Assembly (NCBI RefSeq): GCF_004337505.1
Contig: NZ_SJZI01000001.1
Location: 1-64,000, forward strand
Reading direction: 5' to 3'
Source: Flaviaestuariibacter flavus
GTDB lineage: Bacteria > Bacteroidota > Bacteroidia > Chitinophagales > Chitinophagaceae
Length of the DNA: 64,000 nucleotides
In this document: positions 1-64,000 of the stretch, one piece after another
How positions within the stretch are numbered: the stretch's first letter is position 1
Layout of the letters: the number at the start of each line of letters is the position of its first letter
The notes under the pieces: model-generated
Databases searched by the model: none
What the model was told of the DNA's origin: nothing
Seen by the model: only the letters and a program-made list of their open reading frames with translations
Program-made: the position numbers and the translations under genes

Positions 1-530
1 ACATCCTGATTGCCTGCATCGACAACCTCAAGGGTTTTGCGGAGGCCGTCGAAGACTTATTCCCTCAGACCGAAGTGCAGTTGTGCCTGGTGCACCAGAT
101 GCGCAACTCGATGAAGTATATGAACTGGAAGGACCTGAAGCCTTTTGTGCGCGATCTGAAGCAGATCTATAAGGCCGTCAATGCAGCCATGGGCCTGCAT
201 TACCTGGAGGAAGCCGAGAAGAAGTGGGGTAGCAAATACAGCGTCATCTTCAAGAGCTGGCGAACCAATTGGGAGCGGCTCCGCACGTTCTTCAACTACT
301 CGCCTGCTATCAGAAAAATCATCTATACCACCAATCCCATTGAGAGCTACCACCGCATGGTGCGCAAAGTCACCAAGACAAAAGGCGCGTTCTCTTCCGA
401 AGATGCTATCGTCAAGCAAATCTACCTGGCCACCATAAATGCTAACACCAGGTGGCAAGGCACCATGTTCGGATGGACAACCGTCCGTACAGAGCTAACT
501 TTGAAGTACGCAGACAGGCTGAATAAATAA
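1..530 (+). mobile_element. IS256 (mutator)-family transposase, 3' part only
   Basis: The reading frame is open from base 3 to the stop at 528-530 and runs off the left edge, so this is the C-terminal part of a DDE transposase. Seen: an ACIDNLKGF segment matching the DGLKGF block that carries the second catalytic Asp, the cysteine/histidine segment LCLVHQMRN, and the NPIESYHR segment that carries the catalytic Glu, followed by RKVTKTKGAF. This order is diagnostic for IS256. The stop is followed at about 531-560 by sequence that may hold the right terminal repeat, but the left end is outside the window, so the end cannot be fixed. The element sits directly upstream of the glycosyltransferase gene and may have displaced its original upstream region. 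Confidence 0.9.
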
Positions 531-603
531 ATGACACACTTAACTGAGCACTACCACAAGGAACAACCTCCTGAACCTCTTCCTCCTTTTTCTCCGGTTC
601 GCT

Positions 604-611
604 TATTTTTG
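604..611 (+). promoter_or_regulatory. Bacteroidota -7 box before the GT2 gene
   Basis: TATTTTTG matches the TAnnTTTG -7 consensus. It lies 19 bases before the TTG start at 631, which would give a very short leader. No clear TTTG -33 partner is seen at the usual 19-21 base spacing. It lies just outside the transposase gene, so it may be in or next to the IS end. Confidence 0.5.
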
Positions 612-630
612 GCGAAATATACCCGCTGCT

Positions 631-1659
631 TTGACCGCTCTCCCGCAAGTCGCCGTCGTTATCCTCAACTGGAACGGAAAACATCATCTCGCGCAATTCC
701 TGCCTTCGGTGCTCGCGTCGCAGTGGGGCAACCTGCGCGTTATCGTGGCCGATAACGGCTCCACCGACGACTCGGTGGCTTTCGTGCGGGCCGGGTTTCC
801 TGCGGTGGAAATAATACAGCTTCCGCAGAACTACGGCTTTGCCCGTGGTTACAATGAGGCGCTGCGGCAGGTGCAGAGCGACTATTACGTTTTGCTTAAT
901 TCTGATGTGGAGGTAACGCCCGGCTGGATCGCCCCGGTGGTCGGGCTGCTGGAGCAAACACCGGGAGCCGCGGCGGCGCAACCGAAGCTGCTTGCCTTTC
1001 ACCAGCGCGATCATTTTGAATATGCCGGCGGCGCGGGCGGCTGGCTCGATCACTTCGGGTACCCGTTTTCGCGCGGGCGCGTTTTCGATGTAACCGAAGA
1101 AGACAACGGGCAGTATGATGCGGTGCAGCCGGTGTTCTGGGCCAGCGGTGCGGCGCTCTTTATACGCGCTTCGGTATACCATGAGCTCGGCGGGCTGGAT
1201 GATTTTTTCTTTGCGCACCAGGAGGAGATCGACCTGTGCTGGCGCCTGCAGCGTGCCGGTTACACGGCGTATTGCTGCCCGCAGTCGGTGGTGTACCACG
1301 TTGGCGGCGGCACGCTGCCCAAGGGCAACTCGCGCAAGACCTTTCTCAACTTCCGCAACAACCACATCATGCTGGCGAAGAACCTTTCCCCGGCAGAACG
1401 CTGGTGGCGCATCCCGTACCGTATCCTGCTCGACCAGGTAGCGGCCCTGAAGGGATTGCTCGGCGGCGACAGCGGTTATTTTGTCGCGATTAACCGGGCG
1501 CATTTTGCATTTTATAAATGGTGCTTTTCAAAGAAGGAGCGGAGCAGCCTTCCCCGCCCGCGCCTGCGCACGATGCAGGGCGTGTATCATGGAAATGTGA
1601 TCTGGGATCATTTTGTAAAAGGCAAGAAGAAGTTCTCGGAAATCGTCGGGCGTTTTTGA
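631..1659 (+). CDS. GT2-family glycosyltransferase (rhamnosyltransferase-like)
   Basis: This 342-residue protein is a family 2 glycosyltransferase that likely transfers a nucleotide-activated sugar in cell-surface glycan synthesis. Seen: the GT-A start VAVVILNWNG (residues 7-16), the NGSTDDS nucleotide-binding stretch, the LLNSDVEV segment in place of a strict DXD, and the acceptor-side ED-type motif FFAHQEEIDLCWR. These match the WbbL/RfbN rhamnosyltransferase-like branch. The C-terminus is basic and has no obvious membrane segments. The start is TTG at 631. No ATG fits, and family members begin a few residues before VAVVILNWNG, so TTG is accepted. Sugar and acceptor cannot be told from sequence alone. 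Confidence 0.88.
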   Translation: MTALPQVAVVILNWNGKHHLAQFLPSVLASQWGNLRVIVADNGSTDDSVAFVRAGFPAVEIIQLPQNYGFARGYNEALRQVQSDYYVLLNSDVEVTPGWIAPVVGLLEQTPGAAAAQPKLLAFHQRDHFEYAGGAGGWLDHFGYPFSRGRVFDVTEEDNGQYDAVQPVFWASGAALFIRASVYHELGGLDDFFFAHQEEIDLCWRLQRAGYTAYCCPQSVVYHVGGGTLPKGNSRKTFLNFRNNHIMLAKNLSPAERWWRIPYRILLDQVAALKGLLGGDSGYFVAINRAHFAFYKWCFSKKERSSLPRPRLRTMQGVYHGNVIWDHFVKGKKKFSEIVGRF

Positions 1660-1763
1660 TCAGGTATGCTAACAGCACATCGATTGTTTTTCAAAAAAGC
1701 GGTGATCGAAAAAACTTTTTCCACAAGCACGATTTTCTTTTGGAAGGAATTAAACGCCCCCCT

Positions 1764-1771
1764 TATTTTTG
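1764..1771 (+). promoter_or_regulatory. Bacteroidota -7 box before the small membrane protein gene
   Basis: TATTTTTG, an exact TAnnTTTG match, lies 17 bases before the ATG at 1789. This supports that start and implies a leader of about ten bases. Confidence 0.6.
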
Positions 1772-1788
1772 CACCACAATTTTCAGGT

Positions 1789-2016
1789 ATGATCGACCAT
1801 CAGCAAGAATACCAGGAAGAACTCCAGAAAGTTCAGGACCGCGACTTCACCCATAGCTGGGTATCGTCTTCGGCCTTCCTGTTCTACCTGTCGGTTTTCT
1901 GCCTGCTTGCTTTCTTTTTCGGTAGCTGCTACAAGCTGTACACCAAGCGCTATGAGAAGACGAAGGTAGAAGCCACTGTACCGGGAAGCACCCAGTACAC
2001 CCCGCAGTATAAGTAA
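1789..2016 (+). CDS. Small single-pass membrane protein of unknown function
   Basis: This is a 75-residue protein with a charged N-terminus (residues 1-22), one strongly hydrophobic segment (about 29-47, rich in Phe, Leu and Ala) and a basic then Thr/Pro/Tyr-rich tail. I do not recognise the family. The ATG at 1789 was chosen over an upstream start because a -7 box lies at 1764-1771 and the upstream codons look like non-coding sequence. It stands alone between the glycosyltransferase gene and the tRNA cluster. The role is unknown. Confidence 0.6.
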   Translation: MIDHQQEYQEELQKVQDRDFTHSWVSSSAFLFYLSVFCLLAFFFGSCYKLYTKRYEKTKVEATVPGSTQYTPQYK

Positions 2017-2047
2017 GCGGCCACCGCCAAAAAAAATTAAAAAATAT

Positions 2048-2080
2048 TTTGGCGGTAAAGAAAAAAGGCCCTTATATTTG
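2048..2080 (+). promoter_or_regulatory. Promoter of the tRNA cluster (-33 and -7)
   Basis: TTTG at 2048-2051 and TATATTTG at 2073-2080 are separated by 21 bases, a full match to the Bacteroidota housekeeping promoter layout. Transcription would begin near 2087, about 40 bases before tRNA-Gly. Confidence 0.75.
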
Positions 2081-2126
2081 CAACCCGAAGTTCTTAACAA
2101 ATCAGTGATAACAAACTGAAAATCAA

Positions 2127-2199
<73 letters not shown>

Positions 2200-2204
2200 C
2201 GAAG

Positions 2205-2230
2205 ATCCCGACGGAAACGTCGGGATTTTT
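2205..2230 (+). terminator. Rho-independent terminator after tRNA-Gly
   Basis: A nine-base-pair stem (ATCCCGACG with CGTCGGGAT), a GAAA tetraloop and a following T tract. It separates the two tRNA genes. Confidence 0.85.
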
Positions 2231-2254
2231 CATTTACGGCATCTTTGCCGTTGG

Positions 2255-2340
2255 GCCCCGGTGGTGAAACTGGTAGACACGCCGGACTTAAAATCCTGTT
2301 CTCCGCAAGGGGAGTGCCGGTTCGATTCCGGCCCGGGGCA
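2255..2340 (+). tRNA. tRNA-Leu (TAA)
   Basis: An 86-base class II tRNA. The acceptor GCCCCGG (2255-2261) pairs with CCGGGGC (2333-2339). The anticodon loop is CTTAAAA, the variable arm is long (CTCC/GGGG stem) and the T arm carries GGTTCGATTCC. CCA is not encoded. A weak -7-like CATCTTTG lies at 2239-2246. Confidence 0.97.
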
Positions 2341-2355
2341 CACAAAGAAGCAGCA

Positions 2356-2388
2356 GCCTCATAAGTCAAATGCTTATGAGGCTTTTTT
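2356..2388 (+). terminator. Rho-independent terminator after tRNA-Leu
   Basis: The ten-base-pair stem GCCTCATAAG/CTTATGAGGC with a seven-base loop is followed by six T residues. Confidence 0.9.
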
Positions 2389-2416
2389 ATGCCGGGGCCA
2401 CCGCTAATTAATCCGC

Positions 2417-3061
2417 ATGAAATTGTCAACGAAAGCAGAAATGCTCTGTGCGCAGATTACCCCGGGCACCACGCGGCTGGGTGATTTGCGGAAAATCGCC
2501 AGCGATACCGGGAAGGACCATCAACTCGCAATGGAGTTGTGGGCCGCCAAGAGCTACCTGTTGCGGCAACTGGCGATCCTGATCATGTACCTGAAACTGA
2601 TCACGCAGGAAGTAGCTGACCGTCTTGACCAGGACATGCAGCAGCACCCAACGAAAGAAAGGTTGCAACTGATCGATTGGCTGCTAGCCAATCAGCTTTC
2701 AAAAGATTAACGAACGATTGCCCTGATGCAATCCTGGGAAAACAGCCCGTCTGCGCTCCAGCGACGCACCTTTTGGTATTACCAGGGGCGCCTCCGGTGG
2801 GTGGGGCAGGCGCCTCCTCCGAATACGGAGCACCTGCTTGGCGCTATCGAGGATCGGATCGAAAAGGAAAAACCGGAGGTTCAATGGGCAATGAACTTCA
2901 CCGCGGGTCAGATCGGCGTTTTTCAGCCCGAATACCGTTCCCGTTGTATCGCGCTCGGCGAGCGGACCGGCTTATTCCGCGACGAGGTTGTCGGTAAGAA
3001 CTGCACTCCGAGCTATCTGCCCGATTTCATTGCCATCCAGGTTTCCAAACTGAAGAAGTGA
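2417..3061 (+). pseudogene. DNA alkylation repair protein (AlkD-like), interrupted by one in-frame stop
   Basis: Two open segments, 2417-2707 and 2711-3061, lie in the same frame and are separated by a single TAA at 2708-2710. Read through, they give about 214 residues, a normal length for HEAT-like DNA alkylation repair (AlkD-type glycosylase) proteins. The conserved run passes straight across the stop: ...LLANQLSKD, stop, RTIALMQSWENSPSALQRR. Family members, as I recall them, carry a lysine near this point, and AAA or AAG to TAA is a single-base change. The downstream part could restart at the ATG at 2726, but each half alone would lack most of the repeat solenoid. Inactivation, a sequencing error and readthrough cannot be told apart from one sequence. 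Confidence 0.75.
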
Positions 3062-3064
3062 GAT

Positions 3065-3253
3065 TCAGCGCGGGGACGCTTGTCTACGCAACAAACGACC
3101 GATCACCACCATTTTCCTTCCATCCTCCAGCCGCACCAGCATCGACCCGTTCTTCCCGCGGATGCATTTGCCGTCGGCGCGGCGCACGGCGCTGCAGGCA
3201 GCGCCTTTCAGTGCCGGGTCGGTGTTGCGGTCGCCGAGGTAACGATACTCCAT
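3065..3253 (-). CDS. Small conserved-looking protein of unknown function
   Basis: A 62-residue basic protein beginning MEYRYLGDR. The central RRADGKCIRGKNGSMLV segment has a beta-hairpin pattern and is followed by a basic VIGRLLRR tail. Codon use and the compact Gly/Lys/Arg pattern look protein-coding, and it resembles small uncharacterised proteins of related bacteria from memory, but I cannot assign a family. It converges on the alkylation-repair gene with three bases between the stops. Confidence 0.5.
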   Translation of the reverse strand: MEYRYLGDRNTDPALKGAACSAVRRADGKCIRGKNGSMLVRLEDGRKMVVIGRLLRRQASPR

Positions 3254-3262
3254 GGAAAATGT

Positions 3263-3325
3263 AAGGATCTCCGATCTCTGATGTCCGATTTAATAATAGA
3301 TCGGACATCGGAGATCCGAGATCTT
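3263..3325. repeat. Long imperfect inverted repeat between minus-strand genes
   Basis: The left arm (3263-3289) and right arm (3300-3325) are near-perfect reverse complements around a ten-base AT-rich loop. Both are built from the words GATCTCCGAT and GATGTCCGAT. The right arm touches the stop codon of the YD-repeat-like gene. There is no T tract, so it is not a classical terminator. A partial word match (TGATGTCGGATTT) occurs at 9849-9861 just after the histidine kinase gene. Confidence 0.7.
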
Positions 3326-4145
3326 AAAATGTATACTGGTATTCGACTTTCCCGGACTGCTGCTTGTAGCGGTCAAAAAGCGCTTCCTTGATCTTGAGAC
3401 CGTGTTCATCATACTGGTAGCGCCAGATGGTGTAGTTGGAATTGTTGGCCGGCACGGTGATGCGTTGTACCACCTGCCCGGCATCGTTGTATTCAAACAT
3501 GTACTCGGGCAGCAGGCGTTTTGCTTTCTGGTTGAACCGAACGATATCGCTGAGGCGTCCCCTGGCGTCGTAATAATAATAAACCACATCGGGTTCCTGG
3601 CCGCGCCGCTGGGTGCGTTCTTCGCCGATATTTCCGCGCTCGTCGGCAATGAATGTTACGGCCACGCTGTCGCGGCCGTTTTTGATGCGCCACATGCGTG
3701 CGGGCTTGCCGCCGTTCCATTCCCAGGCATGGACCTCGGTTTGTACGAACCTGCCCGCCAGGTCGCGGGTAGTATTCTCCACGCGCCCGAGTTGTCCCTG
3801 TGCATCGTATTGATAGATGGTGGTACTCACGCTTGCGTCGCTGCTGTCGATTGTCCGGGTCACGCGGCCCTGGCCGTCAAGGAAGGACTGGAGCACGGAG
3901 CTGTTGGAGTCGAGCACGGTCGTGGTGGTCAGTGCGTCGCCCGAAAAGCGCTGCTGCACGTCAAGCGCCGTGCTGCGGCTTCCGTCGGCATCATAGCTGG
4001 CGAGGGTCACGCTGCGCACACCCGCCGCGCGGTAACGCTGCAGCTGCTCGTTCGATTCACGGGTGCCCACGATGTCTTTGTAATAGTATTGCGCCGACGC
4101 GGCGAGGGCAAACGGAAGGCTCAAAACGGTGAACAGGAATTTCAT
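3324..4145 (-). CDS. Secreted YD-repeat-like protein
   Basis: A 273-residue protein with a signal peptide (MKFLFTVLSLPFALAASAQ, cleavage after about residue 19). Short repeats of the YD/RHS type follow: YDADGSRST, YQYDAQGQLGRVENT, YYYDARGRLSDIV, FEYNDAGQVVQRI and YQYDEHGLKIKEA. Such beta-strand repeats usually form carbohydrate- or cell-surface-associated folds. It is far shorter than a full RHS toxin and has no visible toxin tip. The start at 4145 was chosen because a minus-strand -7 box at 4164-4171 places transcription initiation close to 4158, which rules out longer starts. It is divergent from the DUF3667 gene. Function is unknown; export is inferred. Confidence 0.75.
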   Translation of the reverse strand: MKFLFTVLSLPFALAASAQYYYKDIVGTRESNEQLQRYRAAGVRSVTLASYDADGSRSTALDVQQRFSGDALTTTTVLDSNSSVLQSFLDGQGRVTRTIDSSDASVSTTIYQYDAQGQLGRVENTTRDLAGRFVQTEVHAWEWNGGKPARMWRIKNGRDSVAVTFIADERGNIGEERTQRRGQEPDVVYYYYDARGRLSDIVRFNQKAKRLLPEYMFEYNDAGQVVQRITVPANNSNYTIWRYQYDEHGLKIKEALFDRYKQQSGKVEYQYTF

Positions 4146-4163
4146 CGGGGTTTTGTTCATTCC

Positions 4164-4171
4164 CAAAAATA
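4164..4171 (-). promoter_or_regulatory. Bacteroidota -7 box for the YD-repeat-like gene
   Basis: TATTTTTG on the minus strand matches TAnnTTTG and lies 18 bases upstream of the ATG at 4145. It decides the start of that gene. Confidence 0.6.
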
Positions 4172-4247
4172 CACCTTGCTTTGCGAAGGGTCCGGTAACA
4201 AAATGTTGCAAGCGCCGGGTCTCTTTATTTTTTAAGAAATCATTTAC

Positions 4248-5315
4248 GTGTCGCACCAGCCTTTACGCACCGAAACGAATTGCCTCAACTGCGGGACCGA
4301 TGTCGCGGGCCGCTACTGCCAGAATTGCGGGCAGGAAAACATCGTCAACAAGCAAAGCGCCTGGGCGCTGATCACCCACTTCGTATACGATATCTTCCAC
4401 TTCGACGGCAAGTTCTTCGAAACCCTCAAATACCTGTTCTTCCGGCCCGGCCGGGTTCCTTTGGCCTATGTTTCCGGCAAGCGGCAAAGCTACCTCGATC
4501 CAATCCGGATGTACCTGTTCACGTCAGCGGTTTTCTTCCTGATCTTTTTCGGGATCAAGAAAATTGAGTTTCGCGACGACAGCCTCACCGCGGGACCGCT
4601 TTCGCCGGCAAACCGGTTTGCGCTTGCGGCATCGGTAAAGTCCGGCGCCGACAGCTTTTCGCGCTACGTGCTGCGCGAATCGCTCGATACCACCCGGCTG
4701 GTCTATTTCCGTCCCCTGAAGCGAAGCAGCCCCGACTCTCTGGTAACCTTCCGCGGCGAGCGCTACGGGTTTTTATCGCGTCCGGACTCATTCGAGTTCG
4801 GGCATAGCGACTGGTTAAAGGGCAAGGGCTGGCTGCAGCGCTACACGCGCAGCAGGGTGGAGGCGATCCAGGAGCGGGTCAAGCGGGGCGATGAAACGCT
4901 GCAGTCGCTCATCTTCAACGATGTGTTGCACCGCCTGCCGTACCTGCTCTTCGTTTCGCTGCCGTTTTTCGCGTTATTGCTGAAGATGCTGTACTTCCGG
5001 CGGCGCAAGAATTACTTCTACAGCGATCACCTGATCTTCACGCTCTACCATTATATTTTCAGCTTTATCCTGCTGTTGCTGGTGATGCTTTCCGCAGAGG
5101 CCGGGGATTATACCGGCTGGGGGCTGTTTGGCTGGATCAACTTCGCGCTCATGCTTTATGCAATGTATTATCTCTACAAGGGGATGCGTGTATTTTACGA
5201 GCAAAGCCGCGGCAAAACCATCCTTAAGTTTGTACTCCTTAACCTGATGGCGTTTTTCATGGTGGTTGTTCTGTTTCTTGTGTTCATCATGATCTCCGCC
5301 AGCCAAATACATTGA
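4248..5315 (+). CDS. DUF3667 zinc-ribbon membrane protein
   Basis: A 355-residue protein. The N-terminal zinc ribbon CLNCGTDVAGRYCQNCG (residues 12-28) is followed by the DUF3667 signature FxxTLKYLFFRPGRVPLAYVSGKR..YLDPIRMYLFTSAVFF. A polar domain comes next (about 110-225), then four hydrophobic segments (about 228-350). DUF3667 proteins are common in Bacteroidota and have no established function. The start is GTG at 4248, which keeps the whole zinc ribbon; an imperfect -7 box (TATTTTTT) lies just upstream. The stop is one base from the mazG start, so the two are probably cotranscribed. Confidence 0.9.
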   Translation: MSHQPLRTETNCLNCGTDVAGRYCQNCGQENIVNKQSAWALITHFVYDIFHFDGKFFETLKYLFFRPGRVPLAYVSGKRQSYLDPIRMYLFTSAVFFLIFFGIKKIEFRDDSLTAGPLSPANRFALAASVKSGADSFSRYVLRESLDTTRLVYFRPLKRSSPDSLVTFRGERYGFLSRPDSFEFGHSDWLKGKGWLQRYTRSRVEAIQERVKRGDETLQSLIFNDVLHRLPYLLFVSLPFFALLLKMLYFRRRKNYFYSDHLIFTLYHYIFSFILLLLVMLSAEAGDYTGWGLFGWINFALMLYAMYYLYKGMRVFYEQSRGKTILKFVLLNLMAFFMVVVLFLVFIMISASQIH

Positions 5316-5316
5316 T

Positions 5317-6087
5317 ATGACCCCTGAACAGATTGCCTTTGGTCGCCTCGTTACCATTATGGACGAACTCCGGGAACAGTGCCCCTGGGACCGGAAGCAG
5401 ACCATCCAGAGTCTCCGGCAGATGACGCTCGAAGAAACCTACGAGCTCGCCGACGCCATCACGGATGAAGACTGGAAGGGCATCCGCGAGGAGCTGGGCG
5501 ACCTGATGCTGCACCTCGTATTTTATGCCCGCATCGGCCGGGAGCAGGAACGTTTTACGCTTGAAGAAGTGATCAACGGCATCTCTGAAAAGCTGATCAC
5601 CCGCCACCCGCATATCTACGGTGATGTGAAAGTGAATGACGCCGATGACGTGAAAAAGAACTGGGAGCAGATCAAGCTCAAAGAAGGCAAGAAGTCGGTG
5701 CTGGCCGGCGTGCCCAAAACACTGCCCGCCCTGGTAAAGGCCATGCGCCTGCAGGAAAAGGCAAAGCAGGTAGGGTTTGAATGGGATCACAAGGAGCAGG
5801 TCTGGGAAAAAGTGGACGAGGAGCTCGCAGAATTGCGGGAAGCAGCCGCCGGGGGCGATCCCAAAAAGGTGGAAGAGGAGTTCGGCGACCTGTTGTTCTC
5901 ACTCGTGAACTTTGCACGGTTTTTGAACGTGGACGCGGAGAACGCACTTGCCGTCACCAATAATAAATTCACATCACGTTTTACACAGATGGAAGAACGT
6001 GCCGCCAGGAAAGGCCGTTCGCTGAACGATATGACCCTCGCCGAGATGGACGCCCTCTGGAACGAGATCAAACAGGAACGAACTTGA
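5317..6087 (+). CDS. mazG: Nucleoside triphosphate pyrophosphohydrolase MazG
   Basis: A 256-residue protein matching full-length two-domain MazG, which hydrolyses (d)NTPs to NMP and pyrophosphate and helps clear damaged nucleotides. Seen: the first domain with CPWDRKQTIQSL, EETYELADAI and EELGDLMLHLVF (the EExxE...ExxD magnesium-binding pattern), and a second copy with EELAELREA and EEFGDLLFSLVNFARF. The end overlaps the histidine-kinase start by four bases (TTGA), which suggests translational coupling. Confidence 0.95.
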   Translation: MTPEQIAFGRLVTIMDELREQCPWDRKQTIQSLRQMTLEETYELADAITDEDWKGIREELGDLMLHLVFYARIGREQERFTLEEVINGISEKLITRHPHIYGDVKVNDADDVKKNWEQIKLKEGKKSVLAGVPKTLPALVKAMRLQEKAKQVGFEWDHKEQVWEKVDEELAELREAAAGGDPKKVEEEFGDLLFSLVNFARFLNVDAENALAVTNNKFTSRFTQMEERAARKGRSLNDMTLAEMDALWNEIKQERT

Positions 6088-9000
6088 CCGGTACCCACGA
6101 ACAGGAACCTTTTCGCCAACGTACCCTGCTGCTGGCCGCGGCGGCGTTGCTCTTTCTTTCCTTTATCACCGCTCTTTATTTCCACGAGCAGCCGTCCATG
6201 GAGCGCGAGCAGCGCCGCCTGGAACGCTATATCCACGGCGCCGAGGACCGCTTTGTTCAGGTTCTCGACGACAAGGGCCTCCTGCAGCGCCTGCTGTTGC
6301 AGCAGGAGACAAACCCCGAATTCGAACGGATGCTGTCCGAGCCCTTTGGCTTGTTCATTTACGAAGGCAGTAACATCCGCTATTGGAACAGCCAGCGGAT
6401 GCTGCCACCCCCGGCGGTGATTTCGGGTCGGAACGGCAACCAGTTCGTCAACCTGGCCAACGGTTATTTTATTGCTATGCGGCGCACCGCCACCGTGCCC
6501 GCGGCCCGCGGCCCCATTACCGTGATCGCCGTATTGCCGATCCTCTATCGTTACGACTATAGTCATTCGTCCTACCTGAAAACGACTTTCGCGCACGACG
6601 AGGAAGCCTATAAGCGCATCCGCGTGTCGGCCGGCCCCTCGCCGTATGCGATACGCGACAAAAGCACCCAGAAGTTGTTTCACATCGCGCCGCGCAACGA
6701 CCTGCCCGGCAACGGGCCCGACGCGGTCTCCTCGATCCTGCGCCTGCTGGCCTTTATCATGGTGCTGGCCTATCTCCACTTCGTGGCCGAGCGGGTTACC
6801 CGCGACCGGGGCGCCCTTCGTGGCATCGCCTTCCTGCTGGTGACGCTGCTCGCCATCCGGGTACTGCTCCTCCTGCTGCCGGGTCTTTTCTCCCTGCGCC
6901 AGTTCACCCTCTTCGATCCGAAGATCTACGGCAACTATTACAATCCTTTCCTGCGCTCGCTTGGCGACCTGTTCATCACCGCGCTTTTCGGGTGCTGGCT
7001 CACGGTGTTCACCTGGCACCAGATGGGCCCCGAAGGGCGCCTGCCGGCCTTCCTTTCGGGGCGTCGCCGCCTGCTAGGGGGCGCGGTAGCCGCGCTCTTC
7101 CTGCTGATGTGGGGCACCTTCCAGTTTGCCAACGTGGTGCGCTCCCTCGTGGCCGACTCCATCATTTCGTTCAACGTCATCGATTTCTTCAGCCTCGACG
7201 TGTATTCAGTGGCAGGCTTCCTGGTGCTGGCCCTGCTGACGCTCACCTATTACTATTTCACCCGCGTGCTGTACCGAGTCATCTTCCCGGCTTTCGCGGG
7301 GCATACGGTTTACCTGTATTTCGCCCTTGCCCTGATGGGACTTGTATTTCTTACCCTGCGCACCGGCAACGAGGTGGTGCTGTTTCACCTCCCGGTGCTG
7401 CTATGGCTGCTTTGTTATACGGCGGTGGTCAGCCGGAGCCATTTTTTTATCAACCGCTTCCGCATCAGCGTCGCCGGCGCGCTCTTCTGGATCTTTGTGT
7501 TCTCGGTTTCGCTCGCAATCGTCATCCTCGGTGAAAACCGGAAAAAGGATTTTGAAAAGCGGAAAGCTATCGCAGCGAAGTTCGATGCGCTCACCGATCC
7601 CTCCGGCGAGCATACCCTGAGCATGGCGCTGGTGTACCTCGACAATGAATACCTCGCCGCCAATTTTCCGCGCTTCCGCGATCCACAGCAAAGCCGCCTG
7701 CTCCGCGACAGCATCATCAGTGAAAACATCATGGGGGCACTTAATCGCTACAACACCCGCATCTTTCTCTTCGACGCCAACAACGACCCCGTCAACAATA
7801 CCGAACCTGCAACGTTTACCGAACTGAATAATCTCTACTCCGTTCAGAGTAAGGCCACCTCGGTGCCCGATCTTTCTTATTACGAAACCTCTTACAACGA
7901 GTTCACTTATATCACCCGGCGGCGCGTAAGCGACAGCAGCGGCGTGCTCGGCACTTTCTTTATCGTGAGTACGCCGCGGCGGTACAATTCGGAGGCCCTT
8001 TACCCCGAGCTGTTCCGAAGCACCGGTGAAACCGACAGTGAGAATTCGCCCTATGCCTATGCCATCTACAAGAACCGCCTGCTGGTGCGCTCGAGTAATA
8101 AGTACTCGTTCCGCATCAGCCTGGCAAGCGGCGAGATCCCGAAGACCGAGTATGAGCGACGGCAAAACGGCGCCTACGACGAGCTCTGGTACCGCGCCAC
8201 GGGTAGCAAAGTAGTGGTGATCGCCAAGAAACGCGATACGCTGCTGGAGAGCATCACCCTGTTCTCTTACCTGTTCTGCGCTTTTCTTTTCCTGGTGGGA
8301 TTGATGCGCTTTGCGCTCTTCCTGCTCCGTGCCGGCGAAACCTGGCGGCGGCGCTCGCTATGGCAGTTCAACATCCGCACGCAGGTGCACAGCACCATCA
8401 TCTTCATCAGCATCTTTTCATTCGTGGTGATCGGCGCCGCTACGATTTCTTTCTTTGTCAACCGCTACCAGCGCAACAACACGGAGCGCCTCAGCCGCAC
8501 CGCCGGCATCGTGGTGAAAGAGATGCAGCAGCGGGTGCTGGCCGATAAGCCGATCGGCGCCTCGCTGGGCGATGAAGATTCAGTGGGCAGCCTGCAGGTG
8601 TTGGTAAACGAGGTGGCCGAGATCCACAACGTAGACGTAAACCTGTATGATCCTTCCGGCGGGCTGCAGCTGTCTTCAGAGCCGGAAGTGTATAAGCGCG
8701 GCCTTCTCAACACCCGCATGCACCCGGTGGCCTGGCACCACCTGTCGCGAATGCGCGAGGTGCAGTATGTACAGGAAGAATCGCTCAGCTCGCTGCGCTA
8801 CATGAGCATCTATGCGGCCATCACCAACAAGAGAGGAGAGGTGTATGCGTACCTCAACGTACCCTACTTCCTGTCGCAGATCGACCTGAATCAGGAGATC
8901 TCCAATTTCCTCGTCACCATCATCAACCTCAACGCGTTCATCTTCCTGATCGCAGGTATCATTGCGCTGTTCATCACTAACCGCATCACGGAGTCCTTCC

Positions 9001-9851
9001 TGCTCATTGGCGAAAAGATGCGCGCCATCAGCCTCGGGCAGCAGAATGAAGAGATTGAATGGCCGCGCAACGACGAGATCGGCGTGCTGGTGGAGCAATA
9101 TAACCGCATGGTACGGCAGCTGGAAGAGAGCGCCACGGCCCTTGCCCGCAGCGAGCGCGAAGGCGCCTGGCGGGAGATGGCGCGGCAGGTGGCCCACGAG
9201 ATCAAGAACCCGCTGACGCCGATGAAGCTGAGCATCCAGTACCTGCAGCGGGCAGTAAGCACCAACCAACCCAATGTGCAACAGCTGACCACCAGTGTGG
9301 CAAAGACGCTCATCGAGCAGATCGATCACCTGGCGAAGATTTCCAGCGACTTCGCGCGCTTTGCCAATATCGGCAATGGCCGGCCCGAGCTCTTCGACAT
9401 CCATACCGTGCTGCAAAGCCTCGAAGGTTTATATGTGACCAACCCGAAAGTGCATTTCGAATGGCGGCGCCTGCCCGAGCCCTTGCTGGTGTATGCCGAC
9501 CGCACCCATATGGTACGCCTCTTCACGAACCTGCTCACCAATGCCGTTGAAGCCTGCGCCGCGCGGCCCGACTGCAGGATCGAAGTAGGCGAGGTGCAAC
9601 TCGAGAAAATGGTCCGCATTTCGGTGAAAGACAACGGTGAGGGCATCCCCGAAGAAATGCGCGACCGCCTGTTCACTCCCAACTTCACCACAAAAACTTC
9701 CGGAACGGGCCTTGGATTGGCCATGTGCAAGAGTATTGCCGAGCAGGCCGGCGGACGCATCTGGTTTGAAACCGAAAGAGGAGCCGGGACAACATTCTTT
9801 GTGGAGCTGCCGCTGGCAGATGGAGAAGCGGGGGGAATGGCTGATGTTTGA
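6084..9851 (+). CDS. Large NtrY-like sensor histidine kinase
   Basis: A 1255-residue membrane sensor kinase. Seen: a first membrane segment (about 14-31), an extracytoplasmic segment (32-210), several hydrophobic segments (about 215-480), a second extracytoplasmic region (about 490-720), two more membrane segments near 728-745 and 770-790, another sensor segment and a last membrane span before a HAMP region (about 960-1015). The H box REMARQVAHEIKNPLTP has its phospho-acceptor at His1038. An N box (LLTNAVEAC), DNGEGIPEE and GTGLGLAM complete the ATPase domain. The H box is of the NtrY type. No response regulator lies next to it, so partner and signal are unknown. The start is TTG, overlapping the mazG stop by four bases. 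Confidence 0.9.
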   Translation: MTGTHEQEPFRQRTLLLAAAALLFLSFITALYFHEQPSMEREQRRLERYIHGAEDRFVQVLDDKGLLQRLLLQQETNPEFERMLSEPFGLFIYEGSNIRYWNSQRMLPPPAVISGRNGNQFVNLANGYFIAMRRTATVPAARGPITVIAVLPILYRYDYSHSSYLKTTFAHDEEAYKRIRVSAGPSPYAIRDKSTQKLFHIAPRNDLPGNGPDAVSSILRLLAFIMVLAYLHFVAERVTRDRGALRGIAFLLVTLLAIRVLLLLLPGLFSLRQFTLFDPKIYGNYYNPFLRSLGDLFITALFGCWLTVFTWHQMGPEGRLPAFLSGRRRLLGGAVAALFLLMWGTFQFANVVRSLVADSIISFNVIDFFSLDVYSVAGFLVLALLTLTYYYFTRVLYRVIFPAFAGHTVYLYFALALMGLVFLTLRTGNEVVLFHLPVLLWLLCYTAVVSRSHFFINRFRISVAGALFWIFVFSVSLAIVILGENRKKDFEKRKAIAAKFDALTDPSGEHTLSMALVYLDNEYLAANFPRFRDPQQSRLLRDSIISENIMGALNRYNTRIFLFDANNDPVNNTEPATFTELNNLYSVQSKATSVPDLSYYETSYNEFTYITRRRVSDSSGVLGTFFIVSTPRRYNSEALYPELFRSTGETDSENSPYAYAIYKNRLLVRSSNKYSFRISLASGEIPKTEYERRQNGAYDELWYRATGSKVVVIAKKRDTLLESITLFSYLFCAFLFLVGLMRFALFLLRAGETWRRRSLWQFNIRTQVHSTIIFISIFSFVVIGAATISFFVNRYQRNNTERLSRTAGIVVKEMQQRVLADKPIGASLGDEDSVGSLQVLVNEVAEIHNVDVNLYDPSGGLQLSSEPEVYKRGLLNTRMHPVAWHHLSRMREVQYVQEESLSSLRYMSIYAAITNKRGEVYAYLNVPYFLSQIDLNQEISNFLVTIINLNAFIFLIAGIIALFITNRITESFLLIGEKMRAISLGQQNEEIEWPRNDEIGVLVEQYNRMVRQLEESATALARSEREGAWREMARQVAHEIKNPLTPMKLSIQYLQRAVSTNQPNVQQLTTSVAKTLIEQIDHLAKISSDFARFANIGNGRPELFDIHTVLQSLEGLYVTNPKVHFEWRRLPEPLLVYADRTHMVRLFTNLLTNAVEACAARPDCRIEVGEVQLEKMVRISVKDNGEGIPEEMRDRLFTPNFTTKTSGTGLGLAMCKSIAEQAGGRIWFETERGAGTTFFVELPLADGEAGGMADV

Positions 9852-10242
9852 TGTCGGATTTGTCTGACGGCGATGAGTTTTTACGCTAAGAATATTTTAG
9901 GGATTTGTCCTCGCGTGCATTCACTCCGCTGCTTCCGGAAGTAGTGAGACTCTTTTAGTTGTATGTTGCGGAAGGCGCTAAGCGGGGCCGGGCGCCCAGG
10001 GGCACCCGGTGTGCACTTTGGTAATACATTAACTACCGATGTTGATTCCACCTTTATGTCTCAATGATTGGAGGCCTGCCGCTGGCAGGCAAAGCTCCCA
10101 CATCTCACTGTCGTGAATTGTAGGACATTACCCGGCCAGTAAAACTGCCTCCCCAAACTGTAATCGTAGAAAAAGCCTCCGTGCCCGCTGCGAAACGCTC
10201 TGCAAACTCTGCGAGAAGAAACCAGGAGGATGAGGTGACTCA
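9852..10242. other. 391-base intergenic stretch without a supported gene
   Basis: It lies between two stop codons of convergent genes. I see two GC-rich hairpins: CCGGG (9988-9992) with CCCGG (10005-10009), and a clean GCCTGCC/GGCAGGC stem with a three-base loop (10074-10090). A 60-codon minus-strand frame at 10061-10243 has no protein-like composition. No tRNA, rRNA or promoter with both boxes is recognised. A structured RNA or a decayed gene cannot be excluded. Confidence 0.5.
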
Positions 10243-11898
10243 CTACTTTTTCTTCGCCAGAAAAGCTTCAAATTCATCCCGTGAAAAGGAGCTCAGGTTC
10301 CGCTCTTTCGTCAGCCCGCCTTTCTGGGCCACCTTCACACCATACTTCAGCGAGCCGAGGTCATCGAAGGAGTGGGCGTCGGGGTTAACGGACAGTAACA
10401 GCCCTTTTTCCAGGGCATAGTCAACGTAGCGCCAGTCCATATCAAGGCGATGCGGGCTGGCATTGATCTCGATCACCACGTCGTTTTCGGCGCAGGCATC
10501 GATGATGGCCTTGTGGTCTACGGGATACCCTTTGCGGCGGGCCAGCAGGCGCCCGGTGAGGTGGCCCATGATCCGGACATGCGGGTTGTGGATGGCGCCC
10601 ATCAGGCGCATCATCGCCTTCTCTTCGGGCATGTCAAGGTTGCTGTGGATGGATGCGATGACGAGGTCGAAGGAGGCGAGAATATTGTCGGAGTAATCCA
10701 TCGAGCCATCGGCCAGGATATCGCACTCGATGCTTTTATAGATTTTGAAAGGAGCGAGGCGGGCATTGAGCTCATCGATCAGCGCATGCTGCTCGCGGAT
10801 GCGGGCTTCGTCGAGCCCGTTTGCATAAAAGGCGGCCTTGGAGTGGTCGGAGATCACGAGGTATTCATAGCCGCGGCGGATCAGCTCCTGAGCCATTTCT
10901 TCCAGCGTATGCGCGCCGTCGCTCCAGTTGCTGTGCGCGTGGATGATTCCCTTGATGTCGCTTTCCTGGAGAACGGTAAAGGAGGTTTGTTGCTTCGCTT
11001 TGTCAAGCACGGATCCTGCTTCGCGGAGGAAGGGCGGGATAAAGCTGACCCCGGCAGTCCGGAAAATGCTTTCCTCGTCCGGGCCCGTGTCGCCATAACC
11101 TGCCCGCTGCCAGTTGCCGAGAAATTCTGCGCTGCCGGTGCTGCGAAAGAGCACTGTTGCAAAATCAGCTTCCTTGCACAGGTGGAGGCGCAGCGGCAGG
11201 CCGTCGGCGGTTTCGCTTTCAAGCAGGTGTGCTGATTCCGACAGAACCGGCAGGTCTTCCTTTTTAAAGAAGGCCAGGGCATCGGCCGCACTGGCGGTGC
11301 TTACCCATTCGAGACGGTCCACCACTTCGCACTGGCGGCGGAAGTCGCCGGTGATTTCAATACGGGCGGCGGGAAGTGCCAGCCGGAGCTTTTCGGCGAA
11401 GGCCAGCGCAAAGGGTTCCACCTGGGCATACAAAAATACGCCGGCATTTTTCTGGTGAAAATGGATCGCCTCGAGGATCTTCTGCTCGGTCTTTTCGCCA
11501 AAACCTTTTATGGCCGCGATGCGGTGTTCCTGGCAGGCATGCTGCAGTTCCGCGATCGTATCAATGCCTTCTTCTTTCCAGAGGGTATAGATCTTTTTGG
11601 GGCCGAGACCTTTGATGTTCATCATCTCCAGCACACCGGCGGGCGTGCGGGCGATGAGCTCGTCGAGTGCTGCGAGGCGGCCGGTCTGGAGCAACTCCTG
11701 CACCTTGGCGCCGGTGCTGCTGCCGATGCCGCGGATACCCGCGATGGCGGCCGGGGCGAGGGTGCTCACCTCCACCTCCATCTTCTCGAGGGCGAAGGCG
11801 GCGGATGCATAGCTTTTACTCTTAAAGGAATTCTCGCCATGGATATCCATGAGGCGGGTGAGGAGTGAAAACTGTTCGGCAATGGCGTAGTTGTCCAT
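10243..11898 (-). CDS. PolX-like protein with PHP phosphoesterase domain; polymerase site altered
   Basis: A 551-residue protein with bacterial PolX architecture: N-terminal 8-kDa-like and helix-hairpin-helix repeats (GIRGIGSSTG, IKGLGPKK, IKGFGEKT), a polymerase-beta-like nucleotidyltransferase region (about 155-300) and a C-terminal PHP domain (about 335-551). The PHP metal ligands look complete: HAHSNWSDG, ISDHS, SIECD, ASIHS, GHLTGR, INASPHRLDMDW and NPDAHS. At the polymerase site the usual GSxRRG....GDxD is replaced by GDFRRQCEVVDRLE, so two metal-binding aspartates are absent. The protein may keep 3'-5' exonuclease or phosphoesterase activity without polymerase activity. PolX acts in base excision and break repair. 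Confidence 0.9.
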   Translation of the reverse strand: MDNYAIAEQFSLLTRLMDIHGENSFKSKSYASAAFALEKMEVEVSTLAPAAIAGIRGIGSSTGAKVQELLQTGRLAALDELIARTPAGVLEMMNIKGLGPKKIYTLWKEEGIDTIAELQHACQEHRIAAIKGFGEKTEQKILEAIHFHQKNAGVFLYAQVEPFALAFAEKLRLALPAARIEITGDFRRQCEVVDRLEWVSTASAADALAFFKKEDLPVLSESAHLLESETADGLPLRLHLCKEADFATVLFRSTGSAEFLGNWQRAGYGDTGPDEESIFRTAGVSFIPPFLREAGSVLDKAKQQTSFTVLQESDIKGIIHAHSNWSDGAHTLEEMAQELIRRGYEYLVISDHSKAAFYANGLDEARIREQHALIDELNARLAPFKIYKSIECDILADGSMDYSDNILASFDLVIASIHSNLDMPEEKAMMRLMGAIHNPHVRIMGHLTGRLLARRKGYPVDHKAIIDACAENDVVIEINASPHRLDMDWRYVDYALEKGLLLSVNPDAHSFDDLGSLKYGVKVAQKGGLTKERNLSSFSRDEFEAFLAKKK

Positions 11899-11911
11899 GC
11901 CTGCAAGGTAA

Positions 11912-12040
11912 AGTCTATTGGCCTATTTGTCTATTGGTAAAAAGGCTTGATCTCCGCAAGTCTGGAGTCAAGCTGGACTACCGGAATTGAAGATGGTAGG
12001 TCCTGCGTTACCAATTAACCAATAGACCAGTTAACCAATA
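11912..12040. repeat. Intergenic inverted-repeat element, copy 1
   Basis: The outer arms carry GTCTATTGG words (11914-11940) facing ACCAATTAACCAATAGACC (from 12010 on). Inside lies a strong stem, GCTTGA..CTCC facing GGAGTCAAGC (11945-11973). No coding potential is seen. It sits between the PolX start and the terminator at 12043. A related element lies at 14834-14960. Confidence 0.55.
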
Positions 12041-12042
12041 AA

Positions 12043-12066
12043 AAAACCCCGACGAATCGGGGTTTT
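12043..12066. terminator. Terminator downstream of the H1-like gene
   Basis: The ten-base-pair stem AAAACCCCGA/TCGGGGTTTT with the loop CGAA has T runs on both strands. It lies just after the stop of the minus-strand Lys/Ala-rich gene. Confidence 0.85.
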
Positions 12067-12087
12067 AAAAATAGAGTTGCTAAAGGA

Positions 12088-12333
12088 TTACTTCTTAGAA
12101 GCGGCCTTCTTGGGGGCAGCTTTCTTAGCAGCGGCCTTCTTGGGGGCAGCGGCTTTTTTAGCAGGAGCAGCCTTCTTAGCAGCGGCCTTCTTTGCAGGGG
12201 CAGCTTTCTTAGCGGCGGCTTTTTTCGGAGCTGCTTTTTTAGCGGCGGCGGCCTTCTTGGGTGCTGCTGCTTTTTTCGGTGCGGCTTTCTTAGCTGCTGC
12301 TTTTTTCGGAGCAGCTTTTTTTGCTGTTGCCAT
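12088..12333 (-). CDS. Lysine/alanine-rich histone H1-like protein
   Basis: An 81-residue protein made almost only of Lys, Ala and Pro in repeats of the types KKAAPKKAAA and KKAAPAKKAA. This matches the C-terminal tails of eukaryotic H1 and of bacterial H1-like DNA-binding proteins (Hc1/HctB type). Such proteins bind and condense DNA through charge. It has its own downstream terminator. The repeats make copy number unstable, so length may vary between strains. The opposite strand also reads open only because of the low-complexity repeats. Confidence 0.85.
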   Translation of the reverse strand: MATAKKAAPKKAAAKKAAPKKAAAPKKAAAAKKAAPKKAAAKKAAPAKKAAAKKAAPAKKAAAPKKAAAKKAAPKKAASKK

Positions 12334-12437
12334 TGTGTGTAGAATTTAGGGGGTTAGTAATGAAATAACAGTAGTAAAATTAATGCCAAAATTTTAACTA
12401 CCAAATTTTGTTACTCACCCGAAATCCACACTAACGC

Positions 12438-12698
12438 TTATGCTTCAACACCTACTACGGATACCTGCGTGCGGTCGTTCTTTCCTTTGCGGAATTCAAC
12501 AACACCGTCGGTGAGTGCGAAGAGCGTCCAGTCTTTACCAACGCCTACGTTCTTACCAGGATGATAAACGGTACCGCGCTGACGCACGAGGATGTTACCG
12601 GCAACGGCGGGCTGGCCACCGAAGATCTTTACGCCGAGGCGCTTGCTTTGAGAGTCGCGGCCGTTCTTTACGGAACCTTCACCTTTCTTATGTGCCAT
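12438..12698 (-). CDS. rpmA: 50S ribosomal protein L27
   Basis: An 86-residue protein matching bacterial L27: [22 protein letters not shown] at the N-terminus, then [22 protein letters not shown] and [12 protein letters not shown]. The N-terminus has no cleavable extension. It follows rplU on the same strand by 59 bases, the usual order. The protein sits near the peptidyl-transferase centre of the large subunit. Confidence 0.98.
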
Positions 12699-12757
12699 GA
12701 TCTAAAGGATTTGAGATTTGAGAATTTCTGATTTGTGACTTGTTACACCAATAATGC

Positions 12758-13060
12758 TTACGCGATGTCGGCGATGCGGATCTTGGTGTACTGGGTGCGG
12801 TGACCCTTCTTCTTGCGGAAGCCTTTACGACGCTTTTGCTTATAGGCGATTACTTTCTCACCCTTCACATGGTCGATGATCTCGGCCTGCACTTTCACGG
12901 TTACCGACTTGGCGAACGACAGGTTGCCGTTGTTGTCGGCCATGATCACATCGCCGAATTCTACTTTATCGCCGGTATTGCCTCCGATATGGGGCACGTA
13001 CAGAGTCTGGTCTTTCTCAACCTTGAATTGCTTTCCGGCTATTGATACAATTGCGAACAT
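12758..13060 (-). CDS. rplU: 50S ribosomal protein L21
   Basis: A 100-residue protein with the L21 pattern: MFAIVSIAGKQFKVEKDQTLYVP, VEFGDVIM, VIAYKQKRRKGFRKKKGHRQ-type basic loop (here KKGHRTQYTKI) and the ending IRIADIA. The start at 13060 was chosen from the conserved MFAIV N-terminus; a longer frame upstream is out of family. A minus-strand -7 box lies at 13083-13090. First gene of the rplU-rpmA unit. Confidence 0.98.
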   Translation of the reverse strand: MFAIVSIAGKQFKVEKDQTLYVPHIGGNTGDKVEFGDVIMADNNGNLSFAKSVTVKVQAEIIDHVKGEKVIAYKQKRRKGFRKKKGHRTQYTKIRIADIA

Positions 13061-13082
13061 AACGGTTCTAAAATTAGGAGTG

Positions 13083-13090
13083 CAAAGGTA
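13083..13090 (-). promoter_or_regulatory. Bacteroidota -7 box for rplU-rpmA
   Basis: TACCTTTG on the minus strand is an exact TAnnTTTG match, 23 bases upstream of the rplU ATG. No -33 partner at the standard spacing is clear. Confidence 0.6.
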
Positions 13091-13230
13091 GGGAATTAAG
13101 TGCAAATTGAAATGGCAAAAGTCAAAATAAACGCACCCGGGGCGCGAATTTCGTCCATTTTGAGCCTTTTTTGACGTTTTACTTTTCAATTTTGACCTGA
13201 ACGCCACACGGAATCCCTTCAGAAGGGGTC

Positions 13231-13238
13231 TATATTTG
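13231..13238 (+). promoter_or_regulatory. Bacteroidota -7 box for the acyl-adenylase gene
   Basis: TATATTTG, an exact match, gives a leader of roughly 80 bases before the ATG at 13324. The -33 element is not clear. Confidence 0.55.
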
Positions 13239-13323
13239 CCGGCGTAGCCAGCCTTTGAATCCCGCCCGTGCTCCGGTTCAGGCGGACCCGCCCTCCGAAC
13301 GAAGGCAGCCCAAATATGCTCCC

Positions 13324-14820
13324 ATGAAGCTGAAATCATTGCTCGCCAGGCCTTTTGCTTCTTATATATATAACCAGACCCGTAAGTCCGCCCGATCGGC
13401 CCTTGCCGACCAGGACGCGGTGCTCCGCAGCCTCGTGAAGACCGGCAAGTCCACCGATTTCGGAAAGGAGCACCGCCTGGATGCCATTACCGACTATGCT
13501 GCCTACCGCGAGGCGGTGCCCGTGCGCGACTACGAGGCTTTCCGCCCCTGGATCGAAAAGATCAAGTCGGGTAAGCACAACGTGCTCTGGAAAGGCCAGC
13601 CCATCTATTTCGCCAAAACCTCCGGCACCACCTCCGGTGTCAAATACATACCTATCACCCGCGAATCGATCCCCAATCACATCAATACGGCGCGCAATGC
13701 CCTGCTGATGTATATGGCCGAAACCGGCAACACCGCCTTCGCCGATGGCAAACTCATCTTTCTTTCGGGGTCGCCCGAACTGGAGCGGGTAGGGGGGATT
13801 CCTACCGGGCGCCTCTCCGGGATCGTAAACCACCACGTGCCGCAATACTTGCGGCGCAACCAGCTGCCGAGCTACGAGACCAATTGCATCGAAGACTGGG
13901 AAACAAAGCTGGAAGCCATCGTGAAGGAGACGATCAACCAGGATATGACCCTCATCTCGGGCATCCCGCCCTGGGTGCAGATGTATTTTGACCGGCTGCA
14001 GGAGCGGAGCGGCAAGAAGATCCGGGAGCTGTTCCCGAATTTCTCGGTGCTGGTGCACGGCGGTGTCAACTTCGAGCCCTATAAAGGCCGCCTGCTCGAA
14101 AGCATCGGCGGGCCGATGCATACCATCGAAACCTTTCCCGCCTCGGAAGGGTTCTTCGCCTTCCAGGATACGCAAACCGAGGAAGGGCTGCTGCTCAACA
14201 CCAACAGCGGGATCTTTTTCGAGTTTGTTCCGGCCGGCGAGATCTTTAACGAAAAGCCAACAAGGCTTTCGCTCCGCGAGGTGGAGGTGGGCGTCAACTA
14301 CGCGCTCATTATCAATAACAATGCGGGCTTGTGGGGCTATAATATCGGCGATACCGTGAAGTTTGTCAGCACCGATCCCTACCGCATCGTGGTGACCGGC
14401 CGCACCAAGCATTTCATTTCCGCCTTCGGCGAGCACGTCATCGGCGAAGAAGTGGAACAGTCTTTGCTGAAGGCGGCGGCAGAAAGCGGGATCGCCATCA
14501 CCGAATTTACCGTTGCACCCATGGTGCAGCAGGGCAAAGGCTACAGCTACCACGAGTGGTTCGTGGAATTCGAGCAGGCACCCGCCGACATGGAAGGCTT
14601 TGCGGCAAAGGTGAACGACAACCTGCGCCAGAAGAATATCTACTACGACGACCTGATGCGCGGCAATATCCTGCTTCCGCTGCGGATCACGCCCGTGCGC
14701 AAGAATGGATTTATCGATTACATGAAGTCGATCGGCAAGCTGGGCGGGCAAAACAAAGTGCCCCGTCTCAGCAACGACCGGCGGATCGCCGACGAACTTG
14801 TTAAGTGGAAAGCGGAGTAG
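13324..14820 (+). CDS. GH3-superfamily (auxin-responsive GH3-like) acyl-adenylating protein
   Basis: A 498-residue protein of the plant-GH3/firefly-luciferase-type adenylating superfamily (unrelated to glycoside hydrolase family 3). Seen: the nucleotide-binding loop AKTSGTTSGVKYIPIT, VHGGVNFEPY, the ETFPASEGFFAFQD block, the GDTVKFVSTDPYRIVVTGRTKHFISAFGEHV hinge and the C-terminal domain ending LSNDRR. Plant relatives conjugate amino acids to acyl hormones; bacterial members have mostly unknown substrates. The start at 13324 gives the family-typical N-terminus. It stands alone, divergent from rplU and ahead of dxr. Confidence 0.9.
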   Translation: MKLKSLLARPFASYIYNQTRKSARSALADQDAVLRSLVKTGKSTDFGKEHRLDAITDYAAYREAVPVRDYEAFRPWIEKIKSGKHNVLWKGQPIYFAKTSGTTSGVKYIPITRESIPNHINTARNALLMYMAETGNTAFADGKLIFLSGSPELERVGGIPTGRLSGIVNHHVPQYLRRNQLPSYETNCIEDWETKLEAIVKETINQDMTLISGIPPWVQMYFDRLQERSGKKIRELFPNFSVLVHGGVNFEPYKGRLLESIGGPMHTIETFPASEGFFAFQDTQTEEGLLLNTNSGIFFEFVPAGEIFNEKPTRLSLREVEVGVNYALIINNNAGLWGYNIGDTVKFVSTDPYRIVVTGRTKHFISAFGEHVIGEEVEQSLLKAAAESGIAITEFTVAPMVQQGKGYSYHEWFVEFEQAPADMEGFAAKVNDNLRQKNIYYDDLMRGNILLPLRITPVRKNGFIDYMKSIGKLGGQNKVPRLSNDRRIADELVKWKAE

Positions 14821-14833
14821 GCCTGCGGCCGTT

Positions 14834-14960
14834 GATTAGTTAAGCAGTTAATTAGTTAATCGGTAGGAGTCCCCTTCGTGATAAAGCCTGGCGAGACAGT
14901 AATGGCTTTTCGCAAATCGCGATACCAATTAACCGACAGACCAATTATCCAATTAACTAT
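14834..14960. repeat. Intergenic inverted-repeat element, copy 2
   Basis: The left arm (14834-14866, TTAGTTAA/AATCGGTA words) faces the right arm TACCAATTAACCGACAG.. (14922-14960). The right arm shares the words ACCAATTAACC and AGACCA with the element at 11912-12040. No coding potential is seen. It ends just before the dxr promoter. Confidence 0.5.
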
Positions 14961-14966
14961 TCTCCC

Positions 14967-14974
14967 TACTTTTG
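14967..14974 (+). promoter_or_regulatory. Bacteroidota -7 box for dxr
   Basis: TACTTTTG, an exact TAnnTTTG match, lies 16 bases before the dxr ATG. Confidence 0.6.
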
Positions 14975-14990
14975 ATTACCACCGTCCATT

Positions 14991-16157
14991 ATGAACACGC
15001 CACCAGTTAAACGCATTGCTATATTCGGTTCCACGGGATCGATCGGCACGCAGGCCCTCGAGGTCATCGCGGCCCATCCTGATCTTCTCTCCGTGGAAGT
15101 GCTCACCGCCAACAATAACGACACGCTGCTGGTACAGCAGGCGCGCGCTTACCGGCCCAACATTGTTGTGATCGGCGACGACGCAAAGTTTACCAAGGTG
15201 CGCGATGCCCTTGCCGACACCGATATCAAGGTGTTTGCCGGCGATCAGGCACTTGCCGAAGTGGCGGCGATGGACGTTTACGACCTGATGCTGGCGGCCA
15301 TCGTGGGCTATGCCGGCCTCAAGCCCACGCTCACCGCCATTCAGCACGGTAAGGCCATTGCGCTGGCCAATAAAGAAACGCTCGTTGTAGCCGGCGACAT
15401 TGTGATGCAGACCGCCCTCGAAAAGCGCGTTCCGGTGATCCCGGTAGACTCGGAGCATTCGGCGATCTTCCAGTGCCTCGTGGGCGAGCAGCGCAACCCC
15501 ATCGAAAAGGTGATCCTCACCGCATCGGGCGGCCCCTTCCTCGGCCGCAAAACGAATTACCTGGTCAACGTCAAGCGCGAGCACGCCCTGCAGCATCCCA
15601 ACTGGAACATGGGCGCCAAGATCTCCGTTGACTCGGCCACGCTGATGAATAAAGGCCTTGAGATGATCGAGGCAAAATGGCTGTTCAACCTGCGCCCCGA
15701 CCAGATCCAGGTGCTGATCCACCCGCAGAGCGTGGTGCATTCGATGGTGCAGTTCGAGGACGGCTCCATCAAGGCGCAGATGGGGCTTCCCGATATGAAG
15801 CTGCCGATCCAGTACGCGCTGGCATTTCCCAACCGGCTCTCCAACAACTGGCCGCGCTGCGACTTTAAAAAGTTCAATACGCTCAATTTCGACGAGCCCG
15901 ATTACCGCACCTTCCGCAACCTCACCCTCGCCATCGAGGCCCTGAAGAAGGGCGGCAACCTGCCCTGCGTGCTCAATGCGGCCAACGAGATCGCGGTCTG
16001 GGCCTTCCTGAAAAACCGCCTCGGCTTCCTGGAAATGACCGATGTGATCGAGCAAACGATGCAGAAGGTATCGTGGATCGAAAAGCCGTCCATTGAGGAA
16101 TATTACGAGGCCGACGGCGAGGCGCGCCTGTATGCAAGCGAGTTTGCCAAACTGTAA
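14991..16157 (+). CDS. dxr: 1-deoxy-D-xylulose 5-phosphate reductoisomerase
   Basis: A 388-residue enzyme, a normal length for Dxr. It converts 1-deoxy-D-xylulose 5-phosphate to 2-C-methyl-D-erythritol 4-phosphate with NADPH, the committed step of the MEP isoprenoid pathway. Seen: the NADPH loop GSTGSIG (residues 13-19), ALANKETLV, the metal/substrate segment PVDSEHSAIFQ, and SVDSATLMNKGLEMIEA plus HPQSVVHSMVQF. Followed by rseP on the same strand after a palindromic intergenic element. Confidence 0.98.
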   Translation: MNTPPVKRIAIFGSTGSIGTQALEVIAAHPDLLSVEVLTANNNDTLLVQQARAYRPNIVVIGDDAKFTKVRDALADTDIKVFAGDQALAEVAAMDVYDLMLAAIVGYAGLKPTLTAIQHGKAIALANKETLVVAGDIVMQTALEKRVPVIPVDSEHSAIFQCLVGEQRNPIEKVILTASGGPFLGRKTNYLVNVKREHALQHPNWNMGAKISVDSATLMNKGLEMIEAKWLFNLRPDQIQVLIHPQSVVHSMVQFEDGSIKAQMGLPDMKLPIQYALAFPNRLSNNWPRCDFKKFNTLNFDEPDYRTFRNLTLAIEALKKGGNLPCVLNAANEIAVWAFLKNRLGFLEMTDVIEQTMQKVSWIEKPSIEEYYEADGEARLYASEFAKL

Positions 16158-16169
16158 GAGCGTATAGAG

Positions 16170-16278
16170 AAAGAACGCTAATCCCGCAGGCGGGATACGC
16201 AGATTGGTTATGATTTACGCGGATGTCGCTGCTAATATCCGCGCGCATCATAAACGATCATAAAAATCTGCGTTCTTT
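16170..16278. repeat. Large nested palindromic intergenic element
   Basis: Outer arms AAAGAACGC (16170-16178) and GCGTTCTTT (16270-16278) enclose further nested arms: CGCAGATT..TTATGAT facing ATCATAA..AATCTGCG, and ACGCGGAT facing ATATCCGCG. A separate perfect small palindrome, ATCCCGC/AG/GCGGGAT, lies at 16181-16196. As RNA this would fold into one long cruciform-like hairpin. It resembles CGCAGATT-type interspersed palindromes I recall from other Bacteroidota. Confidence 0.75.
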
Positions 16279-16374
16279 CTTTCCCCGGCTCCTCCTTAAT
16301 CTTTCCCTAATTCCACCCGCGGTGCGCTTCCGTAACCTTTTTACAGGATATTTGTCCCTATTGACCAAACGCGC

Positions 16375-17736
16375 ATGATGCATTTACTCGCAATAGACTG
16401 GGCCGTGGTGGGCATTAAGGCCGCCCAGTTGATTCTCTCTTTTTCCATCCTGGTGGTGCTGCACGAACTGGGACATTTCCTGCCGGCCAAGTGGTTCGGT
16501 TGCCGGGTAGAAAAGTTTTACCTCTTTTTCAACCCGGGTTTTTCGATTTTCAAAAAGCAGGTGGGTGAAACCGAATACGGCCTCGGCTGGATTCCTTTCG
16601 GCGGCTATGTGAAGATCGCCGGAATGATTGACGAGAGCATGGACAAGGAGCAGATGAAGCTGCCGGCGCAAAACTGGGAGTTTCGCAGCAAGCCGGCCTG
16701 GCAGCGGCTGATCATCATGCTGGGCGGAGTTACGGTCAACGTGCTCCTGGCCATCGTCATTTTCATCGGCATCACCTGGAAGTGGGGCGAGGAATACCTG
16801 CCGCCGCAGAACGCGATCTACGGTCTTACGGCCGACAGCCTCGGACGCTCCATGGGACTTGTCGATGGGGACGTCGTTACCAAAGTAAATGGTGTTCCGG
16901 TGAAGGACGAGCTGCGCGTAACGCCGCAGATCATCACGTTGGAAGCAAAACATATTACCGTGCTCCGCAACGGCGCGGAGCAGGAGCTGCCGGTGCCTGA
17001 AGGCATGGTGCGCGCGCTCAACTCGAGCAAGGGCGCCAACTTCGCGTCGCTGCGCGTACCCGGCGTGGTGGGCGATTTCGGTAAGAAGTCCAATGCCAAA
17101 GAAGCCGGCCTGCAGAAGGGCGATAAGCTCGTTGGCGTGGACTCGGTGTCGACACCGTTTTTCCAGGACTTTCAGCGTGCCCTGCGCGATCGCAGGAACA
17201 AAACCGTACAAGTACGGGTAGACCGGAAGGGCCAGGTACTCAGCATCCCGGTGGCCGTGACCAAAGACGGGACCATCGGCCTGGCGCTCGCACCGCTGAA
17301 AGAGATCGGCTTCAGGAGCGAAACCCGCGCCTACTCGTTTGGCGAAGCCGTACCCGCCGGCATCAAGCGCTGCTGGAACACGCTGCGTATGTATACCACC
17401 GGTCTCAAGCAACTCTTCACCGGCAAGGCCAATCCCAATGAGTCGGTGGGTTCTGTGTTTTCCTTTGCCAGCATCTTTCCCAGCCAGTGGGACTGGCAGA
17501 GCTTCTGGACGCTGACCGCTATCTTCTCGATCATCCTCGCCTTTATGAACGTGCTGCCTATCCCGGCCCTCGATGGCGGCCATGCGCTCTTTACGATCTA
17601 CGAAATGATCACCGGCCGCAAACCCGGCGACAAGTTCATGGAGTACGCGCAGATGGTGGGTATGGTGCTGCTGCTGGCGCTGATGGCCTATGCACTCGGC
17701 CTCGATATCTGGCGGATCGTGAAGAACATTTTCTAA
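16375..17736 (+). CDS. rseP: RIP site-2 metalloprotease RseP
   Basis: A 453-residue intramembrane zinc protease. Seen: the first membrane segment with HELGH (residues 30-34), IPFGGYVKIAGM, a second span (about 117-135), two PDZ-like regions (about 150-220 and 225-310), the MNVLPIPALDGGH segment (about residues 390-402) with the third zinc ligand, and a last membrane span. RseP cleaves anti-sigma factors and remnant signal peptides within the membrane. The first of two adjacent ATG codons is taken. A near-match -7 box (GATATTTG) lies upstream. Confidence 0.95.
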   Translation: MMHLLAIDWAVVGIKAAQLILSFSILVVLHELGHFLPAKWFGCRVEKFYLFFNPGFSIFKKQVGETEYGLGWIPFGGYVKIAGMIDESMDKEQMKLPAQNWEFRSKPAWQRLIIMLGGVTVNVLLAIVIFIGITWKWGEEYLPPQNAIYGLTADSLGRSMGLVDGDVVTKVNGVPVKDELRVTPQIITLEAKHITVLRNGAEQELPVPEGMVRALNSSKGANFASLRVPGVVGDFGKKSNAKEAGLQKGDKLVGVDSVSTPFFQDFQRALRDRRNKTVQVRVDRKGQVLSIPVAVTKDGTIGLALAPLKEIGFRSETRAYSFGEAVPAGIKRCWNTLRMYTTGLKQLFTGKANPNESVGSVFSFASIFPSQWDWQSFWTLTAIFSIILAFMNVLPIPALDGGHALFTIYEMITGRKPGDKFMEYAQMVGMVLLLALMAYALGLDIWRIVKNIF

Positions 17737-17844
17737 TGCAAGGGTTTTATGGTTTTTGTTTTTAGCGTTGGTTGAGCTGCTAAGCTCAGAACCTCAGAAC
17801 CCATAACCTCAGAACCTTTTACAAGGTATTAAGACCCTTTTTCG

Positions 17845-17852
17845 TACTTTTA
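17845..17852 (+). promoter_or_regulatory. Probable -7 box of ssrA
   Basis: TACTTTTA differs from TAnnTTTG at the last base and lies 26 bases before the mature tmRNA 5' end. Three copies of CTCAGAACC (17785-17816) lie upstream and are of unknown meaning. Confidence 0.4.
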
Positions 17853-17877
17853 CAACGCTTTCAAAAGCGACCAAACC

Positions 17878-18247
17878 GGGGGTGTTTGGTTTTGACAGCA
17901 GAGATCTTTGAAGGTGTAAGCATGCCGGGCGTTGGGTAATTAGCCCGTTAATCTGAATACTCAAAACACAAATGGCAATACTCAGTATGCCATGGCTGCC
18001 TAATCAGTGATTAGTTAGTCATTCGGGCCGCCGCGGGGGTTAGTCCTTCACCAATCGCCGCCGCCGACTTAAAAAGAAGAAGGAATGCTGCGACCACAGG
18101 CTGTGCCGGTCGCTTAAGATCATCCAGCTAAGGAACGTGTTGGTTTGTCCTGGTCCTGCACGATCCCGACAATTAATCCGAGGAATAAGCATGTAGAAAG
18201 CTTTTGAATGTCCTGTTTGGACACCGGTTCGATTCCGGTCACCTCCA
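17878..18247 (+). ncRNA. ssrA: Transfer-messenger RNA (tmRNA)
   Basis: About 370 bases. The tRNA-like end is formed by GGGGGTG (17878-17884) pairing with CACCTCC (18240-18246), with the G3-U pair expected for alanyl-tRNA synthetase; the T arm reads GGTTCGATTCC. The tag frame begins with the resume codon GGC at 17974 and ends with TAA at 18001-18003, encoding GNTQYAMAA. This resembles known Bacteroidota tags ending YALAA or YAMAA. CCA is not encoded. It rescues stalled ribosomes and marks the nascent chain for proteolysis. Confidence 0.96.
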
Positions 18248-18251
18248 CATC

Positions 18252-18292
18252 ACCGGGCAGACTTCATTTTTGAAGATCTGCCCGGTTTTTTT
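18252..18292 (+). terminator. Terminator after ssrA
   Basis: The stem ACCGGGCAGA/TCTGCCCGGT, with an inner CTTCA/TGAAG pairing, is followed by seven T residues. Confidence 0.9.
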
Positions 18293-18364
18293 ATGCCCGG
18301 AACCTCCGTTCATAGGAGGTATCCGGTCCCGGGATTGGGTTACAATTCCCGAGCAAGTATGATA

Positions 18365-19378
18365 TCAACCCGGCGCGACGGTTGAAGCATGTATCTGCAG
18401 GCTTGCGGCAAATGTCACCTGCCGGGAAGCGGGGAGGGGCTTTTGTTCGATCTGCGCAATCAGGATCGATGTGGCGGCGGCCCCTATCTCGGAAGCTGCC
18501 TGCCGGACGGTGCTTAAGGACGGGCGAAGCAGCGGCGCAATCTCGAGGTTGGAGAAACTGATAATCTTAATGGCTTCCGGTATGGCGAGCGACAAGTCGT
18601 GGCAGGCCTGGTAGCAGAGCAGGGCCAGTTTTTCGAAAGAAGAAAATACCGCATCCGGCTTTTCCTTTTCCAAAAGGGCGCGGATTGCCTGGTAGCTCTG
18701 TTCCGGGTCATTCGAACAAGCCAGTTGCAGTGCCGCGTCGGGTTCAATGCCCTGCTTCTTTAATGCATCCAGATAGCCCTGCCGGCGCCGGGTAGCAATG
18801 GAAAGCGTCCGGTCGGACGTCAGGTGGGCGATCCTGCAGCAGCCAAGTCCGATAAGATGTTCCGTAGCCGCAAACCCGCTCTGGTGGTCGTCGCTCGTAA
18901 CCTGGAAGTATTCCTCGTTTTCATAAACCCGGTCAAAGTAAACCACGGGTATCCCTTTCGCCCCGAGCTCGGCGAGGTGACCCAGGTCCTTGCCGCCGTC
19001 GGCAATTGATAGCAACACGCCATCGATACGGCCCCGCTGAAGACTTTGCGTCAGCAGCACTTCATTTTCATGATCGTCGTAGCTGAGATAAATGAGCACA
19101 TGAAAGCCCTTCTCGCGCGCTACCGTTTCAATGCCTTTCAACGCCTGGACAAAGAACGTATTGTCAATGGCAGGAATGATCACCGCCAGGGTCTTGCTTC
19201 GTTGGGTGCGCAGGGAGGCCGCGGCCGGATTGGGCTGGTAGTTGAGCTCCCGGGCCATGGCCAGTACGCGCTCCCGGGTTGCGGAATTGATTTCCGAGCT
19301 GTTTCGGAAGGCTTTGGATACGGTAGAAACAGACAGGTTGAGTCTTTCTGCCAGCTGTCGGATATTGATCGGGTCCAT
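18365..19378 (-). CDS. LacI-family transcriptional regulator of the polysaccharide locus
   Basis: A 337-residue repressor-type regulator. The N-terminal helix-turn-helix IRQLAERLNLSVSTVSKAFRNS and the hinge-helix region NPAAASLRTQ (about residues 5-60) are followed by a periplasmic-binding-protein-like sensor domain (TLAVIIPAIDNTFF, DGVLLSIADGG, PVVYFDRVYE, AATEHLIGLGC, DAVFSSFEKLA). It is divergent from uxuA, so a uronic acid or its breakdown product is a reasonable effector. A dyad at 19403-19424 lies 25 bases before its start and may be its own operator. Confidence 0.93.
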   Translation of the reverse strand: MDPINIRQLAERLNLSVSTVSKAFRNSSEINSATRERVLAMARELNYQPNPAAASLRTQRSKTLAVIIPAIDNTFFVQALKGIETVAREKGFHVLIYLSYDDHENEVLLTQSLQRGRIDGVLLSIADGGKDLGHLAELGAKGIPVVYFDRVYENEEYFQVTSDDHQSGFAATEHLIGLGCCRIAHLTSDRTLSIATRRRQGYLDALKKQGIEPDAALQLACSNDPEQSYQAIRALLEKEKPDAVFSSFEKLALLCYQACHDLSLAIPEAIKIISFSNLEIAPLLRPSLSTVRQAASEIGAAATSILIAQIEQKPLPASRQVTFAASLQIHASTVAPG

Positions 19379-19402
19379 TTGATACTGCCTGTTGGTTCGA
19401 AA

Positions 19403-19424
19403 ACGGTTTCGGGAACGATTCCGT
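19403..19424. promoter_or_regulatory. Candidate LacI-type operator in the lacI-uxuA gap
   Basis: A 22-base dyad with the pattern ACGG-N2-TCG-N4-CGA-N2-CCGT; 14 positions are symmetric. A shorter overlapping dyad, GGAA-CGA-TTCC, sits inside it. It lies 25 bases upstream of the lacI start and 209 bases from uxuA. Confidence 0.55.
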
Positions 19425-19632
19425 AAAAATAATTGCGCAGGCGGAAGCTACGGGAAGAAAAAAAAAGCAATTTACCCGGGTGAAGCAAAGAGCAGGTGTG
19501 GCCGGATAGCGGGCGACACCAGAAACTTCCCGCCGTGTCTCATGTTGAACACCATCGCGCTGCTGCGGGTGGCTTTAGGAAAATACCCGAAAGCCGGACC
19601 GCTCGCTTTAGCTTCTAAACCGCCCCAGGATT

Positions 19633-20814
19633 ATGAAAACTTTCTTTCAGATGCAACAAACCATGCGTTGGTTTGGACCCAATGATCCGGTAAGCCTTCA
19701 GGATATCCGGCAGGCCGGCTGCAGCGGCGTGGTAACCGCGCTGCACCATATCCCGAACGGAACCGCATGGAGCGTGGAGGAGATCCGCACCCGCCTCCAA
19801 ATGATCGGGGACGCCGGGCTTACGTGGCCCGTGGTAGAGAGCGTACCCGTGCACGAGGCCATCAAGACCCGTTCGGGTGACTTTGCCACCTATATCGAAA
19901 ATTACAAGGAGAGCATCCGCAACCTCGCAGCCTGCGGCGTGCGCATCATCACCTACAACTTTATGCCGGTGCTCGACTGGACCCGCACCGACCTGTCTTA
20001 TTCGGTTGCCGACGGTTCCCGGGCACTGCGCTTCGAGCGCGATGCCTTCGTGGCCTTCGACGCCTTGCTGTTGCAACGCAAAGGCGCGGCTGCGGAATAC
20101 AGCGAGGCTGAAAAAGCCCGTGCCCGGAAGCGCCTGGACGCTATGAGCGAAGAAGAATGCAGCCTGTTGCAGCGCAACATAATCGCCGGACTGCCGGGCA
20201 GCGAAGAAAGCTTCACCCTGCAACAGTTTCAGCAGGCGCTGGACACCTACGACGGCATCGATGCGGAAGCGCTGCGCCGGCACCTGATTCTTTTCCTGGG
20301 TGAGGTGGCACCGGTGGCCGAAGCCTGCGGCGTAAAGCTGGTGATCCATCCCGACGACCCGCCTTATCCCATTTTCGGATTGCCCCGCGTGGTGAGCACC
20401 GCCGATGATATTGCCGCCCTTTTCGAAGCGGTACCCTCGCCGGCGAACGGACTTTGCTTTTGCACCGGCTCTTTTGGCGTGCGTGCCGACAACGACCTGC
20501 CGGCTATGGTGCGCCGCTTTGCCGACCGCATTCATTTCCTGCACCTGCGCAGCACGCGCAGAAACGAGAACGGTGACTTTTTTGAAGACAACCACCTCGA
20601 AGGCGATGTGGATATGTACGCGGTTGTAAAGGCGATTACGGAAATCATGCAGGACCGAAGCACCGCTATCCCGATGCGTCCCGACCACGGCCACCAGATG
20701 CTCGATGACCTCCGGAAAAAAACCAACCCGGGTTACTCGGCCATCGGCCGCCTGCGCGGACTCGCGGAGCTGCGCGGCCTGGAGCTCGGTATTCTCCGGA
20801 GCCTGGCTGACTAA
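19633..20814 (+). CDS. uxuA: Mannonate dehydratase
   Basis: A 393-residue enzyme matching UxuA in length and motifs: [21 protein letters not shown] at the N-terminus, [59 protein letters not shown].. and [12 protein letters not shown]. It dehydrates D-mannonate to 2-keto-3-deoxygluconate in glucuronate breakdown. The partners UxaC and UxuB are not in the window. The first gene to the right of the LacI regulator, 52 bases before the GH3 gene, it points to glucuronic acid in the target glycan. Confidence 0.95.
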
Positions 20815-20866
20815 AACAGATATGCCCGGGCGGTTCCGGGCTTCCCTTGTTACAAATGCCCTTGCT

Positions 20867-23257
20867 ATGCGAAAAAGACTACTGCTCGCTGTTCCCTTTT
20901 CTTTGATGACAATGGCCGCCATGGCCCAGAAAGACATTTACCGGAAGGGGTGGATTGACTTCAATAAAAACGGCACCCGTGACGTGTATGAAGACCCGGC
21001 ACAGCCCATCGACCGTCGTGTCGCAGACCTGCTGGCACAAATGACGCTGGAGGAAAAGACCTGCCAGCTGGCCACGCTTTACGGATACGGGCGCGTGCTG
21101 AAGGACGAACTGCCGACACCCGCCTGGAAGAACGAGATCTGGAAGGACGGCATCGCCAATATCGACGAGCACCTGAGCAGCCAGAAAGAAAAGACCGCCC
21201 ATTCCTACCCGTTCCGGAAGCACGGGGAGGCGATCAATACGGTGCAGCGCTGGTTTGTGGAGGAAACGCGCCTCGGCATTCCCGTTGACTTTACCAATGA
21301 AGGCATTCATGGCCTTACCCATGAAAAAGCAACACCATTACCTGCGCCGATCTCCATTGGTGCTACCTGGAACCGCGCCCTGGTACGCCAGGCCGGCGAA
21401 ACCGTGGGCCGCGAAGCCCGCGCCCTGGGTTATACCAACATCTATGCACCGATCCTGGATGCGGCGCGCGATCAGCGCTGGGGACGCGTAGTGGAATGCT
21501 ATGGCGAAGATCCCTTTCTCATTGCCGAACTCGGCAAGCAAATGTGCCTGGGCATCCAGAGCCAGGGTGTTGCCTCCACGCTGAAGCACTTTGCAGTATA
21601 CAGCGTGCCCAAAGGCGGGCGCGACGGCCAGGCGCGCACCGACCCGCACGTGGCGCCCCGCGAGCTGCACCAGTTGTACCTGTACCCGTTTCGCCGCGTA
21701 ATCTGGGAGGCAAAGCCCCTGGGCGTGATGAGCAGCTACAATGACTGGGACGGCATGCCCGTAACCGGAAGTCCCTATTTTCTGACAGAGCTCCTGCGGA
21801 AGCAATACGGCTTTAACGGCTACGTGGTTTCCGACAGCCGCGCCGTGGAGTTCCTGCATGAAAAGCATCATGTTGCGGCAGACTTCAAGGATGGCATCCG
21901 CCAGGCCGTGGAAGCAGGGTTGAACGTGTACACCAATTTCCGGATGCCGCAGGTATTCATAGAGCCCCTGCGCGAGCTGGTGCGTGAAGGCCGCCTTTCC
22001 ATGGCCCGCCTCGACGAGCGGGTAGGCGAGGTGCTCCGTGTGAAATTCCAGCTGGGGCTCTTTGACCGGCCTTATGTTGCCGATCCGAAAGAAGCCGACC
22101 GCACGGTACACGGCGCCGCCGGCGATTCGCTCGAGGCCCGGTTGAACCGCGAATCCCTGGTGCTCCTGAAAAACGCGGATGGACTGCTTCCGCTGGATAA
22201 AGCACGCTACCGCCGCATCCTGGTAACGGGGCCGCTGGCCAACGACGCCAGCTACTCCGTAAGCCGCTATGGTCCCAATAATAATCCCATTATCCCGGTG
22301 CTGGAAGGCGTGCGCTCGGTGGCGGGAAGCGGTACATCGGTCACCTATGAAATGGGCTGCACGGTAACCAATGCCGGCTGGCCCGAAACGGAGATCATTC
22401 CAACCCCGCTTTCTCAAGGCGAGCAGGATAGCATTGCCCGTGCCGTAGCTGCCGGCAAGGATGCCGACCTGATCATCGCGGTGCTGGGTGAAGACGAGCG
22501 AACAGTAGGGGAGAGCCTCTCCCGCACCTCGCTCGACCTGCCGGGCCGCCAGCAACAGCTGCTCGAGGCGCTCTATGCTACGGGTAAGCCCGTGGTGCTG
22601 GTACTTGTGAACGGGCAACCCCTCACCATCAACTGGGCGAACCGGTTTGTACCGGCCATCCTGCAGGCGGGATTTACCGGTCCTTCGGGCGGCAGGGCGG
22701 TGGCAGAAGCGCTTTTCGGGGATTATAATCCCGGAGGCAAGCTCACCATGACCTGGCCCAAGACAGTGGGGCAGATCGAGCTCAATTTTCCTTACAAACC
22801 CGGATCGCACGCCGGCCAGTCGGTCAGTGCCGACCCGAACGGCTATGGAAAGACCCATGTGAACGGCCCCTTATATCCCTTCGCCTATGGACTTAGCTAT
22901 ACCACTTTCGGCTATTCCAATCTTAAGGTGCGGCAAATAGCGCCCGGAAGCGAGTCCGATATCGAGGTTTTCGTGGATGTCGCCAATACCGGTAAGCGTG
23001 CCGGCGACGAAGTGGTGCAGTTGTACCTGAAAGACCTGGTCAGCAGCGTAACGACCTATGAGCTTCAATTGCGTGGGTTTGAACGCGTGCGTCTTCAGCC
23101 GGGTGAAACAAAACAGGTGCGCTTCGTGCTGCATCCCGACGACCTGGCCCTGCTGGATAAGGATATGAACTGGCGGGTGGAGCCCGGGACCTTTGAAGTG
23201 CAGGTGGGAAGTTCTTCGGTCGACATCCGGCAGAAGCAACGATTCGAGATCAGGTAG
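20867..23257 (+). CDS. Glycoside hydrolase family 3 (beta-glucosidase/beta-xylosidase-like)
   Basis: A 796-residue secreted enzyme. The signal peptide MRKRLLLAVPFSLMTMAAMAQ is followed by a short DFNKNGTRDVYED segment, a GH3 N-terminal barrel (about 50-390) with EATRLGIP-type VEETRLGIPVDFTNEGIHG, KHFAVYSVPKGGRD and the nucleophile segment YVVSDSRAVEFL, then the C-terminal alpha/beta domain and a fibronectin-like tail. The start at 20867 was chosen at the signal peptide; the longer frame overlaps uxuA. Exact specificity (glucose, xylose or other) cannot be read from the sequence. Confidence 0.93.
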   Translation: MRKRLLLAVPFSLMTMAAMAQKDIYRKGWIDFNKNGTRDVYEDPAQPIDRRVADLLAQMTLEEKTCQLATLYGYGRVLKDELPTPAWKNEIWKDGIANIDEHLSSQKEKTAHSYPFRKHGEAINTVQRWFVEETRLGIPVDFTNEGIHGLTHEKATPLPAPISIGATWNRALVRQAGETVGREARALGYTNIYAPILDAARDQRWGRVVECYGEDPFLIAELGKQMCLGIQSQGVASTLKHFAVYSVPKGGRDGQARTDPHVAPRELHQLYLYPFRRVIWEAKPLGVMSSYNDWDGMPVTGSPYFLTELLRKQYGFNGYVVSDSRAVEFLHEKHHVAADFKDGIRQAVEAGLNVYTNFRMPQVFIEPLRELVREGRLSMARLDERVGEVLRVKFQLGLFDRPYVADPKEADRTVHGAAGDSLEARLNRESLVLLKNADGLLPLDKARYRRILVTGPLANDASYSVSRYGPNNNPIIPVLEGVRSVAGSGTSVTYEMGCTVTNAGWPETEIIPTPLSQGEQDSIARAVAAGKDADLIIAVLGEDERTVGESLSRTSLDLPGRQQQLLEALYATGKPVVLVLVNGQPLTINWANRFVPAILQAGFTGPSGGRAVAEALFGDYNPGGKLTMTWPKTVGQIELNFPYKPGSHAGQSVSADPNGYGKTHVNGPLYPFAYGLSYTTFGYSNLKVRQIAPGSESDIEVFVDVANTGKRAGDEVVQLYLKDLVSSVTTYELQLRGFERVRLQPGETKQVRFVLHPDDLALLDKDMNWRVEPGTFEVQVGSSSVDIRQKQRFEIR

Positions 23258-23340
23258 CCGCGAAGCAGCCTTGCCGGGGCACTTCAGGACTTATTAAGCT
23301 ATTTATTCCTTGCGTCCGCATCAGTTGTTTCCAGCAATGT

Positions 23341-23402
23341 TAAAATAGCTTAACACTTTGACAATTCCCGGAATCACATCGCCGTTTTTAGGATGTTACT
23401 TG
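23341..23402 (+). promoter_or_regulatory. PUL box plus -7-like element upstream of susC
   Basis: A 25-base box at 23341-23365 (TAAAAT at 1-6, TTAAC at 10-14, GACAAT at 20-25) is followed by TTACTTG ending at 23402, with the G exactly 37 bases after the box end. The same layout occurs before the GH29 gene at 44465, GH97, GH36 and fucP. A palindromic ATTCCCGGAAT overlaps the box end at 23364-23374. Confidence 0.65.
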
Positions 23403-23472
23403 CATACACTTGCTAACCTCCCTGTCTGCATACTAACTGCTTTCATTAATCATTTCAAATACGGATTGCTAT

Positions 23473-26400
23473 ATGGAAAGACTACGTGTCAACCTTGCGC
23501 CGGCAAAGCGCATTAAATGCTGGCTGGCCTTTTTTGTCCTCTTACTGCTAACCGGGTCTGTTTCGGCCCAGAGTCTCCAGGTCGGGGGCACGGTTCGTGA
23601 TTCGAAGGGCAATCGCCTTCCCGGAATTTCTGTGACGGTTAAAGGCTCCAATGGGGGCAGCACCACCGACTCGCTGGGTGCATTCTCCGTTGCCGTTCCT
23701 TCCACGAACTCTGTACTGGTCTTCTCCGGCGTTGGCCTGGTTGACAAGGAGCAGGTTGTCGGCGACCGGCGCCTGCTGAATGTGACACTGACAGAAAAGC
23801 CCAACAACCTCGACGAAGTGGTGGTGATCGGTTACGGCCAGACCGTGCGCAAGCGCGATATCGGCGGCTCGATCGCTTCCGTGAGCAACAAGCAGATCCA
23901 GGAGCGCCAGCCGATCAACCTGTTTGACGCATTACAGGGACAGGCTGCCGGCGTACTGGTAATGAATGACAACGGCGAGCCGGGCGCACAGGGCTCTATC
24001 CAGATCCGTGGCGCCAATACTTTCAGCGCGGACGGTAATTCCCCGCTCTATGTTGTTGACGGGGTGATCACCGACAACGCAGCCGCCATCAATCCTAATG
24101 ATATCGAGCGCGTGGAAATCCTGAAGGACGCGGCTTCCGCATCCATCTATGGTGCCCGTTCTGCAGCTGGTGTTATCCTGATCACCACCAAGCGTGGTAA
24201 GGAAGGAAAAGCCCGTCTCGACGTGCAGTACTCCAAAGTATTTGGCTGGCTGGCGCATAAGCTGCCGGCGGCAAATGCCTCCGAACTGCGCTACTACCGC
24301 AAAATTCAGAACGGTAACCTGAACGGAACAAGCGGCTCCTTTACCGATTCGCTCAATCCTTCGTTCAACTCGGATAACGACTACCAGGACCTCCTTCTTG
24401 GCAATACCGGCAACCGCGATGACATCAAGATGAGCATCAGCGGTGCGCAGAAGACCCTGAATTACTACGCGAGCATGAACTTCATCAACGACCGGGGTAT
24501 TGCGCTCAATACCTGGAACAAGTCGGTCCAGTCGCGTATCAATACGGAGTTCCAGGCCTCGCCGAAATTCAAGTACACCACCAACTTGTCTTTCTATTGG
24601 TCCTTCGGCAACTTCACCAGCATCAACAATTCGCTAAAGCCCGTTTTTGACCGTCCCTCTTACCTACGGGTGTACAACCCGGATGGCAGCCTGACCAGTT
24701 ACCTCAACTCAAAGCGTAACCCGGTTGCCAATGCGCTCATGGAAGACAATACCCGTGAAACCTTCAAGGCGCAGATGAACCACCAGATCGACTTCCAGAT
24801 CTACAAAGACCTTAAGTTCACTACGGCGTTCAACGCCCAGCTGACGAACTTCCAGGGCTTCTATTTCATGCCCCGTTTTCTGGATGACAACGGCAATGAG
24901 AATATCGGCCGCAACGATCTGAACAAGAGCTTTGACTGGATGCTTCAGTCCTACCTGAACTACAACAGGAAGTTCGGCAGCCACAGCATTGTGGGTCTTT
25001 TGGGTGTATCGAAAGAGCGCGAAAAAGACGATCTCTTACACATGGAAGGAGAAGACTTCGTCATCGAGACCGCACACTATGTGAAGGGCGCCTTTATCAG
25101 CAACCTTACCAAGCAGAACGCAACCGCCGCAACCGTATCGACAGCTTCCGCTTTCGGACGCCTTATCTACAGCTTCCGCGACAAATACATCGTCCAGGGC
25201 AACTTCCGCCGCGATGCCACCTCGCGTTTCGCAGATGAGAGCCGCGTCGGTAACTTCTACTCCGGCTCACTGGCCTGGCGCTTTTCGTCCGAGCGCTTCA
25301 TGGACTGGGCCGGCAACTACCTCACCGATGGCAAGCTGCGTGCAAGCTGGGGACAGCTCGGTAACGACCGCGTAGGAAACTACGATTACCTCCAGATCAT
25401 GACGCAGGGTGCGAACAGCTACAACGGTGTGGCCGGCGCCTCGCTCAGCGGTACCCTTGGCAACCGCGACCTGAGATGGGAAGCCACCGAGCAGAAGAAC
25501 CTCGGGCTGGATCTTTCCTTCCTGAAAGGACGCGTCAGCCTGACTGCAGACTACTACGTCAAGACCACCCATGACCTGCTTTACAACAAAGCGCTGCCTT
25601 TTGAAGTGGGCTACAGCGGCGGTACGAAGGTGAACATCGGTACGATCGAAACCCGCGGCCTTGAATTCCAGCTCATGTCAACCCCGGTAGCTACCCGCAA
25701 CTTCACCTGGAACCTGAATGGCAATATCGCTTTCGAGCGTGGCCGTATCAAGAGCCTGGGCGGCGGACAGCCTTTCATCACCGGCAAATGGTATATTGAA
25801 GAAGGTGGCCGTCTGGGTAACTTCTATGGCTGGACCAACCTGGGTGTATATCCCACAGACGCACACAATGCATACGACCAGAACGGAAACAAGCTGACCC
25901 CGGTGGGACTGACGATCGTGCAAGGATCGACTCCCCGTAATTCTACTGTTACCGTGCAGGGTTACGAGCTGAACGGCAAGCCCTACACCGACAGCATTTA
26001 CCGCAAACGCGGCAATGGCCTTGTGCTCCTGGGCGGCGATACCGAGTGGGAAGACCTCAACAACGATGGTGTGATCGACGATAAAGACCGTCATATCATC
26101 GGCAACGCGCAGCCCGATTTTTACCTGGGTGTGATCAACACGTTCACCTACAAGCAGTGGAGCCTCAACGTAATCGTGAATGCCACCATTGGCGGCAAGG
26201 TGTTCAACAGCTTTAAGCAGGGTCTTACGAACAACAGCTCCTCCAACGGACCGGCCCTGCCCGAGGCTATTTACGGTGCCTGGGTTCGTCAGGGACAGGA
26301 AGGTGCCGTTTATCCCTATTTCCCCGATAAGGATACCCGCGGCAGCCAGCGTGGCAGCGGCAACAGCTACTTCCTGGAAGATGGCTCCTTCATCCGCCTG

Positions 26401-26622
26401 TCGAGCGCCCGCCTGACCTACCGCTTCAAGGCAGCAACCGCCAAGAAGGCTTTCCTGAATAATGCCAGCCTGTATGTATATGGCATCAACCTGCTCACCT
26501 GGACCAACTACTCCGGCTACGATCCTGAGTTCAGCTCCGGCAACGCGCTTCAGCTCGGTGACGATAACGGCCGTTATCCGAAGCGCCGCGAACTCGGCCT
26601 CGGTTTAAACATTCAACTCTAA
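23473..26622 (+). CDS. SusC-like TonB-dependent outer-membrane transporter
   Basis: A 1049-residue SusC/RagA-family receptor that imports oligosaccharides through the outer membrane with its SusD lid. Seen: a signal peptide ending VSAQ (about residue 33), a carboxypeptidase-regulatory-like domain (GTVRDSKGNRLPGISVTVKGS), NNLDEVVVIGYG before the plug, a plug with GVLVMNDNGEPGAQGSIQIRG and VEILKDAASASIYGARSAAGVILITTKRG, then a long beta-barrel ending in LGLGLNIQL. There is no N-terminal STN domain, so an anti-sigma signalling role is unlikely. The susD gene follows after 13 bases. Confidence 0.97.
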   Translation: MERLRVNLAPAKRIKCWLAFFVLLLLTGSVSAQSLQVGGTVRDSKGNRLPGISVTVKGSNGGSTTDSLGAFSVAVPSTNSVLVFSGVGLVDKEQVVGDRRLLNVTLTEKPNNLDEVVVIGYGQTVRKRDIGGSIASVSNKQIQERQPINLFDALQGQAAGVLVMNDNGEPGAQGSIQIRGANTFSADGNSPLYVVDGVITDNAAAINPNDIERVEILKDAASASIYGARSAAGVILITTKRGKEGKARLDVQYSKVFGWLAHKLPAANASELRYYRKIQNGNLNGTSGSFTDSLNPSFNSDNDYQDLLLGNTGNRDDIKMSISGAQKTLNYYASMNFINDRGIALNTWNKSVQSRINTEFQASPKFKYTTNLSFYWSFGNFTSINNSLKPVFDRPSYLRVYNPDGSLTSYLNSKRNPVANALMEDNTRETFKAQMNHQIDFQIYKDLKFTTAFNAQLTNFQGFYFMPRFLDDNGNENIGRNDLNKSFDWMLQSYLNYNRKFGSHSIVGLLGVSKEREKDDLLHMEGEDFVIETAHYVKGAFISNLTKQNATAATVSTASAFGRLIYSFRDKYIVQGNFRRDATSRFADESRVGNFYSGSLAWRFSSERFMDWAGNYLTDGKLRASWGQLGNDRVGNYDYLQIMTQGANSYNGVAGASLSGTLGNRDLRWEATEQKNLGLDLSFLKGRVSLTADYYVKTTHDLLYNKALPFEVGYSGGTKVNIGTIETRGLEFQLMSTPVATRNFTWNLNGNIAFERGRIKSLGGGQPFITGKWYIEEGGRLGNFYGWTNLGVYPTDAHNAYDQNGNKLTPVGLTIVQGSTPRNSTVTVQGYELNGKPYTDSIYRKRGNGLVLLGGDTEWEDLNNDGVIDDKDRHIIGNAQPDFYLGVINTFTYKQWSLNVIVNATIGGKVFNSFKQGLTNNSSSNGPALPEAIYGAWVRQGQEGAVYPYFPDKDTRGSQRGSGNSYFLEDGSFIRLSSARLTYRFKAATAKKAFLNNASLYVYGINLLTWTNYSGYDPEFSSGNALQLGDDNGRYPKRRELGLGLNIQL

Positions 26623-26635
26623 AACAACGATTGCA

Positions 26636-28225
26636 ATGAAGAAAATACTTGCTTTTACCAGCTTTGTGCTATTGCTGACACTCGGTGCCTGCAAGAAGCT
26701 TGTGGATGAGAAACCGCTTTCCGACGGCACACTCGAACAGTTCTTCCGCAACAAATACGATGCGGATGCGGCCATGGCTGGTATGTACGGCGCTTTCCAG
26801 ACAACCATGATCGGGGAATCGCAGTTCAATAACCGGATCACCTACTGGGGCGATGCACGTTCGGACAATATGATGAACAGCACGCCGAACAACAACTCAA
26901 ACGAGATCCATTTCAACAGCCTCACTCCGAACAACACGTTCGCCGACTGGGGCCCGCTCTACACGGTCATCGGACGTGCGAACCTCAACATCGCGAAGTT
27001 CCCGGAGATCAATAATTACGCGGGCGCCAGCGAGCGTATCTCCGAAACTACGCTGAAAAGCTACCTCGCCCAGTGCTACGCTATGCGTGCGATGTGCTAC
27101 TTCTACATCCTGCGCGTATGGGGTGATGCACCGATCTGGACAACTCCTTATCTGAGTCTCACCGAAAATGCTGCGCGCCCCCGTGCTCCGAAAACCGAAG
27201 TGCGCGCCCAGATCATCGCCGACCTGCAGCAGGCTTACGACCTTACGGCAAAGGGAGCTACTTCCACCACCTGGTATATTGGCGAAGGTGCTATCGCCGC
27301 GATGATGGCGGACGTATACATGTGGCGCAGTCATGATGAGGCGATCCAGCCCGATTATCCCAACGCCATAATCTGGTTCAAGAACCTGTTCAAGGCGAAA
27401 GGCCCTACCGGCCGCACCTATAATGCTTCCGGTACCACCACTACCGGCTCCGGTGGCACCAGTGCCGACATTGCTGCGACTGCCGACTGGAAGTCGATCT
27501 TTACCAACCCGGCTGCCAATATCGAAACTATCTGGACCATTCACTGGAACGTAAACGCCAATGGCTGCCCCTGTATGATGGGTGTTTCCAGCACGGTGAA
27601 CAATACGCCCATGCGCACGGAGAAATCACTCTACACCGGAACCTCCTCCTGGCTGCGCGCCGGCCTCGATATCCGTGCCAAGCAAAGCATCGACTCGGCC
27701 AAGAGCGACAACTTCGACCGCGTGTTGAAGTGGTACGGTCCCTCCGGTTATACCAACGCCAAATCCACCTACCTCACACGTGCCCAGTCGGATGCCGTGG
27801 TTGGTACCGATAAGCCTGTTTACGTGCCGGTGTACCGCTTGTCCGACATGTTCCTGCTGTATGCGGAGGCACTCAACAAAACAGGTGACGCTGCCAACGC
27901 ATTACGTTACCTCAACCTGGTGCACCAGCGCGCAACACTGCCGGCATATACAGCGGCACAGCTCACGACGCAAGACCAGATGGAGAATGCCATTCTTGAC
28001 GAGCGTCGCTGGGAGCTGTTTGCAGAAGGAAAGCGCTGGTTTGACCTGACCCGTACCCATAAGGTACTCCAGGCAATGGACCAACTGTTAAAGGACCGTC
28101 AGCTTGCTGCCGGCGCCACCCAGATCGGCTGGGGAACCGACAAGCGTCGTTATGTGTGGCCCCTGCACCGCAACGTGCTGAATGCAAACCCCCTCCTCGT
28201 GCAAAATCCGCCTTACTCCGAATAA
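26636..28225 (+). CDS. SusD/RagB-like surface glycan-binding lipoprotein
   Basis: A 529-residue lipoprotein. The signal peptide has the lipobox TLGAC (Cys19). It is followed by the SusD N-terminal helices (YDADAAMAGMYGAF, GRANLNIAKFPE, QCYAMRAMCYFYILRVWGDAP) and the conserved C-terminal block ILDERRWELFAEGKRWFDLTRTH. It forms the lid over the SusC barrel and binds the glycan at the cell surface. It lies between susC and a second lipoprotein gene in one transcription unit. Confidence 0.97.
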   Translation: MKKILAFTSFVLLLTLGACKKLVDEKPLSDGTLEQFFRNKYDADAAMAGMYGAFQTTMIGESQFNNRITYWGDARSDNMMNSTPNNNSNEIHFNSLTPNNTFADWGPLYTVIGRANLNIAKFPEINNYAGASERISETTLKSYLAQCYAMRAMCYFYILRVWGDAPIWTTPYLSLTENAARPRAPKTEVRAQIIADLQQAYDLTAKGATSTTWYIGEGAIAAMMADVYMWRSHDEAIQPDYPNAIIWFKNLFKAKGPTGRTYNASGTTTTGSGGTSADIAATADWKSIFTNPAANIETIWTIHWNVNANGCPCMMGVSSTVNNTPMRTEKSLYTGTSSWLRAGLDIRAKQSIDSAKSDNFDRVLKWYGPSGYTNAKSTYLTRAQSDAVVGTDKPVYVPVYRLSDMFLLYAEALNKTGDAANALRYLNLVHQRATLPAYTAAQLTTQDQMENAILDERRWELFAEGKRWFDLTRTHKVLQAMDQLLKDRQLAAGATQIGWGTDKRRYVWPLHRNVLNANPLLVQNPPYSE

Positions 28226-28257
28226 GGCGACCCCAATCATCTCTTAAGAACTTACGC

Positions 28258-29082
28258 ATGAAAAAGACATTCCTTCCTTTCTTCTCTGCTATACTGATCG
28301 CCGCTGTTACCCTTTCGGGTTGCTACAAGCTGCAGAAGGACTACAAATACGAACCTTCCACGCTCGATCCCTCCATCAATATGTCGGCGAAGGATTTTCT
28401 GCTTACCCGTGGCGTAGCAGGCGCTGGTTCCGACTCCGTTTTCAAATGGATGCAGCTGGGCCTTGAATACGCCGAGATCGATCTCGCCGAGTTCGAGCGC
28501 CCCGGCCGGACCTTTATCTTTCTGCACAACAACGCTATCCGCGCTACTTCGGGCAGCGGTGCCACACTCAAGGTAAGCGGTGGCTTCTTCTTCGACTACC
28601 CGATCTATGTAAAAGATGCCCTGGGCAACCATATCAAGTCTTTGATCGACCCGACCGCCGACTCTGTCCGTCCGGCACTGACCTGGAGCGATTACCCGAA
28701 GCAGCTGGTAAAGAACTATTTCTCCTACCTGATCCTGCAGGGTGAATACTCCTTCGATAACCTGGGTGTCAACAATACTTCTGTTCCGACGCTGCTGGCG
28801 CCGGGTGCAACGGCTAACCCGAATGATTCCAAGCTCGGATGGGTAGTAACAAGGACGACACCGAATCCCGATGCCGCTTCTGCATCCATCATTGTCTTCA
28901 ACCAGGCTACCGGCACCGGCTTCGATCCCGAAGGCAAGATCAACCTGAAGCTGATCAACAACCAGAACGCACCGATCAATGTGAACGACCGCACAGATGA
29001 TCGCACCGCCGGATATATCGCAACCAACGGCAAGGTGCATGTGTACGACAAGACGGTTCACCCGTTCCGCTACAGCTACTAA
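28258..29082 (+). CDS. Surface lipoprotein of the PUL (SusE-position, fasciclin-like tail)
   Basis: A 274-residue lipoprotein. The signal peptide has the lipobox TLSGC (Cys21). I do not recognise the family firmly. The start SAKDFLLTRG..., the FLHNNAIRA segment and the end YIATNGKVHVYDKTVHPF resemble fasciclin-type (FAS1) repeats of surface lipoproteins encoded beside SusCD. Its position third after susC-susD is that of SusE/surface glycan-binding proteins. The start at 28258 was chosen at the signal peptide. A terminator-like hairpin follows. Confidence 0.7.
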   Translation: MKKTFLPFFSAILIAAVTLSGCYKLQKDYKYEPSTLDPSINMSAKDFLLTRGVAGAGSDSVFKWMQLGLEYAEIDLAEFERPGRTFIFLHNNAIRATSGSGATLKVSGGFFFDYPIYVKDALGNHIKSLIDPTADSVRPALTWSDYPKQLVKNYFSYLILQGEYSFDNLGVNNTSVPTLLAPGATANPNDSKLGWVVTRTTPNPDAASASIIVFNQATGTGFDPEGKINLKLINNQNAPINVNDRTDDRTAGYIATNGKVHVYDKTVHPFRYSY

Positions 29083-29126
29083 TTGCAGCGGGTTTTCGTA
29101 CCATGCTTGATCATAGATCATTACTC

Positions 29127-29158
29127 GAAAGCCGGCTGTGACAAGCCGGCTTTCTTTA
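29127..29158 (+). terminator. Terminator-like hairpin between the SusCD cassette and the enzyme run
   Basis: The eleven-base-pair stem GAAAGCCGGCT/AGCCGGCTTTC with a six-base loop is followed by TTTAA. The T tract is short and interrupted, so partial readthrough is plausible. That would make the transport genes more abundant than the enzyme genes. Confidence 0.75.
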
Positions 29159-29192
29159 ATTCAACCGGTACCGATCCGGTTAACCGAACACC

Positions 29193-31484
29193 ATGCGGAT
29201 TTACTTTATTGCACTGTTTTCTCTTCTCGTGGCGAGTGCCCGGGCCCAGGCAGATTCCGCTTTTATGGCAAAGCAGGACCTTCTCTTCGACTCGCTGACG
29301 GGCAAGTGGGAGCAGGGCGCCTTCCTGGGCAATGGCCTGCTCGGCGTAATGGTCTACCGGGAATCACCCAATGCCCTTCGGTTTGATCTCGGACGCACCG
29401 ATGTGATCGACCATCGCGAAGGCATCAATCCTTCGATCGGCCGCGCCCGGCTGCCTATCGGCCGCTTCCTGCTGGAGACATCGGCGCCGATCACCGGAGT
29501 GCGTCTCCGACTCGATCTCTGGAATGCCGAACTCTCCGGAACACTCACAACAGCAAAGGGCACCATCCGCCTCCGCGCCCTGGTGGCCGCCACCCGCGAT
29601 CTTATTTTGTTTGGTACGGAGACTTCCGGTGCCGAAACCGTGCGCTGGCAATGGAAGCCCGAGCCGGCCGTTAGTCCCTTCCTGACCCTTGGGCGCGACA
29701 GTGCCGGCAAGTACCCGCCCAACCCGCCTGCACAAAGCGGGCAATCTGAAGGAGCCAGCTATCACCTGCAGCCGCTGCTGGCCGGCGGAGGACATACAAC
29801 CGCCTGGCGCAGCATAAGCGCCGGCAACTGGCAATGGAAGGCCGTCGCGCTCACCAATTCCCGCGAATTCAAAGGCTTTGGTGACCATGGTCAATCAAAC
29901 GCGTTAGCACAGAACACAACAGGTGGCACCGATGCTTCGGTATCCAAAGCACTCATCGAACTCCGCAGCCTGCAACCAGCGGCGATCCGCTCCATCATAG
30001 ATGCGCACCGCGCACACTGGCACCGGTTCTATGCCCGGAGCTTTATCTCTATACCGGACAAGCGACTGGAGAGCTTCTGGTGGATACAGCAATACAAGAT
30101 GGGTGCCGCCACACGCCCCGGGGCGCTGCCCATCGACCTGATGGGTCCCTGGTACCGCATTACGCCGTGGCCGAAGTACTGGTGGAACCTCAATATCCAG
30201 CTTACCTATTACCCGTTCTTTTCCTCCAACCACGTGGCGCTGGTACAACCGCTCCTCGATATGGTAACGGGCAATATCGACAACCTTTCGCGCAATGCGC
30301 CGGCTCCCTACCAGCACAACTCCGCTGCGCTTGCACGCTCCGGGCCCTACGACATGGTATCACCCGTCCGGGTGACGAAGGGCAATGACAGCACCGGCAG
30401 CTCCGCTTCGATGGAACTGGGCAACCTCACCTGGCTCCTGCATGTCTGTTACCAGGCCTATGAGCACACGATGGATCACCGCATCCAGGCCAGCCTCTAC
30501 CCGGTGCTTACACGCGCGGTCAACTACTACCGGAATATCGTGGAGAAAGGCCCCGACGGCCGCTATCACCTGCCTTATACCTATTCGCCCGAATACCCGA
30601 AAGGCATTACCCGCGACGCCAACTACGACCTATCCGTGCTGCGCTGGGGCCTGCGTACGCTCCTGGATGCCAACCGCACGCTCGGTTACCGCGACACGCT
30701 CGCCGGTGCCTGGAAGGACCTGCTCGATAACCTCACCGATTATCCGAAGGATCAATATGGTTTCCGCATCGGGCGCGATGCCGCATTTACCTTGTCGCAC
30801 CGCCACTACTCGCACCTGCTGATGGTGTACCCGATCCACGATATCAGCTGGGACCGCCCGGGAGATCGTGACCTGATCCGCCGCTCACTGGAGCAGTGGA
30901 AGCGCAACGACGAGTCCTGGCGCGGCTATTCCTACACGGGTTCCGGCTCGATCCATGCCCTGATGGGCGAGGGCGATTCCACCTGGAAGCTGCTCAACGA
31001 GATGATGAAGGGCCGCTTTGCCATTCAGCCCAACACGATGTACCTGGAGGCAGGTCCCGTCATTGAAACACCGCTTTCGGCAGTGACGACCCTTAACGAG
31101 ATGCTGCTGCAAAGCCATAACGGCATTATCCGCATTTTCCCGGCGCTGCCCGCGGCCTGGAGCGACGTGTCATTTGATAAGCTGCTGGCCCGCGGCGCCT
31201 TCGAGGTGAGCGCGGTGCGCCAGGGTGGCGTCACCCGCTTTGTCCGAATCCGCAGCCTCGCCGGCGGCCCCTGCCTGCTGCGCACCGGCTTTGCGGGACC
31301 TGTGAAAATGATCGGGCCTGGAACTGTAAAGCTGCAGCCCCGCGCGGATGGCCTGCTTTCCGTGTCGCTTAAAAAAGGACAGGAAGTGATTCTATATTCC
31401 GGCCAGCGACCCGCCAGCCTTTTGGCGCGCGGCGTCAACGGCGATGACCGAAACAATTACTGGGGCGTTCACCCTATGAAATAA
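29193..31484 (+). CDS. Divergent GH95-like (alpha/alpha)6 glycosidase
   Basis: A 763-residue secreted protein (signal peptide ending ARAQ). The domain order is that of GH95: an N-terminal beta-sandwich starting WEQGAFLGNGLLGVMVY, a linker, a six-hairpin barrel and a C-terminal beta domain (FPALPAAWSDVSF). Likely active-site blocks are WWNLNIQLTYYP (the Asn pair of GH95), YTYSPEYP and LSHRHYSHLLMVYP. It is clearly more divergent than the canonical GH95 enzyme at 33950 and may act on another sugar such as L-galactose. First gene after the hairpin; GH2 begins two bases after its stop. Confidence 0.8.
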   Translation: MRIYFIALFSLLVASARAQADSAFMAKQDLLFDSLTGKWEQGAFLGNGLLGVMVYRESPNALRFDLGRTDVIDHREGINPSIGRARLPIGRFLLETSAPITGVRLRLDLWNAELSGTLTTAKGTIRLRALVAATRDLILFGTETSGAETVRWQWKPEPAVSPFLTLGRDSAGKYPPNPPAQSGQSEGASYHLQPLLAGGGHTTAWRSISAGNWQWKAVALTNSREFKGFGDHGQSNALAQNTTGGTDASVSKALIELRSLQPAAIRSIIDAHRAHWHRFYARSFISIPDKRLESFWWIQQYKMGAATRPGALPIDLMGPWYRITPWPKYWWNLNIQLTYYPFFSSNHVALVQPLLDMVTGNIDNLSRNAPAPYQHNSAALARSGPYDMVSPVRVTKGNDSTGSSASMELGNLTWLLHVCYQAYEHTMDHRIQASLYPVLTRAVNYYRNIVEKGPDGRYHLPYTYSPEYPKGITRDANYDLSVLRWGLRTLLDANRTLGYRDTLAGAWKDLLDNLTDYPKDQYGFRIGRDAAFTLSHRHYSHLLMVYPIHDISWDRPGDRDLIRRSLEQWKRNDESWRGYSYTGSGSIHALMGEGDSTWKLLNEMMKGRFAIQPNTMYLEAGPVIETPLSAVTTLNEMLLQSHNGIIRIFPALPAAWSDVSFDKLLARGAFEVSAVRQGGVTRFVRIRSLAGGPCLLRTGFAGPVKMIGPGTVKLQPRADGLLSVSLKKGQEVILYSGQRPASLLARGVNGDDRNNYWGVHPMK

Positions 31485-31486
31485 CT

Positions 31487-33940
31487 ATGAGATCCTGTAT
31501 TTTCTTTTTTCTGTTGCTTCTGTCCGGTATTGCCGGAAGAACGCAGCAAAGGACAAGGCTTAACGACGGCTGGCAATTTTTAAGGCAGGACCTGGGCGGC
31601 ATCTGGGAGGCCGTGCGCCCCGTGAAGCAGGGCAACCCCGAGGATGTTCCGCTTTGGACACCGGTATCGCTGCCCCACTGCGTTAATGCTAAAGACGCCG
31701 TTGATCCGGATGTGAACTACTACCAAGGACCCGCCTGGTACCGCACCCAGCTTGCCGTTGCCAATCCCTATGCCGGAGGCCGCACGGTGCTGCATTTTGA
31801 GGGCGCCGGCCAGAAGACCGACGTCTATGTGTATACAACACGCGTAGGCAGCCACGTGGGCGGTTATGATGAATTCTCGGTCGATATCACCGACGCGGTG
31901 GCTGCTTTCCAGAAGACCGATGTTTTCCGGAAACAGTTCTACGGAAAAGTGCCCATCTCGATCCGCACCGACAACAGCCGCGATCTTGAGATGATGCCCT
32001 CTGACCTTTCGGACTTCAACGTCTATGGCGGCATCTACCGCTACCTCAACCTCGTTTACCTGCCTGCCGTGTCGGTAGATAAACTCTTTATCGATGCACG
32101 CGTAGACAGTACAGGCAAGTCGGCCACCCTTGATGTGCGCGGGCGTTTTTATGCGCCGGCCGGTACCACCGCAACAACGGTAACTGTAGCGCTTAAAGAT
32201 CCGCAGGGGCGCGTGGTACAGCGCACCGAAGCCCGGCTGGCATCCCTTGCCGGAGACCAGCAGCTGGCCCGGTTCCGCGTCAAGGCACCGCGCCTCTGGC
32301 AGGTGTCCGACCCGGTGCGGTATACCGTGGTAGCTACCGTAAACGCAGGCGGCGCGCCGGCTGCCGACAGCCAGCGTGTGGGCTTCCGCAACTTCACTTT
32401 TGTGAAGAAAGGCCCCTTCCTGCTCAACGGAAAGCGCCTGCTGTTGCGCGGCACGCACCGGCATGAAGATCATGCGGGCGTAGCCGCCGCGATGACCGAA
32501 GAGCAAATGCGCCGCGAAATGATCATGATGAAAGAGATGGGTATCAACTTCATCCGCCTCGGTCACTACCAGCAGTCGCGCATCATCCTGGATCTCTGCG
32601 ACAGCCTTGGCATTCTGGTGTGGGAAGAAATTCCCTGGTGCCGCGGCGGCCTTGGCGGTCGGGTATACCGGGAGCAAGGACGGCGCATGCTTACCAACAT
32701 GATCGAGCAGCATTACAATCATCCTGCAGTGATCATCTGGGGGCTTGGCAACGAGAACGACTGGCCGGGCGACTTCACGACCTTCGACAAAGACAGCATC
32801 CGCGCTTACATGAGTGAGCTTAACGACCTCTCACACCGCCTCGACGGGGCACGCAAAACGGCCATCCGTCGCTGCGATTTCTGCAAGGACATTGTGGATG
32901 TGTATTCGCCCTCTATCTGGGCCGGATGGTATCGCGGTATTTATACCGAGTACAAGGATGTAACGAAAGCGGAATTCGATAAGGTGGATCATTTCCTGCA
33001 CGTTGAATGGGGCGGTGACAGCCATGCAGGACGCCATTCGGAAAGCCCGGACAAGGCCCTGCAGCAGATCAAGGCGCAGGGTGCTGCCGACGAGCGTGCC
33101 GGTGATGCCTCCCTTTTTGGTGGCGCAGCACGGGTATCAAAGGATGGCGACTGGAGCGAATCCTATATCTGCAACCTTGTGGACTGGCACTTAAAAGAAC
33201 AGGTAACGATGCCCTGGCTCACCGGCGCGGCCCAGTGGCCCTTCAAAGATTTTTCGACACCGGTGCGCCCCGACAACCCGATTCCTTACATGAACCAGAA
33301 AGGTGTGGTCGAGCGTGACCTCACAAAGAAAGAAGCCTATTACGTGTTCCAGTCATTCTGGACCGACAAGCCGATGGTGCATCTCTATGGCCATTCGATG
33401 CCGGTGCGCTGGGGAGATGAAGGTGAAGCCAAGATGATCAAGGTGTATTCAAACTGCCCCGAGGCCGAGCTGTTCCTGAACGGCAGGAGCCTGGGTGTGA
33501 AAAAGCGTAACTCGCAGGACTTTCCCGCTGCCGGCCTCCGCTGGAACGCCGTACTGCAGCCCGGTCGCAACGAGGTGCGCGTGCAGGCGCGCAATGGAAA
33601 GACAGTGGTGCAGGACAGCGTGAGTTTTGAATACCAGACGGCGAAGTGGGGTAAGCCTGCGCGCCTCGTACTTGAAAAGATCGGCGAGGAAGACGGTGTC
33701 GCAACCCTGCAGGCCCGCCTGCTCGATGATAAGAACGTGCTCTGCCTCGATGCCGCGCTGTGGATCCGCTTTGGTCTCACCGGCGATGGCCTCCTACTGG
33801 ATGATCTCGGTACCTCCTCGGGCTCCCGCTACGTGCAGCTGTACAACGGGCGCGCCATCATCCGCGTGGACATGCGCAAGGGCCGCTCGGTTGCCAGTGC
33901 GCAGGTAGAAACGATTCCAACCGTATTCCTTAATCTTTGA
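31487..33940 (+). CDS. Glycoside hydrolase family 2 (beta-galactosidase-like)
   Basis: An 817-residue secreted enzyme. After the signal peptide come the jelly-roll sugar-binding domain (WYRTQLAVANPYAGGRTVLHFEGAGQ), an Ig-like domain, a TIM barrel beginning FLLNGKRLLLRGTHRHEDHAG, and C-terminal beta domains (GHSMPVRWGDEGEAKMIKVYSNCPEAELFLNGRSLG). The proton donor is Glu423 in GLGNEND; HVEWGGDS is the likely nucleophile segment. Likely releases beta-linked galactose, but beta-glucuronidase or beta-mannosidase activity cannot be excluded. It is 9 bases before the GH95 gene. Confidence 0.92.
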   Translation: MRSCIFFFLLLLSGIAGRTQQRTRLNDGWQFLRQDLGGIWEAVRPVKQGNPEDVPLWTPVSLPHCVNAKDAVDPDVNYYQGPAWYRTQLAVANPYAGGRTVLHFEGAGQKTDVYVYTTRVGSHVGGYDEFSVDITDAVAAFQKTDVFRKQFYGKVPISIRTDNSRDLEMMPSDLSDFNVYGGIYRYLNLVYLPAVSVDKLFIDARVDSTGKSATLDVRGRFYAPAGTTATTVTVALKDPQGRVVQRTEARLASLAGDQQLARFRVKAPRLWQVSDPVRYTVVATVNAGGAPAADSQRVGFRNFTFVKKGPFLLNGKRLLLRGTHRHEDHAGVAAAMTEEQMRREMIMMKEMGINFIRLGHYQQSRIILDLCDSLGILVWEEIPWCRGGLGGRVYREQGRRMLTNMIEQHYNHPAVIIWGLGNENDWPGDFTTFDKDSIRAYMSELNDLSHRLDGARKTAIRRCDFCKDIVDVYSPSIWAGWYRGIYTEYKDVTKAEFDKVDHFLHVEWGGDSHAGRHSESPDKALQQIKAQGAADERAGDASLFGGAARVSKDGDWSESYICNLVDWHLKEQVTMPWLTGAAQWPFKDFSTPVRPDNPIPYMNQKGVVERDLTKKEAYYVFQSFWTDKPMVHLYGHSMPVRWGDEGEAKMIKVYSNCPEAELFLNGRSLGVKKRNSQDFPAAGLRWNAVLQPGRNEVRVQARNGKTVVQDSVSFEYQTAKWGKPARLVLEKIGEEDGVATLQARLLDDKNVLCLDAALWIRFGLTGDGLLLDDLGTSSGSRYVQLYNGRAIIRVDMRKGRSVASAQVETIPTVFLNL

Positions 33941-33949
33941 TCTATACCC

Positions 33950-36499
33950 ATGCGAAACTATATTCTCTCATTTTTCTGCAGCGCGCTTGCCCTGTCCGCA
34001 TCGGCGCAAAAGAGCACCGATACGCCGCTAAAGCTTTGGTACGAGCGTCCCGCCGCGGCCTGGGAAGAGGCCCTTCCGCTGGGTAATGCACGCACCGGCG
34101 CCATGGTATTCGGCGGCATCGGCACGGAGCGCTTCCAGCTTAACGACAATACGCTTTGGTCGGGCGCTCCCGATCCCGGTAATGTGCCCGAAGGTCCGCA
34201 GATACTGGAGCAGGTGCGCAGGCAACTCTTTGCGTCCAACTGGGACAGCGCCACGCGGCTCTGGAAAAGAATGCACGGGCCCTACTCGGCGCGCTACCTG
34301 CCCCTGGCCGACCTGTGGCTGAAGCAGGCAGGAGATTCTGCCGCCACAAACTATTACCGCGACCTCGATCTTGAAACCGCTGTTGCCACCGTGCGCTACG
34401 AAGCCGGCGGCGTGCGTTATCAGCGCGAGTCTTTCATCAGCTATCCCGACAAAGCACTCGTGGTGCGCCTCAGCGCCAGCAGCAAGGGCGCCCTGAACTT
34501 CCGCACCGACCTTACCAGCAAGCTTCACTACCGCGTATCGGCCCCGGCAGGCAATTACCTCGTGCTGCGCGGCAAGGCTCCGAAATATGTAGCCAACCGC
34601 GATTACGAGCCCATACAGGTTGGTTACGATGACTGGAAAGGGGAGGGTATGAATTTCGAGGTGCACGTACGCCTGGTTGCACGCGGCGGCTCGGTTCAGG
34701 CTGCCGACAGCGGGCTTGTGGTAAGCGGTGCCGATGAAGTAACCCTGTATCTTACTGAAGCCACGAGCTTCAACGGCTTCAACCGCTCGCCCGGTCTCGA
34801 CGGAAAAGATCCTGCACCTATTGCCCGGGCCGCGATGACCGCCCTGCTTTCCCGTAGTTATACGGATCTGCGGCAGCGGCACCAGCAGGACTACCAGCGC
34901 CTATTTGGTCGCGTGAACCTCGACCTTGGGTCGGACGCCGAAGCCCTGAAGCGGCCGACCGACGTGCGCCTCCGCAACTTCGCGAGGAACCCCGACGCAC
35001 AGCTGGTGGCCCTGTACTACCAGTATGGCCGTTACCTTATGATCGCTTCCTCCCGGCCGGGGGGACGCCCCACCAACCTGCAGGGCATCTGGAACGACCA
35101 GGTGCAGCCACCCTGGGGCAGTAATTATACTACCAACATCAACACCGAAATGAACTACTGGCTGGCGGAGAACACGAATCTCTCCGAGTGCCACCGGCCG
35201 CTGTTCGATTTCCTCAAAGAACTCGCCGTGAACGGCGCTGTGACCGCGCGCACCAACTACGGCATCAATCAGGGATGGGTGGCGCACCACAACACCGACC
35301 TCTGGGCCAAAACCTCGCCGCCCGGTGGCAAAGGTTGGGATGACCCCAAAGGAATGCCCCGCTGGTCGGCCTGGCCCATGGCCGGCGGCTGGCTCAGTAC
35401 ACACCTTTGGGAGCACTACCGCTTCACCGGCGATACCCGCTTCCTGCGCGATACGGCTTACCCGTTGATGAAGGGCGCCGCGCAATTCCTGCTGAAATGG
35501 CTGGTTAAAGATCCCACTACCGGCTACCTCGTCACCGCGCCGGCAACCTCGCCCGAAAACACGATCAAGATCAACGGCAAGGAATACCAGCTCAGTATCG
35601 CATCCACGATGGACATGTCGATCATCCGCGAGCTCTTTACCGCAACCGTCAGGGCGACTGATGTGCTGCAAGTAGATGCCGCTTTCCGGAAGGAACTGCA
35701 GGCCGCACTGGCGAAGCTCTATCCCTTTCATATCGGCAAGCACGGGCAGCTGCAGGAGTGGTTCAAAGACTGGGATGATCCGGCCGACAAGCACCGCCAC
35801 CTCTCGCACCTGTTCGGGCTTTACCCGGGCAACCAGATCTCGGTAGACCGCACGCCCGAACTGGCTGCGGCTGCCAAGCGCTCACTGCAGCACCGCGGCG
35901 ATGTAAGCACCGGCTGGTCGATGGCCTGGAAGATCAACTGGTGGGCGCGGCTGCGCGATGCAGAGCATGCCTACTCCATTCTCAGCTCCGCCTTCACCTT
36001 CATCGACCCGAAGGCTAAACGGGAGGTGATGGGTGGCGGCGGCACCTATCCCAACCTCTTTGACGCGCATCCGCCCTTCCAGATTGATGGCAACTTCGGC
36101 GCCACCGCCGGCATCACCGAGATGCTGCTGCAAAGCCACGATGGCGAGCTGGCGCTGCTTCCTGCACTTCCGAAAGCATGGCAACGCGGAGCCGTCTCCG
36201 GCATCAAGGCACGCGGCAACTTTACCGTGAATATGATTTGGGCCGCAGGGAAGCTTACCGAAGCCCGAATCTTCTCCGCCATCGGCGGGCCCTGCCGCAT
36301 CAGCGCTCCGGTGCCCATCCGCGTACGGGAGGCAGCAACCTTGAAGGGAGCGGCCGCCAATGTCCTCCAGCTTCCGGTGCCCAAGCCGCCTTACGGCAAA
36401 GACCCGGCTGCTTCGCTGGAGCCACTTTCGGCTCCGACCCGCTATTCCGTGACGATACAAACTGAAAAAGGAAAGACCTATACGATCGTACCCCAATAA
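33950..36499 (+). CDS. Glycoside hydrolase family 95 alpha-L-fucosidase
   Basis: An 849-residue secreted enzyme with canonical GH95 features: [35 protein letters not shown] at the start, [32 protein letters not shown] (catalytic Asn pair), the [30 protein letters not shown] block with the catalytic Glu, [18 protein letters not shown] and [22 protein letters not shown]95 enzymes are inverting 1,2-alpha-L-fucosidases, some also acting on L-galactose. Together with two GH29 domains it makes fucose a certain component of the target. Confidence 0.95.
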
Positions 36500-36517
36500 C
36501 CATTGAACGTGATTCTC

Positions 36518-38668
36518 ATGAAGAAAATAACCTCATTGCTTCTCCTGTTAGTTGGTCTTTTTGCTTCCCGCGCTGCACTCGCCCAGGGCATTACCTGGAC
36601 CGAAGTGGCGCCTGGCGTCTGGAAGGGCGTGGCCGGACGTCCCGAAGCCTATGACCTCATCAAGGCCTCCGGCGCACAGCCTGCGCGCGAGGCCCTTGCG
36701 CGGCTTCCGAAAGGTGCCTTCCCGCTGCAGCAATCCGAGATTGCCGGTAAGGTAGCCGATGGCAAGACCTACCTGCGCTTTCCGCTGCAGCGCGACGAGC
36801 AGCTCTATGGCTTCGGCCTCAACTTCCAGACGGTGCACCAGCGCGGAAAGATCCTGCAGCTGCACATGGACCACTATGGTGGCAAGGATAACGGCCGCAC
36901 CCATGCCCCGACGCCTTTCTATGTGTCTTCGGCCGGGTATGGTGTATTTGTAAACACGGCACGCTACCTCAACGTATATGCCGGCAGCGGCGTGCGCAAA
37001 GACAGCAAGAACCCGCCGGTGGAGAAGGACCGCAACACGGATAAGTCGTGGAGCTCGCGGCCTTATTCCGACGCCGTTGAAATGCTGGTTCCCGCGGGTG
37101 GCGTGGAAGTATACGTTTTCGCTGGTCCTACACCGTTAGACGCCGTTCGCCGCTTCAACCTGTTCAACGGCGGCGGCCCGCTGCCGCCGCGCTGGGGCCT
37201 TGGCTTCACGCAGCGTGTGCGCTCGCTCTACACGGCCGATGAAGTGGCAAAAGAAGTGGCCCTCTTTGAAGAGAAGGGCTTCCCGCTCGACTTCGTGGGC
37301 CTCGAGCCCGGCTGGCAAAGCCGCGCCTATCCCGGCACCTTTGAATGGGACAAAACCCGTTATCCCAACCCAGGCAGCTTTGTAGACGCTATGCGCAAAA
37401 AGGGCGTTCGTCTCAACCTCTGGATCAACCCCTACGTTTCGAAGGCCGCTTCGTTTTATCCCGCCATCAAGCCCTACACGGGCTCGCATACGGTATGGAC
37501 GGGCGAAGTGCCCGACTTCAACATGCCGCAGGCACGCAGTGCCTTCTTTGGGCAATTGCAAAAAGACCAGGTGGACATTGGCGTGAGCGGCTATAAGATC
37601 GATGAGGTGGATGGATATGACCATTACCTGTGGCCTGATGTGGCTACGTTCCCCTCGGGTACCAGCGCCGAGCAGATGCGCCAGACCTTCGGTATGCTGG
37701 CCATGCGCTACAGCGTAGATATGTTCCGCAAAAAGAACCAGCGTACCTACGGGCTCGTACGTGCCAACAACGGTGGCGGCGTATCGCTGCCTTACGTGAT
37801 CTACAATGATTATTACAACCACCAGGATTTCATTACGGCCCTGATCAACAGCGGCACCGCGGGCGTTCTGTGGACACCCGAAGTGCGGGCCTCCAAGACA
37901 GGAGAGGAGTGGCTGCGCCGCTTCCAGACCGTGGTCTTTTCGCCCATGGCCATGATCAATGCCTGGTCGAGCGGTACGAAGCCCTGGTCGTATCCGGAAG
38001 TGGCTGACCAGGTGAAGGAGCTCGCGCTGTTGCGCATGCGGATGATGCCGTATTGGTACAGCGAGTTTGCCAAATACCATTTCGAGGGCACGCCGCCCTT
38101 CCGCGGTATGGCGCTGGAAGCCGGCTTCAAGCAGGAAGTGAAGAAGGAAGCAGGCTCCGCCAACCTCGAAGAAAACCCCTATGCGGAAGCTACTTCGCGC
38201 GAGATCAAAGACCAGTATATGGCGGGCGAATACCTGCTGGTGGCGCCGCTCTTTACCGGCGACACGGTACGTAAGGTGGTGCTGCCACGTGGGAAATGGT
38301 ACGACTTCTATACGGGTGAATTCGCCGGCGACGGCACCGTACTTACCGTGCGCCCCGGCCGTGATAAAATACCGGTATACGTGAAGGACGGTGGTATCAT
38401 CCCGATGATGACGCCCCGCCTGCATGCGCCCGGCGCTGGCGAAAAGGTCGACCTGGAAATCCGGCACTACGGAACGGCGCCTTCTGCCTATAAGCTTTAT
38501 GACGACGACGGCGAAACATTCAACTACGAAAAGGGTGCCTACAGCTGGCGCGAGATCCGCGTGGAGCGGAGTTCCGATGGAAGCCTTAAGGGCAGCATCT
38601 CGGCGCCGGTGACCGGGAAGCCCAATACGGTTGGTAACGTGCGCTTCACTTTTATGACTAAGCCCTGA
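36518..38668 (+). CDS. Glycoside hydrolase family 31
   Basis: A 716-residue secreted enzyme with the GH31 layout: a beta-sandwich start (LYGFGLNFQTVHQRGK), a TIM barrel from PLPPRWGLGF with LDFVGLEPGWQSRAYPGTFEWD, the nucleophile region SGYKIDEVDGYD, GLVRANNGGG, and the C-terminal DDDGETFNYEKGAYSWREI region. Most members are alpha-glucosidases or alpha-xylosidases; others act on galactose or sulfoquinovose, and this sequence is not diagnostic. The start at 36518 is the ATG at the signal peptide. Its stop overlaps the next start (TGATG). Confidence 0.92.
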   Translation: MKKITSLLLLLVGLFASRAALAQGITWTEVAPGVWKGVAGRPEAYDLIKASGAQPAREALARLPKGAFPLQQSEIAGKVADGKTYLRFPLQRDEQLYGFGLNFQTVHQRGKILQLHMDHYGGKDNGRTHAPTPFYVSSAGYGVFVNTARYLNVYAGSGVRKDSKNPPVEKDRNTDKSWSSRPYSDAVEMLVPAGGVEVYVFAGPTPLDAVRRFNLFNGGGPLPPRWGLGFTQRVRSLYTADEVAKEVALFEEKGFPLDFVGLEPGWQSRAYPGTFEWDKTRYPNPGSFVDAMRKKGVRLNLWINPYVSKAASFYPAIKPYTGSHTVWTGEVPDFNMPQARSAFFGQLQKDQVDIGVSGYKIDEVDGYDHYLWPDVATFPSGTSAEQMRQTFGMLAMRYSVDMFRKKNQRTYGLVRANNGGGVSLPYVIYNDYYNHQDFITALINSGTAGVLWTPEVRASKTGEEWLRRFQTVVFSPMAMINAWSSGTKPWSYPEVADQVKELALLRMRMMPYWYSEFAKYHFEGTPPFRGMALEAGFKQEVKKEAGSANLEENPYAEATSREIKDQYMAGEYLLVAPLFTGDTVRKVVLPRGKWYDFYTGEFAGDGTVLTVRPGRDKIPVYVKDGGIIPMMTPRLHAPGAGEKVDLEIRHYGTAPSAYKLYDDDGETFNYEKGAYSWREIRVERSSDGSLKGSISAPVTGKPNTVGNVRFTFMTKP

Positions 38669-39846
38669 TGCGTACTTTTTTTCTGATAGCGGTCCTTTCC
38701 TTCTTTTCCTGCGCGCCACAGCGTGCCGGGAGAAGCACTCCGTCATCGATCGGGGAGCAAGCGGCCGCGACGCTGCGCAGCACGACCCTCACCGAAGCGG
38801 CCTGGGCGCTGGCGCAGGAACCGGAAACCGTAACGGCGCACAGCTCGCCGCGCAGTGCAGGAGGTCGTCATGATTTCTTTTCGGAAGGTGATTACTGGTG
38901 GCCCAATCCGGCGAGCCCGGATAGTCCCTACATCCAGAAGGATGGTCTTACCAACCCCGACAACTTCGTGGCGCACCGACAGGCCGTCATGCGCCTCAGC
39001 CGCATCGTGGGCGCGCTGGCACAGGCTTACCTGCTAACGGGCGATGAACGCTATGTGCAGCACGCGCTGAAGCATTGCCGTGCCTGGTTTGTGGATACGG
39101 CCACCCGCATGAACCCGAGCCTGCTCTATGCACAAGCCATCAAAGGGCGCTTCACCGGGCGCGGCATCGGCATCATCGATACGATCCATTTTATGGAAGT
39201 GGTGCAGGGCCTGCTGCGTATGGAGCACGCCAAAGGCGCGGCCCCCCGTGATTTCGTGGCTATCCGTAACTGGTTCGGTGAATACCTCACCTGGCTCACC
39301 ACGCATAAATACGGGAAGGACGAGATGAATGCGGAGAACAACCACGGCACCTGCTGGGTGATGCAGGTAGCGGCGTTCGCCCGGTTTACCGGCAACGAAA
39401 AGTTGCTCGACTTTTGCCGCACCCGCTACAAGCAGGTGCTGCTGCCCGGGCAGATGGCCGCCGATGGCAGCTTCCCGCGCGAGCTGCGTCGTACAAAGCC
39501 TTACGGGTATTCACTGTTTAATCTTGACGCGATGGCCGCCATTTGCCAGGTGCTTTCGACAAAAGAAGATAACCTCTGGAATTATACGACTACGGACGGC
39601 CGCTCGATCCGGAAAGGCATTGCGTTCCTGTTTCCCTACATCGACGATAAGGGCCGGTGGCCCTATCAGAAAGACGTGATGTACTGGGAGCAGTGGCCGG
39701 TGGCACAACCGGCGCTCGTCTTTGGGGCGGCGGCTTACAACGAACAACATTGGTTCAGCACCTGGCAGCGCCTCGACCACGCGCCGCAGGTGGAAGAAGT
39801 ATTGCGGAACCTGCCGGTACGGCACCCGCTGATCTGGATGGAATAA
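38668..39846 (+). CDS. Alginate-lyase-fold polysaccharide lyase (PL38/PL5 type)
   Basis: A 392-residue protein, probably a lipoprotein (LSFFSCAP). It matches the alginate_lyase (alpha/alpha)n barrel family: DYWWPNPASPDSPYIQKDGLTNPDNF, VGALAQAYLLTGDERY, RFTGRGIGIIDTIHF, MNAENNHGTCWVMQV (the NNH catalytic segment) and ELRRTKPYGYSLFNLDAM. Family PL38, which it resembles most, has reported alginate- or glucuronan-cleaving members. In this context cleavage next to glucuronic acid is more likely than alginate degradation. Translationally coupled to GH31. Confidence 0.85.
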   Translation: MRTFFLIAVLSFFSCAPQRAGRSTPSSIGEQAAATLRSTTLTEAAWALAQEPETVTAHSSPRSAGGRHDFFSEGDYWWPNPASPDSPYIQKDGLTNPDNFVAHRQAVMRLSRIVGALAQAYLLTGDERYVQHALKHCRAWFVDTATRMNPSLLYAQAIKGRFTGRGIGIIDTIHFMEVVQGLLRMEHAKGAAPRDFVAIRNWFGEYLTWLTTHKYGKDEMNAENNHGTCWVMQVAAFARFTGNEKLLDFCRTRYKQVLLPGQMAADGSFPRELRRTKPYGYSLFNLDAMAAICQVLSTKEDNLWNYTTTDGRSIRKGIAFLFPYIDDKGRWPYQKDVMYWEQWPVAQPALVFGAAAYNEQHWFSTWQRLDHAPQVEEVLRNLPVRHPLIWME

Positions 39847-39876
39847 AACGAACACTCTAATAGAAAAGCTTTGGCA

Positions 39877-42800
39877 ATGATGAAGAGATTTATATGGGCG
39901 ATGGCCGCCCTGCTTTGCGGCAGCCTGACCGTTGGCGCGCAGACAACACCAGTAGGTGACGAGGACAAGGAAATGTTCAACCGCGGCCGTGCCCGCGACC
40001 AGCAGGCGCTCGATGAGGCGCAGCAGACCTGGTGGCCTGTGTCGATGAAGACGCATGATAAACGCATCCAGTGGTGGCGCGAAGCACGCTTCGGTATGTT
40101 CATGCACTGGGGCATCTACTCATTGCCCGGCGGCGAGTGGAAAGGGCAGCGTGTAAGCGGCTATGCCGAGCACCTGATGCGCAAGGAAAAGATCTCGCGC
40201 GCCGATTACCTGGAGCTGGCAAGCCACTTCAACCCGGTGCGCTTCAATGCCGACGAGTGGATCCGCCAGGCAAAGGGCGCCGGCATGCGCTATTTCATCA
40301 TTACCGCCAAGCACCACGATGGATTCGCCATGTTCGACTCGAAAGTCTCCGATTTCGATATCGTGGACCGCACGCCTTTCAAGCGCGACCCGATGGCCGA
40401 ACTGGCTGCGGCGGCACGCAAGCAAGGGATCCGCTTCGGCTTTTATTACTCGCACGCCTTCGACTGGGAGCATCCCGATGCGCCGGGCAACGACTGGGAA
40501 TACAATAATCCCGGTGGTGATAAGAACCTGCATGGCGGCCGCGATTGGTACGACCTGCATCCCGATATGCTCGAAAAGGCGCGGCACTATGTGGATGAAA
40601 AGGTTATCCCGCAGCTGCGCGAGCTGCTGACGAAATACCATCCCGACATCCTCTGGTTCGACACGCCGCAAAAGCTGCCGCTGTCGGAAAACATCCGGAT
40701 CCTCAAAGCCATCCGCGCCATCGACCCGAACGTGGTGGTGAACGGACGCCTGGTACGTACCGCGGGCGCCAACCTCGGCGACTACCGCAACACCGCCGAC
40801 CGTCCCGCCGAGTTCTTTCCCGTAGAAGGCGACTGGGAAGCGATTCCCACTACCAACGAATCGTATGGCTACCACAAGTTCGACAGCAGCCATAAGCCTG
40901 TTGGCCACTTTGTGCAGCTGCTGGCCAGCGCTGCCTCCCGCGGCGGCAACCTGCTGATGAACATCGGCCCGAAAGGGGACGGCGCCATCGATGACAAGGA
41001 CCAGCGCATCCTGGCCGGCATCGGCTCCTGGCTGAAGCGGAACGGGGAAAGCATTTACGGAACCGAAAAAAGCAGCATTGCCCCGCAAAGCTGGGGCGTG
41101 TCTACAACACGCGGGTCGCGCATTTACCTGCACGTTTTCCAATGGCCACGCAATGGACAGCTCGAAGTCGGTGGCCTGCGTACGGCTCCCACGCGCGTGT
41201 CGCTGCTGGCCGACCCGAAGAAAAGCTTCACGGCACGCGGCACGAACAACGGTCTGGTCATTTCACTGCCTGCACTGCCCATCGACAGTATAAATACAGT
41301 ACTCGTGCTCGATTTCAAGGGCAAGCCCGCTGCTGATACGGTTCGGTACCTTTCCCCGAATGTGGCGCGCACGCGGCTCCTGGCTTTTGATGCCGGGCAG
41401 CAGGGCAAAGGATTTTCCTTCGGCGACGGCAAAACCGACCGCTATTACGTAGAGGGCTGGAAAAGCAAGGACCAGTGGCTCAGCTGGACTTTCCGCACAC
41501 CCACAGCCGCTAACTACCACCTGCGCATCCGCTACCTTGCTCCCGCAGAAACCAGCGGCGGCACCTATGCCCTTACCGGCGGAGACTTTTATACGCAGCA
41601 AGCGGTGAGTACGTCCAAAGGTGTGGTCACGCAGGACCTGGGCTACCTGTGGCTGAAGAACGGCCTCAACCGCATTGAGCTGAAGCCGGTACAAATCGGT
41701 GGCAGCGAGCTGATGAAACCCCTCGAGCTGCAACTCGAGCCGGTAGCGGAAGCCTTCAGCCTGCCGAAAGTCTTTGCCGATGCGGAAGCACAGACGCGCG
41801 TAATGCTCGGCGAGATTCCGAGGGCCCAGGCAGCACGCTCTTCACTCACAACAGGCGGCACGCCGGGAAGCGCGGGTGTCGACCTCGTGTCGCCGCGCAC
41901 CCTCGACAGCGGGCGCCTCCGCCTCGTTACGGCGCGCGACTGGACCAGCGGCTTTTTTCCCGGCGTGCTGTGGCAACTATATGCCTACACGCAAAAGCCG
42001 GAATGGAAAGCTGTCGCAGCACGCTTTACAGCTCCCATCGAAAAAGAAAAGACCAACGCCACCACACACGACATGGGCTTCAAGGTCTATTGCAGCTTCG
42101 GTACCGGGTACGCGCTCACGGGCGATGCGCATTACAAAGAAGTGATCCTGCAGTCGGCACGCACGCTCAGCACCCGGTTCAACAAGACCGCCGGCGTGAT
42201 CCGCTCCTGGGACCACAGCAAGCAGAAGTGGGACTTCCCGGTGATTATCGACAATATGATGAACCTCGAACTGCTTTTTGCCGCCACCCGTCTTTCCGGC
42301 GACTCCTCTTTTTACCGCATCGCGGTGAGCCATGCCGACAATACGATGAAGAATCACTTCCGCCCCGACTACAGCTCTTACCATGTAGTGGACTACGATT
42401 CCACGGCATTCGGGCGCATCAACAAAAAGACAACACACCAGGGCTACGCCGATGCTTCTGCCTGGGCGCGCGGACAGGGCTGGGGGCTATATGGCTACAC
42501 CATGTGCTTCCGCGAAACCCGCAACCCGCGCTACCTGCAGCAGGCTGAAAAGATCGCGGCATATATCCTGTCGCATCCCAATATGCCTGAAGACGGAGTG
42601 CCCTACTGGGACTTCAATGCACCGGCTATTCCGGCCGAGCCGCGCGATGCTTCGGCGGCAGCCGTGATCGCCTCGGGACTATACGAGTTGAGCACCTACA
42701 GCAAAGACGGTAAAAAGTATCGCGCCGCCGCGGACAGGATCGTAGAAAACCTGACGCGCAGCTACCGCGCCCCGGTGGGCACCGCGCGCGGTTTCCTGCT

Positions 42801-42927
42801 GCTGCACAGCACCGGGTCCAAACCCTCGAACAGCGAGGTGGATGTGCCCCTCAACTACGCAGACTATTATTATCTCGAAGCACTCCTGCGGCGGAAGAAA
42901 CTGCAGGAGGGCAAAAAACTTTTCTGA
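39877..42927 (+). CDS. GH29 alpha-L-fucosidase - GH88 unsaturated glucuronyl hydrolase fusion
   Basis: A 1016-residue secreted protein with two catalytic modules. Residues about 45-440 are GH29: RFGMFMHWGIYS, FIITAKHHDGFAMFDS, and the nucleophile Asp262 in DILWFDTPQ. Residues about 490-640 form a beta-sandwich, possibly carbohydrate-binding (DQWLSWTFRTPTAANYHLRIRYLAPAET). Residues about 650-1010 are GH88: WTSGFFPGVLW, Asp732 in THDMGF, Asp792 in IIDNMMNLELLF, GYADASAWARGQGWGLYG and PRDASAAAVIASGLYEL. The two Asp residues are 60 apart, close to the Asp88/Asp149 pair of the Bacillus UGL enzyme. It likely removes fucose and an adjoining unsaturated uronic acid from one oligosaccharide. Two adjacent ATG codons are possible starts. 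Confidence 0.93.
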   Translation: MMKRFIWAMAALLCGSLTVGAQTTPVGDEDKEMFNRGRARDQQALDEAQQTWWPVSMKTHDKRIQWWREARFGMFMHWGIYSLPGGEWKGQRVSGYAEHLMRKEKISRADYLELASHFNPVRFNADEWIRQAKGAGMRYFIITAKHHDGFAMFDSKVSDFDIVDRTPFKRDPMAELAAAARKQGIRFGFYYSHAFDWEHPDAPGNDWEYNNPGGDKNLHGGRDWYDLHPDMLEKARHYVDEKVIPQLRELLTKYHPDILWFDTPQKLPLSENIRILKAIRAIDPNVVVNGRLVRTAGANLGDYRNTADRPAEFFPVEGDWEAIPTTNESYGYHKFDSSHKPVGHFVQLLASAASRGGNLLMNIGPKGDGAIDDKDQRILAGIGSWLKRNGESIYGTEKSSIAPQSWGVSTTRGSRIYLHVFQWPRNGQLEVGGLRTAPTRVSLLADPKKSFTARGTNNGLVISLPALPIDSINTVLVLDFKGKPAADTVRYLSPNVARTRLLAFDAGQQGKGFSFGDGKTDRYYVEGWKSKDQWLSWTFRTPTAANYHLRIRYLAPAETSGGTYALTGGDFYTQQAVSTSKGVVTQDLGYLWLKNGLNRIELKPVQIGGSELMKPLELQLEPVAEAFSLPKVFADAEAQTRVMLGEIPRAQAARSSLTTGGTPGSAGVDLVSPRTLDSGRLRLVTARDWTSGFFPGVLWQLYAYTQKPEWKAVAARFTAPIEKEKTNATTHDMGFKVYCSFGTGYALTGDAHYKEVILQSARTLSTRFNKTAGVIRSWDHSKQKWDFPVIIDNMMNLELLFAATRLSGDSSFYRIAVSHADNTMKNHFRPDYSSYHVVDYDSTAFGRINKKTTHQGYADASAWARGQGWGLYGYTMCFRETRNPRYLQQAEKIAAYILSHPNMPEDGVPYWDFNAPAIPAEPRDASAAAVIASGLYELSTYSKDGKKYRAAADRIVENLTRSYRAPVGTARGFLLLHSTGSKPSNSEVDVPLNYADYYYLEALLRRKKLQEGKKLF

Positions 42928-42955
42928 TTCATCAGCCACCACAATCCGAAAAACA

Positions 42956-44320
42956 ATGAAGAAACTATTAACGCTTCTCCTCCTCGCCGGCATGCAACCT
43001 TGTTTTGCCCGCACGATCACCGTGGCCTCCCTGGCCGAATTACAATCTGCCATCGATCACGCGGCACCCGGCGATGTAGTGTTACTCAAGCCCGGCGTCT
43101 ATGATGCGAATGCCGATATCGTGGTACATGCCGCCGGCACCGAAAAGGGACGCATTAACATTGCCGCTGCCAAGGCCGGTGCGGCGGAGATTACCGGCAA
43201 GTGCGGATTCCGTCTTGACAGCGCCGCGCGCTATATCGTAATCAGCGGCTTCCGGTTCACGCATGCCGCCTCCAAAGCGCGTTCGGACGCGGGCAGCCGC
43301 TTCTGCCGCTGGACACAGAATATTTTCGAAACACCCGGGGACGGTGAAAACCTCACCATCGCCGGCAACGACACGGAAGTTGACCACAATACCTTCCGCA
43401 ACAAGCACGCCATGGGGCGCTTCCTGGCGATCCGTGGCGCCGGCAAGCAGATCGCCGAACGCCTCTGGATCCACCACAATTATTTCAAAGGACAAGCGGA
43501 CCAGGGCGGTAAGAATGGTGCGGAGACCTTGCAGTTCGGACTCAGCGGGTTCAGCCTGTCGCTGAGCAAAAGCATCGTGGAGCATAATCTTTTCGAAGAG
43601 TGCGCCGGTGAGAACGAGCTCATTTCGATCAAAGCTTCCGGCATCGTGCTGCGCTACAATACCATCCGTAACTGCCCGGCACAGTTCACCCTGCGCCATG
43701 GCAACTTCAACGAGGTATATGGCAACTACTTCACCCATACGCCCGGCCTCCGCATCTTCGGCGACGATCACCTGGTACACAGCAATTATTTCGACAGCTG
43801 CTCCATGGGAATCAATATCGGCAATGGCGGCGCCGAGGTGGCCGATGGTGCGCCTCTTACTTCACACGATCGCCCCGACCGCGTGCTGATCGCCTTCAAT
43901 ACGCTGGTGCACAATAAAGCCAACATCGTGCAGACGGCGCGTAAGGACGGCCTTGGATCAACCTATATCGCGGTGGTGAACAACCTGATTGTGGGCGGCC
44001 CGGTCGCCGCCTCGATCGTTGGGCCTGCAGACCACCATACCTGGGAGGGCAACCTGATTTTTGAAACGGCGCCGGGCTCCATGCCGGAAGGATCCTTCCG
44101 CGTTGCCGATCCGAAGCTCGAACAGGACAAGAACGGTACCTGGCACCTGCGCAAGGGGAGTCCCGCCATTGATGCAGCCGAAGCCAATAAGCGCGTGGCC
44201 ACCGATATGGATGGCCAGGGACGCGAGGGACGCTATGACGTCGGCGCGGATGAAGTGGCCAAAGGGGAGAAGCCGGCCCATATGCTGCAGCCATCCGAAG
44301 TAGGCGCATCTTTCCAATAA
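42956..44320 (+). CDS. Polysaccharide lyase family 6 (chondroitinase B/alginate lyase-like)
   Basis: A 454-residue secreted right-handed beta-helix protein matching PL6: signal peptide, then ITVASLAELQSAIDHAAPGDVVLLKPGVYDANADIVVHAAGTEKGRI, DHNTFRNKHAMGRFLAIRG, LWIHHNYFKGQADQGGKNGAETLQFG, HNLFEECAGENELISIKASGIVLRYNT and LRHGNFNEVYGNYF. Family members cleave alginate or dermatan sulfate by beta-elimination. Products would carry the unsaturated uronic acid handled by GH88. The start at 42956 was chosen at the signal peptide. Confidence 0.93.
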   Translation: MKKLLTLLLLAGMQPCFARTITVASLAELQSAIDHAAPGDVVLLKPGVYDANADIVVHAAGTEKGRINIAAAKAGAAEITGKCGFRLDSAARYIVISGFRFTHAASKARSDAGSRFCRWTQNIFETPGDGENLTIAGNDTEVDHNTFRNKHAMGRFLAIRGAGKQIAERLWIHHNYFKGQADQGGKNGAETLQFGLSGFSLSLSKSIVEHNLFEECAGENELISIKASGIVLRYNTIRNCPAQFTLRHGNFNEVYGNYFTHTPGLRIFGDDHLVHSNYFDSCSMGINIGNGGAEVADGAPLTSHDRPDRVLIAFNTLVHNKANIVQTARKDGLGSTYIAVVNNLIVGGPVAASIVGPADHHTWEGNLIFETAPGSMPEGSFRVADPKLEQDKNGTWHLRKGSPAIDAAEANKRVATDMDGQGREGRYDVGADEVAKGEKPAHMLQPSEVGASFQ

Positions 44321-44355
44321 AAGCCGTTTTTCCTGCCGTCATCGCGTCTCGGCGT

Positions 44356-44417
44356 TAAAATCATTGAATAAACGGCCAATCTGCTGCGGCTGCATCGCAG
44401 TAAAAAGTAGTTAGTTG
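44356..44417 (+). promoter_or_regulatory. PUL box plus -7-like element upstream of the GH29 gene
   Basis: The 25-base box at 44356-44380 (TAAAAT, TTGAAT, GCCAAT at the same positions as the other copies) is followed by TTAGTTG ending at 44417, with the G 37 bases after the box end. It marks an internal promoter within the enzyme run, after a 144-base gap. Confidence 0.65.
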
Positions 44418-44464
44418 CAACCTGGCAGCCGGGCTTCCTCGGTCCGGGTAAAATGCAATGCTGT

Positions 44465-45889
44465 ATGAAAAAATTTCTGCTCGCCGTCAGCGGCCTCTTC
44501 TTCCTGAGCCTTTCCGCGCTCGCACAGGATACCTCCAAAAATGCCCGCATGCAATGGTGGCGCGAAGCGCGCTTTGGCATGTTCATCCACTGGGGCGTGT
44601 ATTCGCAGTGGGCAGGTGTATACCACGGCCACCAGCAGGCTCGTGGTGGTGCCGAGTGGATCATGAACCGCTCCAAAATTCCCGTGGCCGAATACCAGCA
44701 GCGGGCACGCTCCTTCAACCCTACGGCCTATGATGCCGACGCCTGGGTGCGCCTCGCCAAGGAGGCGGGTATGAAGTATATCATCATCACCGCCAAGCAC
44801 CACGACGGCTTTGCCCTGTTCAATTCCAAAGCGAGCAAATGGGACATCACCGATGCCACCGCCTATGGCAAAGACCTGCTGAAGCCGCTGGCAGAAGCCT
44901 GCCGCCGTCATGGTATGAAGCTCGGATTTTATTACTCGCAGGCACAGGACTGGAACAACCCCGGGGGCTCTGTGGCGCGTAAGGAAATGCGCGAGGGATG
45001 GGCCAACCCCGACTCTGCCCGCATCGATGCCTACACGGCCGCCCATAAGGGGCACTGGGATCCCGCGCAGGAGACCCGCAGCTTCGAGCAATACATCGAC
45101 GAAGTGGCGGTGCCCCAGGTACGCGAGCTCATGACCAACTATGGCGAGGTAGCCGTGCTGTGGTGGGATACGCCCACCGGCATGACCGATGAGGCCGCCG
45201 GCAAGCTGAAGGCCGCCCTGGCTTCTCAGCCGATGATCATTACCAACGACCGATTGAAGCGCCCCAACTTCCCGGGCGATACCAAAACCCCGGAGCAGAA
45301 GATCCCGACACAGGCCGAGCTCGACGGACAGGACTGGGAAACCTGCATGACCATGAACGGCAGCTGGGGCTACAAAAGCTGGGACGACAAGTGGAAGCCG
45401 ACGGAAACGCTGATTCGCAACCTGGTGGATATTGCCTCTAAAGGCGGCAACTACCTGCTTAATATCGGCCCGAAGGAAGATGGTACCATACCCCAGGAAA
45501 GCATCGGCCGCCTCAAGCAAATCGGTGCCTGGATGAAGGTGAACGGCGAAGCGATCTACGCCTCCAAGGCCAGCCCGCTTGCACCGCTGCCCTGGGGCCG
45601 CGTGACGCGAAAGGAAGGTGCAAAAACGACAACTCTTTATTTCTCCGTATTCGACTGGCCGCAGGACGGGCGCCTGCTGGTGCCCGGCATCAGCAAGGAG
45701 GTGGTTTCGGCAAGCATACTGGGCGGCGGTAAGGTAAAAACCGAGCTGACCCCGGAAGGCCTGAAGCTGCAAGTGCCTGCTACAGCACCCGACCCGGTAG
45801 CCTCCGTCATTCGCGTTACCTTCCGCGGGCAGTTTGAGAACGTGAACCTGCCGGGCAAACAAAAGATGAAAACCGGGGCGCTCGATTAA
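44465..45889 (+). CDS. Glycoside hydrolase family 29 alpha-L-fucosidase
   Basis: A 474-residue secreted enzyme: signal peptide ending ALAQ, RFGMFIHWGVYSQWAG, YIIITAKHHDGFALFNS, LGFYYSQAQDWNNP, the nucleophile Asp235 in AVLWWDTPTG, and SKGGNYLLNIGPKEDGTIP. A single GH29 catalytic domain with a C-terminal beta-sandwich. It is homologous to the N-terminal half of the fusion at 39877 but not a recent copy. The start at 44465 (MKKFLL) is preferred over an ATG four codons upstream. It begins a new transcription unit preceded by the shared 25-base box. Confidence 0.94.
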   Translation: MKKFLLAVSGLFFLSLSALAQDTSKNARMQWWREARFGMFIHWGVYSQWAGVYHGHQQARGGAEWIMNRSKIPVAEYQQRARSFNPTAYDADAWVRLAKEAGMKYIIITAKHHDGFALFNSKASKWDITDATAYGKDLLKPLAEACRRHGMKLGFYYSQAQDWNNPGGSVARKEMREGWANPDSARIDAYTAAHKGHWDPAQETRSFEQYIDEVAVPQVRELMTNYGEVAVLWWDTPTGMTDEAAGKLKAALASQPMIITNDRLKRPNFPGDTKTPEQKIPTQAELDGQDWETCMTMNGSWGYKSWDDKWKPTETLIRNLVDIASKGGNYLLNIGPKEDGTIPQESIGRLKQIGAWMKVNGEAIYASKASPLAPLPWGRVTRKEGAKTTTLYFSVFDWPQDGRLLVPGISKEVVSASILGGGKVKTELTPEGLKLQVPATAPDPVASVIRVTFRGQFENVNLPGKQKMKTGALD

Positions 45890-45912
45890 GTGGTCCCTGA
45901 TAATACTATCCG

Positions 45913-47508
45913 ATGATCCCATTTCTGAAACGCCTTTCAGCCCTTTGCACAGGCAGCCTGCTCCTGGTGCAGGCAGAAGCCACCGATGTAACCGTCACGG
46001 ACTTTGGTGCCATAGCCGATGGAAAGACACTGACCTCCGATGCCCTGCAGCGCGCGATCGACGCCTGCGGCGCGTCGGGCGGCGGCACCGTTTTCTTTCC
46101 CGAAGGCAACTACCTGTCGGGCACTATCGCACTACGCTCCGGCGTGACCCTCCACTTCAATAAAGGCGCCCGCCTGCTCGGCAGCACCAATATTGAAGAC
46201 TACCGCAACCTGGATCCGTTCACCGAAGGTCTGGGCATCGATGTGGGCTGGGCCCTCCTGGTTGCCGTAGACCTGAAGAACATCGCCATCGAGGGTGAAG
46301 GCATCATTGACGGGCAGGGTGCCAAGCTCAAAGAAGAACACATTCTGAAGGATACCCGTCCCGAAGGAAAGCGCTGGGGGCGCCGACCCTTCCTGCTGCG
46401 CATCGTGCGCTGCGAGGGCGTGCGGGTGCAGGATGTCACCCTCAATTATGCTGCCGCCTGGACCTCGCATTATTTCCAGTCGCGCAATATCCGCATCAGC
46501 AACATAAAAATCCAGAGCGTGGGCGTAGCGCACAACGACGGTATCGACATCGATGGCTGCCAGGATATGCGCATCAGCGGCTGCGATATCGTAAGCGGCG
46601 ATGACGCTATCGTGTTCAAGACAACGTCGAGCAAAATGGCCTGCAGCAATATCGAGGTGAAAGACCTGCGGCTTAAAAGCAACCAGGCCGGCATCAAGAT
46701 GGGCACCGAATCGATGGCGCCTTTCGAGAACATCCGCATTTCCAATTGCTATATCTACGACACCCGCAACGGGGGCATCAAGCTGCTGACAGTAGACGGC
46801 GCGCACCTGCGTAATGTCATCATCAGCGATATCACCATGGATAACGTGCGCACGCCGATGCTCTTCCGGCTGGGTGCCCGGCTGAGCGTTTTCCGCAAGG
46901 GACAGGACACGCAGCAACCCATCGGGACCCTCGAAAATGTGGTAGTCCGCAATGTAAAGGCAAAAGCCGCCGACTCGGCGCAGCTGAAGCCGCCTTCCGG
47001 GATCCTCATCACCGGCATTCCCGGGCACTACATCACCGGGCTGACGCTTGAAAACATCGAGATCGACCTGCTCGGAAGCGGTGACAAAGAGGCTTCCCGC
47101 CATGCCGTACCCGAAGCGATCGACCAATACCCTGAAGTGAAAACCTTTGGCCCGATCATCCCGGCCTATGGTGTGTGGGCGCGCCATGTACGCGGCCTGA
47201 AAATGAAGAATATCACCTTCCGGATAAAGCAGAACGACCTGCGCCCTGCCTTTGTCTGCGAGGACGGGGCGGACATTGAACTGCAATCCTGGACCCTTCC
47301 GGAAACAGAGGGAGCAGAAACCATTATCCGACTGCAGGATGTTAGCGGCGCGCGCATCTCGAAAGTGCAGGTGGGTGGCTCGGCAGGCTCCGTGGTGCGG
47401 CTGGAGGGTCGCAGCAGCAACGTGAAGCTGTCGAAGATCAAAGCGCCCGGTATCTCACAAAAAACAGCAACGGCAACCGGCACTGCTGCCGGGATTGCCC
47501 GCCCCTAA
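45913..47508 (+). CDS. Glycoside hydrolase family 28 (polygalacturonase-like)
   Basis: A 531-residue secreted right-handed beta-helix enzyme. Seen: VTDFGAIADGKTLTSDALQRAIDAC, GGGTVFFPEGNYLSGTIALRS, the first catalytic block AHNDGIDIDGC, the second SGDDAIVFKT, and NQAGIKMGTES in place of GHG..S.G and the RIK region. Retaining the NxD and DD aspartates suggests activity; the missing GHG histidine is typical of GH28 branches acting on rhamnogalacturonan or other uronic-acid glycans. Sits 23 bases after GH29 and 4 bases before the next gene. Confidence 0.88.
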   Translation: MIPFLKRLSALCTGSLLLVQAEATDVTVTDFGAIADGKTLTSDALQRAIDACGASGGGTVFFPEGNYLSGTIALRSGVTLHFNKGARLLGSTNIEDYRNLDPFTEGLGIDVGWALLVAVDLKNIAIEGEGIIDGQGAKLKEEHILKDTRPEGKRWGRRPFLLRIVRCEGVRVQDVTLNYAAAWTSHYFQSRNIRISNIKIQSVGVAHNDGIDIDGCQDMRISGCDIVSGDDAIVFKTTSSKMACSNIEVKDLRLKSNQAGIKMGTESMAPFENIRISNCYIYDTRNGGIKLLTVDGAHLRNVIISDITMDNVRTPMLFRLGARLSVFRKGQDTQQPIGTLENVVVRNVKAKAADSAQLKPPSGILITGIPGHYITGLTLENIEIDLLGSGDKEASRHAVPEAIDQYPEVKTFGPIIPAYGVWARHVRGLKMKNITFRIKQNDLRPAFVCEDGADIELQSWTLPETEGAETIIRLQDVSGARISKVQVGGSAGSVVRLEGRSSNVKLSKIKAPGISQKTATATGTAAGIARP

Positions 47509-47512
47509 TATC

Positions 47513-49054
47513 ATGAAACAGTTTCTACTCCTGCTCCTTTTGCCCGCTTCGGCACTCACGGCACGGGCACAGTCCGTAACGCCCCTGTGGCAGGACTTTG
47601 TTTCGGCAAAGCATACCGGCAAGACGCCGGTGCTTCCGGACTTCTCCTACGCCGGCTATCATTTTTCGGAAAAGGCCCTGCCCGATCTGCGCGGGAAAAA
47701 GCAATTCAACGTTACTGATTACGGTGCCAAGCCTGATGATGACGTGTTCGACGACGAGGCCATTCAGAAAGCCATTGACGCTGCGGAGGCAAACCCCGGC
47801 GGTGGCGTGGTATTCTTTGCGCCCGGCCGCTTCCTGATCGCCCCGGACAGCAACAACAAAAAGCAGATCCGCATTTCCAAAAGCGGCATCGTGCTTAAAG
47901 GAAGTGGAGCAGAAACGGGTGGTACCGTCATTCACCAGGTAACGATGCGCATCAACGGGCGGCAGTTCCTGTTTCGTCCGGAAGACACACCATCACCCGC
48001 CCTTGCGATCCTTTCAAAGGACGCCGGGCGCGAAACCTTTACCGTAGAAGTACAGGACGCGGGCAAATTGAAGACCGGGCAGGACGTAGTGCTGCGTCAC
48101 CGCAGCGAGGCCTTCACGCGCCTGTATTTTGCCCCGCTCGACCTGAAGCCGCAATGGACGCGCCTCTTCGGCGAAAAGGGCGGCATGCAGATCTTCGAGA
48201 TCCACACCATTCAAAAGATTGAAGGCAACCGGGTAACGTTCCGCAACCCGCTGCACCTCGACGTGCGCCTCGTGCCCGGCGCCAACTGGGAGCTGGTACC
48301 ATATACGGCACTCGAGGAAGTGGGTATCGAAGACATCCGCTTCACCAGCAACTGGAAAAATTATCCCGAGGAATTCATCCACCACAAGAACGAGATCCAC
48401 GACTATGCCTACGAAGCCGTGGGCATGGAGTTCGTAAAGAACAGCTGGGTGCGTAACTGCGTATTCGAGGATTGGAACGAAGGCATCTTTATCCGCTCGG
48501 GCTATGGCGTTACCGTGACCAACACGCATTTCCGCGGCAAGAAAGGGCACGCTTCGGTGCATGCCCGCACCGGCTACGGCGTGCTGGTAAAGAACTGCAG
48601 CTTTAACGGGGCCCAGCATCATGGAGCCGGCACCGGCTACAGCGCCGTGGGCACCGTCATTACCCAATGCAGCCTCGGCACCGACCAGAACTTCGACATT
48701 CACTCGGGACAGCCCTATGCTACCCTGTACGATGATATCAAGGGCGGCGTTTTTTACAACCTGGGTGGGCCGGAGCCGGGCCATCCGCACCACGGCAAAT
48801 ACCTGGTGCTCTGGAATTTTCAGCACAGTTCCGCCAAGGAGCAGCATTATAACTTCTGGGATATGTCGCGGCGCCGTAATTACACGATTGCTGCCCCGCT
48901 GATGGTAGGCTTCCGCTCCGACAACCCGGTGACCTTCGAAAACTATCAGGTCAACGAAGAGCAAGGCAAGGAAGTGATGCCGCGATCACTGTTTGAGGCG
49001 CAGCTCGCCTTACGCCTGACCGGGAAGGACATCGCTTCCCCGAAAAGCAAATGA
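47513..49054 (+). CDS. Beta-helix protein of the locus, DUF4955-like (paralog A)
   Basis: A 513-residue secreted protein. The signal peptide is followed by WQDFVSAKHTGKTPVLPDFSYAGY (DFSYAGY at 43-49), then a pectate-lyase-superfamily start NVTDYGAKPDDDVFDDEAIQKAID, GGGVVFFAPGRF, SGIVLKGSGAETGGTVI, and a long beta-helix with EFVKNSWVRNCVFEDWNEGIFI and RTGYGVLVKNCSFNGAQHHGAGTGYSAVGT. Its N-terminal module is shared with the beta-helix proteins at 52057 and 54784. Probably a lyase or hydrolase acting on the polymer; catalytic residues are not identified. Confidence 0.8.
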   Translation: MKQFLLLLLLPASALTARAQSVTPLWQDFVSAKHTGKTPVLPDFSYAGYHFSEKALPDLRGKKQFNVTDYGAKPDDDVFDDEAIQKAIDAAEANPGGGVVFFAPGRFLIAPDSNNKKQIRISKSGIVLKGSGAETGGTVIHQVTMRINGRQFLFRPEDTPSPALAILSKDAGRETFTVEVQDAGKLKTGQDVVLRHRSEAFTRLYFAPLDLKPQWTRLFGEKGGMQIFEIHTIQKIEGNRVTFRNPLHLDVRLVPGANWELVPYTALEEVGIEDIRFTSNWKNYPEEFIHHKNEIHDYAYEAVGMEFVKNSWVRNCVFEDWNEGIFIRSGYGVTVTNTHFRGKKGHASVHARTGYGVLVKNCSFNGAQHHGAGTGYSAVGTVITQCSLGTDQNFDIHSGQPYATLYDDIKGGVFYNLGGPEPGHPHHGKYLVLWNFQHSSAKEQHYNFWDMSRRRNYTIAAPLMVGFRSDNPVTFENYQVNEEQGKEVMPRSLFEAQLALRLTGKDIASPKSK

Positions 49055-49105
49055 TATTTTTTCGCATCGATCGATTATCAATCGCCCTGTTTCTCAATCC
49101 CGGCT

Positions 49106-52060
49106 ATGATGAAGCGCACGATCCTCTTTACGATTCTTTTTGCTGCGGCTTACAAAGGTTACACACAGATCGCCCCGCAGCTTACTGTTTCCGAGGGCGC
49201 CACACACGTGCTCCGCGTAACAGAAGACACTGTCTACGTTGTGAGTGGCAGCACTTACGCCTACACCGTCGATACGAAGGAAGGGCAGGGGCTTGTATCC
49301 ACCACTCCAACGGCAGCCGCCCTGCTTGCGCAGTTTCATGCGCGCACGGGTACGGTTACCCTGTTGGATCGTGCCGGCGCCGTACGCACCGGGGCGGTGC
49401 AGCGTGGCGATCGCCTTTTGCAGTCTTCCGGCGGAAGACTGCGCAGCTATGTGCTTGCCCTGGCTCCGGCTGCCATTGGCGGCACCCTGCAACTGGAGCA
49501 ATCCAAACGCACTGCATCCGCAACTGCACCGATCCGGCTCCTGTTTACGGCGGGCCAGCGCACGCCCGATGCTACAGTGCGCATCAGCATACCGGCCGGC
49601 ATCCGCGTTACGCCCAACAATACCTACATCAATGTTATCGGGCGCGGCGAGGTGCTTTTACGCGATCTTCCCACGCAATCGATCGGGCGCGCCGGCTCGG
49701 CTTACTCGTACAAGCGTGTCGGCAGTTTTGTGCTTGGGCCCGGAAGTGACGGAAGCACCGTGCTGACCCTGCGTCACCTCGACCTGCGTCCGGCAAACGG
49801 GGCGGATATCGTGCTTCGTATTACCGGCGTACGGATGGGTCGCCCGGGTACGTATACCTTCCGAGCCGTTTACGAAACGGCGGAACCTGCCCGGTATAGC
49901 AGCCCGGGCGCCGGCAGTGAAACGGCCGAAATGACTGTGACCAGCAGCATTTCCGACCTGGAGCGCGTTGCCGAAGCACCGAAACGCTACCGGGAAGATC
50001 CGGGCTTCTATACCAGCACCCGACTGCGCTGGGGCGGCGCTGCCGGACCCTTTGTGGTGGAGCAATCAGTGGATGGGAGCGGGGAGTGGACGCCCGTAAA
50101 AAATGTGCGCAATACGCGGGGAAATACAGCTGATATCTCCGGCCTTGTACCGGACCGACTTTACCGTTTCCGAGTTTATATTAAGGACGGACCCCAAAAA
50201 GGCTACTCAAACGAAGTGCGCTTTTTCAGCGGAAAGTTAGACGTGCGCCGCTTCGGCGCCGATGGCGCCGATACCCTCGACGATACGCGGGCGGTGAATG
50301 CTGCGATCGATTCCCTCTACCGATTAGGTGGCGGTACCCTGCTGTTTGCCGGCGGCACCTATCGCCTGCGTACCGTGCAGCTCCGGAGCAATGTGTTCCT
50401 TTATATAGCCAGTGACGCCACGCTGCAGGCAATAAAGGGCGGCGATGCGCCCGAGGCAACCTGGTTCAGCGACCGCAAATACCGCTCGGGCCTTTCGCCT
50501 ACCGATGCAGGTCCTTACGAGGAACCCGACAACTGGCTTACAAAGCAGGATGTGGGGCATCACTATTTCCGCAACAGCATGTTCTTCGGTGAGCGGCTCG
50601 ATAATGTAAAGATCGTCGGCAATGGCCGCATCACCGGGGCCGGCGTTCTGGTGACGAGCGACAAGGTGATGAATAATGCGCCTGATAACCGCTGCGACAA
50701 GATGTTCGCGCTGAAGCTGTGCACGAACGTCGAGATCGGCGGGCTCGCACGCGCTGAAGACCTTTGGTACGATGAGGCAAAGGATGCGCCTTATTATATC
50801 GGGAAGAACGGCAACAAAGATTTTGAAGTGGAGAACATGTTGCACATCGACCGGGCGGGACACTTCGCGCTGCTGGCGACGGGCACCGATAGTCTCTTCG
50901 TTCACGATACTTATTTCGCTAAAGCCCATAGCGGCAATGCCCGTGACATCTACGACTTCATGCAATGCAATGATGTCACCGTCGCCAATATTTATTCGAA
51001 GGTGAGCTCGGATGATATTGTGAAGCCCGGGTCGGACTGCTCGCTGGGCTTTACCCGGCCGGCGCGCCGCTTCCGGGTTCGTAATATTATCGGCGATACC
51101 AATTGCAACCTGTTCCAGGTCGGGTCGGAAACCGCCGACGACATCCGGGATGCCTGCGTGGATAATATCTACGTGCTGGGCGCCAACAAAGCAGGCTTTT
51201 CGATTTCCGCCAACGACGGGGCCCGCGTGAGCGATATTCACCTGAACTGCGGCCACACCGGCCCGCTGCATGCGCGCTCGCAGATGCGCCGCACCACCAC
51301 GCCGTTTTTTATCTCCATCTCCAACCGTGGCCGGGTGCTTGGTGCAAAGGCATCACGCGTTCAGTTCACCGAAGACGGCGTTGCTCACGACGAGCTGCTG
51401 ATCAATAACATCAACATCGGAATTGTTGAAAATGTATTCATCAACGGGGTTGATGTGAGCGAAGTATACGGGGGCAGCTCTTTCGGCGATGCCGGTGCAC
51501 GGTGGAAGCCTTTCGATGGCAAGCAACGCAGCGCCACCCCGATCGTGGCTGGCTACGCGCTGCCCGACAGCAGCCAGGTTGCAGGCGGCAGGTTGCCCTT
51601 CCGCCTGGCTGATGGCCGGCATACCGGAACGGTGCGGAATATCCGTTTCACCGATGTGCGGGTAACAGTGAAAGGCGGACACCCGGCGAGCGATACCGCC
51701 GCCGTACCGCCGGAGCTGGGTGTGGGCCAGTACAATGTCTCCAACCTGAAGGTGCAGCCTTCGTACGGGCTTTGGGCCCGTCACGTGCGGAACCTTGCAG
51801 TAGAGAACTGCTCGTTTAAATATGAGAAGGAGGACGGCCGCTATGTTATATACCTCGATGATGTGGCCGGGGCCCGCTTCAGCGGCGTTGCCTGGGAAAA
51901 ATCCGGTGCATTGCCCTCCGCTATCGGGATGAAAAAGACAACGGGCCTGCAGGTGCAGCGCCCGGTTGCCAACGTGCAGCAGCGGGAACATGAACCAGTG
52001 CCGCCGCGTCGTCCCGCCGCCGCGAAAAGTAAAAACGTAACTACTTCGCAGATACAATGA
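49106..52060 (+). CDS. Large composite protein: N-terminal beta domains, Fn3, GH28-like beta-helix
   Basis: A 984-residue secreted protein. Residues about 20-290 are beta-rich and of unknown type, about 295-375 form a fibronectin III-like domain (FVVEQSVDGSGEWTPVKNV..ISGLVPDRLYRFRVYIKDG), and about 376-960 are a GH28-like right-handed beta-helix (VRRFGADGADTLDDTRAVNAAID, GGGTLLFAGGTYRLRTVQLRSNVFLYI, ARDIYDFMQCNDVTV, VSSDDIVKPGSDCSLG, NCNLFQVGSETADDI). The DD pair is present but surrounding blocks differ from GH28 at 45913. The last 30 residues are Pro/Arg/Lys-rich. The stop overlaps the next start (ATGA). Function on a uronic-acid glycan is inferred. Confidence 0.82.
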   Translation: MMKRTILFTILFAAAYKGYTQIAPQLTVSEGATHVLRVTEDTVYVVSGSTYAYTVDTKEGQGLVSTTPTAAALLAQFHARTGTVTLLDRAGAVRTGAVQRGDRLLQSSGGRLRSYVLALAPAAIGGTLQLEQSKRTASATAPIRLLFTAGQRTPDATVRISIPAGIRVTPNNTYINVIGRGEVLLRDLPTQSIGRAGSAYSYKRVGSFVLGPGSDGSTVLTLRHLDLRPANGADIVLRITGVRMGRPGTYTFRAVYETAEPARYSSPGAGSETAEMTVTSSISDLERVAEAPKRYREDPGFYTSTRLRWGGAAGPFVVEQSVDGSGEWTPVKNVRNTRGNTADISGLVPDRLYRFRVYIKDGPQKGYSNEVRFFSGKLDVRRFGADGADTLDDTRAVNAAIDSLYRLGGGTLLFAGGTYRLRTVQLRSNVFLYIASDATLQAIKGGDAPEATWFSDRKYRSGLSPTDAGPYEEPDNWLTKQDVGHHYFRNSMFFGERLDNVKIVGNGRITGAGVLVTSDKVMNNAPDNRCDKMFALKLCTNVEIGGLARAEDLWYDEAKDAPYYIGKNGNKDFEVENMLHIDRAGHFALLATGTDSLFVHDTYFAKAHSGNARDIYDFMQCNDVTVANIYSKVSSDDIVKPGSDCSLGFTRPARRFRVRNIIGDTNCNLFQVGSETADDIRDACVDNIYVLGANKAGFSISANDGARVSDIHLNCGHTGPLHARSQMRRTTTPFFISISNRGRVLGAKASRVQFTEDGVAHDELLINNINIGIVENVFINGVDVSEVYGGSSFGDAGARWKPFDGKQRSATPIVAGYALPDSSQVAGGRLPFRLADGRHTGTVRNIRFTDVRVTVKGGHPASDTAAVPPELGVGQYNVSNLKVQPSYGLWARHVRNLAVENCSFKYEKEDGRYVIYLDDVAGARFSGVAWEKSGALPSAIGMKKTTGLQVQRPVANVQQREHEPVPPRRPAAAKSKNVTTSQIQ

Positions 52061-53637
52061 ATCCAGTACAACTACGGTCGGCAGTCGCTGTTGCGCTGCT
52101 CACCACCCTTACGCAATTGAGCTCCGCGCAGGACCTGCCGGTTGCCGCTGCCGCTACGGTCAGTGAATGGGTGACAGCAGCCCCTGACGGGAAGCTCACT
52201 TATAAAACGTTGCCTGCCGGCGACCGGATCCTTGATTTCTCCTATGCCGGCTACCGGGGCGGCGGGGTGGCCCTTCCCAACGTACCCGTGGTACTCACTC
52301 TGGGTCCGGGCGATGGAGACCAGTCCGCCGCAATACAGGACGCGCTCAACGAGCTTGCCCGCAGGCCGCTCCGCAACGGCTTCCGGGGTGCCTTGCTGCT
52401 CGCGCCGGGCAATTATCCCTGCGAGAAAACCATCCTGATCCCGGCAAGCGGCATCGTGCTGCGCGGCAGTGGTTCCGGTACTTCGGGAACGGTACTGACC
52501 ATGGTGGGCAAAGAACACGTTTGCATCTCGGTGAGCGGAAAGGTAAGCATGCGGCCGGTAGGCGCTCCCGTGCGGATCGCCAATGCCTATGTGCCGTCCG
52601 GCAGCATCAGCCTGCAGGTTGCCGACGCCCGTACGTTCGTAGCCGGTGATACGGTGCGCATCGCCCGCCCGGTAACGGAGCGCTGGGTGCACTTCATGGG
52701 CATGGACTCTATGGTGCGGGACGGAAAGCCGCAAACCTGGATCACCGGCGAGATCAGCGTTGACCGCGTGATTACAAAAGTGGCCGGCAGCCGGATTACG
52801 GTCGACGTACCGCTTACGGACAGCTACGACGAACGCTACCTCGGGCCCACCGGCGCCACCGTGGTAAAGATCACCGGCTCGGGCGAACTGTCGGAAGTTG
52901 GGATCGAACGGCTGCGGATCGTGTCGCCGGCACAATCGGTAACGATCAGCGAGGGCCACCACCGTGCCATTACGATGGGCGGCATTGCCGACGGCTGGCT
53001 TCGCGACATCGAAGTATTCAATACGGTGAACAGCGTGAGCATCACCGGACGGCGCATCACGGTGCAGGGACTCCATATCGCTCATGAGCTGGCAACGAAA
53101 GGCGCGGCCAAACCCGCCGATATCAACGGCAGCGGGCAGCAGTTGCTCTTCGACCGCTGCCGCATCGAAGGCGACAACCTCTTTTTTTTCGGCACAGGTG
53201 CCAAGGCCAGCGGCCCGGTGGTGCTCCTGAATTGTACGTTCCGGGGCAATGGCTGGATTCAGCCGCATCAGCGCTGGGCTACCGGCCTTTTGGTCGATAA
53301 TTGCACAGTACCGGAAGGAGGTATCGATTTCATGAATCGCGGCTCGATGGGGTCGGGACATGGCTGGGCCATAGGCTGGGCTGTTGCCTGGAATTGTACG
53401 GCACGAAGCTTCCTCAACCAGCAGCCGCCGGGAGCAGCCAACTGGGTCATCGGCAGCAGCGGCGAGCGCCAGCACAAGGCCATCCCTTTTCTTGAACAAC
53501 CCATTCTTCCCGAAGGGATCTATGACGCCCATGGCAAGCGGGTAAGCCCCTCGAGCCTGTACCTCGCGCAGCTGCAGGCACGCCTCGGCCGCCAGGCGGT
53601 GGTCAACACCGGTTATGAAACAAGCACCAGAAAATAA
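52057..53637 (+). CDS. Beta-helix protein of unknown activity (paralog B)
   Basis: A 526-residue secreted right-handed beta-helix protein. Seen: a signal peptide ending SSAQ, the shared DFSYAGY module (residues 60-66) with ALPNVPVV, ALLLAPGNYPCEKTILIPASGIVLRGSGSGTSGT, and a C-terminal block with PHQRWATGLLVDN and NRGSMGSGHGWAIG (431-437 for MGSGHGW). The same C-terminal block occurs in the gene at 54784-56304. I do not recognise a named CAZyme family. Overlaps the upstream gene by four bases and precedes GH105 by ten. Confidence 0.78.
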   Translation: MNPVQLRSAVAVALLTTLTQLSSAQDLPVAAAATVSEWVTAAPDGKLTYKTLPAGDRILDFSYAGYRGGGVALPNVPVVLTLGPGDGDQSAAIQDALNELARRPLRNGFRGALLLAPGNYPCEKTILIPASGIVLRGSGSGTSGTVLTMVGKEHVCISVSGKVSMRPVGAPVRIANAYVPSGSISLQVADARTFVAGDTVRIARPVTERWVHFMGMDSMVRDGKPQTWITGEISVDRVITKVAGSRITVDVPLTDSYDERYLGPTGATVVKITGSGELSEVGIERLRIVSPAQSVTISEGHHRAITMGGIADGWLRDIEVFNTVNSVSITGRRITVQGLHIAHELATKGAAKPADINGSGQQLLFDRCRIEGDNLFFFGTGAKASGPVVLLNCTFRGNGWIQPHQRWATGLLVDNCTVPEGGIDFMNRGSMGSGHGWAIGWAVAWNCTARSFLNQQPPGAANWVIGSSGERQHKAIPFLEQPILPEGIYDAHGKRVSPSSLYLAQLQARLGRQAVVNTGYETSTRK

Positions 53638-53647
53638 GATAACTGTT

Positions 53648-54787
53648 ATGCACACACGAAACCTGCTACGCCTCTCCCTGCTGATCGCCATTGCCGGCGC
53701 AGGCTGTACGGCCACTAAAAAATCGACGACCGCCTATTTCGCCAATTTCCCTGCCGGAACATCACCGCAGGAGGTGGGCCAGACGATCGCGCGGCGCTTC
53801 CTGGCCGTTCCCTACCAGAATTTCAACCGCAGCACGCCGCCGCGCGTGATCACCTACCCGGAAACCTGCACCTGGTACGGTGCGCTCGTCTTTTCACAGC
53901 TTACGAAGAACGATTCGCTGAAGGGTGGACTGGTGGACCGCTTCGAGCCGCTCTTCGGCTCGCGCGATTCGCTGTTGCCCAAGCCGGATCACGTGGATTA
54001 TACCGTATTCGGATCGGTGCCCCTGGAGCTGTACCGCCAAACAGGGGAGGACCGTTACCTCCAGCTCGGAAAGCGCTATGCCGACAAGCAATGGGGGCAG
54101 CCCGAGGGTTCGCGTGCCAATGCGCTCTCCTGGCATTATTATAACAAAGGAATGACCTGGCAGACCCGCATGTGGATTGATGATATGTTCATGATCACCG
54201 CCGTGCAGGCGCAGGCCTATCGCGCCACCCATGACACGGCTTATGTCAACCGCGCAGCCCGCGAAATGGTGCTGTACCTGGATACGCTGCAGCGTCCCAA
54301 CGGCCTCTTCTACCATGCACCCGACGTTCCTTTCTTCTGGGGCCGTGGCGATGGCTGGATGGCGGTGGGCATGAGCGAGCTGCTGCGCTCGCTGCCGAAG
54401 GAGAATCCGGACCGCCCCCGGATCATGGAAGGCTATCATAAAATGATGGCCTCCCTGCTGCGTTACCAGGCCGAAGACGGCATGTGGCGCCAGCTGATCG
54501 ATGATCCCGAATCGTGGAAGGAAACCTCCTGCACCGGCATGTTCACAACCGCATTCATTACCGGCGTGCGCGAAGGATGGCTTGATGCCCGCACATACGG
54601 GCCCGCCGCGCGCAAGGCCTGGCTCTCCCTGGTGCGCTACATCAATGCCGACGGCGACATTACCGACGTTTGCGAAGGCACCAATAAGCGTAACGACCGC
54701 AAATACTACCTCGACCGGAAGCGCAATACCGGCGACCTGCACGGACAGGCGCCCTTGCTCTGGTGCGCCAACGCCATGCTTCGTTAA
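53648..54787 (+). CDS. Glycoside hydrolase family 105 (unsaturated uronyl hydrolase)
   Basis: A 379-residue lipoprotein (lipobox AGAGC) with the six-hairpin GH88/GH105 fold. Seen: WYGALVFSQLTKND, VDYTVFGSVPLELYRQTGE, the catalytic-acid segment MTWQTRMWIDDMFMITAVQAQAY, FFWGRGDGWMAVGMSELLRSLP, QLIDDPESWKETSCTGMFTTAF and the CEGTNKRN segment. GH105 removes the 4,5-unsaturated uronic acid left by lyases, most often linked to rhamnose but also to other sugars. It is convergent with the next gene, sharing four bases at the stops (54784-54787). Confidence 0.93.
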   Translation: MHTRNLLRLSLLIAIAGAGCTATKKSTTAYFANFPAGTSPQEVGQTIARRFLAVPYQNFNRSTPPRVITYPETCTWYGALVFSQLTKNDSLKGGLVDRFEPLFGSRDSLLPKPDHVDYTVFGSVPLELYRQTGEDRYLQLGKRYADKQWGQPEGSRANALSWHYYNKGMTWQTRMWIDDMFMITAVQAQAYRATHDTAYVNRAAREMVLYLDTLQRPNGLFYHAPDVPFFWGRGDGWMAVGMSELLRSLPKENPDRPRIMEGYHKMMASLLRYQAEDGMWRQLIDDPESWKETSCTGMFTTAFITGVREGWLDARTYGPAARKAWLSLVRYINADGDITDVCEGTNKRNDRKYYLDRKRNTGDLHGQAPLLWCANAMLR

Positions 54788-56304
54788 TGGCCGCCGCGAC
54801 GGGCTTTCAGCTGTGCCTCGTAAAGGGATGCAGGTGTGAGCCCGTTGCGGTTAAGCCCTTCCCAGATACCGTCCGGGCGGTCCGGGAAATGCCCGGCACC
54901 ATGCTCGCCTTTGAGGCCGATGCAATAGTTGTTGCCGGAAATGCCATAAGGACTTTGCACCGCGGCGCGTTTTGCCGTACAGTTCCAGAGCACCTGGGTG
55001 GTGCCCACCCAGCCATGGCCGCTGCCCATATTGCCGCGGTCCTGTACGTTGATCTCGCCATCGGTCACGATATTATCGTAGAGCGTTCCCATAGCCCAAC
55101 GGTGGTGCGGCCCGATATCGGCATGCGTGCGTTTTGCGGAGCAGTTGACAAATACATTCGGTCCGTGCACCCGGGCGCCGGTAACAAAATCGTGACGGCC
55201 ATCAGTAGCGGTGCAGTTCATAAAGAGATTCAGCTGTCCGTCGTTGTTGAACGAATAGCGCCGGCCACCAGTGATCACTGATTTATGGTCGAAGCAGTTG
55301 GAGTTCATAACGGTGATATGCGTGGCCGTAGAAGCAAGGTTGACGCAGGAGTAGGCGAAGTGGCGCGCCGTTACCGAGCGTACCCAGCCCTGCTCGGCGC
55401 GGCTGAATTTCACCGCGTCCCAGGCATGGTTCTCCGAGGTGTCGCTGTCGTATTCTGATTCGCAATACAGGTTCTCCACGCCTACATGACGAATGCGTCC
55501 GTCGAAGGCATATTTATACACGAAGCCGCCTCCATATTTTGTTTCCAACGGCATCACGATCGGGTTGTCGATAAACACGGTATTCCCTTCCACTTTGGTC
55601 ACCACCCTTTCGAAGCGAAACGTGAATTCTTCCGCCTGCCATTGCTTGGTGCCGTTTCTTTCTACGATCTGGTCCATCTTGAGGTCGTGGACCCATTCTT
55701 GCGTGCCGGGGCGCAGCACGATAATGGCGTCGCCTTTTTGAAAGCCGGCTCCGTTGGCCACGTGGAAGGAGAAGCTGCCTGTCGGCACGTAAGTGTCCGT
55801 AATGGCGGTTCTGCTGTTCCGTATTTCGATGGCATTGCCGCTGCCTGAAACCGAGATCAATTCGCTTTTTTCACGGGCGGTAGCAATAAGCCGCGTGCCG
55901 TCGGCGCCGTTGCCTTCGCCGCGAAGCACGATGCCGCTTGCCGGTATGCGCACACTGCCATTGATGCGATAGCTGCCCTTCTTTAGTAGTACGGTACCCC
56001 GATACCCCGATGCATCGGGCGTTCGCCGGGTCACTTCGTCGATGACAGCCTGGATGCGCGCGCGGTCATCCGCGGCGCCGGAAGGGCTTATAGTGGCCAC
56101 TACCGGCACGTCCGGAATGGCGCGATCGCCGGAGTAAAAGCCCACGCGGCTGAAGTCGGGGATGATATTTCCTTTCTCGTCGGGCGTGTAGTGCAGGGCG
56201 CCGGAACTTTCCTGCTGTACCCATTTCGATTGCCAGTTGTCGGAACGTATAAAGGCGGTGGTGCCCAGGAGGAGGAGCAGCGAAGCGAGGGTTCGTGTAT
56301 ACAT
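54784..56304 (-). CDS. Beta-helix protein of unknown activity (paralog C)
   Basis: A 506-residue secreted right-handed beta-helix protein on the opposite strand to its neighbours. Seen: a signal peptide, WQSKWVQ.. then PDFSRVGF (50-56) with AIPDVPVVATI, TVLLKKGSYRINGSVRIPASGIVLRGEGNGADGT, EWVHDLKMDQIVERNG, and the C-terminal HHRWAMGTLYDN and DRGNMGSGHGWVG (426-432). It is clearly homologous to the protein at 52057. The inverted orientation suggests separate control. Activity unknown. Confidence 0.8.
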   Translation of the reverse strand: MYTRTLASLLLLLGTTAFIRSDNWQSKWVQQESSGALHYTPDEKGNIIPDFSRVGFYSGDRAIPDVPVVATISPSGAADDRARIQAVIDEVTRRTPDASGYRGTVLLKKGSYRINGSVRIPASGIVLRGEGNGADGTRLIATAREKSELISVSGSGNAIEIRNSRTAITDTYVPTGSFSFHVANGAGFQKGDAIIVLRPGTQEWVHDLKMDQIVERNGTKQWQAEEFTFRFERVVTKVEGNTVFIDNPIVMPLETKYGGGFVYKYAFDGRIRHVGVENLYCESEYDSDTSENHAWDAVKFSRAEQGWVRSVTARHFAYSCVNLASTATHITVMNSNCFDHKSVITGGRRYSFNNDGQLNLFMNCTATDGRHDFVTGARVHGPNVFVNCSAKRTHADIGPHHRWAMGTLYDNIVTDGEINVQDRGNMGSGHGWVGTTQVLWNCTAKRAAVQSPYGISGNNYCIGLKGEHGAGHFPDRPDGIWEGLNRNGLTPASLYEAQLKARRGGH

Positions 56305-56363
56305 GTGCGGATCGTTAGTGCCATTAATGTTCGGTAAAAAAACAGAGCGGCGCGCGCCCTTGC

Positions 56364-56425
56364 CAGAATTGCTGAATAATTGGCCAATGGCGCAAAAGGC
56401 GGATGAAGGAATAATAATTCACTTG
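56364..56425 (+). promoter_or_regulatory. PUL box plus -7-like element upstream of GH97
   Basis: The 25-base box at 56364-56388 (AGAAT, CTGAAT and GGCCAAT in register with the other copies) is followed by CACTTG ending at 56425, with the G 37 bases after the box end. It lies in the divergent gap between paralog C and GH97. Confidence 0.6.
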
Positions 56426-56462
56426 CGCCACAAGAGCGCTCCAGCAAAATCGCTTTAGCTAT

Positions 56463-58343
56463 ATGAAACTGCGCACCCTTACTGTCTTTGTCGTTGCTTG
56501 CTGCCTGGGCATAGCAGCCCATGCGGCTGATACCATCACCGTTAAAAGTCCGGATGGCAACCTGCGCTTCCAGCTCTTTCTGCGCCAGCACCAACTGCAC
56601 TTTTCGATTACCCGCGGTGGGCAGCGGATTGTTGCGGCTTCGCCGATCGGCCTCGGTGTTAATGGTACGGACCTGTGCCGGGGCGTGCACACCGGTGCCG
56701 CTGCCTTTTACCGCGGTAATGAACGCTATGAGCTCGCCGGAGCACATGCCGTGGCCAGCAACTCCTTTACCGGGGCGCGCGTGCCGGTTGTGGGGCGGGG
56801 CGGATGGAGCATGAGCCTCGATATCCGGGTCTTCAACGACGGTGCGGCTTACCGCCACCTGGTAACGGGCAAGGCATCCGAACTAATTCCCGAAGAGAAT
56901 ACCGTTTTCCGCATGGCTCCCGGCAGCACGGTCTGGTATCACGACCTGAACATGCATTACGAAAGCGTGCATGTCAAAAAGAAGCTGGATGAAATTGCGG
57001 CAGGAGCGTGGCTGGCCCCACCGGCGGTTTTTAAAACGCCGGATGGCAATTATGCGGCGATCACTGAAGCGGCGCTGCTCCGATACCCGGGCATGGCCCT
57101 TCAAAGCGATGGCAGCGGCGGCGCTGTCCTGCGCCTGGCGCACGAGCAGCCCACATCCTACCCTTACAAATTGCGCTACAGCCCGGAGGATACGATGCGC
57201 CTGCGGCAGCCCGCCCGCCTTGCGGGAAACTCGTTTCAAACGCCCTGGCGCGTGGTTATTGTCGGTGCCAACCTGAATACGCTCGTGAACAACGATATCG
57301 TAAGTAACCTCAATGCAGCACCGGACCGGAAGCTGTTTCCACAGGGAGCGCAAACGCCCTGGGTGCGGCCTGGCCGGGCGGTGTGGAAGTACCTCGATGG
57401 CGGGGGCGAGGGTACGCCGGAAGTAATGCGGCACTTTACCGATGGAGCAGCTGCCCTTGGCTTCGAGCACAATATCCTTGAAGGGTTCTGGAGCCGCTGG
57501 TCGCGCGCCGAGCTGAAAGACCTGGTGGATTATTCGCGGGCCAAAGGCGTTGGCATATGGCTCTGGAAGCACTCCAAAGGCCTGCGCACCCGCGCTTCCC
57601 GCGACTCTTTTTTTACGATGTGCAGCGAGCTGGGAATTGCCGGCGCCAAGATCGATTTCTTCGATCACGAGGCTAAGGAGGTGATCGATCTTTATGAGGC
57701 CATCCTTACGGAGGCAGCCGCCCATCACCTGCTCCTCGATTTTCATGGCGCCAACAAGCCTACGGGGCTGATGCGAACCTTCCCGAACGAGCTCACCGCA
57801 GAGGCGGTAAAAGGTATGGAGGCCAGCAAGCTCACCGACCGCGCCACCCATGGAACCACCATCCCATTTACGCGTTTGATTGCAGGTCCTGCAGAATATA
57901 CGGTAGTGCATTTTGGCGCGCGCCGCGCCAATACTACCTGGGCGCACCAGGTAGCGAGCGCCGCCATCCTCAGCAGCCCGCTGCTTACCTACGCCGCAAA
58001 TCCCGATAGCCTGCTCGCGAGTCCTGCCGTGAATATCATCCGTGCCATTCCGCCGCATTGGGATGAAACCCGGGTGCTGCCGCCCTCCGAGATCGGCGAA
58101 ATAGCCGTATTTGCAAGGCGAAAAGGTAAGGAGTGGTTTCTTGCCGTCATGAACGGTACTACGGCCCGGCACATCCGCATCCCGCTTTCCTTTCTGAAGG
58201 GCAGCTACGGCGCCGAAATGGCTCTTGATGTTCCGGGGCAGCCGGCTGCCCTGCGTTTGCAGCAGAAACGCCTTTCCGGGGCTGATACGATTGAACTGGA
58301 CCTTGTTTCCGGAGGCGGATTCATCGCCCGCTTTGCCCGATAG
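56463..58343 (+). CDS. Glycoside hydrolase family 97
   Basis: A 626-residue secreted enzyme with the GH97 order: an N-terminal beta-super-sandwich (SPDGNLRFQLFL, FNDGAAYRHLV), a TIM barrel (PGRAVWKYLDGGGEG, GFEHNILEGFWSRW, GVGIWLWKHSKG, GAKIDFFDHEAKEVIDLY, LLLDFHGANKPTGLMRTFPNELTAEAVKGME) and a C-terminal beta domain. The KIDFFDHE segment, with Asp at the nucleophile position, points to the retaining branch, whose known members are alpha-galactosidases, rather than the inverting alpha-glucosidase branch. First gene after the shared 25-base box; the six-hairpin gene follows by 26 bases. Confidence 0.92.
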   Translation: MKLRTLTVFVVACCLGIAAHAADTITVKSPDGNLRFQLFLRQHQLHFSITRGGQRIVAASPIGLGVNGTDLCRGVHTGAAAFYRGNERYELAGAHAVASNSFTGARVPVVGRGGWSMSLDIRVFNDGAAYRHLVTGKASELIPEENTVFRMAPGSTVWYHDLNMHYESVHVKKKLDEIAAGAWLAPPAVFKTPDGNYAAITEAALLRYPGMALQSDGSGGAVLRLAHEQPTSYPYKLRYSPEDTMRLRQPARLAGNSFQTPWRVVIVGANLNTLVNNDIVSNLNAAPDRKLFPQGAQTPWVRPGRAVWKYLDGGGEGTPEVMRHFTDGAAALGFEHNILEGFWSRWSRAELKDLVDYSRAKGVGIWLWKHSKGLRTRASRDSFFTMCSELGIAGAKIDFFDHEAKEVIDLYEAILTEAAAHHLLLDFHGANKPTGLMRTFPNELTAEAVKGMEASKLTDRATHGTTIPFTRLIAGPAEYTVVHFGARRANTTWAHQVASAAILSSPLLTYAANPDSLLASPAVNIIRAIPPHWDETRVLPPSEIGEIAVFARRKGKEWFLAVMNGTTARHIRIPLSFLKGSYGAEMALDVPGQPAALRLQQKRLSGADTIELDLVSGGGFIARFAR

Positions 58344-58369
58344 ATTGTTTTCATTAACTACGTAACACT

Positions 58370-60421
58370 ATGACCTTTTTGTTTCGCGCCTGTGCTTTTC
58401 TTTCCTTTTCCCTTCCCTTCGCGTCGGAGGCGCAGGAGCTCACGCTCCCGCGCCAGCAGGATCGCTGGACCCTCGCGCCCGATGGCAGCATCGAGTGGAA
58501 GATCGACGAGCGCCTGCCACACAGCGATCATGTAGAAATGGCCGGCGAGAAGATCGCCCTCTGGATGCAATACGGCGTTGACACGAGCGGACGTGCACAA
58601 ACCACGCGCACCCTTGTTTTTCCAACGTATCGCCTGCTGCCGCAACGCACGATCGCTCACATGATGTACGACGTGAAGGACGCCGAGCTGCCGCGGGTGC
58701 TCGTCAATGACCGTTTGTTCCGAAGCGGGGTGTTCAATGCTGCCGTGCAGCCGGATGCGCCGGAAAAGGTGACCAGCATCCGCCAAAAAGGCATCCTGGA
58801 GATCAACAGCGAGGTAGGACGCGACCGGAGCATTCGCCTGCGCCGCCGCTTTTACCCCTCCGTTGATCTGCCGCTGGCCGTGGAGCAGTGGGTGTTCTTC
58901 AACGAAGGGAAGACGCCGGCAAAAATTGAGATGGAAGCCCTTCGCCGCGAGTCGGCACCTGCTGCATCGCGTACTAAAGACGGTCCGCATCGCTTTGTGA
59001 TCAGCACAATCCATGACGGCGAATACACCGTAACTCCCGGCGACTCGGTAGCCTTTGCCATCACCTACCAGGCCGTGCGCGGTACCGGGCAACCGCTGCT
59101 TGCCGACGTGAACGGGGAGCTTCAGAAACGCCGCAACCGCATCGCGCAGATCCTGGCACCCTTGCAGCTGGAAACACCCGACCCGGTGCTGAATACCATG
59201 TTTGCCTTTGCAAAGATCCGTGCCACGGAAAGTATCTACAACACGAAGGGGGGGTACCTGCACGGTCCGGGCGGATTGCGCTATTATGCAGCGATCTGGG
59301 CCAACGACCAGGCCGAATACGTGAATCCCTATTTCGCCTATGCCGGCGATCCGATCGGCAATAAGTCGGCGATGAATGCCTACCGCTGGTTTGCGCGGTA
59401 TATGAACCCCGATTACAAGCCGATCCCGAGCTCCATCATTGCCGAGGGCGACGGAACCTGGCATGGGGCAAAGGACCGGGGCGATATGGCCATGATCGCT
59501 TATGGCGCCAGCCGCTATGCGCTGGCCTACGGCAACCGCGATTCCGCTAAGGTTTTGTGGCCGCTGATCGAATGGTGCCTGGAGTACCTGAAGCGCCAGC
59601 TCAATGAACAGGGCGTGGTGAAATCGAACAGCGACGAGCTGGAGAACCGCTTCCCTGCCGGCACGGCCAACCTCAACACGAGCTCGCTTTATTACGATGC
59701 GCTGCAGTCTGCATCGCTGCTGGGCCGCGATTTGGGAATGCCGAAGGCACAGGTTGAGGACTATCAGCGTCGTGCCCGCGAAATGCACACGAACATCGAA
59801 AGCTACTTCGGCAAAACGGTAGAGGGCTTTGCCACCTACCGCTATTATGCCGGTAACGATACGCTCCGCGCCTGGATCACGACGCCGCTTACCGTCGACA
59901 TTTTCGATCGAAAGGAAGGTACCATTGCTGCACTGTTCTCTCCGCGCCTGTGGACGGAAGACGGCCTCGCCTCGCTGGCAGGCAACCGCACTTTCTGGGA
60001 CCGCTCCACGCTCTATGGTCTGCGCGGTGCGTTCGCTGCCGGGGAAACGGAAAAGGCCCTGCGCTTTTTGTCGTACTACTCACAGCGCCGCCTGCTGGGC
60101 GAGCACGTGCCCTATGCGGTAGAAGCCTACCCCGAGGGCAACCAGCGGCACCTGTCGGCGGAGAGCGGCCTGTATGCCCGTATTTATACGGAAGGGATGT
60201 TTGGCTATCGTCCTACAGGCCTGCGCTCCTTCAACCTTACGCCGCGCCTGCCAGCGGCCTGGGAGCACATGGCACTGCGCCGTTTCAGTGCGGGTGAACA
60301 GCAGTTCGATATCGAGGTAAGCCGCTCCGGCCGCGACAAGCTGGCGGTTCGGATCGTGCAGGCCGGGAAAGCAAAAACGTATACGATCCGTGATGGCGCC
60401 ACCCTTGCGGTGAAGTTATAG
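58370..60421 (+). CDS. Six-hairpin glycosidase-like protein, family unclear
   Basis: A 683-residue secreted protein: a signal peptide ending SEAQ, an N-terminal beta-sandwich (about 25-265), an (alpha/alpha)6 barrel (about 275-610) and a beta-rich C-terminal domain. Barrel segments include YAAIWANDQAEYVNPYFAYAGD, MNPDYKPIPSSIIAEGDGTWHGAKDRGDMAMIAYGASRYALA, VVKSNSDELENRFPAGTANLNTSSLYYDAL and PYAVEAYPEGNQRHLSAESGLYARIYTEGMFG. Acidic residues in ANDQAEY and NSDELENRF are candidate catalytic residues. It resembles amylo-alpha-1,6-glucosidase/rhamnosidase-like clans in general but I cannot place it in a family. Confidence 0.72.
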   Translation: MTFLFRACAFLSFSLPFASEAQELTLPRQQDRWTLAPDGSIEWKIDERLPHSDHVEMAGEKIALWMQYGVDTSGRAQTTRTLVFPTYRLLPQRTIAHMMYDVKDAELPRVLVNDRLFRSGVFNAAVQPDAPEKVTSIRQKGILEINSEVGRDRSIRLRRRFYPSVDLPLAVEQWVFFNEGKTPAKIEMEALRRESAPAASRTKDGPHRFVISTIHDGEYTVTPGDSVAFAITYQAVRGTGQPLLADVNGELQKRRNRIAQILAPLQLETPDPVLNTMFAFAKIRATESIYNTKGGYLHGPGGLRYYAAIWANDQAEYVNPYFAYAGDPIGNKSAMNAYRWFARYMNPDYKPIPSSIIAEGDGTWHGAKDRGDMAMIAYGASRYALAYGNRDSAKVLWPLIEWCLEYLKRQLNEQGVVKSNSDELENRFPAGTANLNTSSLYYDALQSASLLGRDLGMPKAQVEDYQRRAREMHTNIESYFGKTVEGFATYRYYAGNDTLRAWITTPLTVDIFDRKEGTIAALFSPRLWTEDGLASLAGNRTFWDRSTLYGLRGAFAAGETEKALRFLSYYSQRRLLGEHVPYAVEAYPEGNQRHLSAESGLYARIYTEGMFGYRPTGLRSFNLTPRLPAAWEHMALRRFSAGEQQFDIEVSRSGRDKLAVRIVQAGKAKTYTIRDGATLAVKL

Positions 60422-60439
60422 TTGGAAAGAAATACCATA

Positions 60440-60468
60440 AAAAAGGCAGGCGTATCGCCTGCCTTTTT
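60440..60468. terminator. Bidirectional terminator between the six-hairpin gene and GH36
   Basis: A perfect thirteen-base-pair stem AAAAAGGCAGGCG/CGCCTGCCTTTTT with the loop TAT ends both convergent units. Confidence 0.95.
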
Positions 60469-60484
60469 CGTTTATGCTGTATCG

Positions 60485-62638
60485 CTACTCCGCTACCAGC
60501 TCATATATATTGCTGGTAAGCGGGTTGGCGCGGCCGGGTGCCAGGTTGAGGCCGATGGTCATAAGATGTTCGCCGGTGAACACTTTGTTGTTGTCCGGTT
60601 GTGTCGACCTGGTGCCCGGAATGAGGTTGACCTCCCGCAGGCGGTAGCGGGCCGCCGGATCGAGGCCCTGCAGCTTCACGCGGCCAAACATGTCCTTGCG
60701 GCGCGGCGTGGTCAGGTAATGATACAGCACAGCGTGGCGCTTGTCTTCGCTGGCATACATCAGCACCGCCCGCGGCTCGTCGTAAGGCGACACAAGGCGG
60801 TAGAGATCGCCCTTCCAGATCACGTCCGACAGGCGTTTGTAGGTAGCTACCGCCTCGCGGCTGAACGCCACCTCTTCGGGCGTGAAGCTGTTGACGCGGA
60901 TATCGTAGCCCAGCTTGCCCATCATGGCCACATCGGTGCGGAACTTGAGCGACTGGTTCTTTCCCATGCTGGTGACGTGGGCCGACATCGTGATGGCAGG
61001 AAAGAAGTAGGAGTAGCCCCATTGGATGAAGATCCGCTCCAGACCATCTGTATTATCGCTCGGCCAGAACTCGGTAAAATATTTCAGCGCCTCGTAATCG
61101 GTGCGGCCACCGCCGCCGGCGCAGAGCATAATGGGAACCTTCGGATGCCGCGCACGGATGCGCTGCATAATTTTATAGAGACTGCGGGTGTAGTCGACGT
61201 AAAGGTGCGACTGCTTTTCTTTAAGATAGGGCGAATAGGCATTGGTCATGCTGCGGTTGCAGTCCCACTTGATAAAGGCAAGGTCGGGATGCTTTGTCAG
61301 CAGGTCGTCCACCACCGAAAACACGAAATCCTGCACCGCGGGGTTCACGAGGTCGAGCACGAGCTGGTTACGACCGTAGTTTTCCTCGCGGTTCGGCAGC
61401 TTCAGGATCCAGTCAGGATGCTTTTCGTACAGCTCACTTTTGGGGTTCACCATCTCGGGCTCGAGCCAGATTCCAAACCCGATGCCTTTTTGCTTTGCTT
61501 CTTTTACCAGGTAGCCGATGCCGCTGGGCAGCTTGGACCGGTCTTCCTGCCAGTCGCCAAGGCCCGCCTTGTCATCGTTTCGCGGGTATTTATTTCCGAA
61601 CCAGCCGTCGTCCAGCAAAAAGAGGTCGGCGCCGATCTTCCTGCCCTCGTCAAACAGCTCCACGAGGCGCTGCTCGTTGAAGTTCGTGTGGGTGGCTTCC
61701 CAGTTGTTGAGGAGCACATAACGGCTGCCGTTGCCGTCAAGCACCGCGTAATTGCGGGCCCAGCGGTGCAGGTTGCGGCTGGCCTGTCCTTTACCCTGCG
61801 CGGAGAAGGTAAAGATGAAGTCGGGCGTGCGGAATGTTTCGTTGGGCTGCAGGTGGTATTCGGAGGCAAAGGGATTGATGCCCGAGCGCACCCGCAGGCC
61901 TTCGCGCTGATCCACCTCGAACGTGTACTGGTAGTTGCCGGTCCACGCAAGGCTGCCGGCGATGAGCTCGCCGCTGGTTTCGGTGGATGGCCCGTTGAGC
62001 GACACGATGAAGGTTTGGGTCTGGTAGAAGTTGGTGCGGGTACCAAGCTTGCTTTCGAGGGTCTTGATGCCATTGGTGAGCTTTTCCTCGACCAGCTGCA
62101 CCTCGCGCGCCCAGTCGCCATGAAATTGCGTCAGCCAGTATTCGCCGGCGTTGAAATGCAATTGCGCCGAAGCGTATTGCGTCAGCAACACCGGCTTTTT
62201 CTCGGTGTTGCGGATCTCCGTCCAGGCTTTGATCACGTCCTCATTTTCATATGCCGTATAATATAGCGTTACCTCGGTACCGTACACCGGATCGCGCAGC
62301 AGGATGCTGGTGGTCTGGCTACCTGCGGCGCCGCTGCTTTTGTGCGACACATACCGCAGGTCGAGTGATGGGTTGCCGTCGGCGTGTACCATGCGGATGG
62401 CCGGCTCGAACTGGTTTTCCATACCGGCGGTAAGGTAGGCTTCGCGGCCGCCGCTCATCGCGGCGAGCTCGGTTGCAGGCAGTTTTGTTCCGAGGTAGGA
62501 TTGCAGAAGGCGCTTGTTACCGGAGACTGTAAGCTGAAGTACGCTGTTGCGCGTTTCCACGGTAATGGGGCCCACGGTCTGTGCGCGGAGCAGCAGCGGC
62601 ACCAGGCCCGCCAGGAGCAGGCTAAGTAAGTTTTTCAT
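60485..62638 (-). CDS. Glycoside hydrolase family 36 alpha-galactosidase
   Basis: A 717-residue secreted enzyme of the melibiase/GH36 type: signal peptide ending LRAQ, the N-terminal sandwich (GNPSLDLRYVSH), then the barrel with LLNNWEATHTNFNE, LFLLDDGWFG, GDWQEDRSKLPSGI, FGIWLEPEMVNPKS, NQLVLDLVNPAVQ, the nucleophile in FIKWDCNRSM, CAGGGGRTDYEAL and the acid/base in WPSDNTDGLERI. It releases alpha-linked galactose. The start at 62638 is the ATG at the signal peptide. Transcribed from its own box-bearing promoter behind the AraC gene. Confidence 0.96.
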   Translation of the reverse strand: MKNLLSLLLAGLVPLLLRAQTVGPITVETRNSVLQLTVSGNKRLLQSYLGTKLPATELAAMSGGREAYLTAGMENQFEPAIRMVHADGNPSLDLRYVSHKSSGAAGSQTTSILLRDPVYGTEVTLYYTAYENEDVIKAWTEIRNTEKKPVLLTQYASAQLHFNAGEYWLTQFHGDWAREVQLVEEKLTNGIKTLESKLGTRTNFYQTQTFIVSLNGPSTETSGELIAGSLAWTGNYQYTFEVDQREGLRVRSGINPFASEYHLQPNETFRTPDFIFTFSAQGKGQASRNLHRWARNYAVLDGNGSRYVLLNNWEATHTNFNEQRLVELFDEGRKIGADLFLLDDGWFGNKYPRNDDKAGLGDWQEDRSKLPSGIGYLVKEAKQKGIGFGIWLEPEMVNPKSELYEKHPDWILKLPNREENYGRNQLVLDLVNPAVQDFVFSVVDDLLTKHPDLAFIKWDCNRSMTNAYSPYLKEKQSHLYVDYTRSLYKIMQRIRARHPKVPIMLCAGGGGRTDYEALKYFTEFWPSDNTDGLERIFIQWGYSYFFPAITMSAHVTSMGKNQSLKFRTDVAMMGKLGYDIRVNSFTPEEVAFSREAVATYKRLSDVIWKGDLYRLVSPYDEPRAVLMYASEDKRHAVLYHYLTTPRRKDMFGRVKLQGLDPAARYRLREVNLIPGTRSTQPDNNKVFTGEHLMTIGLNLAPGRANPLTSNIYELVAE

Positions 62639-62669
62639 ACAGCAAAGAATTAGTGGCTGAGATTGGATG

Positions 62670-62732
62670 CAAAGCAAGAAAGGGCCGGCATAGCGATGCC
62701 TCCGGCCTTTGCCCAATCATTCACTCATTTTG
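62670..62732 (-). promoter_or_regulatory. PUL box plus -7-like element upstream of GH36
   Basis: On the minus strand the box runs from 62732 to 62708 (AAAAT, GTGAAT and GGGCAAA in register with the other copies; positions 9, 21 and 25 differ from the consensus). TTGCTTTG ends at 62670, so the G is 38 bases after the box end. The terminator-like hairpin at 62679-62710 lies between the two elements. Confidence 0.55.
62679..62710 (-). terminator. Hairpin after the AraC gene, inside the GH36 promoter
   Basis: On the minus strand AAAGGCCGGAGGCAT faces ATGCCGGCCCTTT, giving a long GC-rich stem with one or two bulges and a tetraloop, followed by CTTGCTTT. It could end the AraC transcript. Confidence 0.65.
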
Positions 62733-62744
62733 GCATTGCGCGCA

Positions 62745-63617
62745 TTACTGCTTCGAAACAAATTCTTTCTGATAGGCGAGGGGGCTTTTGCCGGTGATGG
62801 CCTTGAAATATTTGTGGAAGCTCGTAAAGTTGTTGAAGCCGCTCTCATAGCAAAGCCGCTTGATGCATTCGTTATTCTCGATGAGCAGCTTGCAGGCATG
62901 CCCCACGCGTAGCTCAATGAGGAACTGCGAATAGGTTTTGCGGGTGCGCGACTTGAAGTAGCGGCAGAAGGAGTTGGGGCTGATATTGGCCACTTCGGCG
63001 ATCTCTTCGAGCTGGATCTTGCGCTTGAAGTTTTTCACCGAGTATTCATAGATGGCGTTGATGCGATCGTTTTCCGCCTCCAGGTGATCGGGCTTGAAGC
63101 CGATAGAGGAAAGGGTCACGAGTTGCTTGCAGTTGGCGATCACCGAGAGGGCTTCCATGAGCAGGATGATACGCTGCGGGCCTTCTGCATGCAGTAATTG
63201 CTCAAGGAGCTCGGCCACGCGCTCACGGGTGCCGCCGGTCACCTGGATGCCGCGTTTTGCTTTTTCCAGCACGGTGCGGATGGCGGCATTCTCCGGGAGG
63301 TCAAGAAAGTCGGCTCCCCAGAATTGCTCCTCGAAATGAGATACGCGCACATCGGCCTGCGCCGGGGCGGGGTCGTCGAAATAAGCATCGTCGAAGCGCC
63401 AGTAATGCGGGAGGTTGGCTCCAACCAGCACCACGTCGCCTGCCTGGAAATGCTTGATGCTGTCGCCGATGAACTGCGTGCCTTCGCCTTGCTTGAAATG
63501 AATCAGTTCAATTTCGCGGTGATAATGCCAGCGGTTATTGACATGCGGAACCAGGTCGCGGCGTACACTAAAGGATCGGTCCGGGCCCTTGGATACCTTG
63601 AAAAGTTGAGGTCTCAT
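62745..63617 (-). CDS. AraC-family transcriptional regulator
   Basis: A 290-residue regulator. The N-terminal cupin sensor (NRWHYHREIELIHFKQGEGTQFIGDSIKHFQAGDVVLVGANLPHYWRF, about residues 27-76) is followed by a C-terminal double helix-turn-helix (about 190-290): IQLEEIAEVANISPNSFCRYFKSRTRKTYSQFLIELRVGHACKLL and IKRLCYESGFNNFTSFHKYFKAITGKSPLAYQKEF. It is divergent from fucP and upstream of GH36. Both neighbours carry the 25-base box, whose two half-sites ten bases apart suit an AraC-type reader. The effector may be fucose or another released sugar. Confidence 0.94.
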   Translation of the reverse strand: MRPQLFKVSKGPDRSFSVRRDLVPHVNNRWHYHREIELIHFKQGEGTQFIGDSIKHFQAGDVVLVGANLPHYWRFDDAYFDDPAPAQADVRVSHFEEQFWGADFLDLPENAAIRTVLEKAKRGIQVTGGTRERVAELLEQLLHAEGPQRIILLMEALSVIANCKQLVTLSSIGFKPDHLEAENDRINAIYEYSVKNFKRKIQLEEIAEVANISPNSFCRYFKSRTRKTYSQFLIELRVGHACKLLIENNECIKRLCYESGFNNFTSFHKYFKAITGKSPLAYQKEFVSKQ

Positions 63618-63662
63618 TCAGCTTTTTTGACTAACAATCGTTGGAAAATACGGATATGATGC

Positions 63663-63692
63663 CAAATTAGCTTATTAATTTGTTCTATCAAA
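63663..63692 (-). promoter_or_regulatory. Probable promoter of the AraC gene
   Basis: On the minus strand TTTG (63692-63689) and TAATTTG (63669-63663) are 19 bases apart, close to the Bacteroidota consensus. The -7 box has one base fewer between TA and TTTG than usual. Confidence 0.45.
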
Positions 63693-63745
63693 ATAATTTC
63701 ACATGCGTTTCCGGGTGGTTTTTTGGCGCCGGTTTGGAGGCATGC

Positions 63746-63808
63746 TAAAATAGTTGAACGAATAGACAATCGCCTGTATCGTAAAAAAAGCCTTTCTTTC
63801 TTTTTTTG
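63746..63808 (+). promoter_or_regulatory. PUL box plus -7-like element upstream of fucP
   Basis: The 25-base box at 63746-63770 (TAAAAT, TTGAAC, GACAAT) is followed by TTTTTTTG ending at 63808, with the G 38 bases after the box end. The first eight bases (TAAAATAG) are identical to the susC copy. Confidence 0.65.
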
Positions 63809-63868
63809 TAATCGCGGCATCTGCGAGCATCGATCCATGTCCCTACCTGCCGCTCCAATTCTTGCTGT

Positions 63869-64000
63869 ATGAAACAAAACCGGAGCTACACGATTCCAAT
63901 TATCCTGGTCACTTCCCTTTTCTTTCTCTGGGCCTTCCTGCATAATATCAACCCGATCCTGATCCCGCACCTGCGTAAAGCCTGCCAGCTTTCCGATACA
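63869..64000 (+). CDS. fucP: FucP-type L-fucose:H+ symporter, 5' part only
   Basis: 44 codons are visible before the window ends. MKQNRSYTIPIILVTSLFFLWAFLHNINPILIPHLRKACQLSD matches the first membrane helix and following loop of the FucP branch of the major facilitator superfamily, including the conserved FFLWAFLHN.N..LIPH segment. It imports a monosaccharide, most likely L-fucose, across the inner membrane, in line with the three fucosidase genes and the divergent AraC regulator. Glucose/galactose MFS relatives are the main alternative, as only the first helix can be read. Confidence 0.85.
   Translation, partial: MKQNRSYTIPIILVTSLFFLWAFLHNINPILIPHLRKACQLSDT

Follow-up and report, generated by a model that had tools for sequence, protein, structure and literature searches.

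A predicted AraC-type operator ahead of five units of a glycan and L-fucose locus in Flaviaestuariibacter flavus

The boxes and the genes behind them

The window analysed here is a stretch of 64,000 nucleotides from F. flavus, in which five genes are preceded by a similar upstream box. On the plus strand these are the genes for a susC-like TonB-dependent receptor (23473..26622), a GH29 alpha-L-fucosidase (44453..45889) and a GH97 protein (56463..58343), and the start of fucP (63869..64000), which encodes an L-fucose:H+ symporter (TIGR00885 above cut-off) and runs to contig position 65164. The GH36 gene lies on the minus strand (60485..62638, start codon at 62638). Behind the fucP box are found a UxaA-like dehydratase, two SDRs, LutA/LutB-like proteins, an FAA hydrolase, an Amidohydro_2 protein and a GH3 protein, a set which by family matches oxidative breakdown of L-fucose. 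The targets of an L-fucose regulon should be uptake and breakdown genes, and by family fucP, this gene set and the GH29 fucosidases are of that kind. The set need not be one transcript because gaps of ~345 bp past fucP and 600 bp ahead of the FAA hydrolase interrupt it.

The five 25-base boxes listed in a first-pass annotation were recovered letter for letter, in place and in strand. That box is too short, as conservation spans positions -3 to +25 and gives a core of 29 bp; the G two bases ahead of its former first base is present in 5/5 own boxes and in all 66 sites compared. Copy 1 of the core (23337..23365, plus strand) stands upstream of susC, and susC homologues in G003, G019 and others are also preceded by a matching box. 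Copy 2 (44352..44380, plus) is upstream of the GH29 alpha-L-fucosidase gene, which has a box in G003 as well. Copy 3 (56360..56388, plus) precedes GH97 and then the gene of a 683-aa protein at 58370, whose structure model has a mean pLDDT of 52. Copy 4 (62708..62736, minus) is upstream of GH36, also boxed in relatives, and copy 5 (63742..63770, plus) stands ahead of fucP and of the L-fucose genes that continue past the window. When the positions described as shared in the first-pass annotation were used as a search rule, only these five places matched within the 64-kb window, and no match arose in 30 random 64-kb sequences from a first-order Markov model.

The G at -1 and the G at 20 stand 21 bp apart in 66/66 sites. 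The two half-sites ten bases apart that had been proposed earlier are replaced by a repeat of ~21 bp, from G(-1) to G(20), and on the letters this is the spacing of AraC-type direct-repeat operators. Self-similarity of the logo is best at offset 21 (of 13 offsets; column-permutation p 0.015), with a negative score of -8.25, and the second half of the core only partly resembles the first. The TGAA patch is best read as a putative second contact of the first half-site. At positions 30-33, where the fourth contact of a dimer site would fall, there is 0.1-0.2 bit per position over the 66 sites; a TGAA patch apparent there in 18 sites faded in 66. The upstream flank (-15 to -5) holds at most 0.12 bit compared with up to 1.89 in the core, so that no longer duplicated block is seen.

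All five boxed genes also have in common an unusual start-codon context, GCTRTATGRAA, at 23468..23478 (susC, plus), 44460..44470 (GH29, plus), 56458..56468 (GH97, plus), 62633..62643 (GH36, minus) and 63864..63874 (fucP, plus). For GH29 it falls on an internal ATG of the listed frame, which is likely the true start. In relatives, few boxes are followed by this context (4/51 sites), which therefore is not counted as part of the operator.

Occurrence in the genome and in relatives

The F. flavus assembly comprises 3,958,893 bases in 52 contigs (85.78% complete). Over this whole genome the shared-position rule matched nine places, five of them the boxes, and the reversed pattern one. Allowing as many as 2 mismatches in a looser consensus gave 22 places, and 12 when it was read backwards; specificity is therefore limited to the strict form of the box. 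At ≤1 mismatch the sharpened motif found the five boxes plus a sixth site, on contig C42, and its backwards control found none; the hundreds of equal matches genome-wide that had been set beforehand as the refuting outcome were absent. The sixth site precedes an alpha-L-fucosidase gene unlinked to the locus and has its downstream TTG (discussed below) at 29. It is likely a regulon member, out of register. The predicted regulon reaches beyond the window and onto contig C42. A model built from 12 foreign sites, which were chosen by likeness to the own boxes, ranked the five boxes and the C42 site as the six best matches in the F. flavus genome (E 6.4e-6 to 0.10), with 150 of 728 candidates scored. 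With this model, C42:835927 before a GalB gene is a weak candidate only (E 0.87). Another place, L014:6527 (C46), reached 23.3 when scored by a foreign-site matrix and was set aside because it overlaps an opposite-strand frame of 208 aa and has no TTG at 37/38.

The box recurs in other Chitinophagaceae genera and, in altered form, in Parapedobacter. Relatives carry it before orthologues of fucP, susC, GH29, GH36, GH97 and the 683-aa gene. A matrix scan of 779,295 bases from relatives gave 62 matches vs 2 with the column-reversed matrix; of the 40 stretches scanned, 7 had been selected because of a box match. Across the family, represented by 293 further genomes, the box was found in 17/34 with an AraC relative of at least 67% identity and in 8/259 without one, where ~5 are expected at that E-value. 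Among 138 other fucP-bearing genomes the counts are 17/32 with a close AraC relative and 1/106 without; both comparisons ignore shared ancestry. Judged by these counts, the box follows the AraC gene and not the transporter gene fucP. The other 17 of the 34 genomes gave no box match under strict filters with 23 candidates scored per genome. On 33 araC-centred loci, the matrix found a site with a TTG at 36-39 in 24, and none in 9.

The eight matches in family genomes without a close AraC relative were inspected one by one. G079 (83% complete) has an apparent true site with TATTG at 37, G126, whose AraC relative is at 57%, shows a good core and no such TTG, the matches of G241 and G061 are without the TTG, and four of the eight fall inside frames of 244 to 823 aa that have no stop. 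Three matches of the window model among the first 38 genomes, in G001:C665 (E 8.6e-4), G028 (0.0076) and G020 (0.023), were read as chance; these genomes have no close AraC relative, and stop-free frames (299, 364 and 130 aa, respectively) run through the sites.

The AraC-type protein and the half-sites at its gene

The proposed reader is encoded at 62745..63617 on the minus strand, a protein of 290 aa with a cupin-like N-terminal part and a C-terminal HTH_18. It carries an AraC/XylS HTH (PF12833, E 2.2e-19 at 205-283; PF00165 above cut-off), and the N-terminal part matches PF07883 with 26.5 bits, slightly below the cut-off of 27.2. Its domain matches are cupin-like and HTH only, unlike a hybrid two-component system (HTCS), where one chain joins a periplasmic sensor, kinase and receiver to the AraC HTH, and the DNA-binding domain is AraC-type only, with no GntR, DeoR or IclR domain among the best 25 of 28 matches. 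In 23 frames scanned from 20705 to 63617, it is the sole match to a DNA-binding regulator family.

Two lone half-sites face each other at araC. Half-site D (ATGCCAAATTAGCTTATT; 63659..63676, plus) points toward fucP from a place 42 bp ahead of the araC start codon, with identical letters in G003 and G076, and half-site S (TAGTCAAAAAAGCTGAAT; 63616..63633, minus) overlaps the start codon with its final two bases. A box-like site over the araC start first appeared as matrix matches in L184 and L196. Between genomes, the spacing of araC half-site and box ranges from about 84 to 209 bp, hence fixed phasing is not seen, and phased looping between the two is unsupported. The paired half-sites, like the common start-codon context, are new observations.

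The box could in principle be read by a different regulator of the locus or genome, with the AraC protein merely travelling along, and it would be in keeping with this that, under the strict filters, no box match was obtained for one half of the genomes that carry a close AraC relative. The reading is nevertheless unlikely: presence of the box tracks AraC rather than fucP, the 21-bp geometry together with half-sites at the araC start codon fits an AraC-type protein with self-control, and the scanned frames offer no other DNA-binding regulator. The AraC-type reader suggested earlier is supported by recurrence before orthologues and by tracking of the AraC gene.

Promoter spacing and the predicted mode of action

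The annotated TTG ends 37, 37, 37, 38 and 38 bases past the susC, GH29, GH97, fucP and GH36 boxes, as first described. The GH36 box has an additional TTG at 33. A TTG at 37/38 is present in 49/66 sites, any other offset in at most 5, and in 44/60 foreign sites; TTG played no part in choosing sites. In five of the 66, TAATTTAG ends at 48 instead. One tally holds eight GH29 boxes with TTG at 36-39. The TTG may be the end of a -7 element for the primary sigma factor. Such predicted elements lie at 23395..23402 for susC (GTTACTTG, plus, with its G 37 bases past the box), 44410..44417 for GH29 (GTTAGTTG, plus), 56418..56425 for GH97 (TTCACTTG, plus), 62670..62677 for GH36 (TTGCTTTG, minus) and 63801..63808 for fucP (TTTTTTTG, plus). 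They are mostly TTTATTTGC- or TTAGTTGCA-like and do not match the Bacteroidota sigma-ABfr -7 element TAnnTTTG; aligned, the predicted element reads TTTATTTGCA, with T at the second position, where TAnnTTTG has A, in 43/49. In 84 own upstream regions, TANNTTTG occurs 12 times vs 3.15 in shuffles, and 8 times on the reverse strand as well. A class II-like activator has a fixed place just upstream of the core promoter, and the TTG spacing gives the box such a place relative to the predicted one.

The box is best read as a putative activator operator upstream of the promoter. It could be possible that AraC binds it as a repressor released by sugar, since fucose regulators elsewhere repress, namely FucR of B. 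thetaiotaomicron and the IclR-type FucR of C. jejuni in the accessible text of PMC12566272. This is somewhat less probable still than another reader: the core ends ~37 bases ahead of TTG in 49/66 sites and therefore stays clear of the predicted -7 element, which is itself off-consensus, as would suit an activator-dependent promoter. For C. bescii, the accessible part of PMC8579813 places tandem-repeat sites of the single-component AraC-family regulators upstream of mapped promoters and interprets these proteins as activators. A downstream element at a fixed distance might also point to an alternative (ECF) sigma factor, with the box as part of its core promoter. That is very improbable, as the core is 29 bp long, its first half also stands alone in both orientations at araC, and no sigma factor match was found in the 23 frames scanned. 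The 37 bases between the two parts are, moreover, far longer than a -35/-10 spacer. That the boxes look alike by chance, or are left over from a single duplicated upstream region, is extremely unlikely: only 12 of the 37 aligned positions carry the same letter in every box, but the 30 random windows gave no match and the flank shows no longer duplicated block.

We are confident, though short of certain, that the box is the predicted operator of the adjacent AraC-type protein, a putative direct-repeat site for a dimer upstream of the promoter through which the L-fucose pathway would be activated along with the polysaccharide locus. The AraC dimer would bind the 29-bp core just upstream of the promoter. 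With transcription starting ~7 bases past the TTG, the core would lie at about -73 to -45, from where the activator could contact RNA polymerase. The inducer may be L-fucose or an intermediate of its breakdown, and the two araC half-sites, one over the start codon, may let the AraC protein limit its own synthesis. A wider proposal, which we hold only tentatively, is that Chitinophagaceae and Parapedobacter have an AraC-type fucose regulator family undescribed so far, in which one cytoplasmic sugar sensor would run the capture, cutting and uptake of glycans and the oxidative breakdown of L-fucose as one regulon, bypassing the periplasmic sensors known from Bacteroides. The regulator would throttle itself through the head-to-head half-sites at its start codon, and the start context of the target messages in F. 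flavus hints at translational co-control.

In E. coli, the I1-I2 site of AraC lies upstream of the promoter and consists of direct half-sites spaced by ~21 bp, and O sites lie near the araC gene. The present system has a similar spacing of its putative direct half-sites and extra sites at the araC gene, but the distance between half-site and box is variable, without fixed phasing. Bacteroides HTCS have an AraC-type DNA-binding domain and direct repeats of ~21 bp, according to the accessible text of PMC3878776. The boxes resemble HTCS operators in their proposed AraC-type reader, in putative direct repeats two helix turns apart and in their location before units of a polysaccharide locus. However, the proposed reader here is a protein of 290 aa in which a cupin-like sensor part was matched but neither a kinase nor a receiver, sugar sensing is predicted to be cytoplasmic, and the predicted regulon includes a monosaccharide pathway.

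The FucR regulators, as described in the accessible parts of the sources, control fucP or L-fucose breakdown as here but belong to other protein families: E. coli FucR is a DeoR-type activator (PMC3878776/PMC12566272), the B. thetaiotaomicron FucR repressor is GntR-type in PMC3878776 and DeoR-type in PMC12566272, and C. jejuni FucR is an IclR-type repressor (PMC12566272). FucR is also named in C. bescii (PMC8579813) and mat consortia (PMC5507952), where the accessible text gives no protein family. Among the matches listed, no title or abstract start in the freely available literature names an AraC-type fucose regulator. A short motif tracking one regulator across genera may allow regulon prediction in many unstudied Bacteroidota, and it makes unassigned genes, such as that of the 683-aa protein, candidates for a part in fucose-glycan breakdown.

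A further likeness is Bacteroides RhaR, an AraC-type rhamnose activator (PMC3870299, PMC3878776, accessible parts), which shares the family, a monosaccharide pathway with its transporter and a motif periodicity of 21 bp. The RhaR regulon is a single operon in the accessible text of PMC3878776, whereas here it would take in a glycan locus among five or more units, with L-fucose as the predicted sugar. In B. thetaiotaomicron, as far as the same text goes, HTCS/SusR serve loci while FucR and RhaR each serve one monosaccharide operon (PMC3878776); the locus of F. flavus offers a testable operator, a reader and a likely inducer for a regulon that would join a polysaccharide utilization locus to the pathway of its end product.

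The box in the window and the genome

The five copies of the 25-base box, upstream of susC, GH29, GH97 and fucP on the plus strand and of GH36 on the minus strand, are present exactly as the first-pass annotation had described, and the TTG reported behind them does end 37, 37, 37, 38 and 38 bases after the box; the GH36 box has an additional TTG at 33. The shared-position rule given there matches nothing in the window except the five boxes and it found 0 matches in 30 first-order Markov windows. In the own genome (GCF_004337505.1; 3.96 Mb, 85.78% complete) the rule marks 9 places, five of which are the boxes, and the backwards pattern marks 1. The genome-wide scan that had been proposed as a check supports the motif. 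It was observed that the sharpened pattern GYYARAATNNNTKAANNNNNNGNCAA, with at most one mismatch, occurs at six places, namely the five boxes with 0 mismatches and C42:838583, on another contig, with one (backwards, 0). This sixth site lies upstream of an alpha-L-fucosidase (PF01120) that adjoins a gene above the beta-galactosidase GalB cut-off. Its near-perfect core (L119:18582-18610, contig C42) has a shifted TTG, at 29 and not 37, and a weak box-like site precedes GalB (L119:15928-15956). The GalB/alpha-L-fucosidase pair is unlinked to the window locus.

Predicted operator and promoter, and the start-codon context

The logo combines the 18 initial sites with 48 later matches of at least 17.5 bits, 66 distinct sites in all, and its core spans positions -3 to 25, numbered from the first base of the box. 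G(-1), A2, A12 and G20 are present in 66/66 sites, an invariance that is partly selected because the sites were picked by score. TTG spacing played no part in site selection, and the TTG ends at 37 or 38 in 49 of the 66 sites (44/60 among foreign sites), any other offset being found in at most five. Five boxes of other genomes that precede GH97 or the 683-aa gene (L088:18496, L039:18143, L041:19709, L051:8166 and L191:1222) are followed by a TAATTTAG that ends at 48, about one helical turn beyond the usual 37/38. Self-similarity of the logo is maximal at offset 21 (permutation p 0.015), with a negative score, so the halves are alike only in part. Passages of PMC3878776 describe Bacteroides HTCS motifs as tandem sites 21 bp apart on average, and 21-bp periodicity is common to AraC-type rhamnose regulators according to sections of PMC3870299 and PMC3878776.

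The aligned element at the predicted -7 position is TTTATTTGCA, in which T replaces the A of TAnnTTTG, the consensus published in PMC7366714, in 43 of 49 cases. TAnnTTTG itself was found 12 times in 84 own upstream regions, against 3.15 in shuffles and 8 on the reverse strand. No -33 element is visible at the boxed promoters. An off-consensus -7 element without a visible -33 element would fit an activator-dependent promoter.

All five boxed genes carry GCTRTATGRAA at their start codons (23468-23478, 44460-44470, 56458-56468 and 63864-63874 on the plus strand, 62633-62643 on the minus strand), and the window has no further copy on either strand; GCTRT precedes ATG at 0 of the 12 other listed gene starts. 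TGCTRTATGRAA, with a T in front, has 7 matches in the own genome and 0 backwards. Four are at boxed genes, GH97 having A for the leading T, and one of the three others opens a long frame. The sequence is out of register with the box, and among relatives GCTRTATG opens the frame in 4/51 boxed sites. The simplest guess is a shared translation-start context.

Genes behind the boxes

In the window the boxed genes are susC, GH29 alpha-L-fucosidase, GH97, GH36 and fucP, the last above the TIGR00885 cut-off. The genes 3' of fucP, past the window, encode an altronate-dehydratase-like protein, an SDR, LutA-like and LutB-like proteins, an FAA hydrolase, Amidohydro_2, a second SDR and GH3, and two gaps in this set, one of about 345 bp and one of about 600 bp, could accommodate more promoters. 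LutAB has a role in lactate use. By family, the set matches oxidative L-fucose breakdown. Portions of PMC12566272 give L-fuconate as hypothesized substrate of a C. jejuni altronate-hydrolase-type enzyme and FucX as a fucose dehydrogenase, the title of a work cited by PMC6946681 refers to an L-fucono-lactonase from the amidohydrolase superfamily, and a passage of PMC5507952 assigns the last two steps of L-fucose breakdown to COG0179 and COG1028 proteins. A 552-aa altronate-dehydratase-type frame stands behind a box in five relatives (Pfam was run on one of the five and on related genes of stretches L187 and L192). The 683-aa protein behind GH97 (58370-60421, plus strand) matches no Pfam family at E <= 1, and the search for solved relatives found none at E <= 0.01. 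It shares 63-69% identity with five relatives, which were chosen for standing behind a box, and a low-confidence structure model suggests beta-rich ends and a helical middle. It is a candidate glycoside hydrolase.

Conservation and the putative reader

The AraC protein (62745..63617, minus strand, 290 aa) has relatives at 75-81% identity in G003, G005 and G019, of which G005 is listed as congeneric with the window's genome; relatives by name include Pseudobacter, Paraflavisolibacter and Pseudoflavitalea, and those of Parapedobacter show 62-64%. In the relatives' loci, boxes lie upstream of orthologues of fucP, susC, GH29, GH36, GH97 and the 683-aa gene. G019 has two full boxes 51 bp apart upstream of a susC homologue (L090:9063-9150). 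Between araC and a fucP-like gene, all five Parapedobacter loci carry an altered box, for example TAATATAGCTGAATACATCGCTAAT; in Pedobacter no box was found upstream of araC in 3/3 loci. The 18-site matrix was also run on 40 more stretches, 33 of them araC loci and 7 chosen for box matches (779,295 bases in all), and gave 62 matches of at least 14 bits versus 2 with columns reversed. A match was found in 26 of the 33 araC loci, and one with a TTG at 36-39 in 24, leaving 9 without.

In the family set of 294 genomes, a close AraC relative (at least 67% identity) is present in 35, own included, and fucP in 139. The box model from the five window copies matched 26 genomes at E <= 0.02. With the own genome excluded, the box was found in 17/34 genomes with a close AraC relative versus 8/259 without, where about 5 are expected by chance, counts that ignore shared ancestry. 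Among fucP carriers it was found in 17/32 with the relative versus 1/106 without (Fisher p 3.7e-12, ignoring shared ancestry), and thus the box tracks the regulator, not the transporter. Missed boxes are expected, as 23 candidates were scored per genome under strict filters.

In the araC-fucP gap the first half of the core occurs alone twice, as D (63659-63676, plus strand) and S (63616-63633, minus strand); their 5' ends point towards each other, and S overlaps the araC start codon. Among 36 close-AraC genomes (own included), half-sites at p <= 0.01 are of D-type in 18 and of S-type in 15, against a chance expectation of about 0.4 each that ignores shared ancestry. Relative to the araC start codon D-type sites lie mostly at 44-49 or 60-67 and S-type sites at -19 or -22/-23, and the half-site to box distance is variable between genomes. 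Clustering relative to the start codon, combined with variable distance to the box, suggests that the half-sites serve to regulate araC and do not anchor a phased loop.

In the most likely mechanism, a dimer of the AraC type, carrying L-fucose or an intermediate of its breakdown, would bind the box about 45-73 bases upstream of the predicted start and bring RNA polymerase to at least five units. The analysis shows sequence, spacing, conservation, co-occurrence and the families of the target genes; we infer binding, activation, inducer, start sites and self-control. That this is a new AraC-type fucose regulator family with a glycan-to-fucose regulon, half-site self-control and start-codon context as a second layer is held tentatively, at a little under an even chance. 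The kind is already known, being an AraC-type activator with a direct-repeat operator. Searches of open-licence papers turned up no earlier account of the box motif, of fucose control by an AraC-type regulator or of a single regulon in which a polysaccharide locus and L-fucose catabolism are combined, and as far as these searches reach all three are new.
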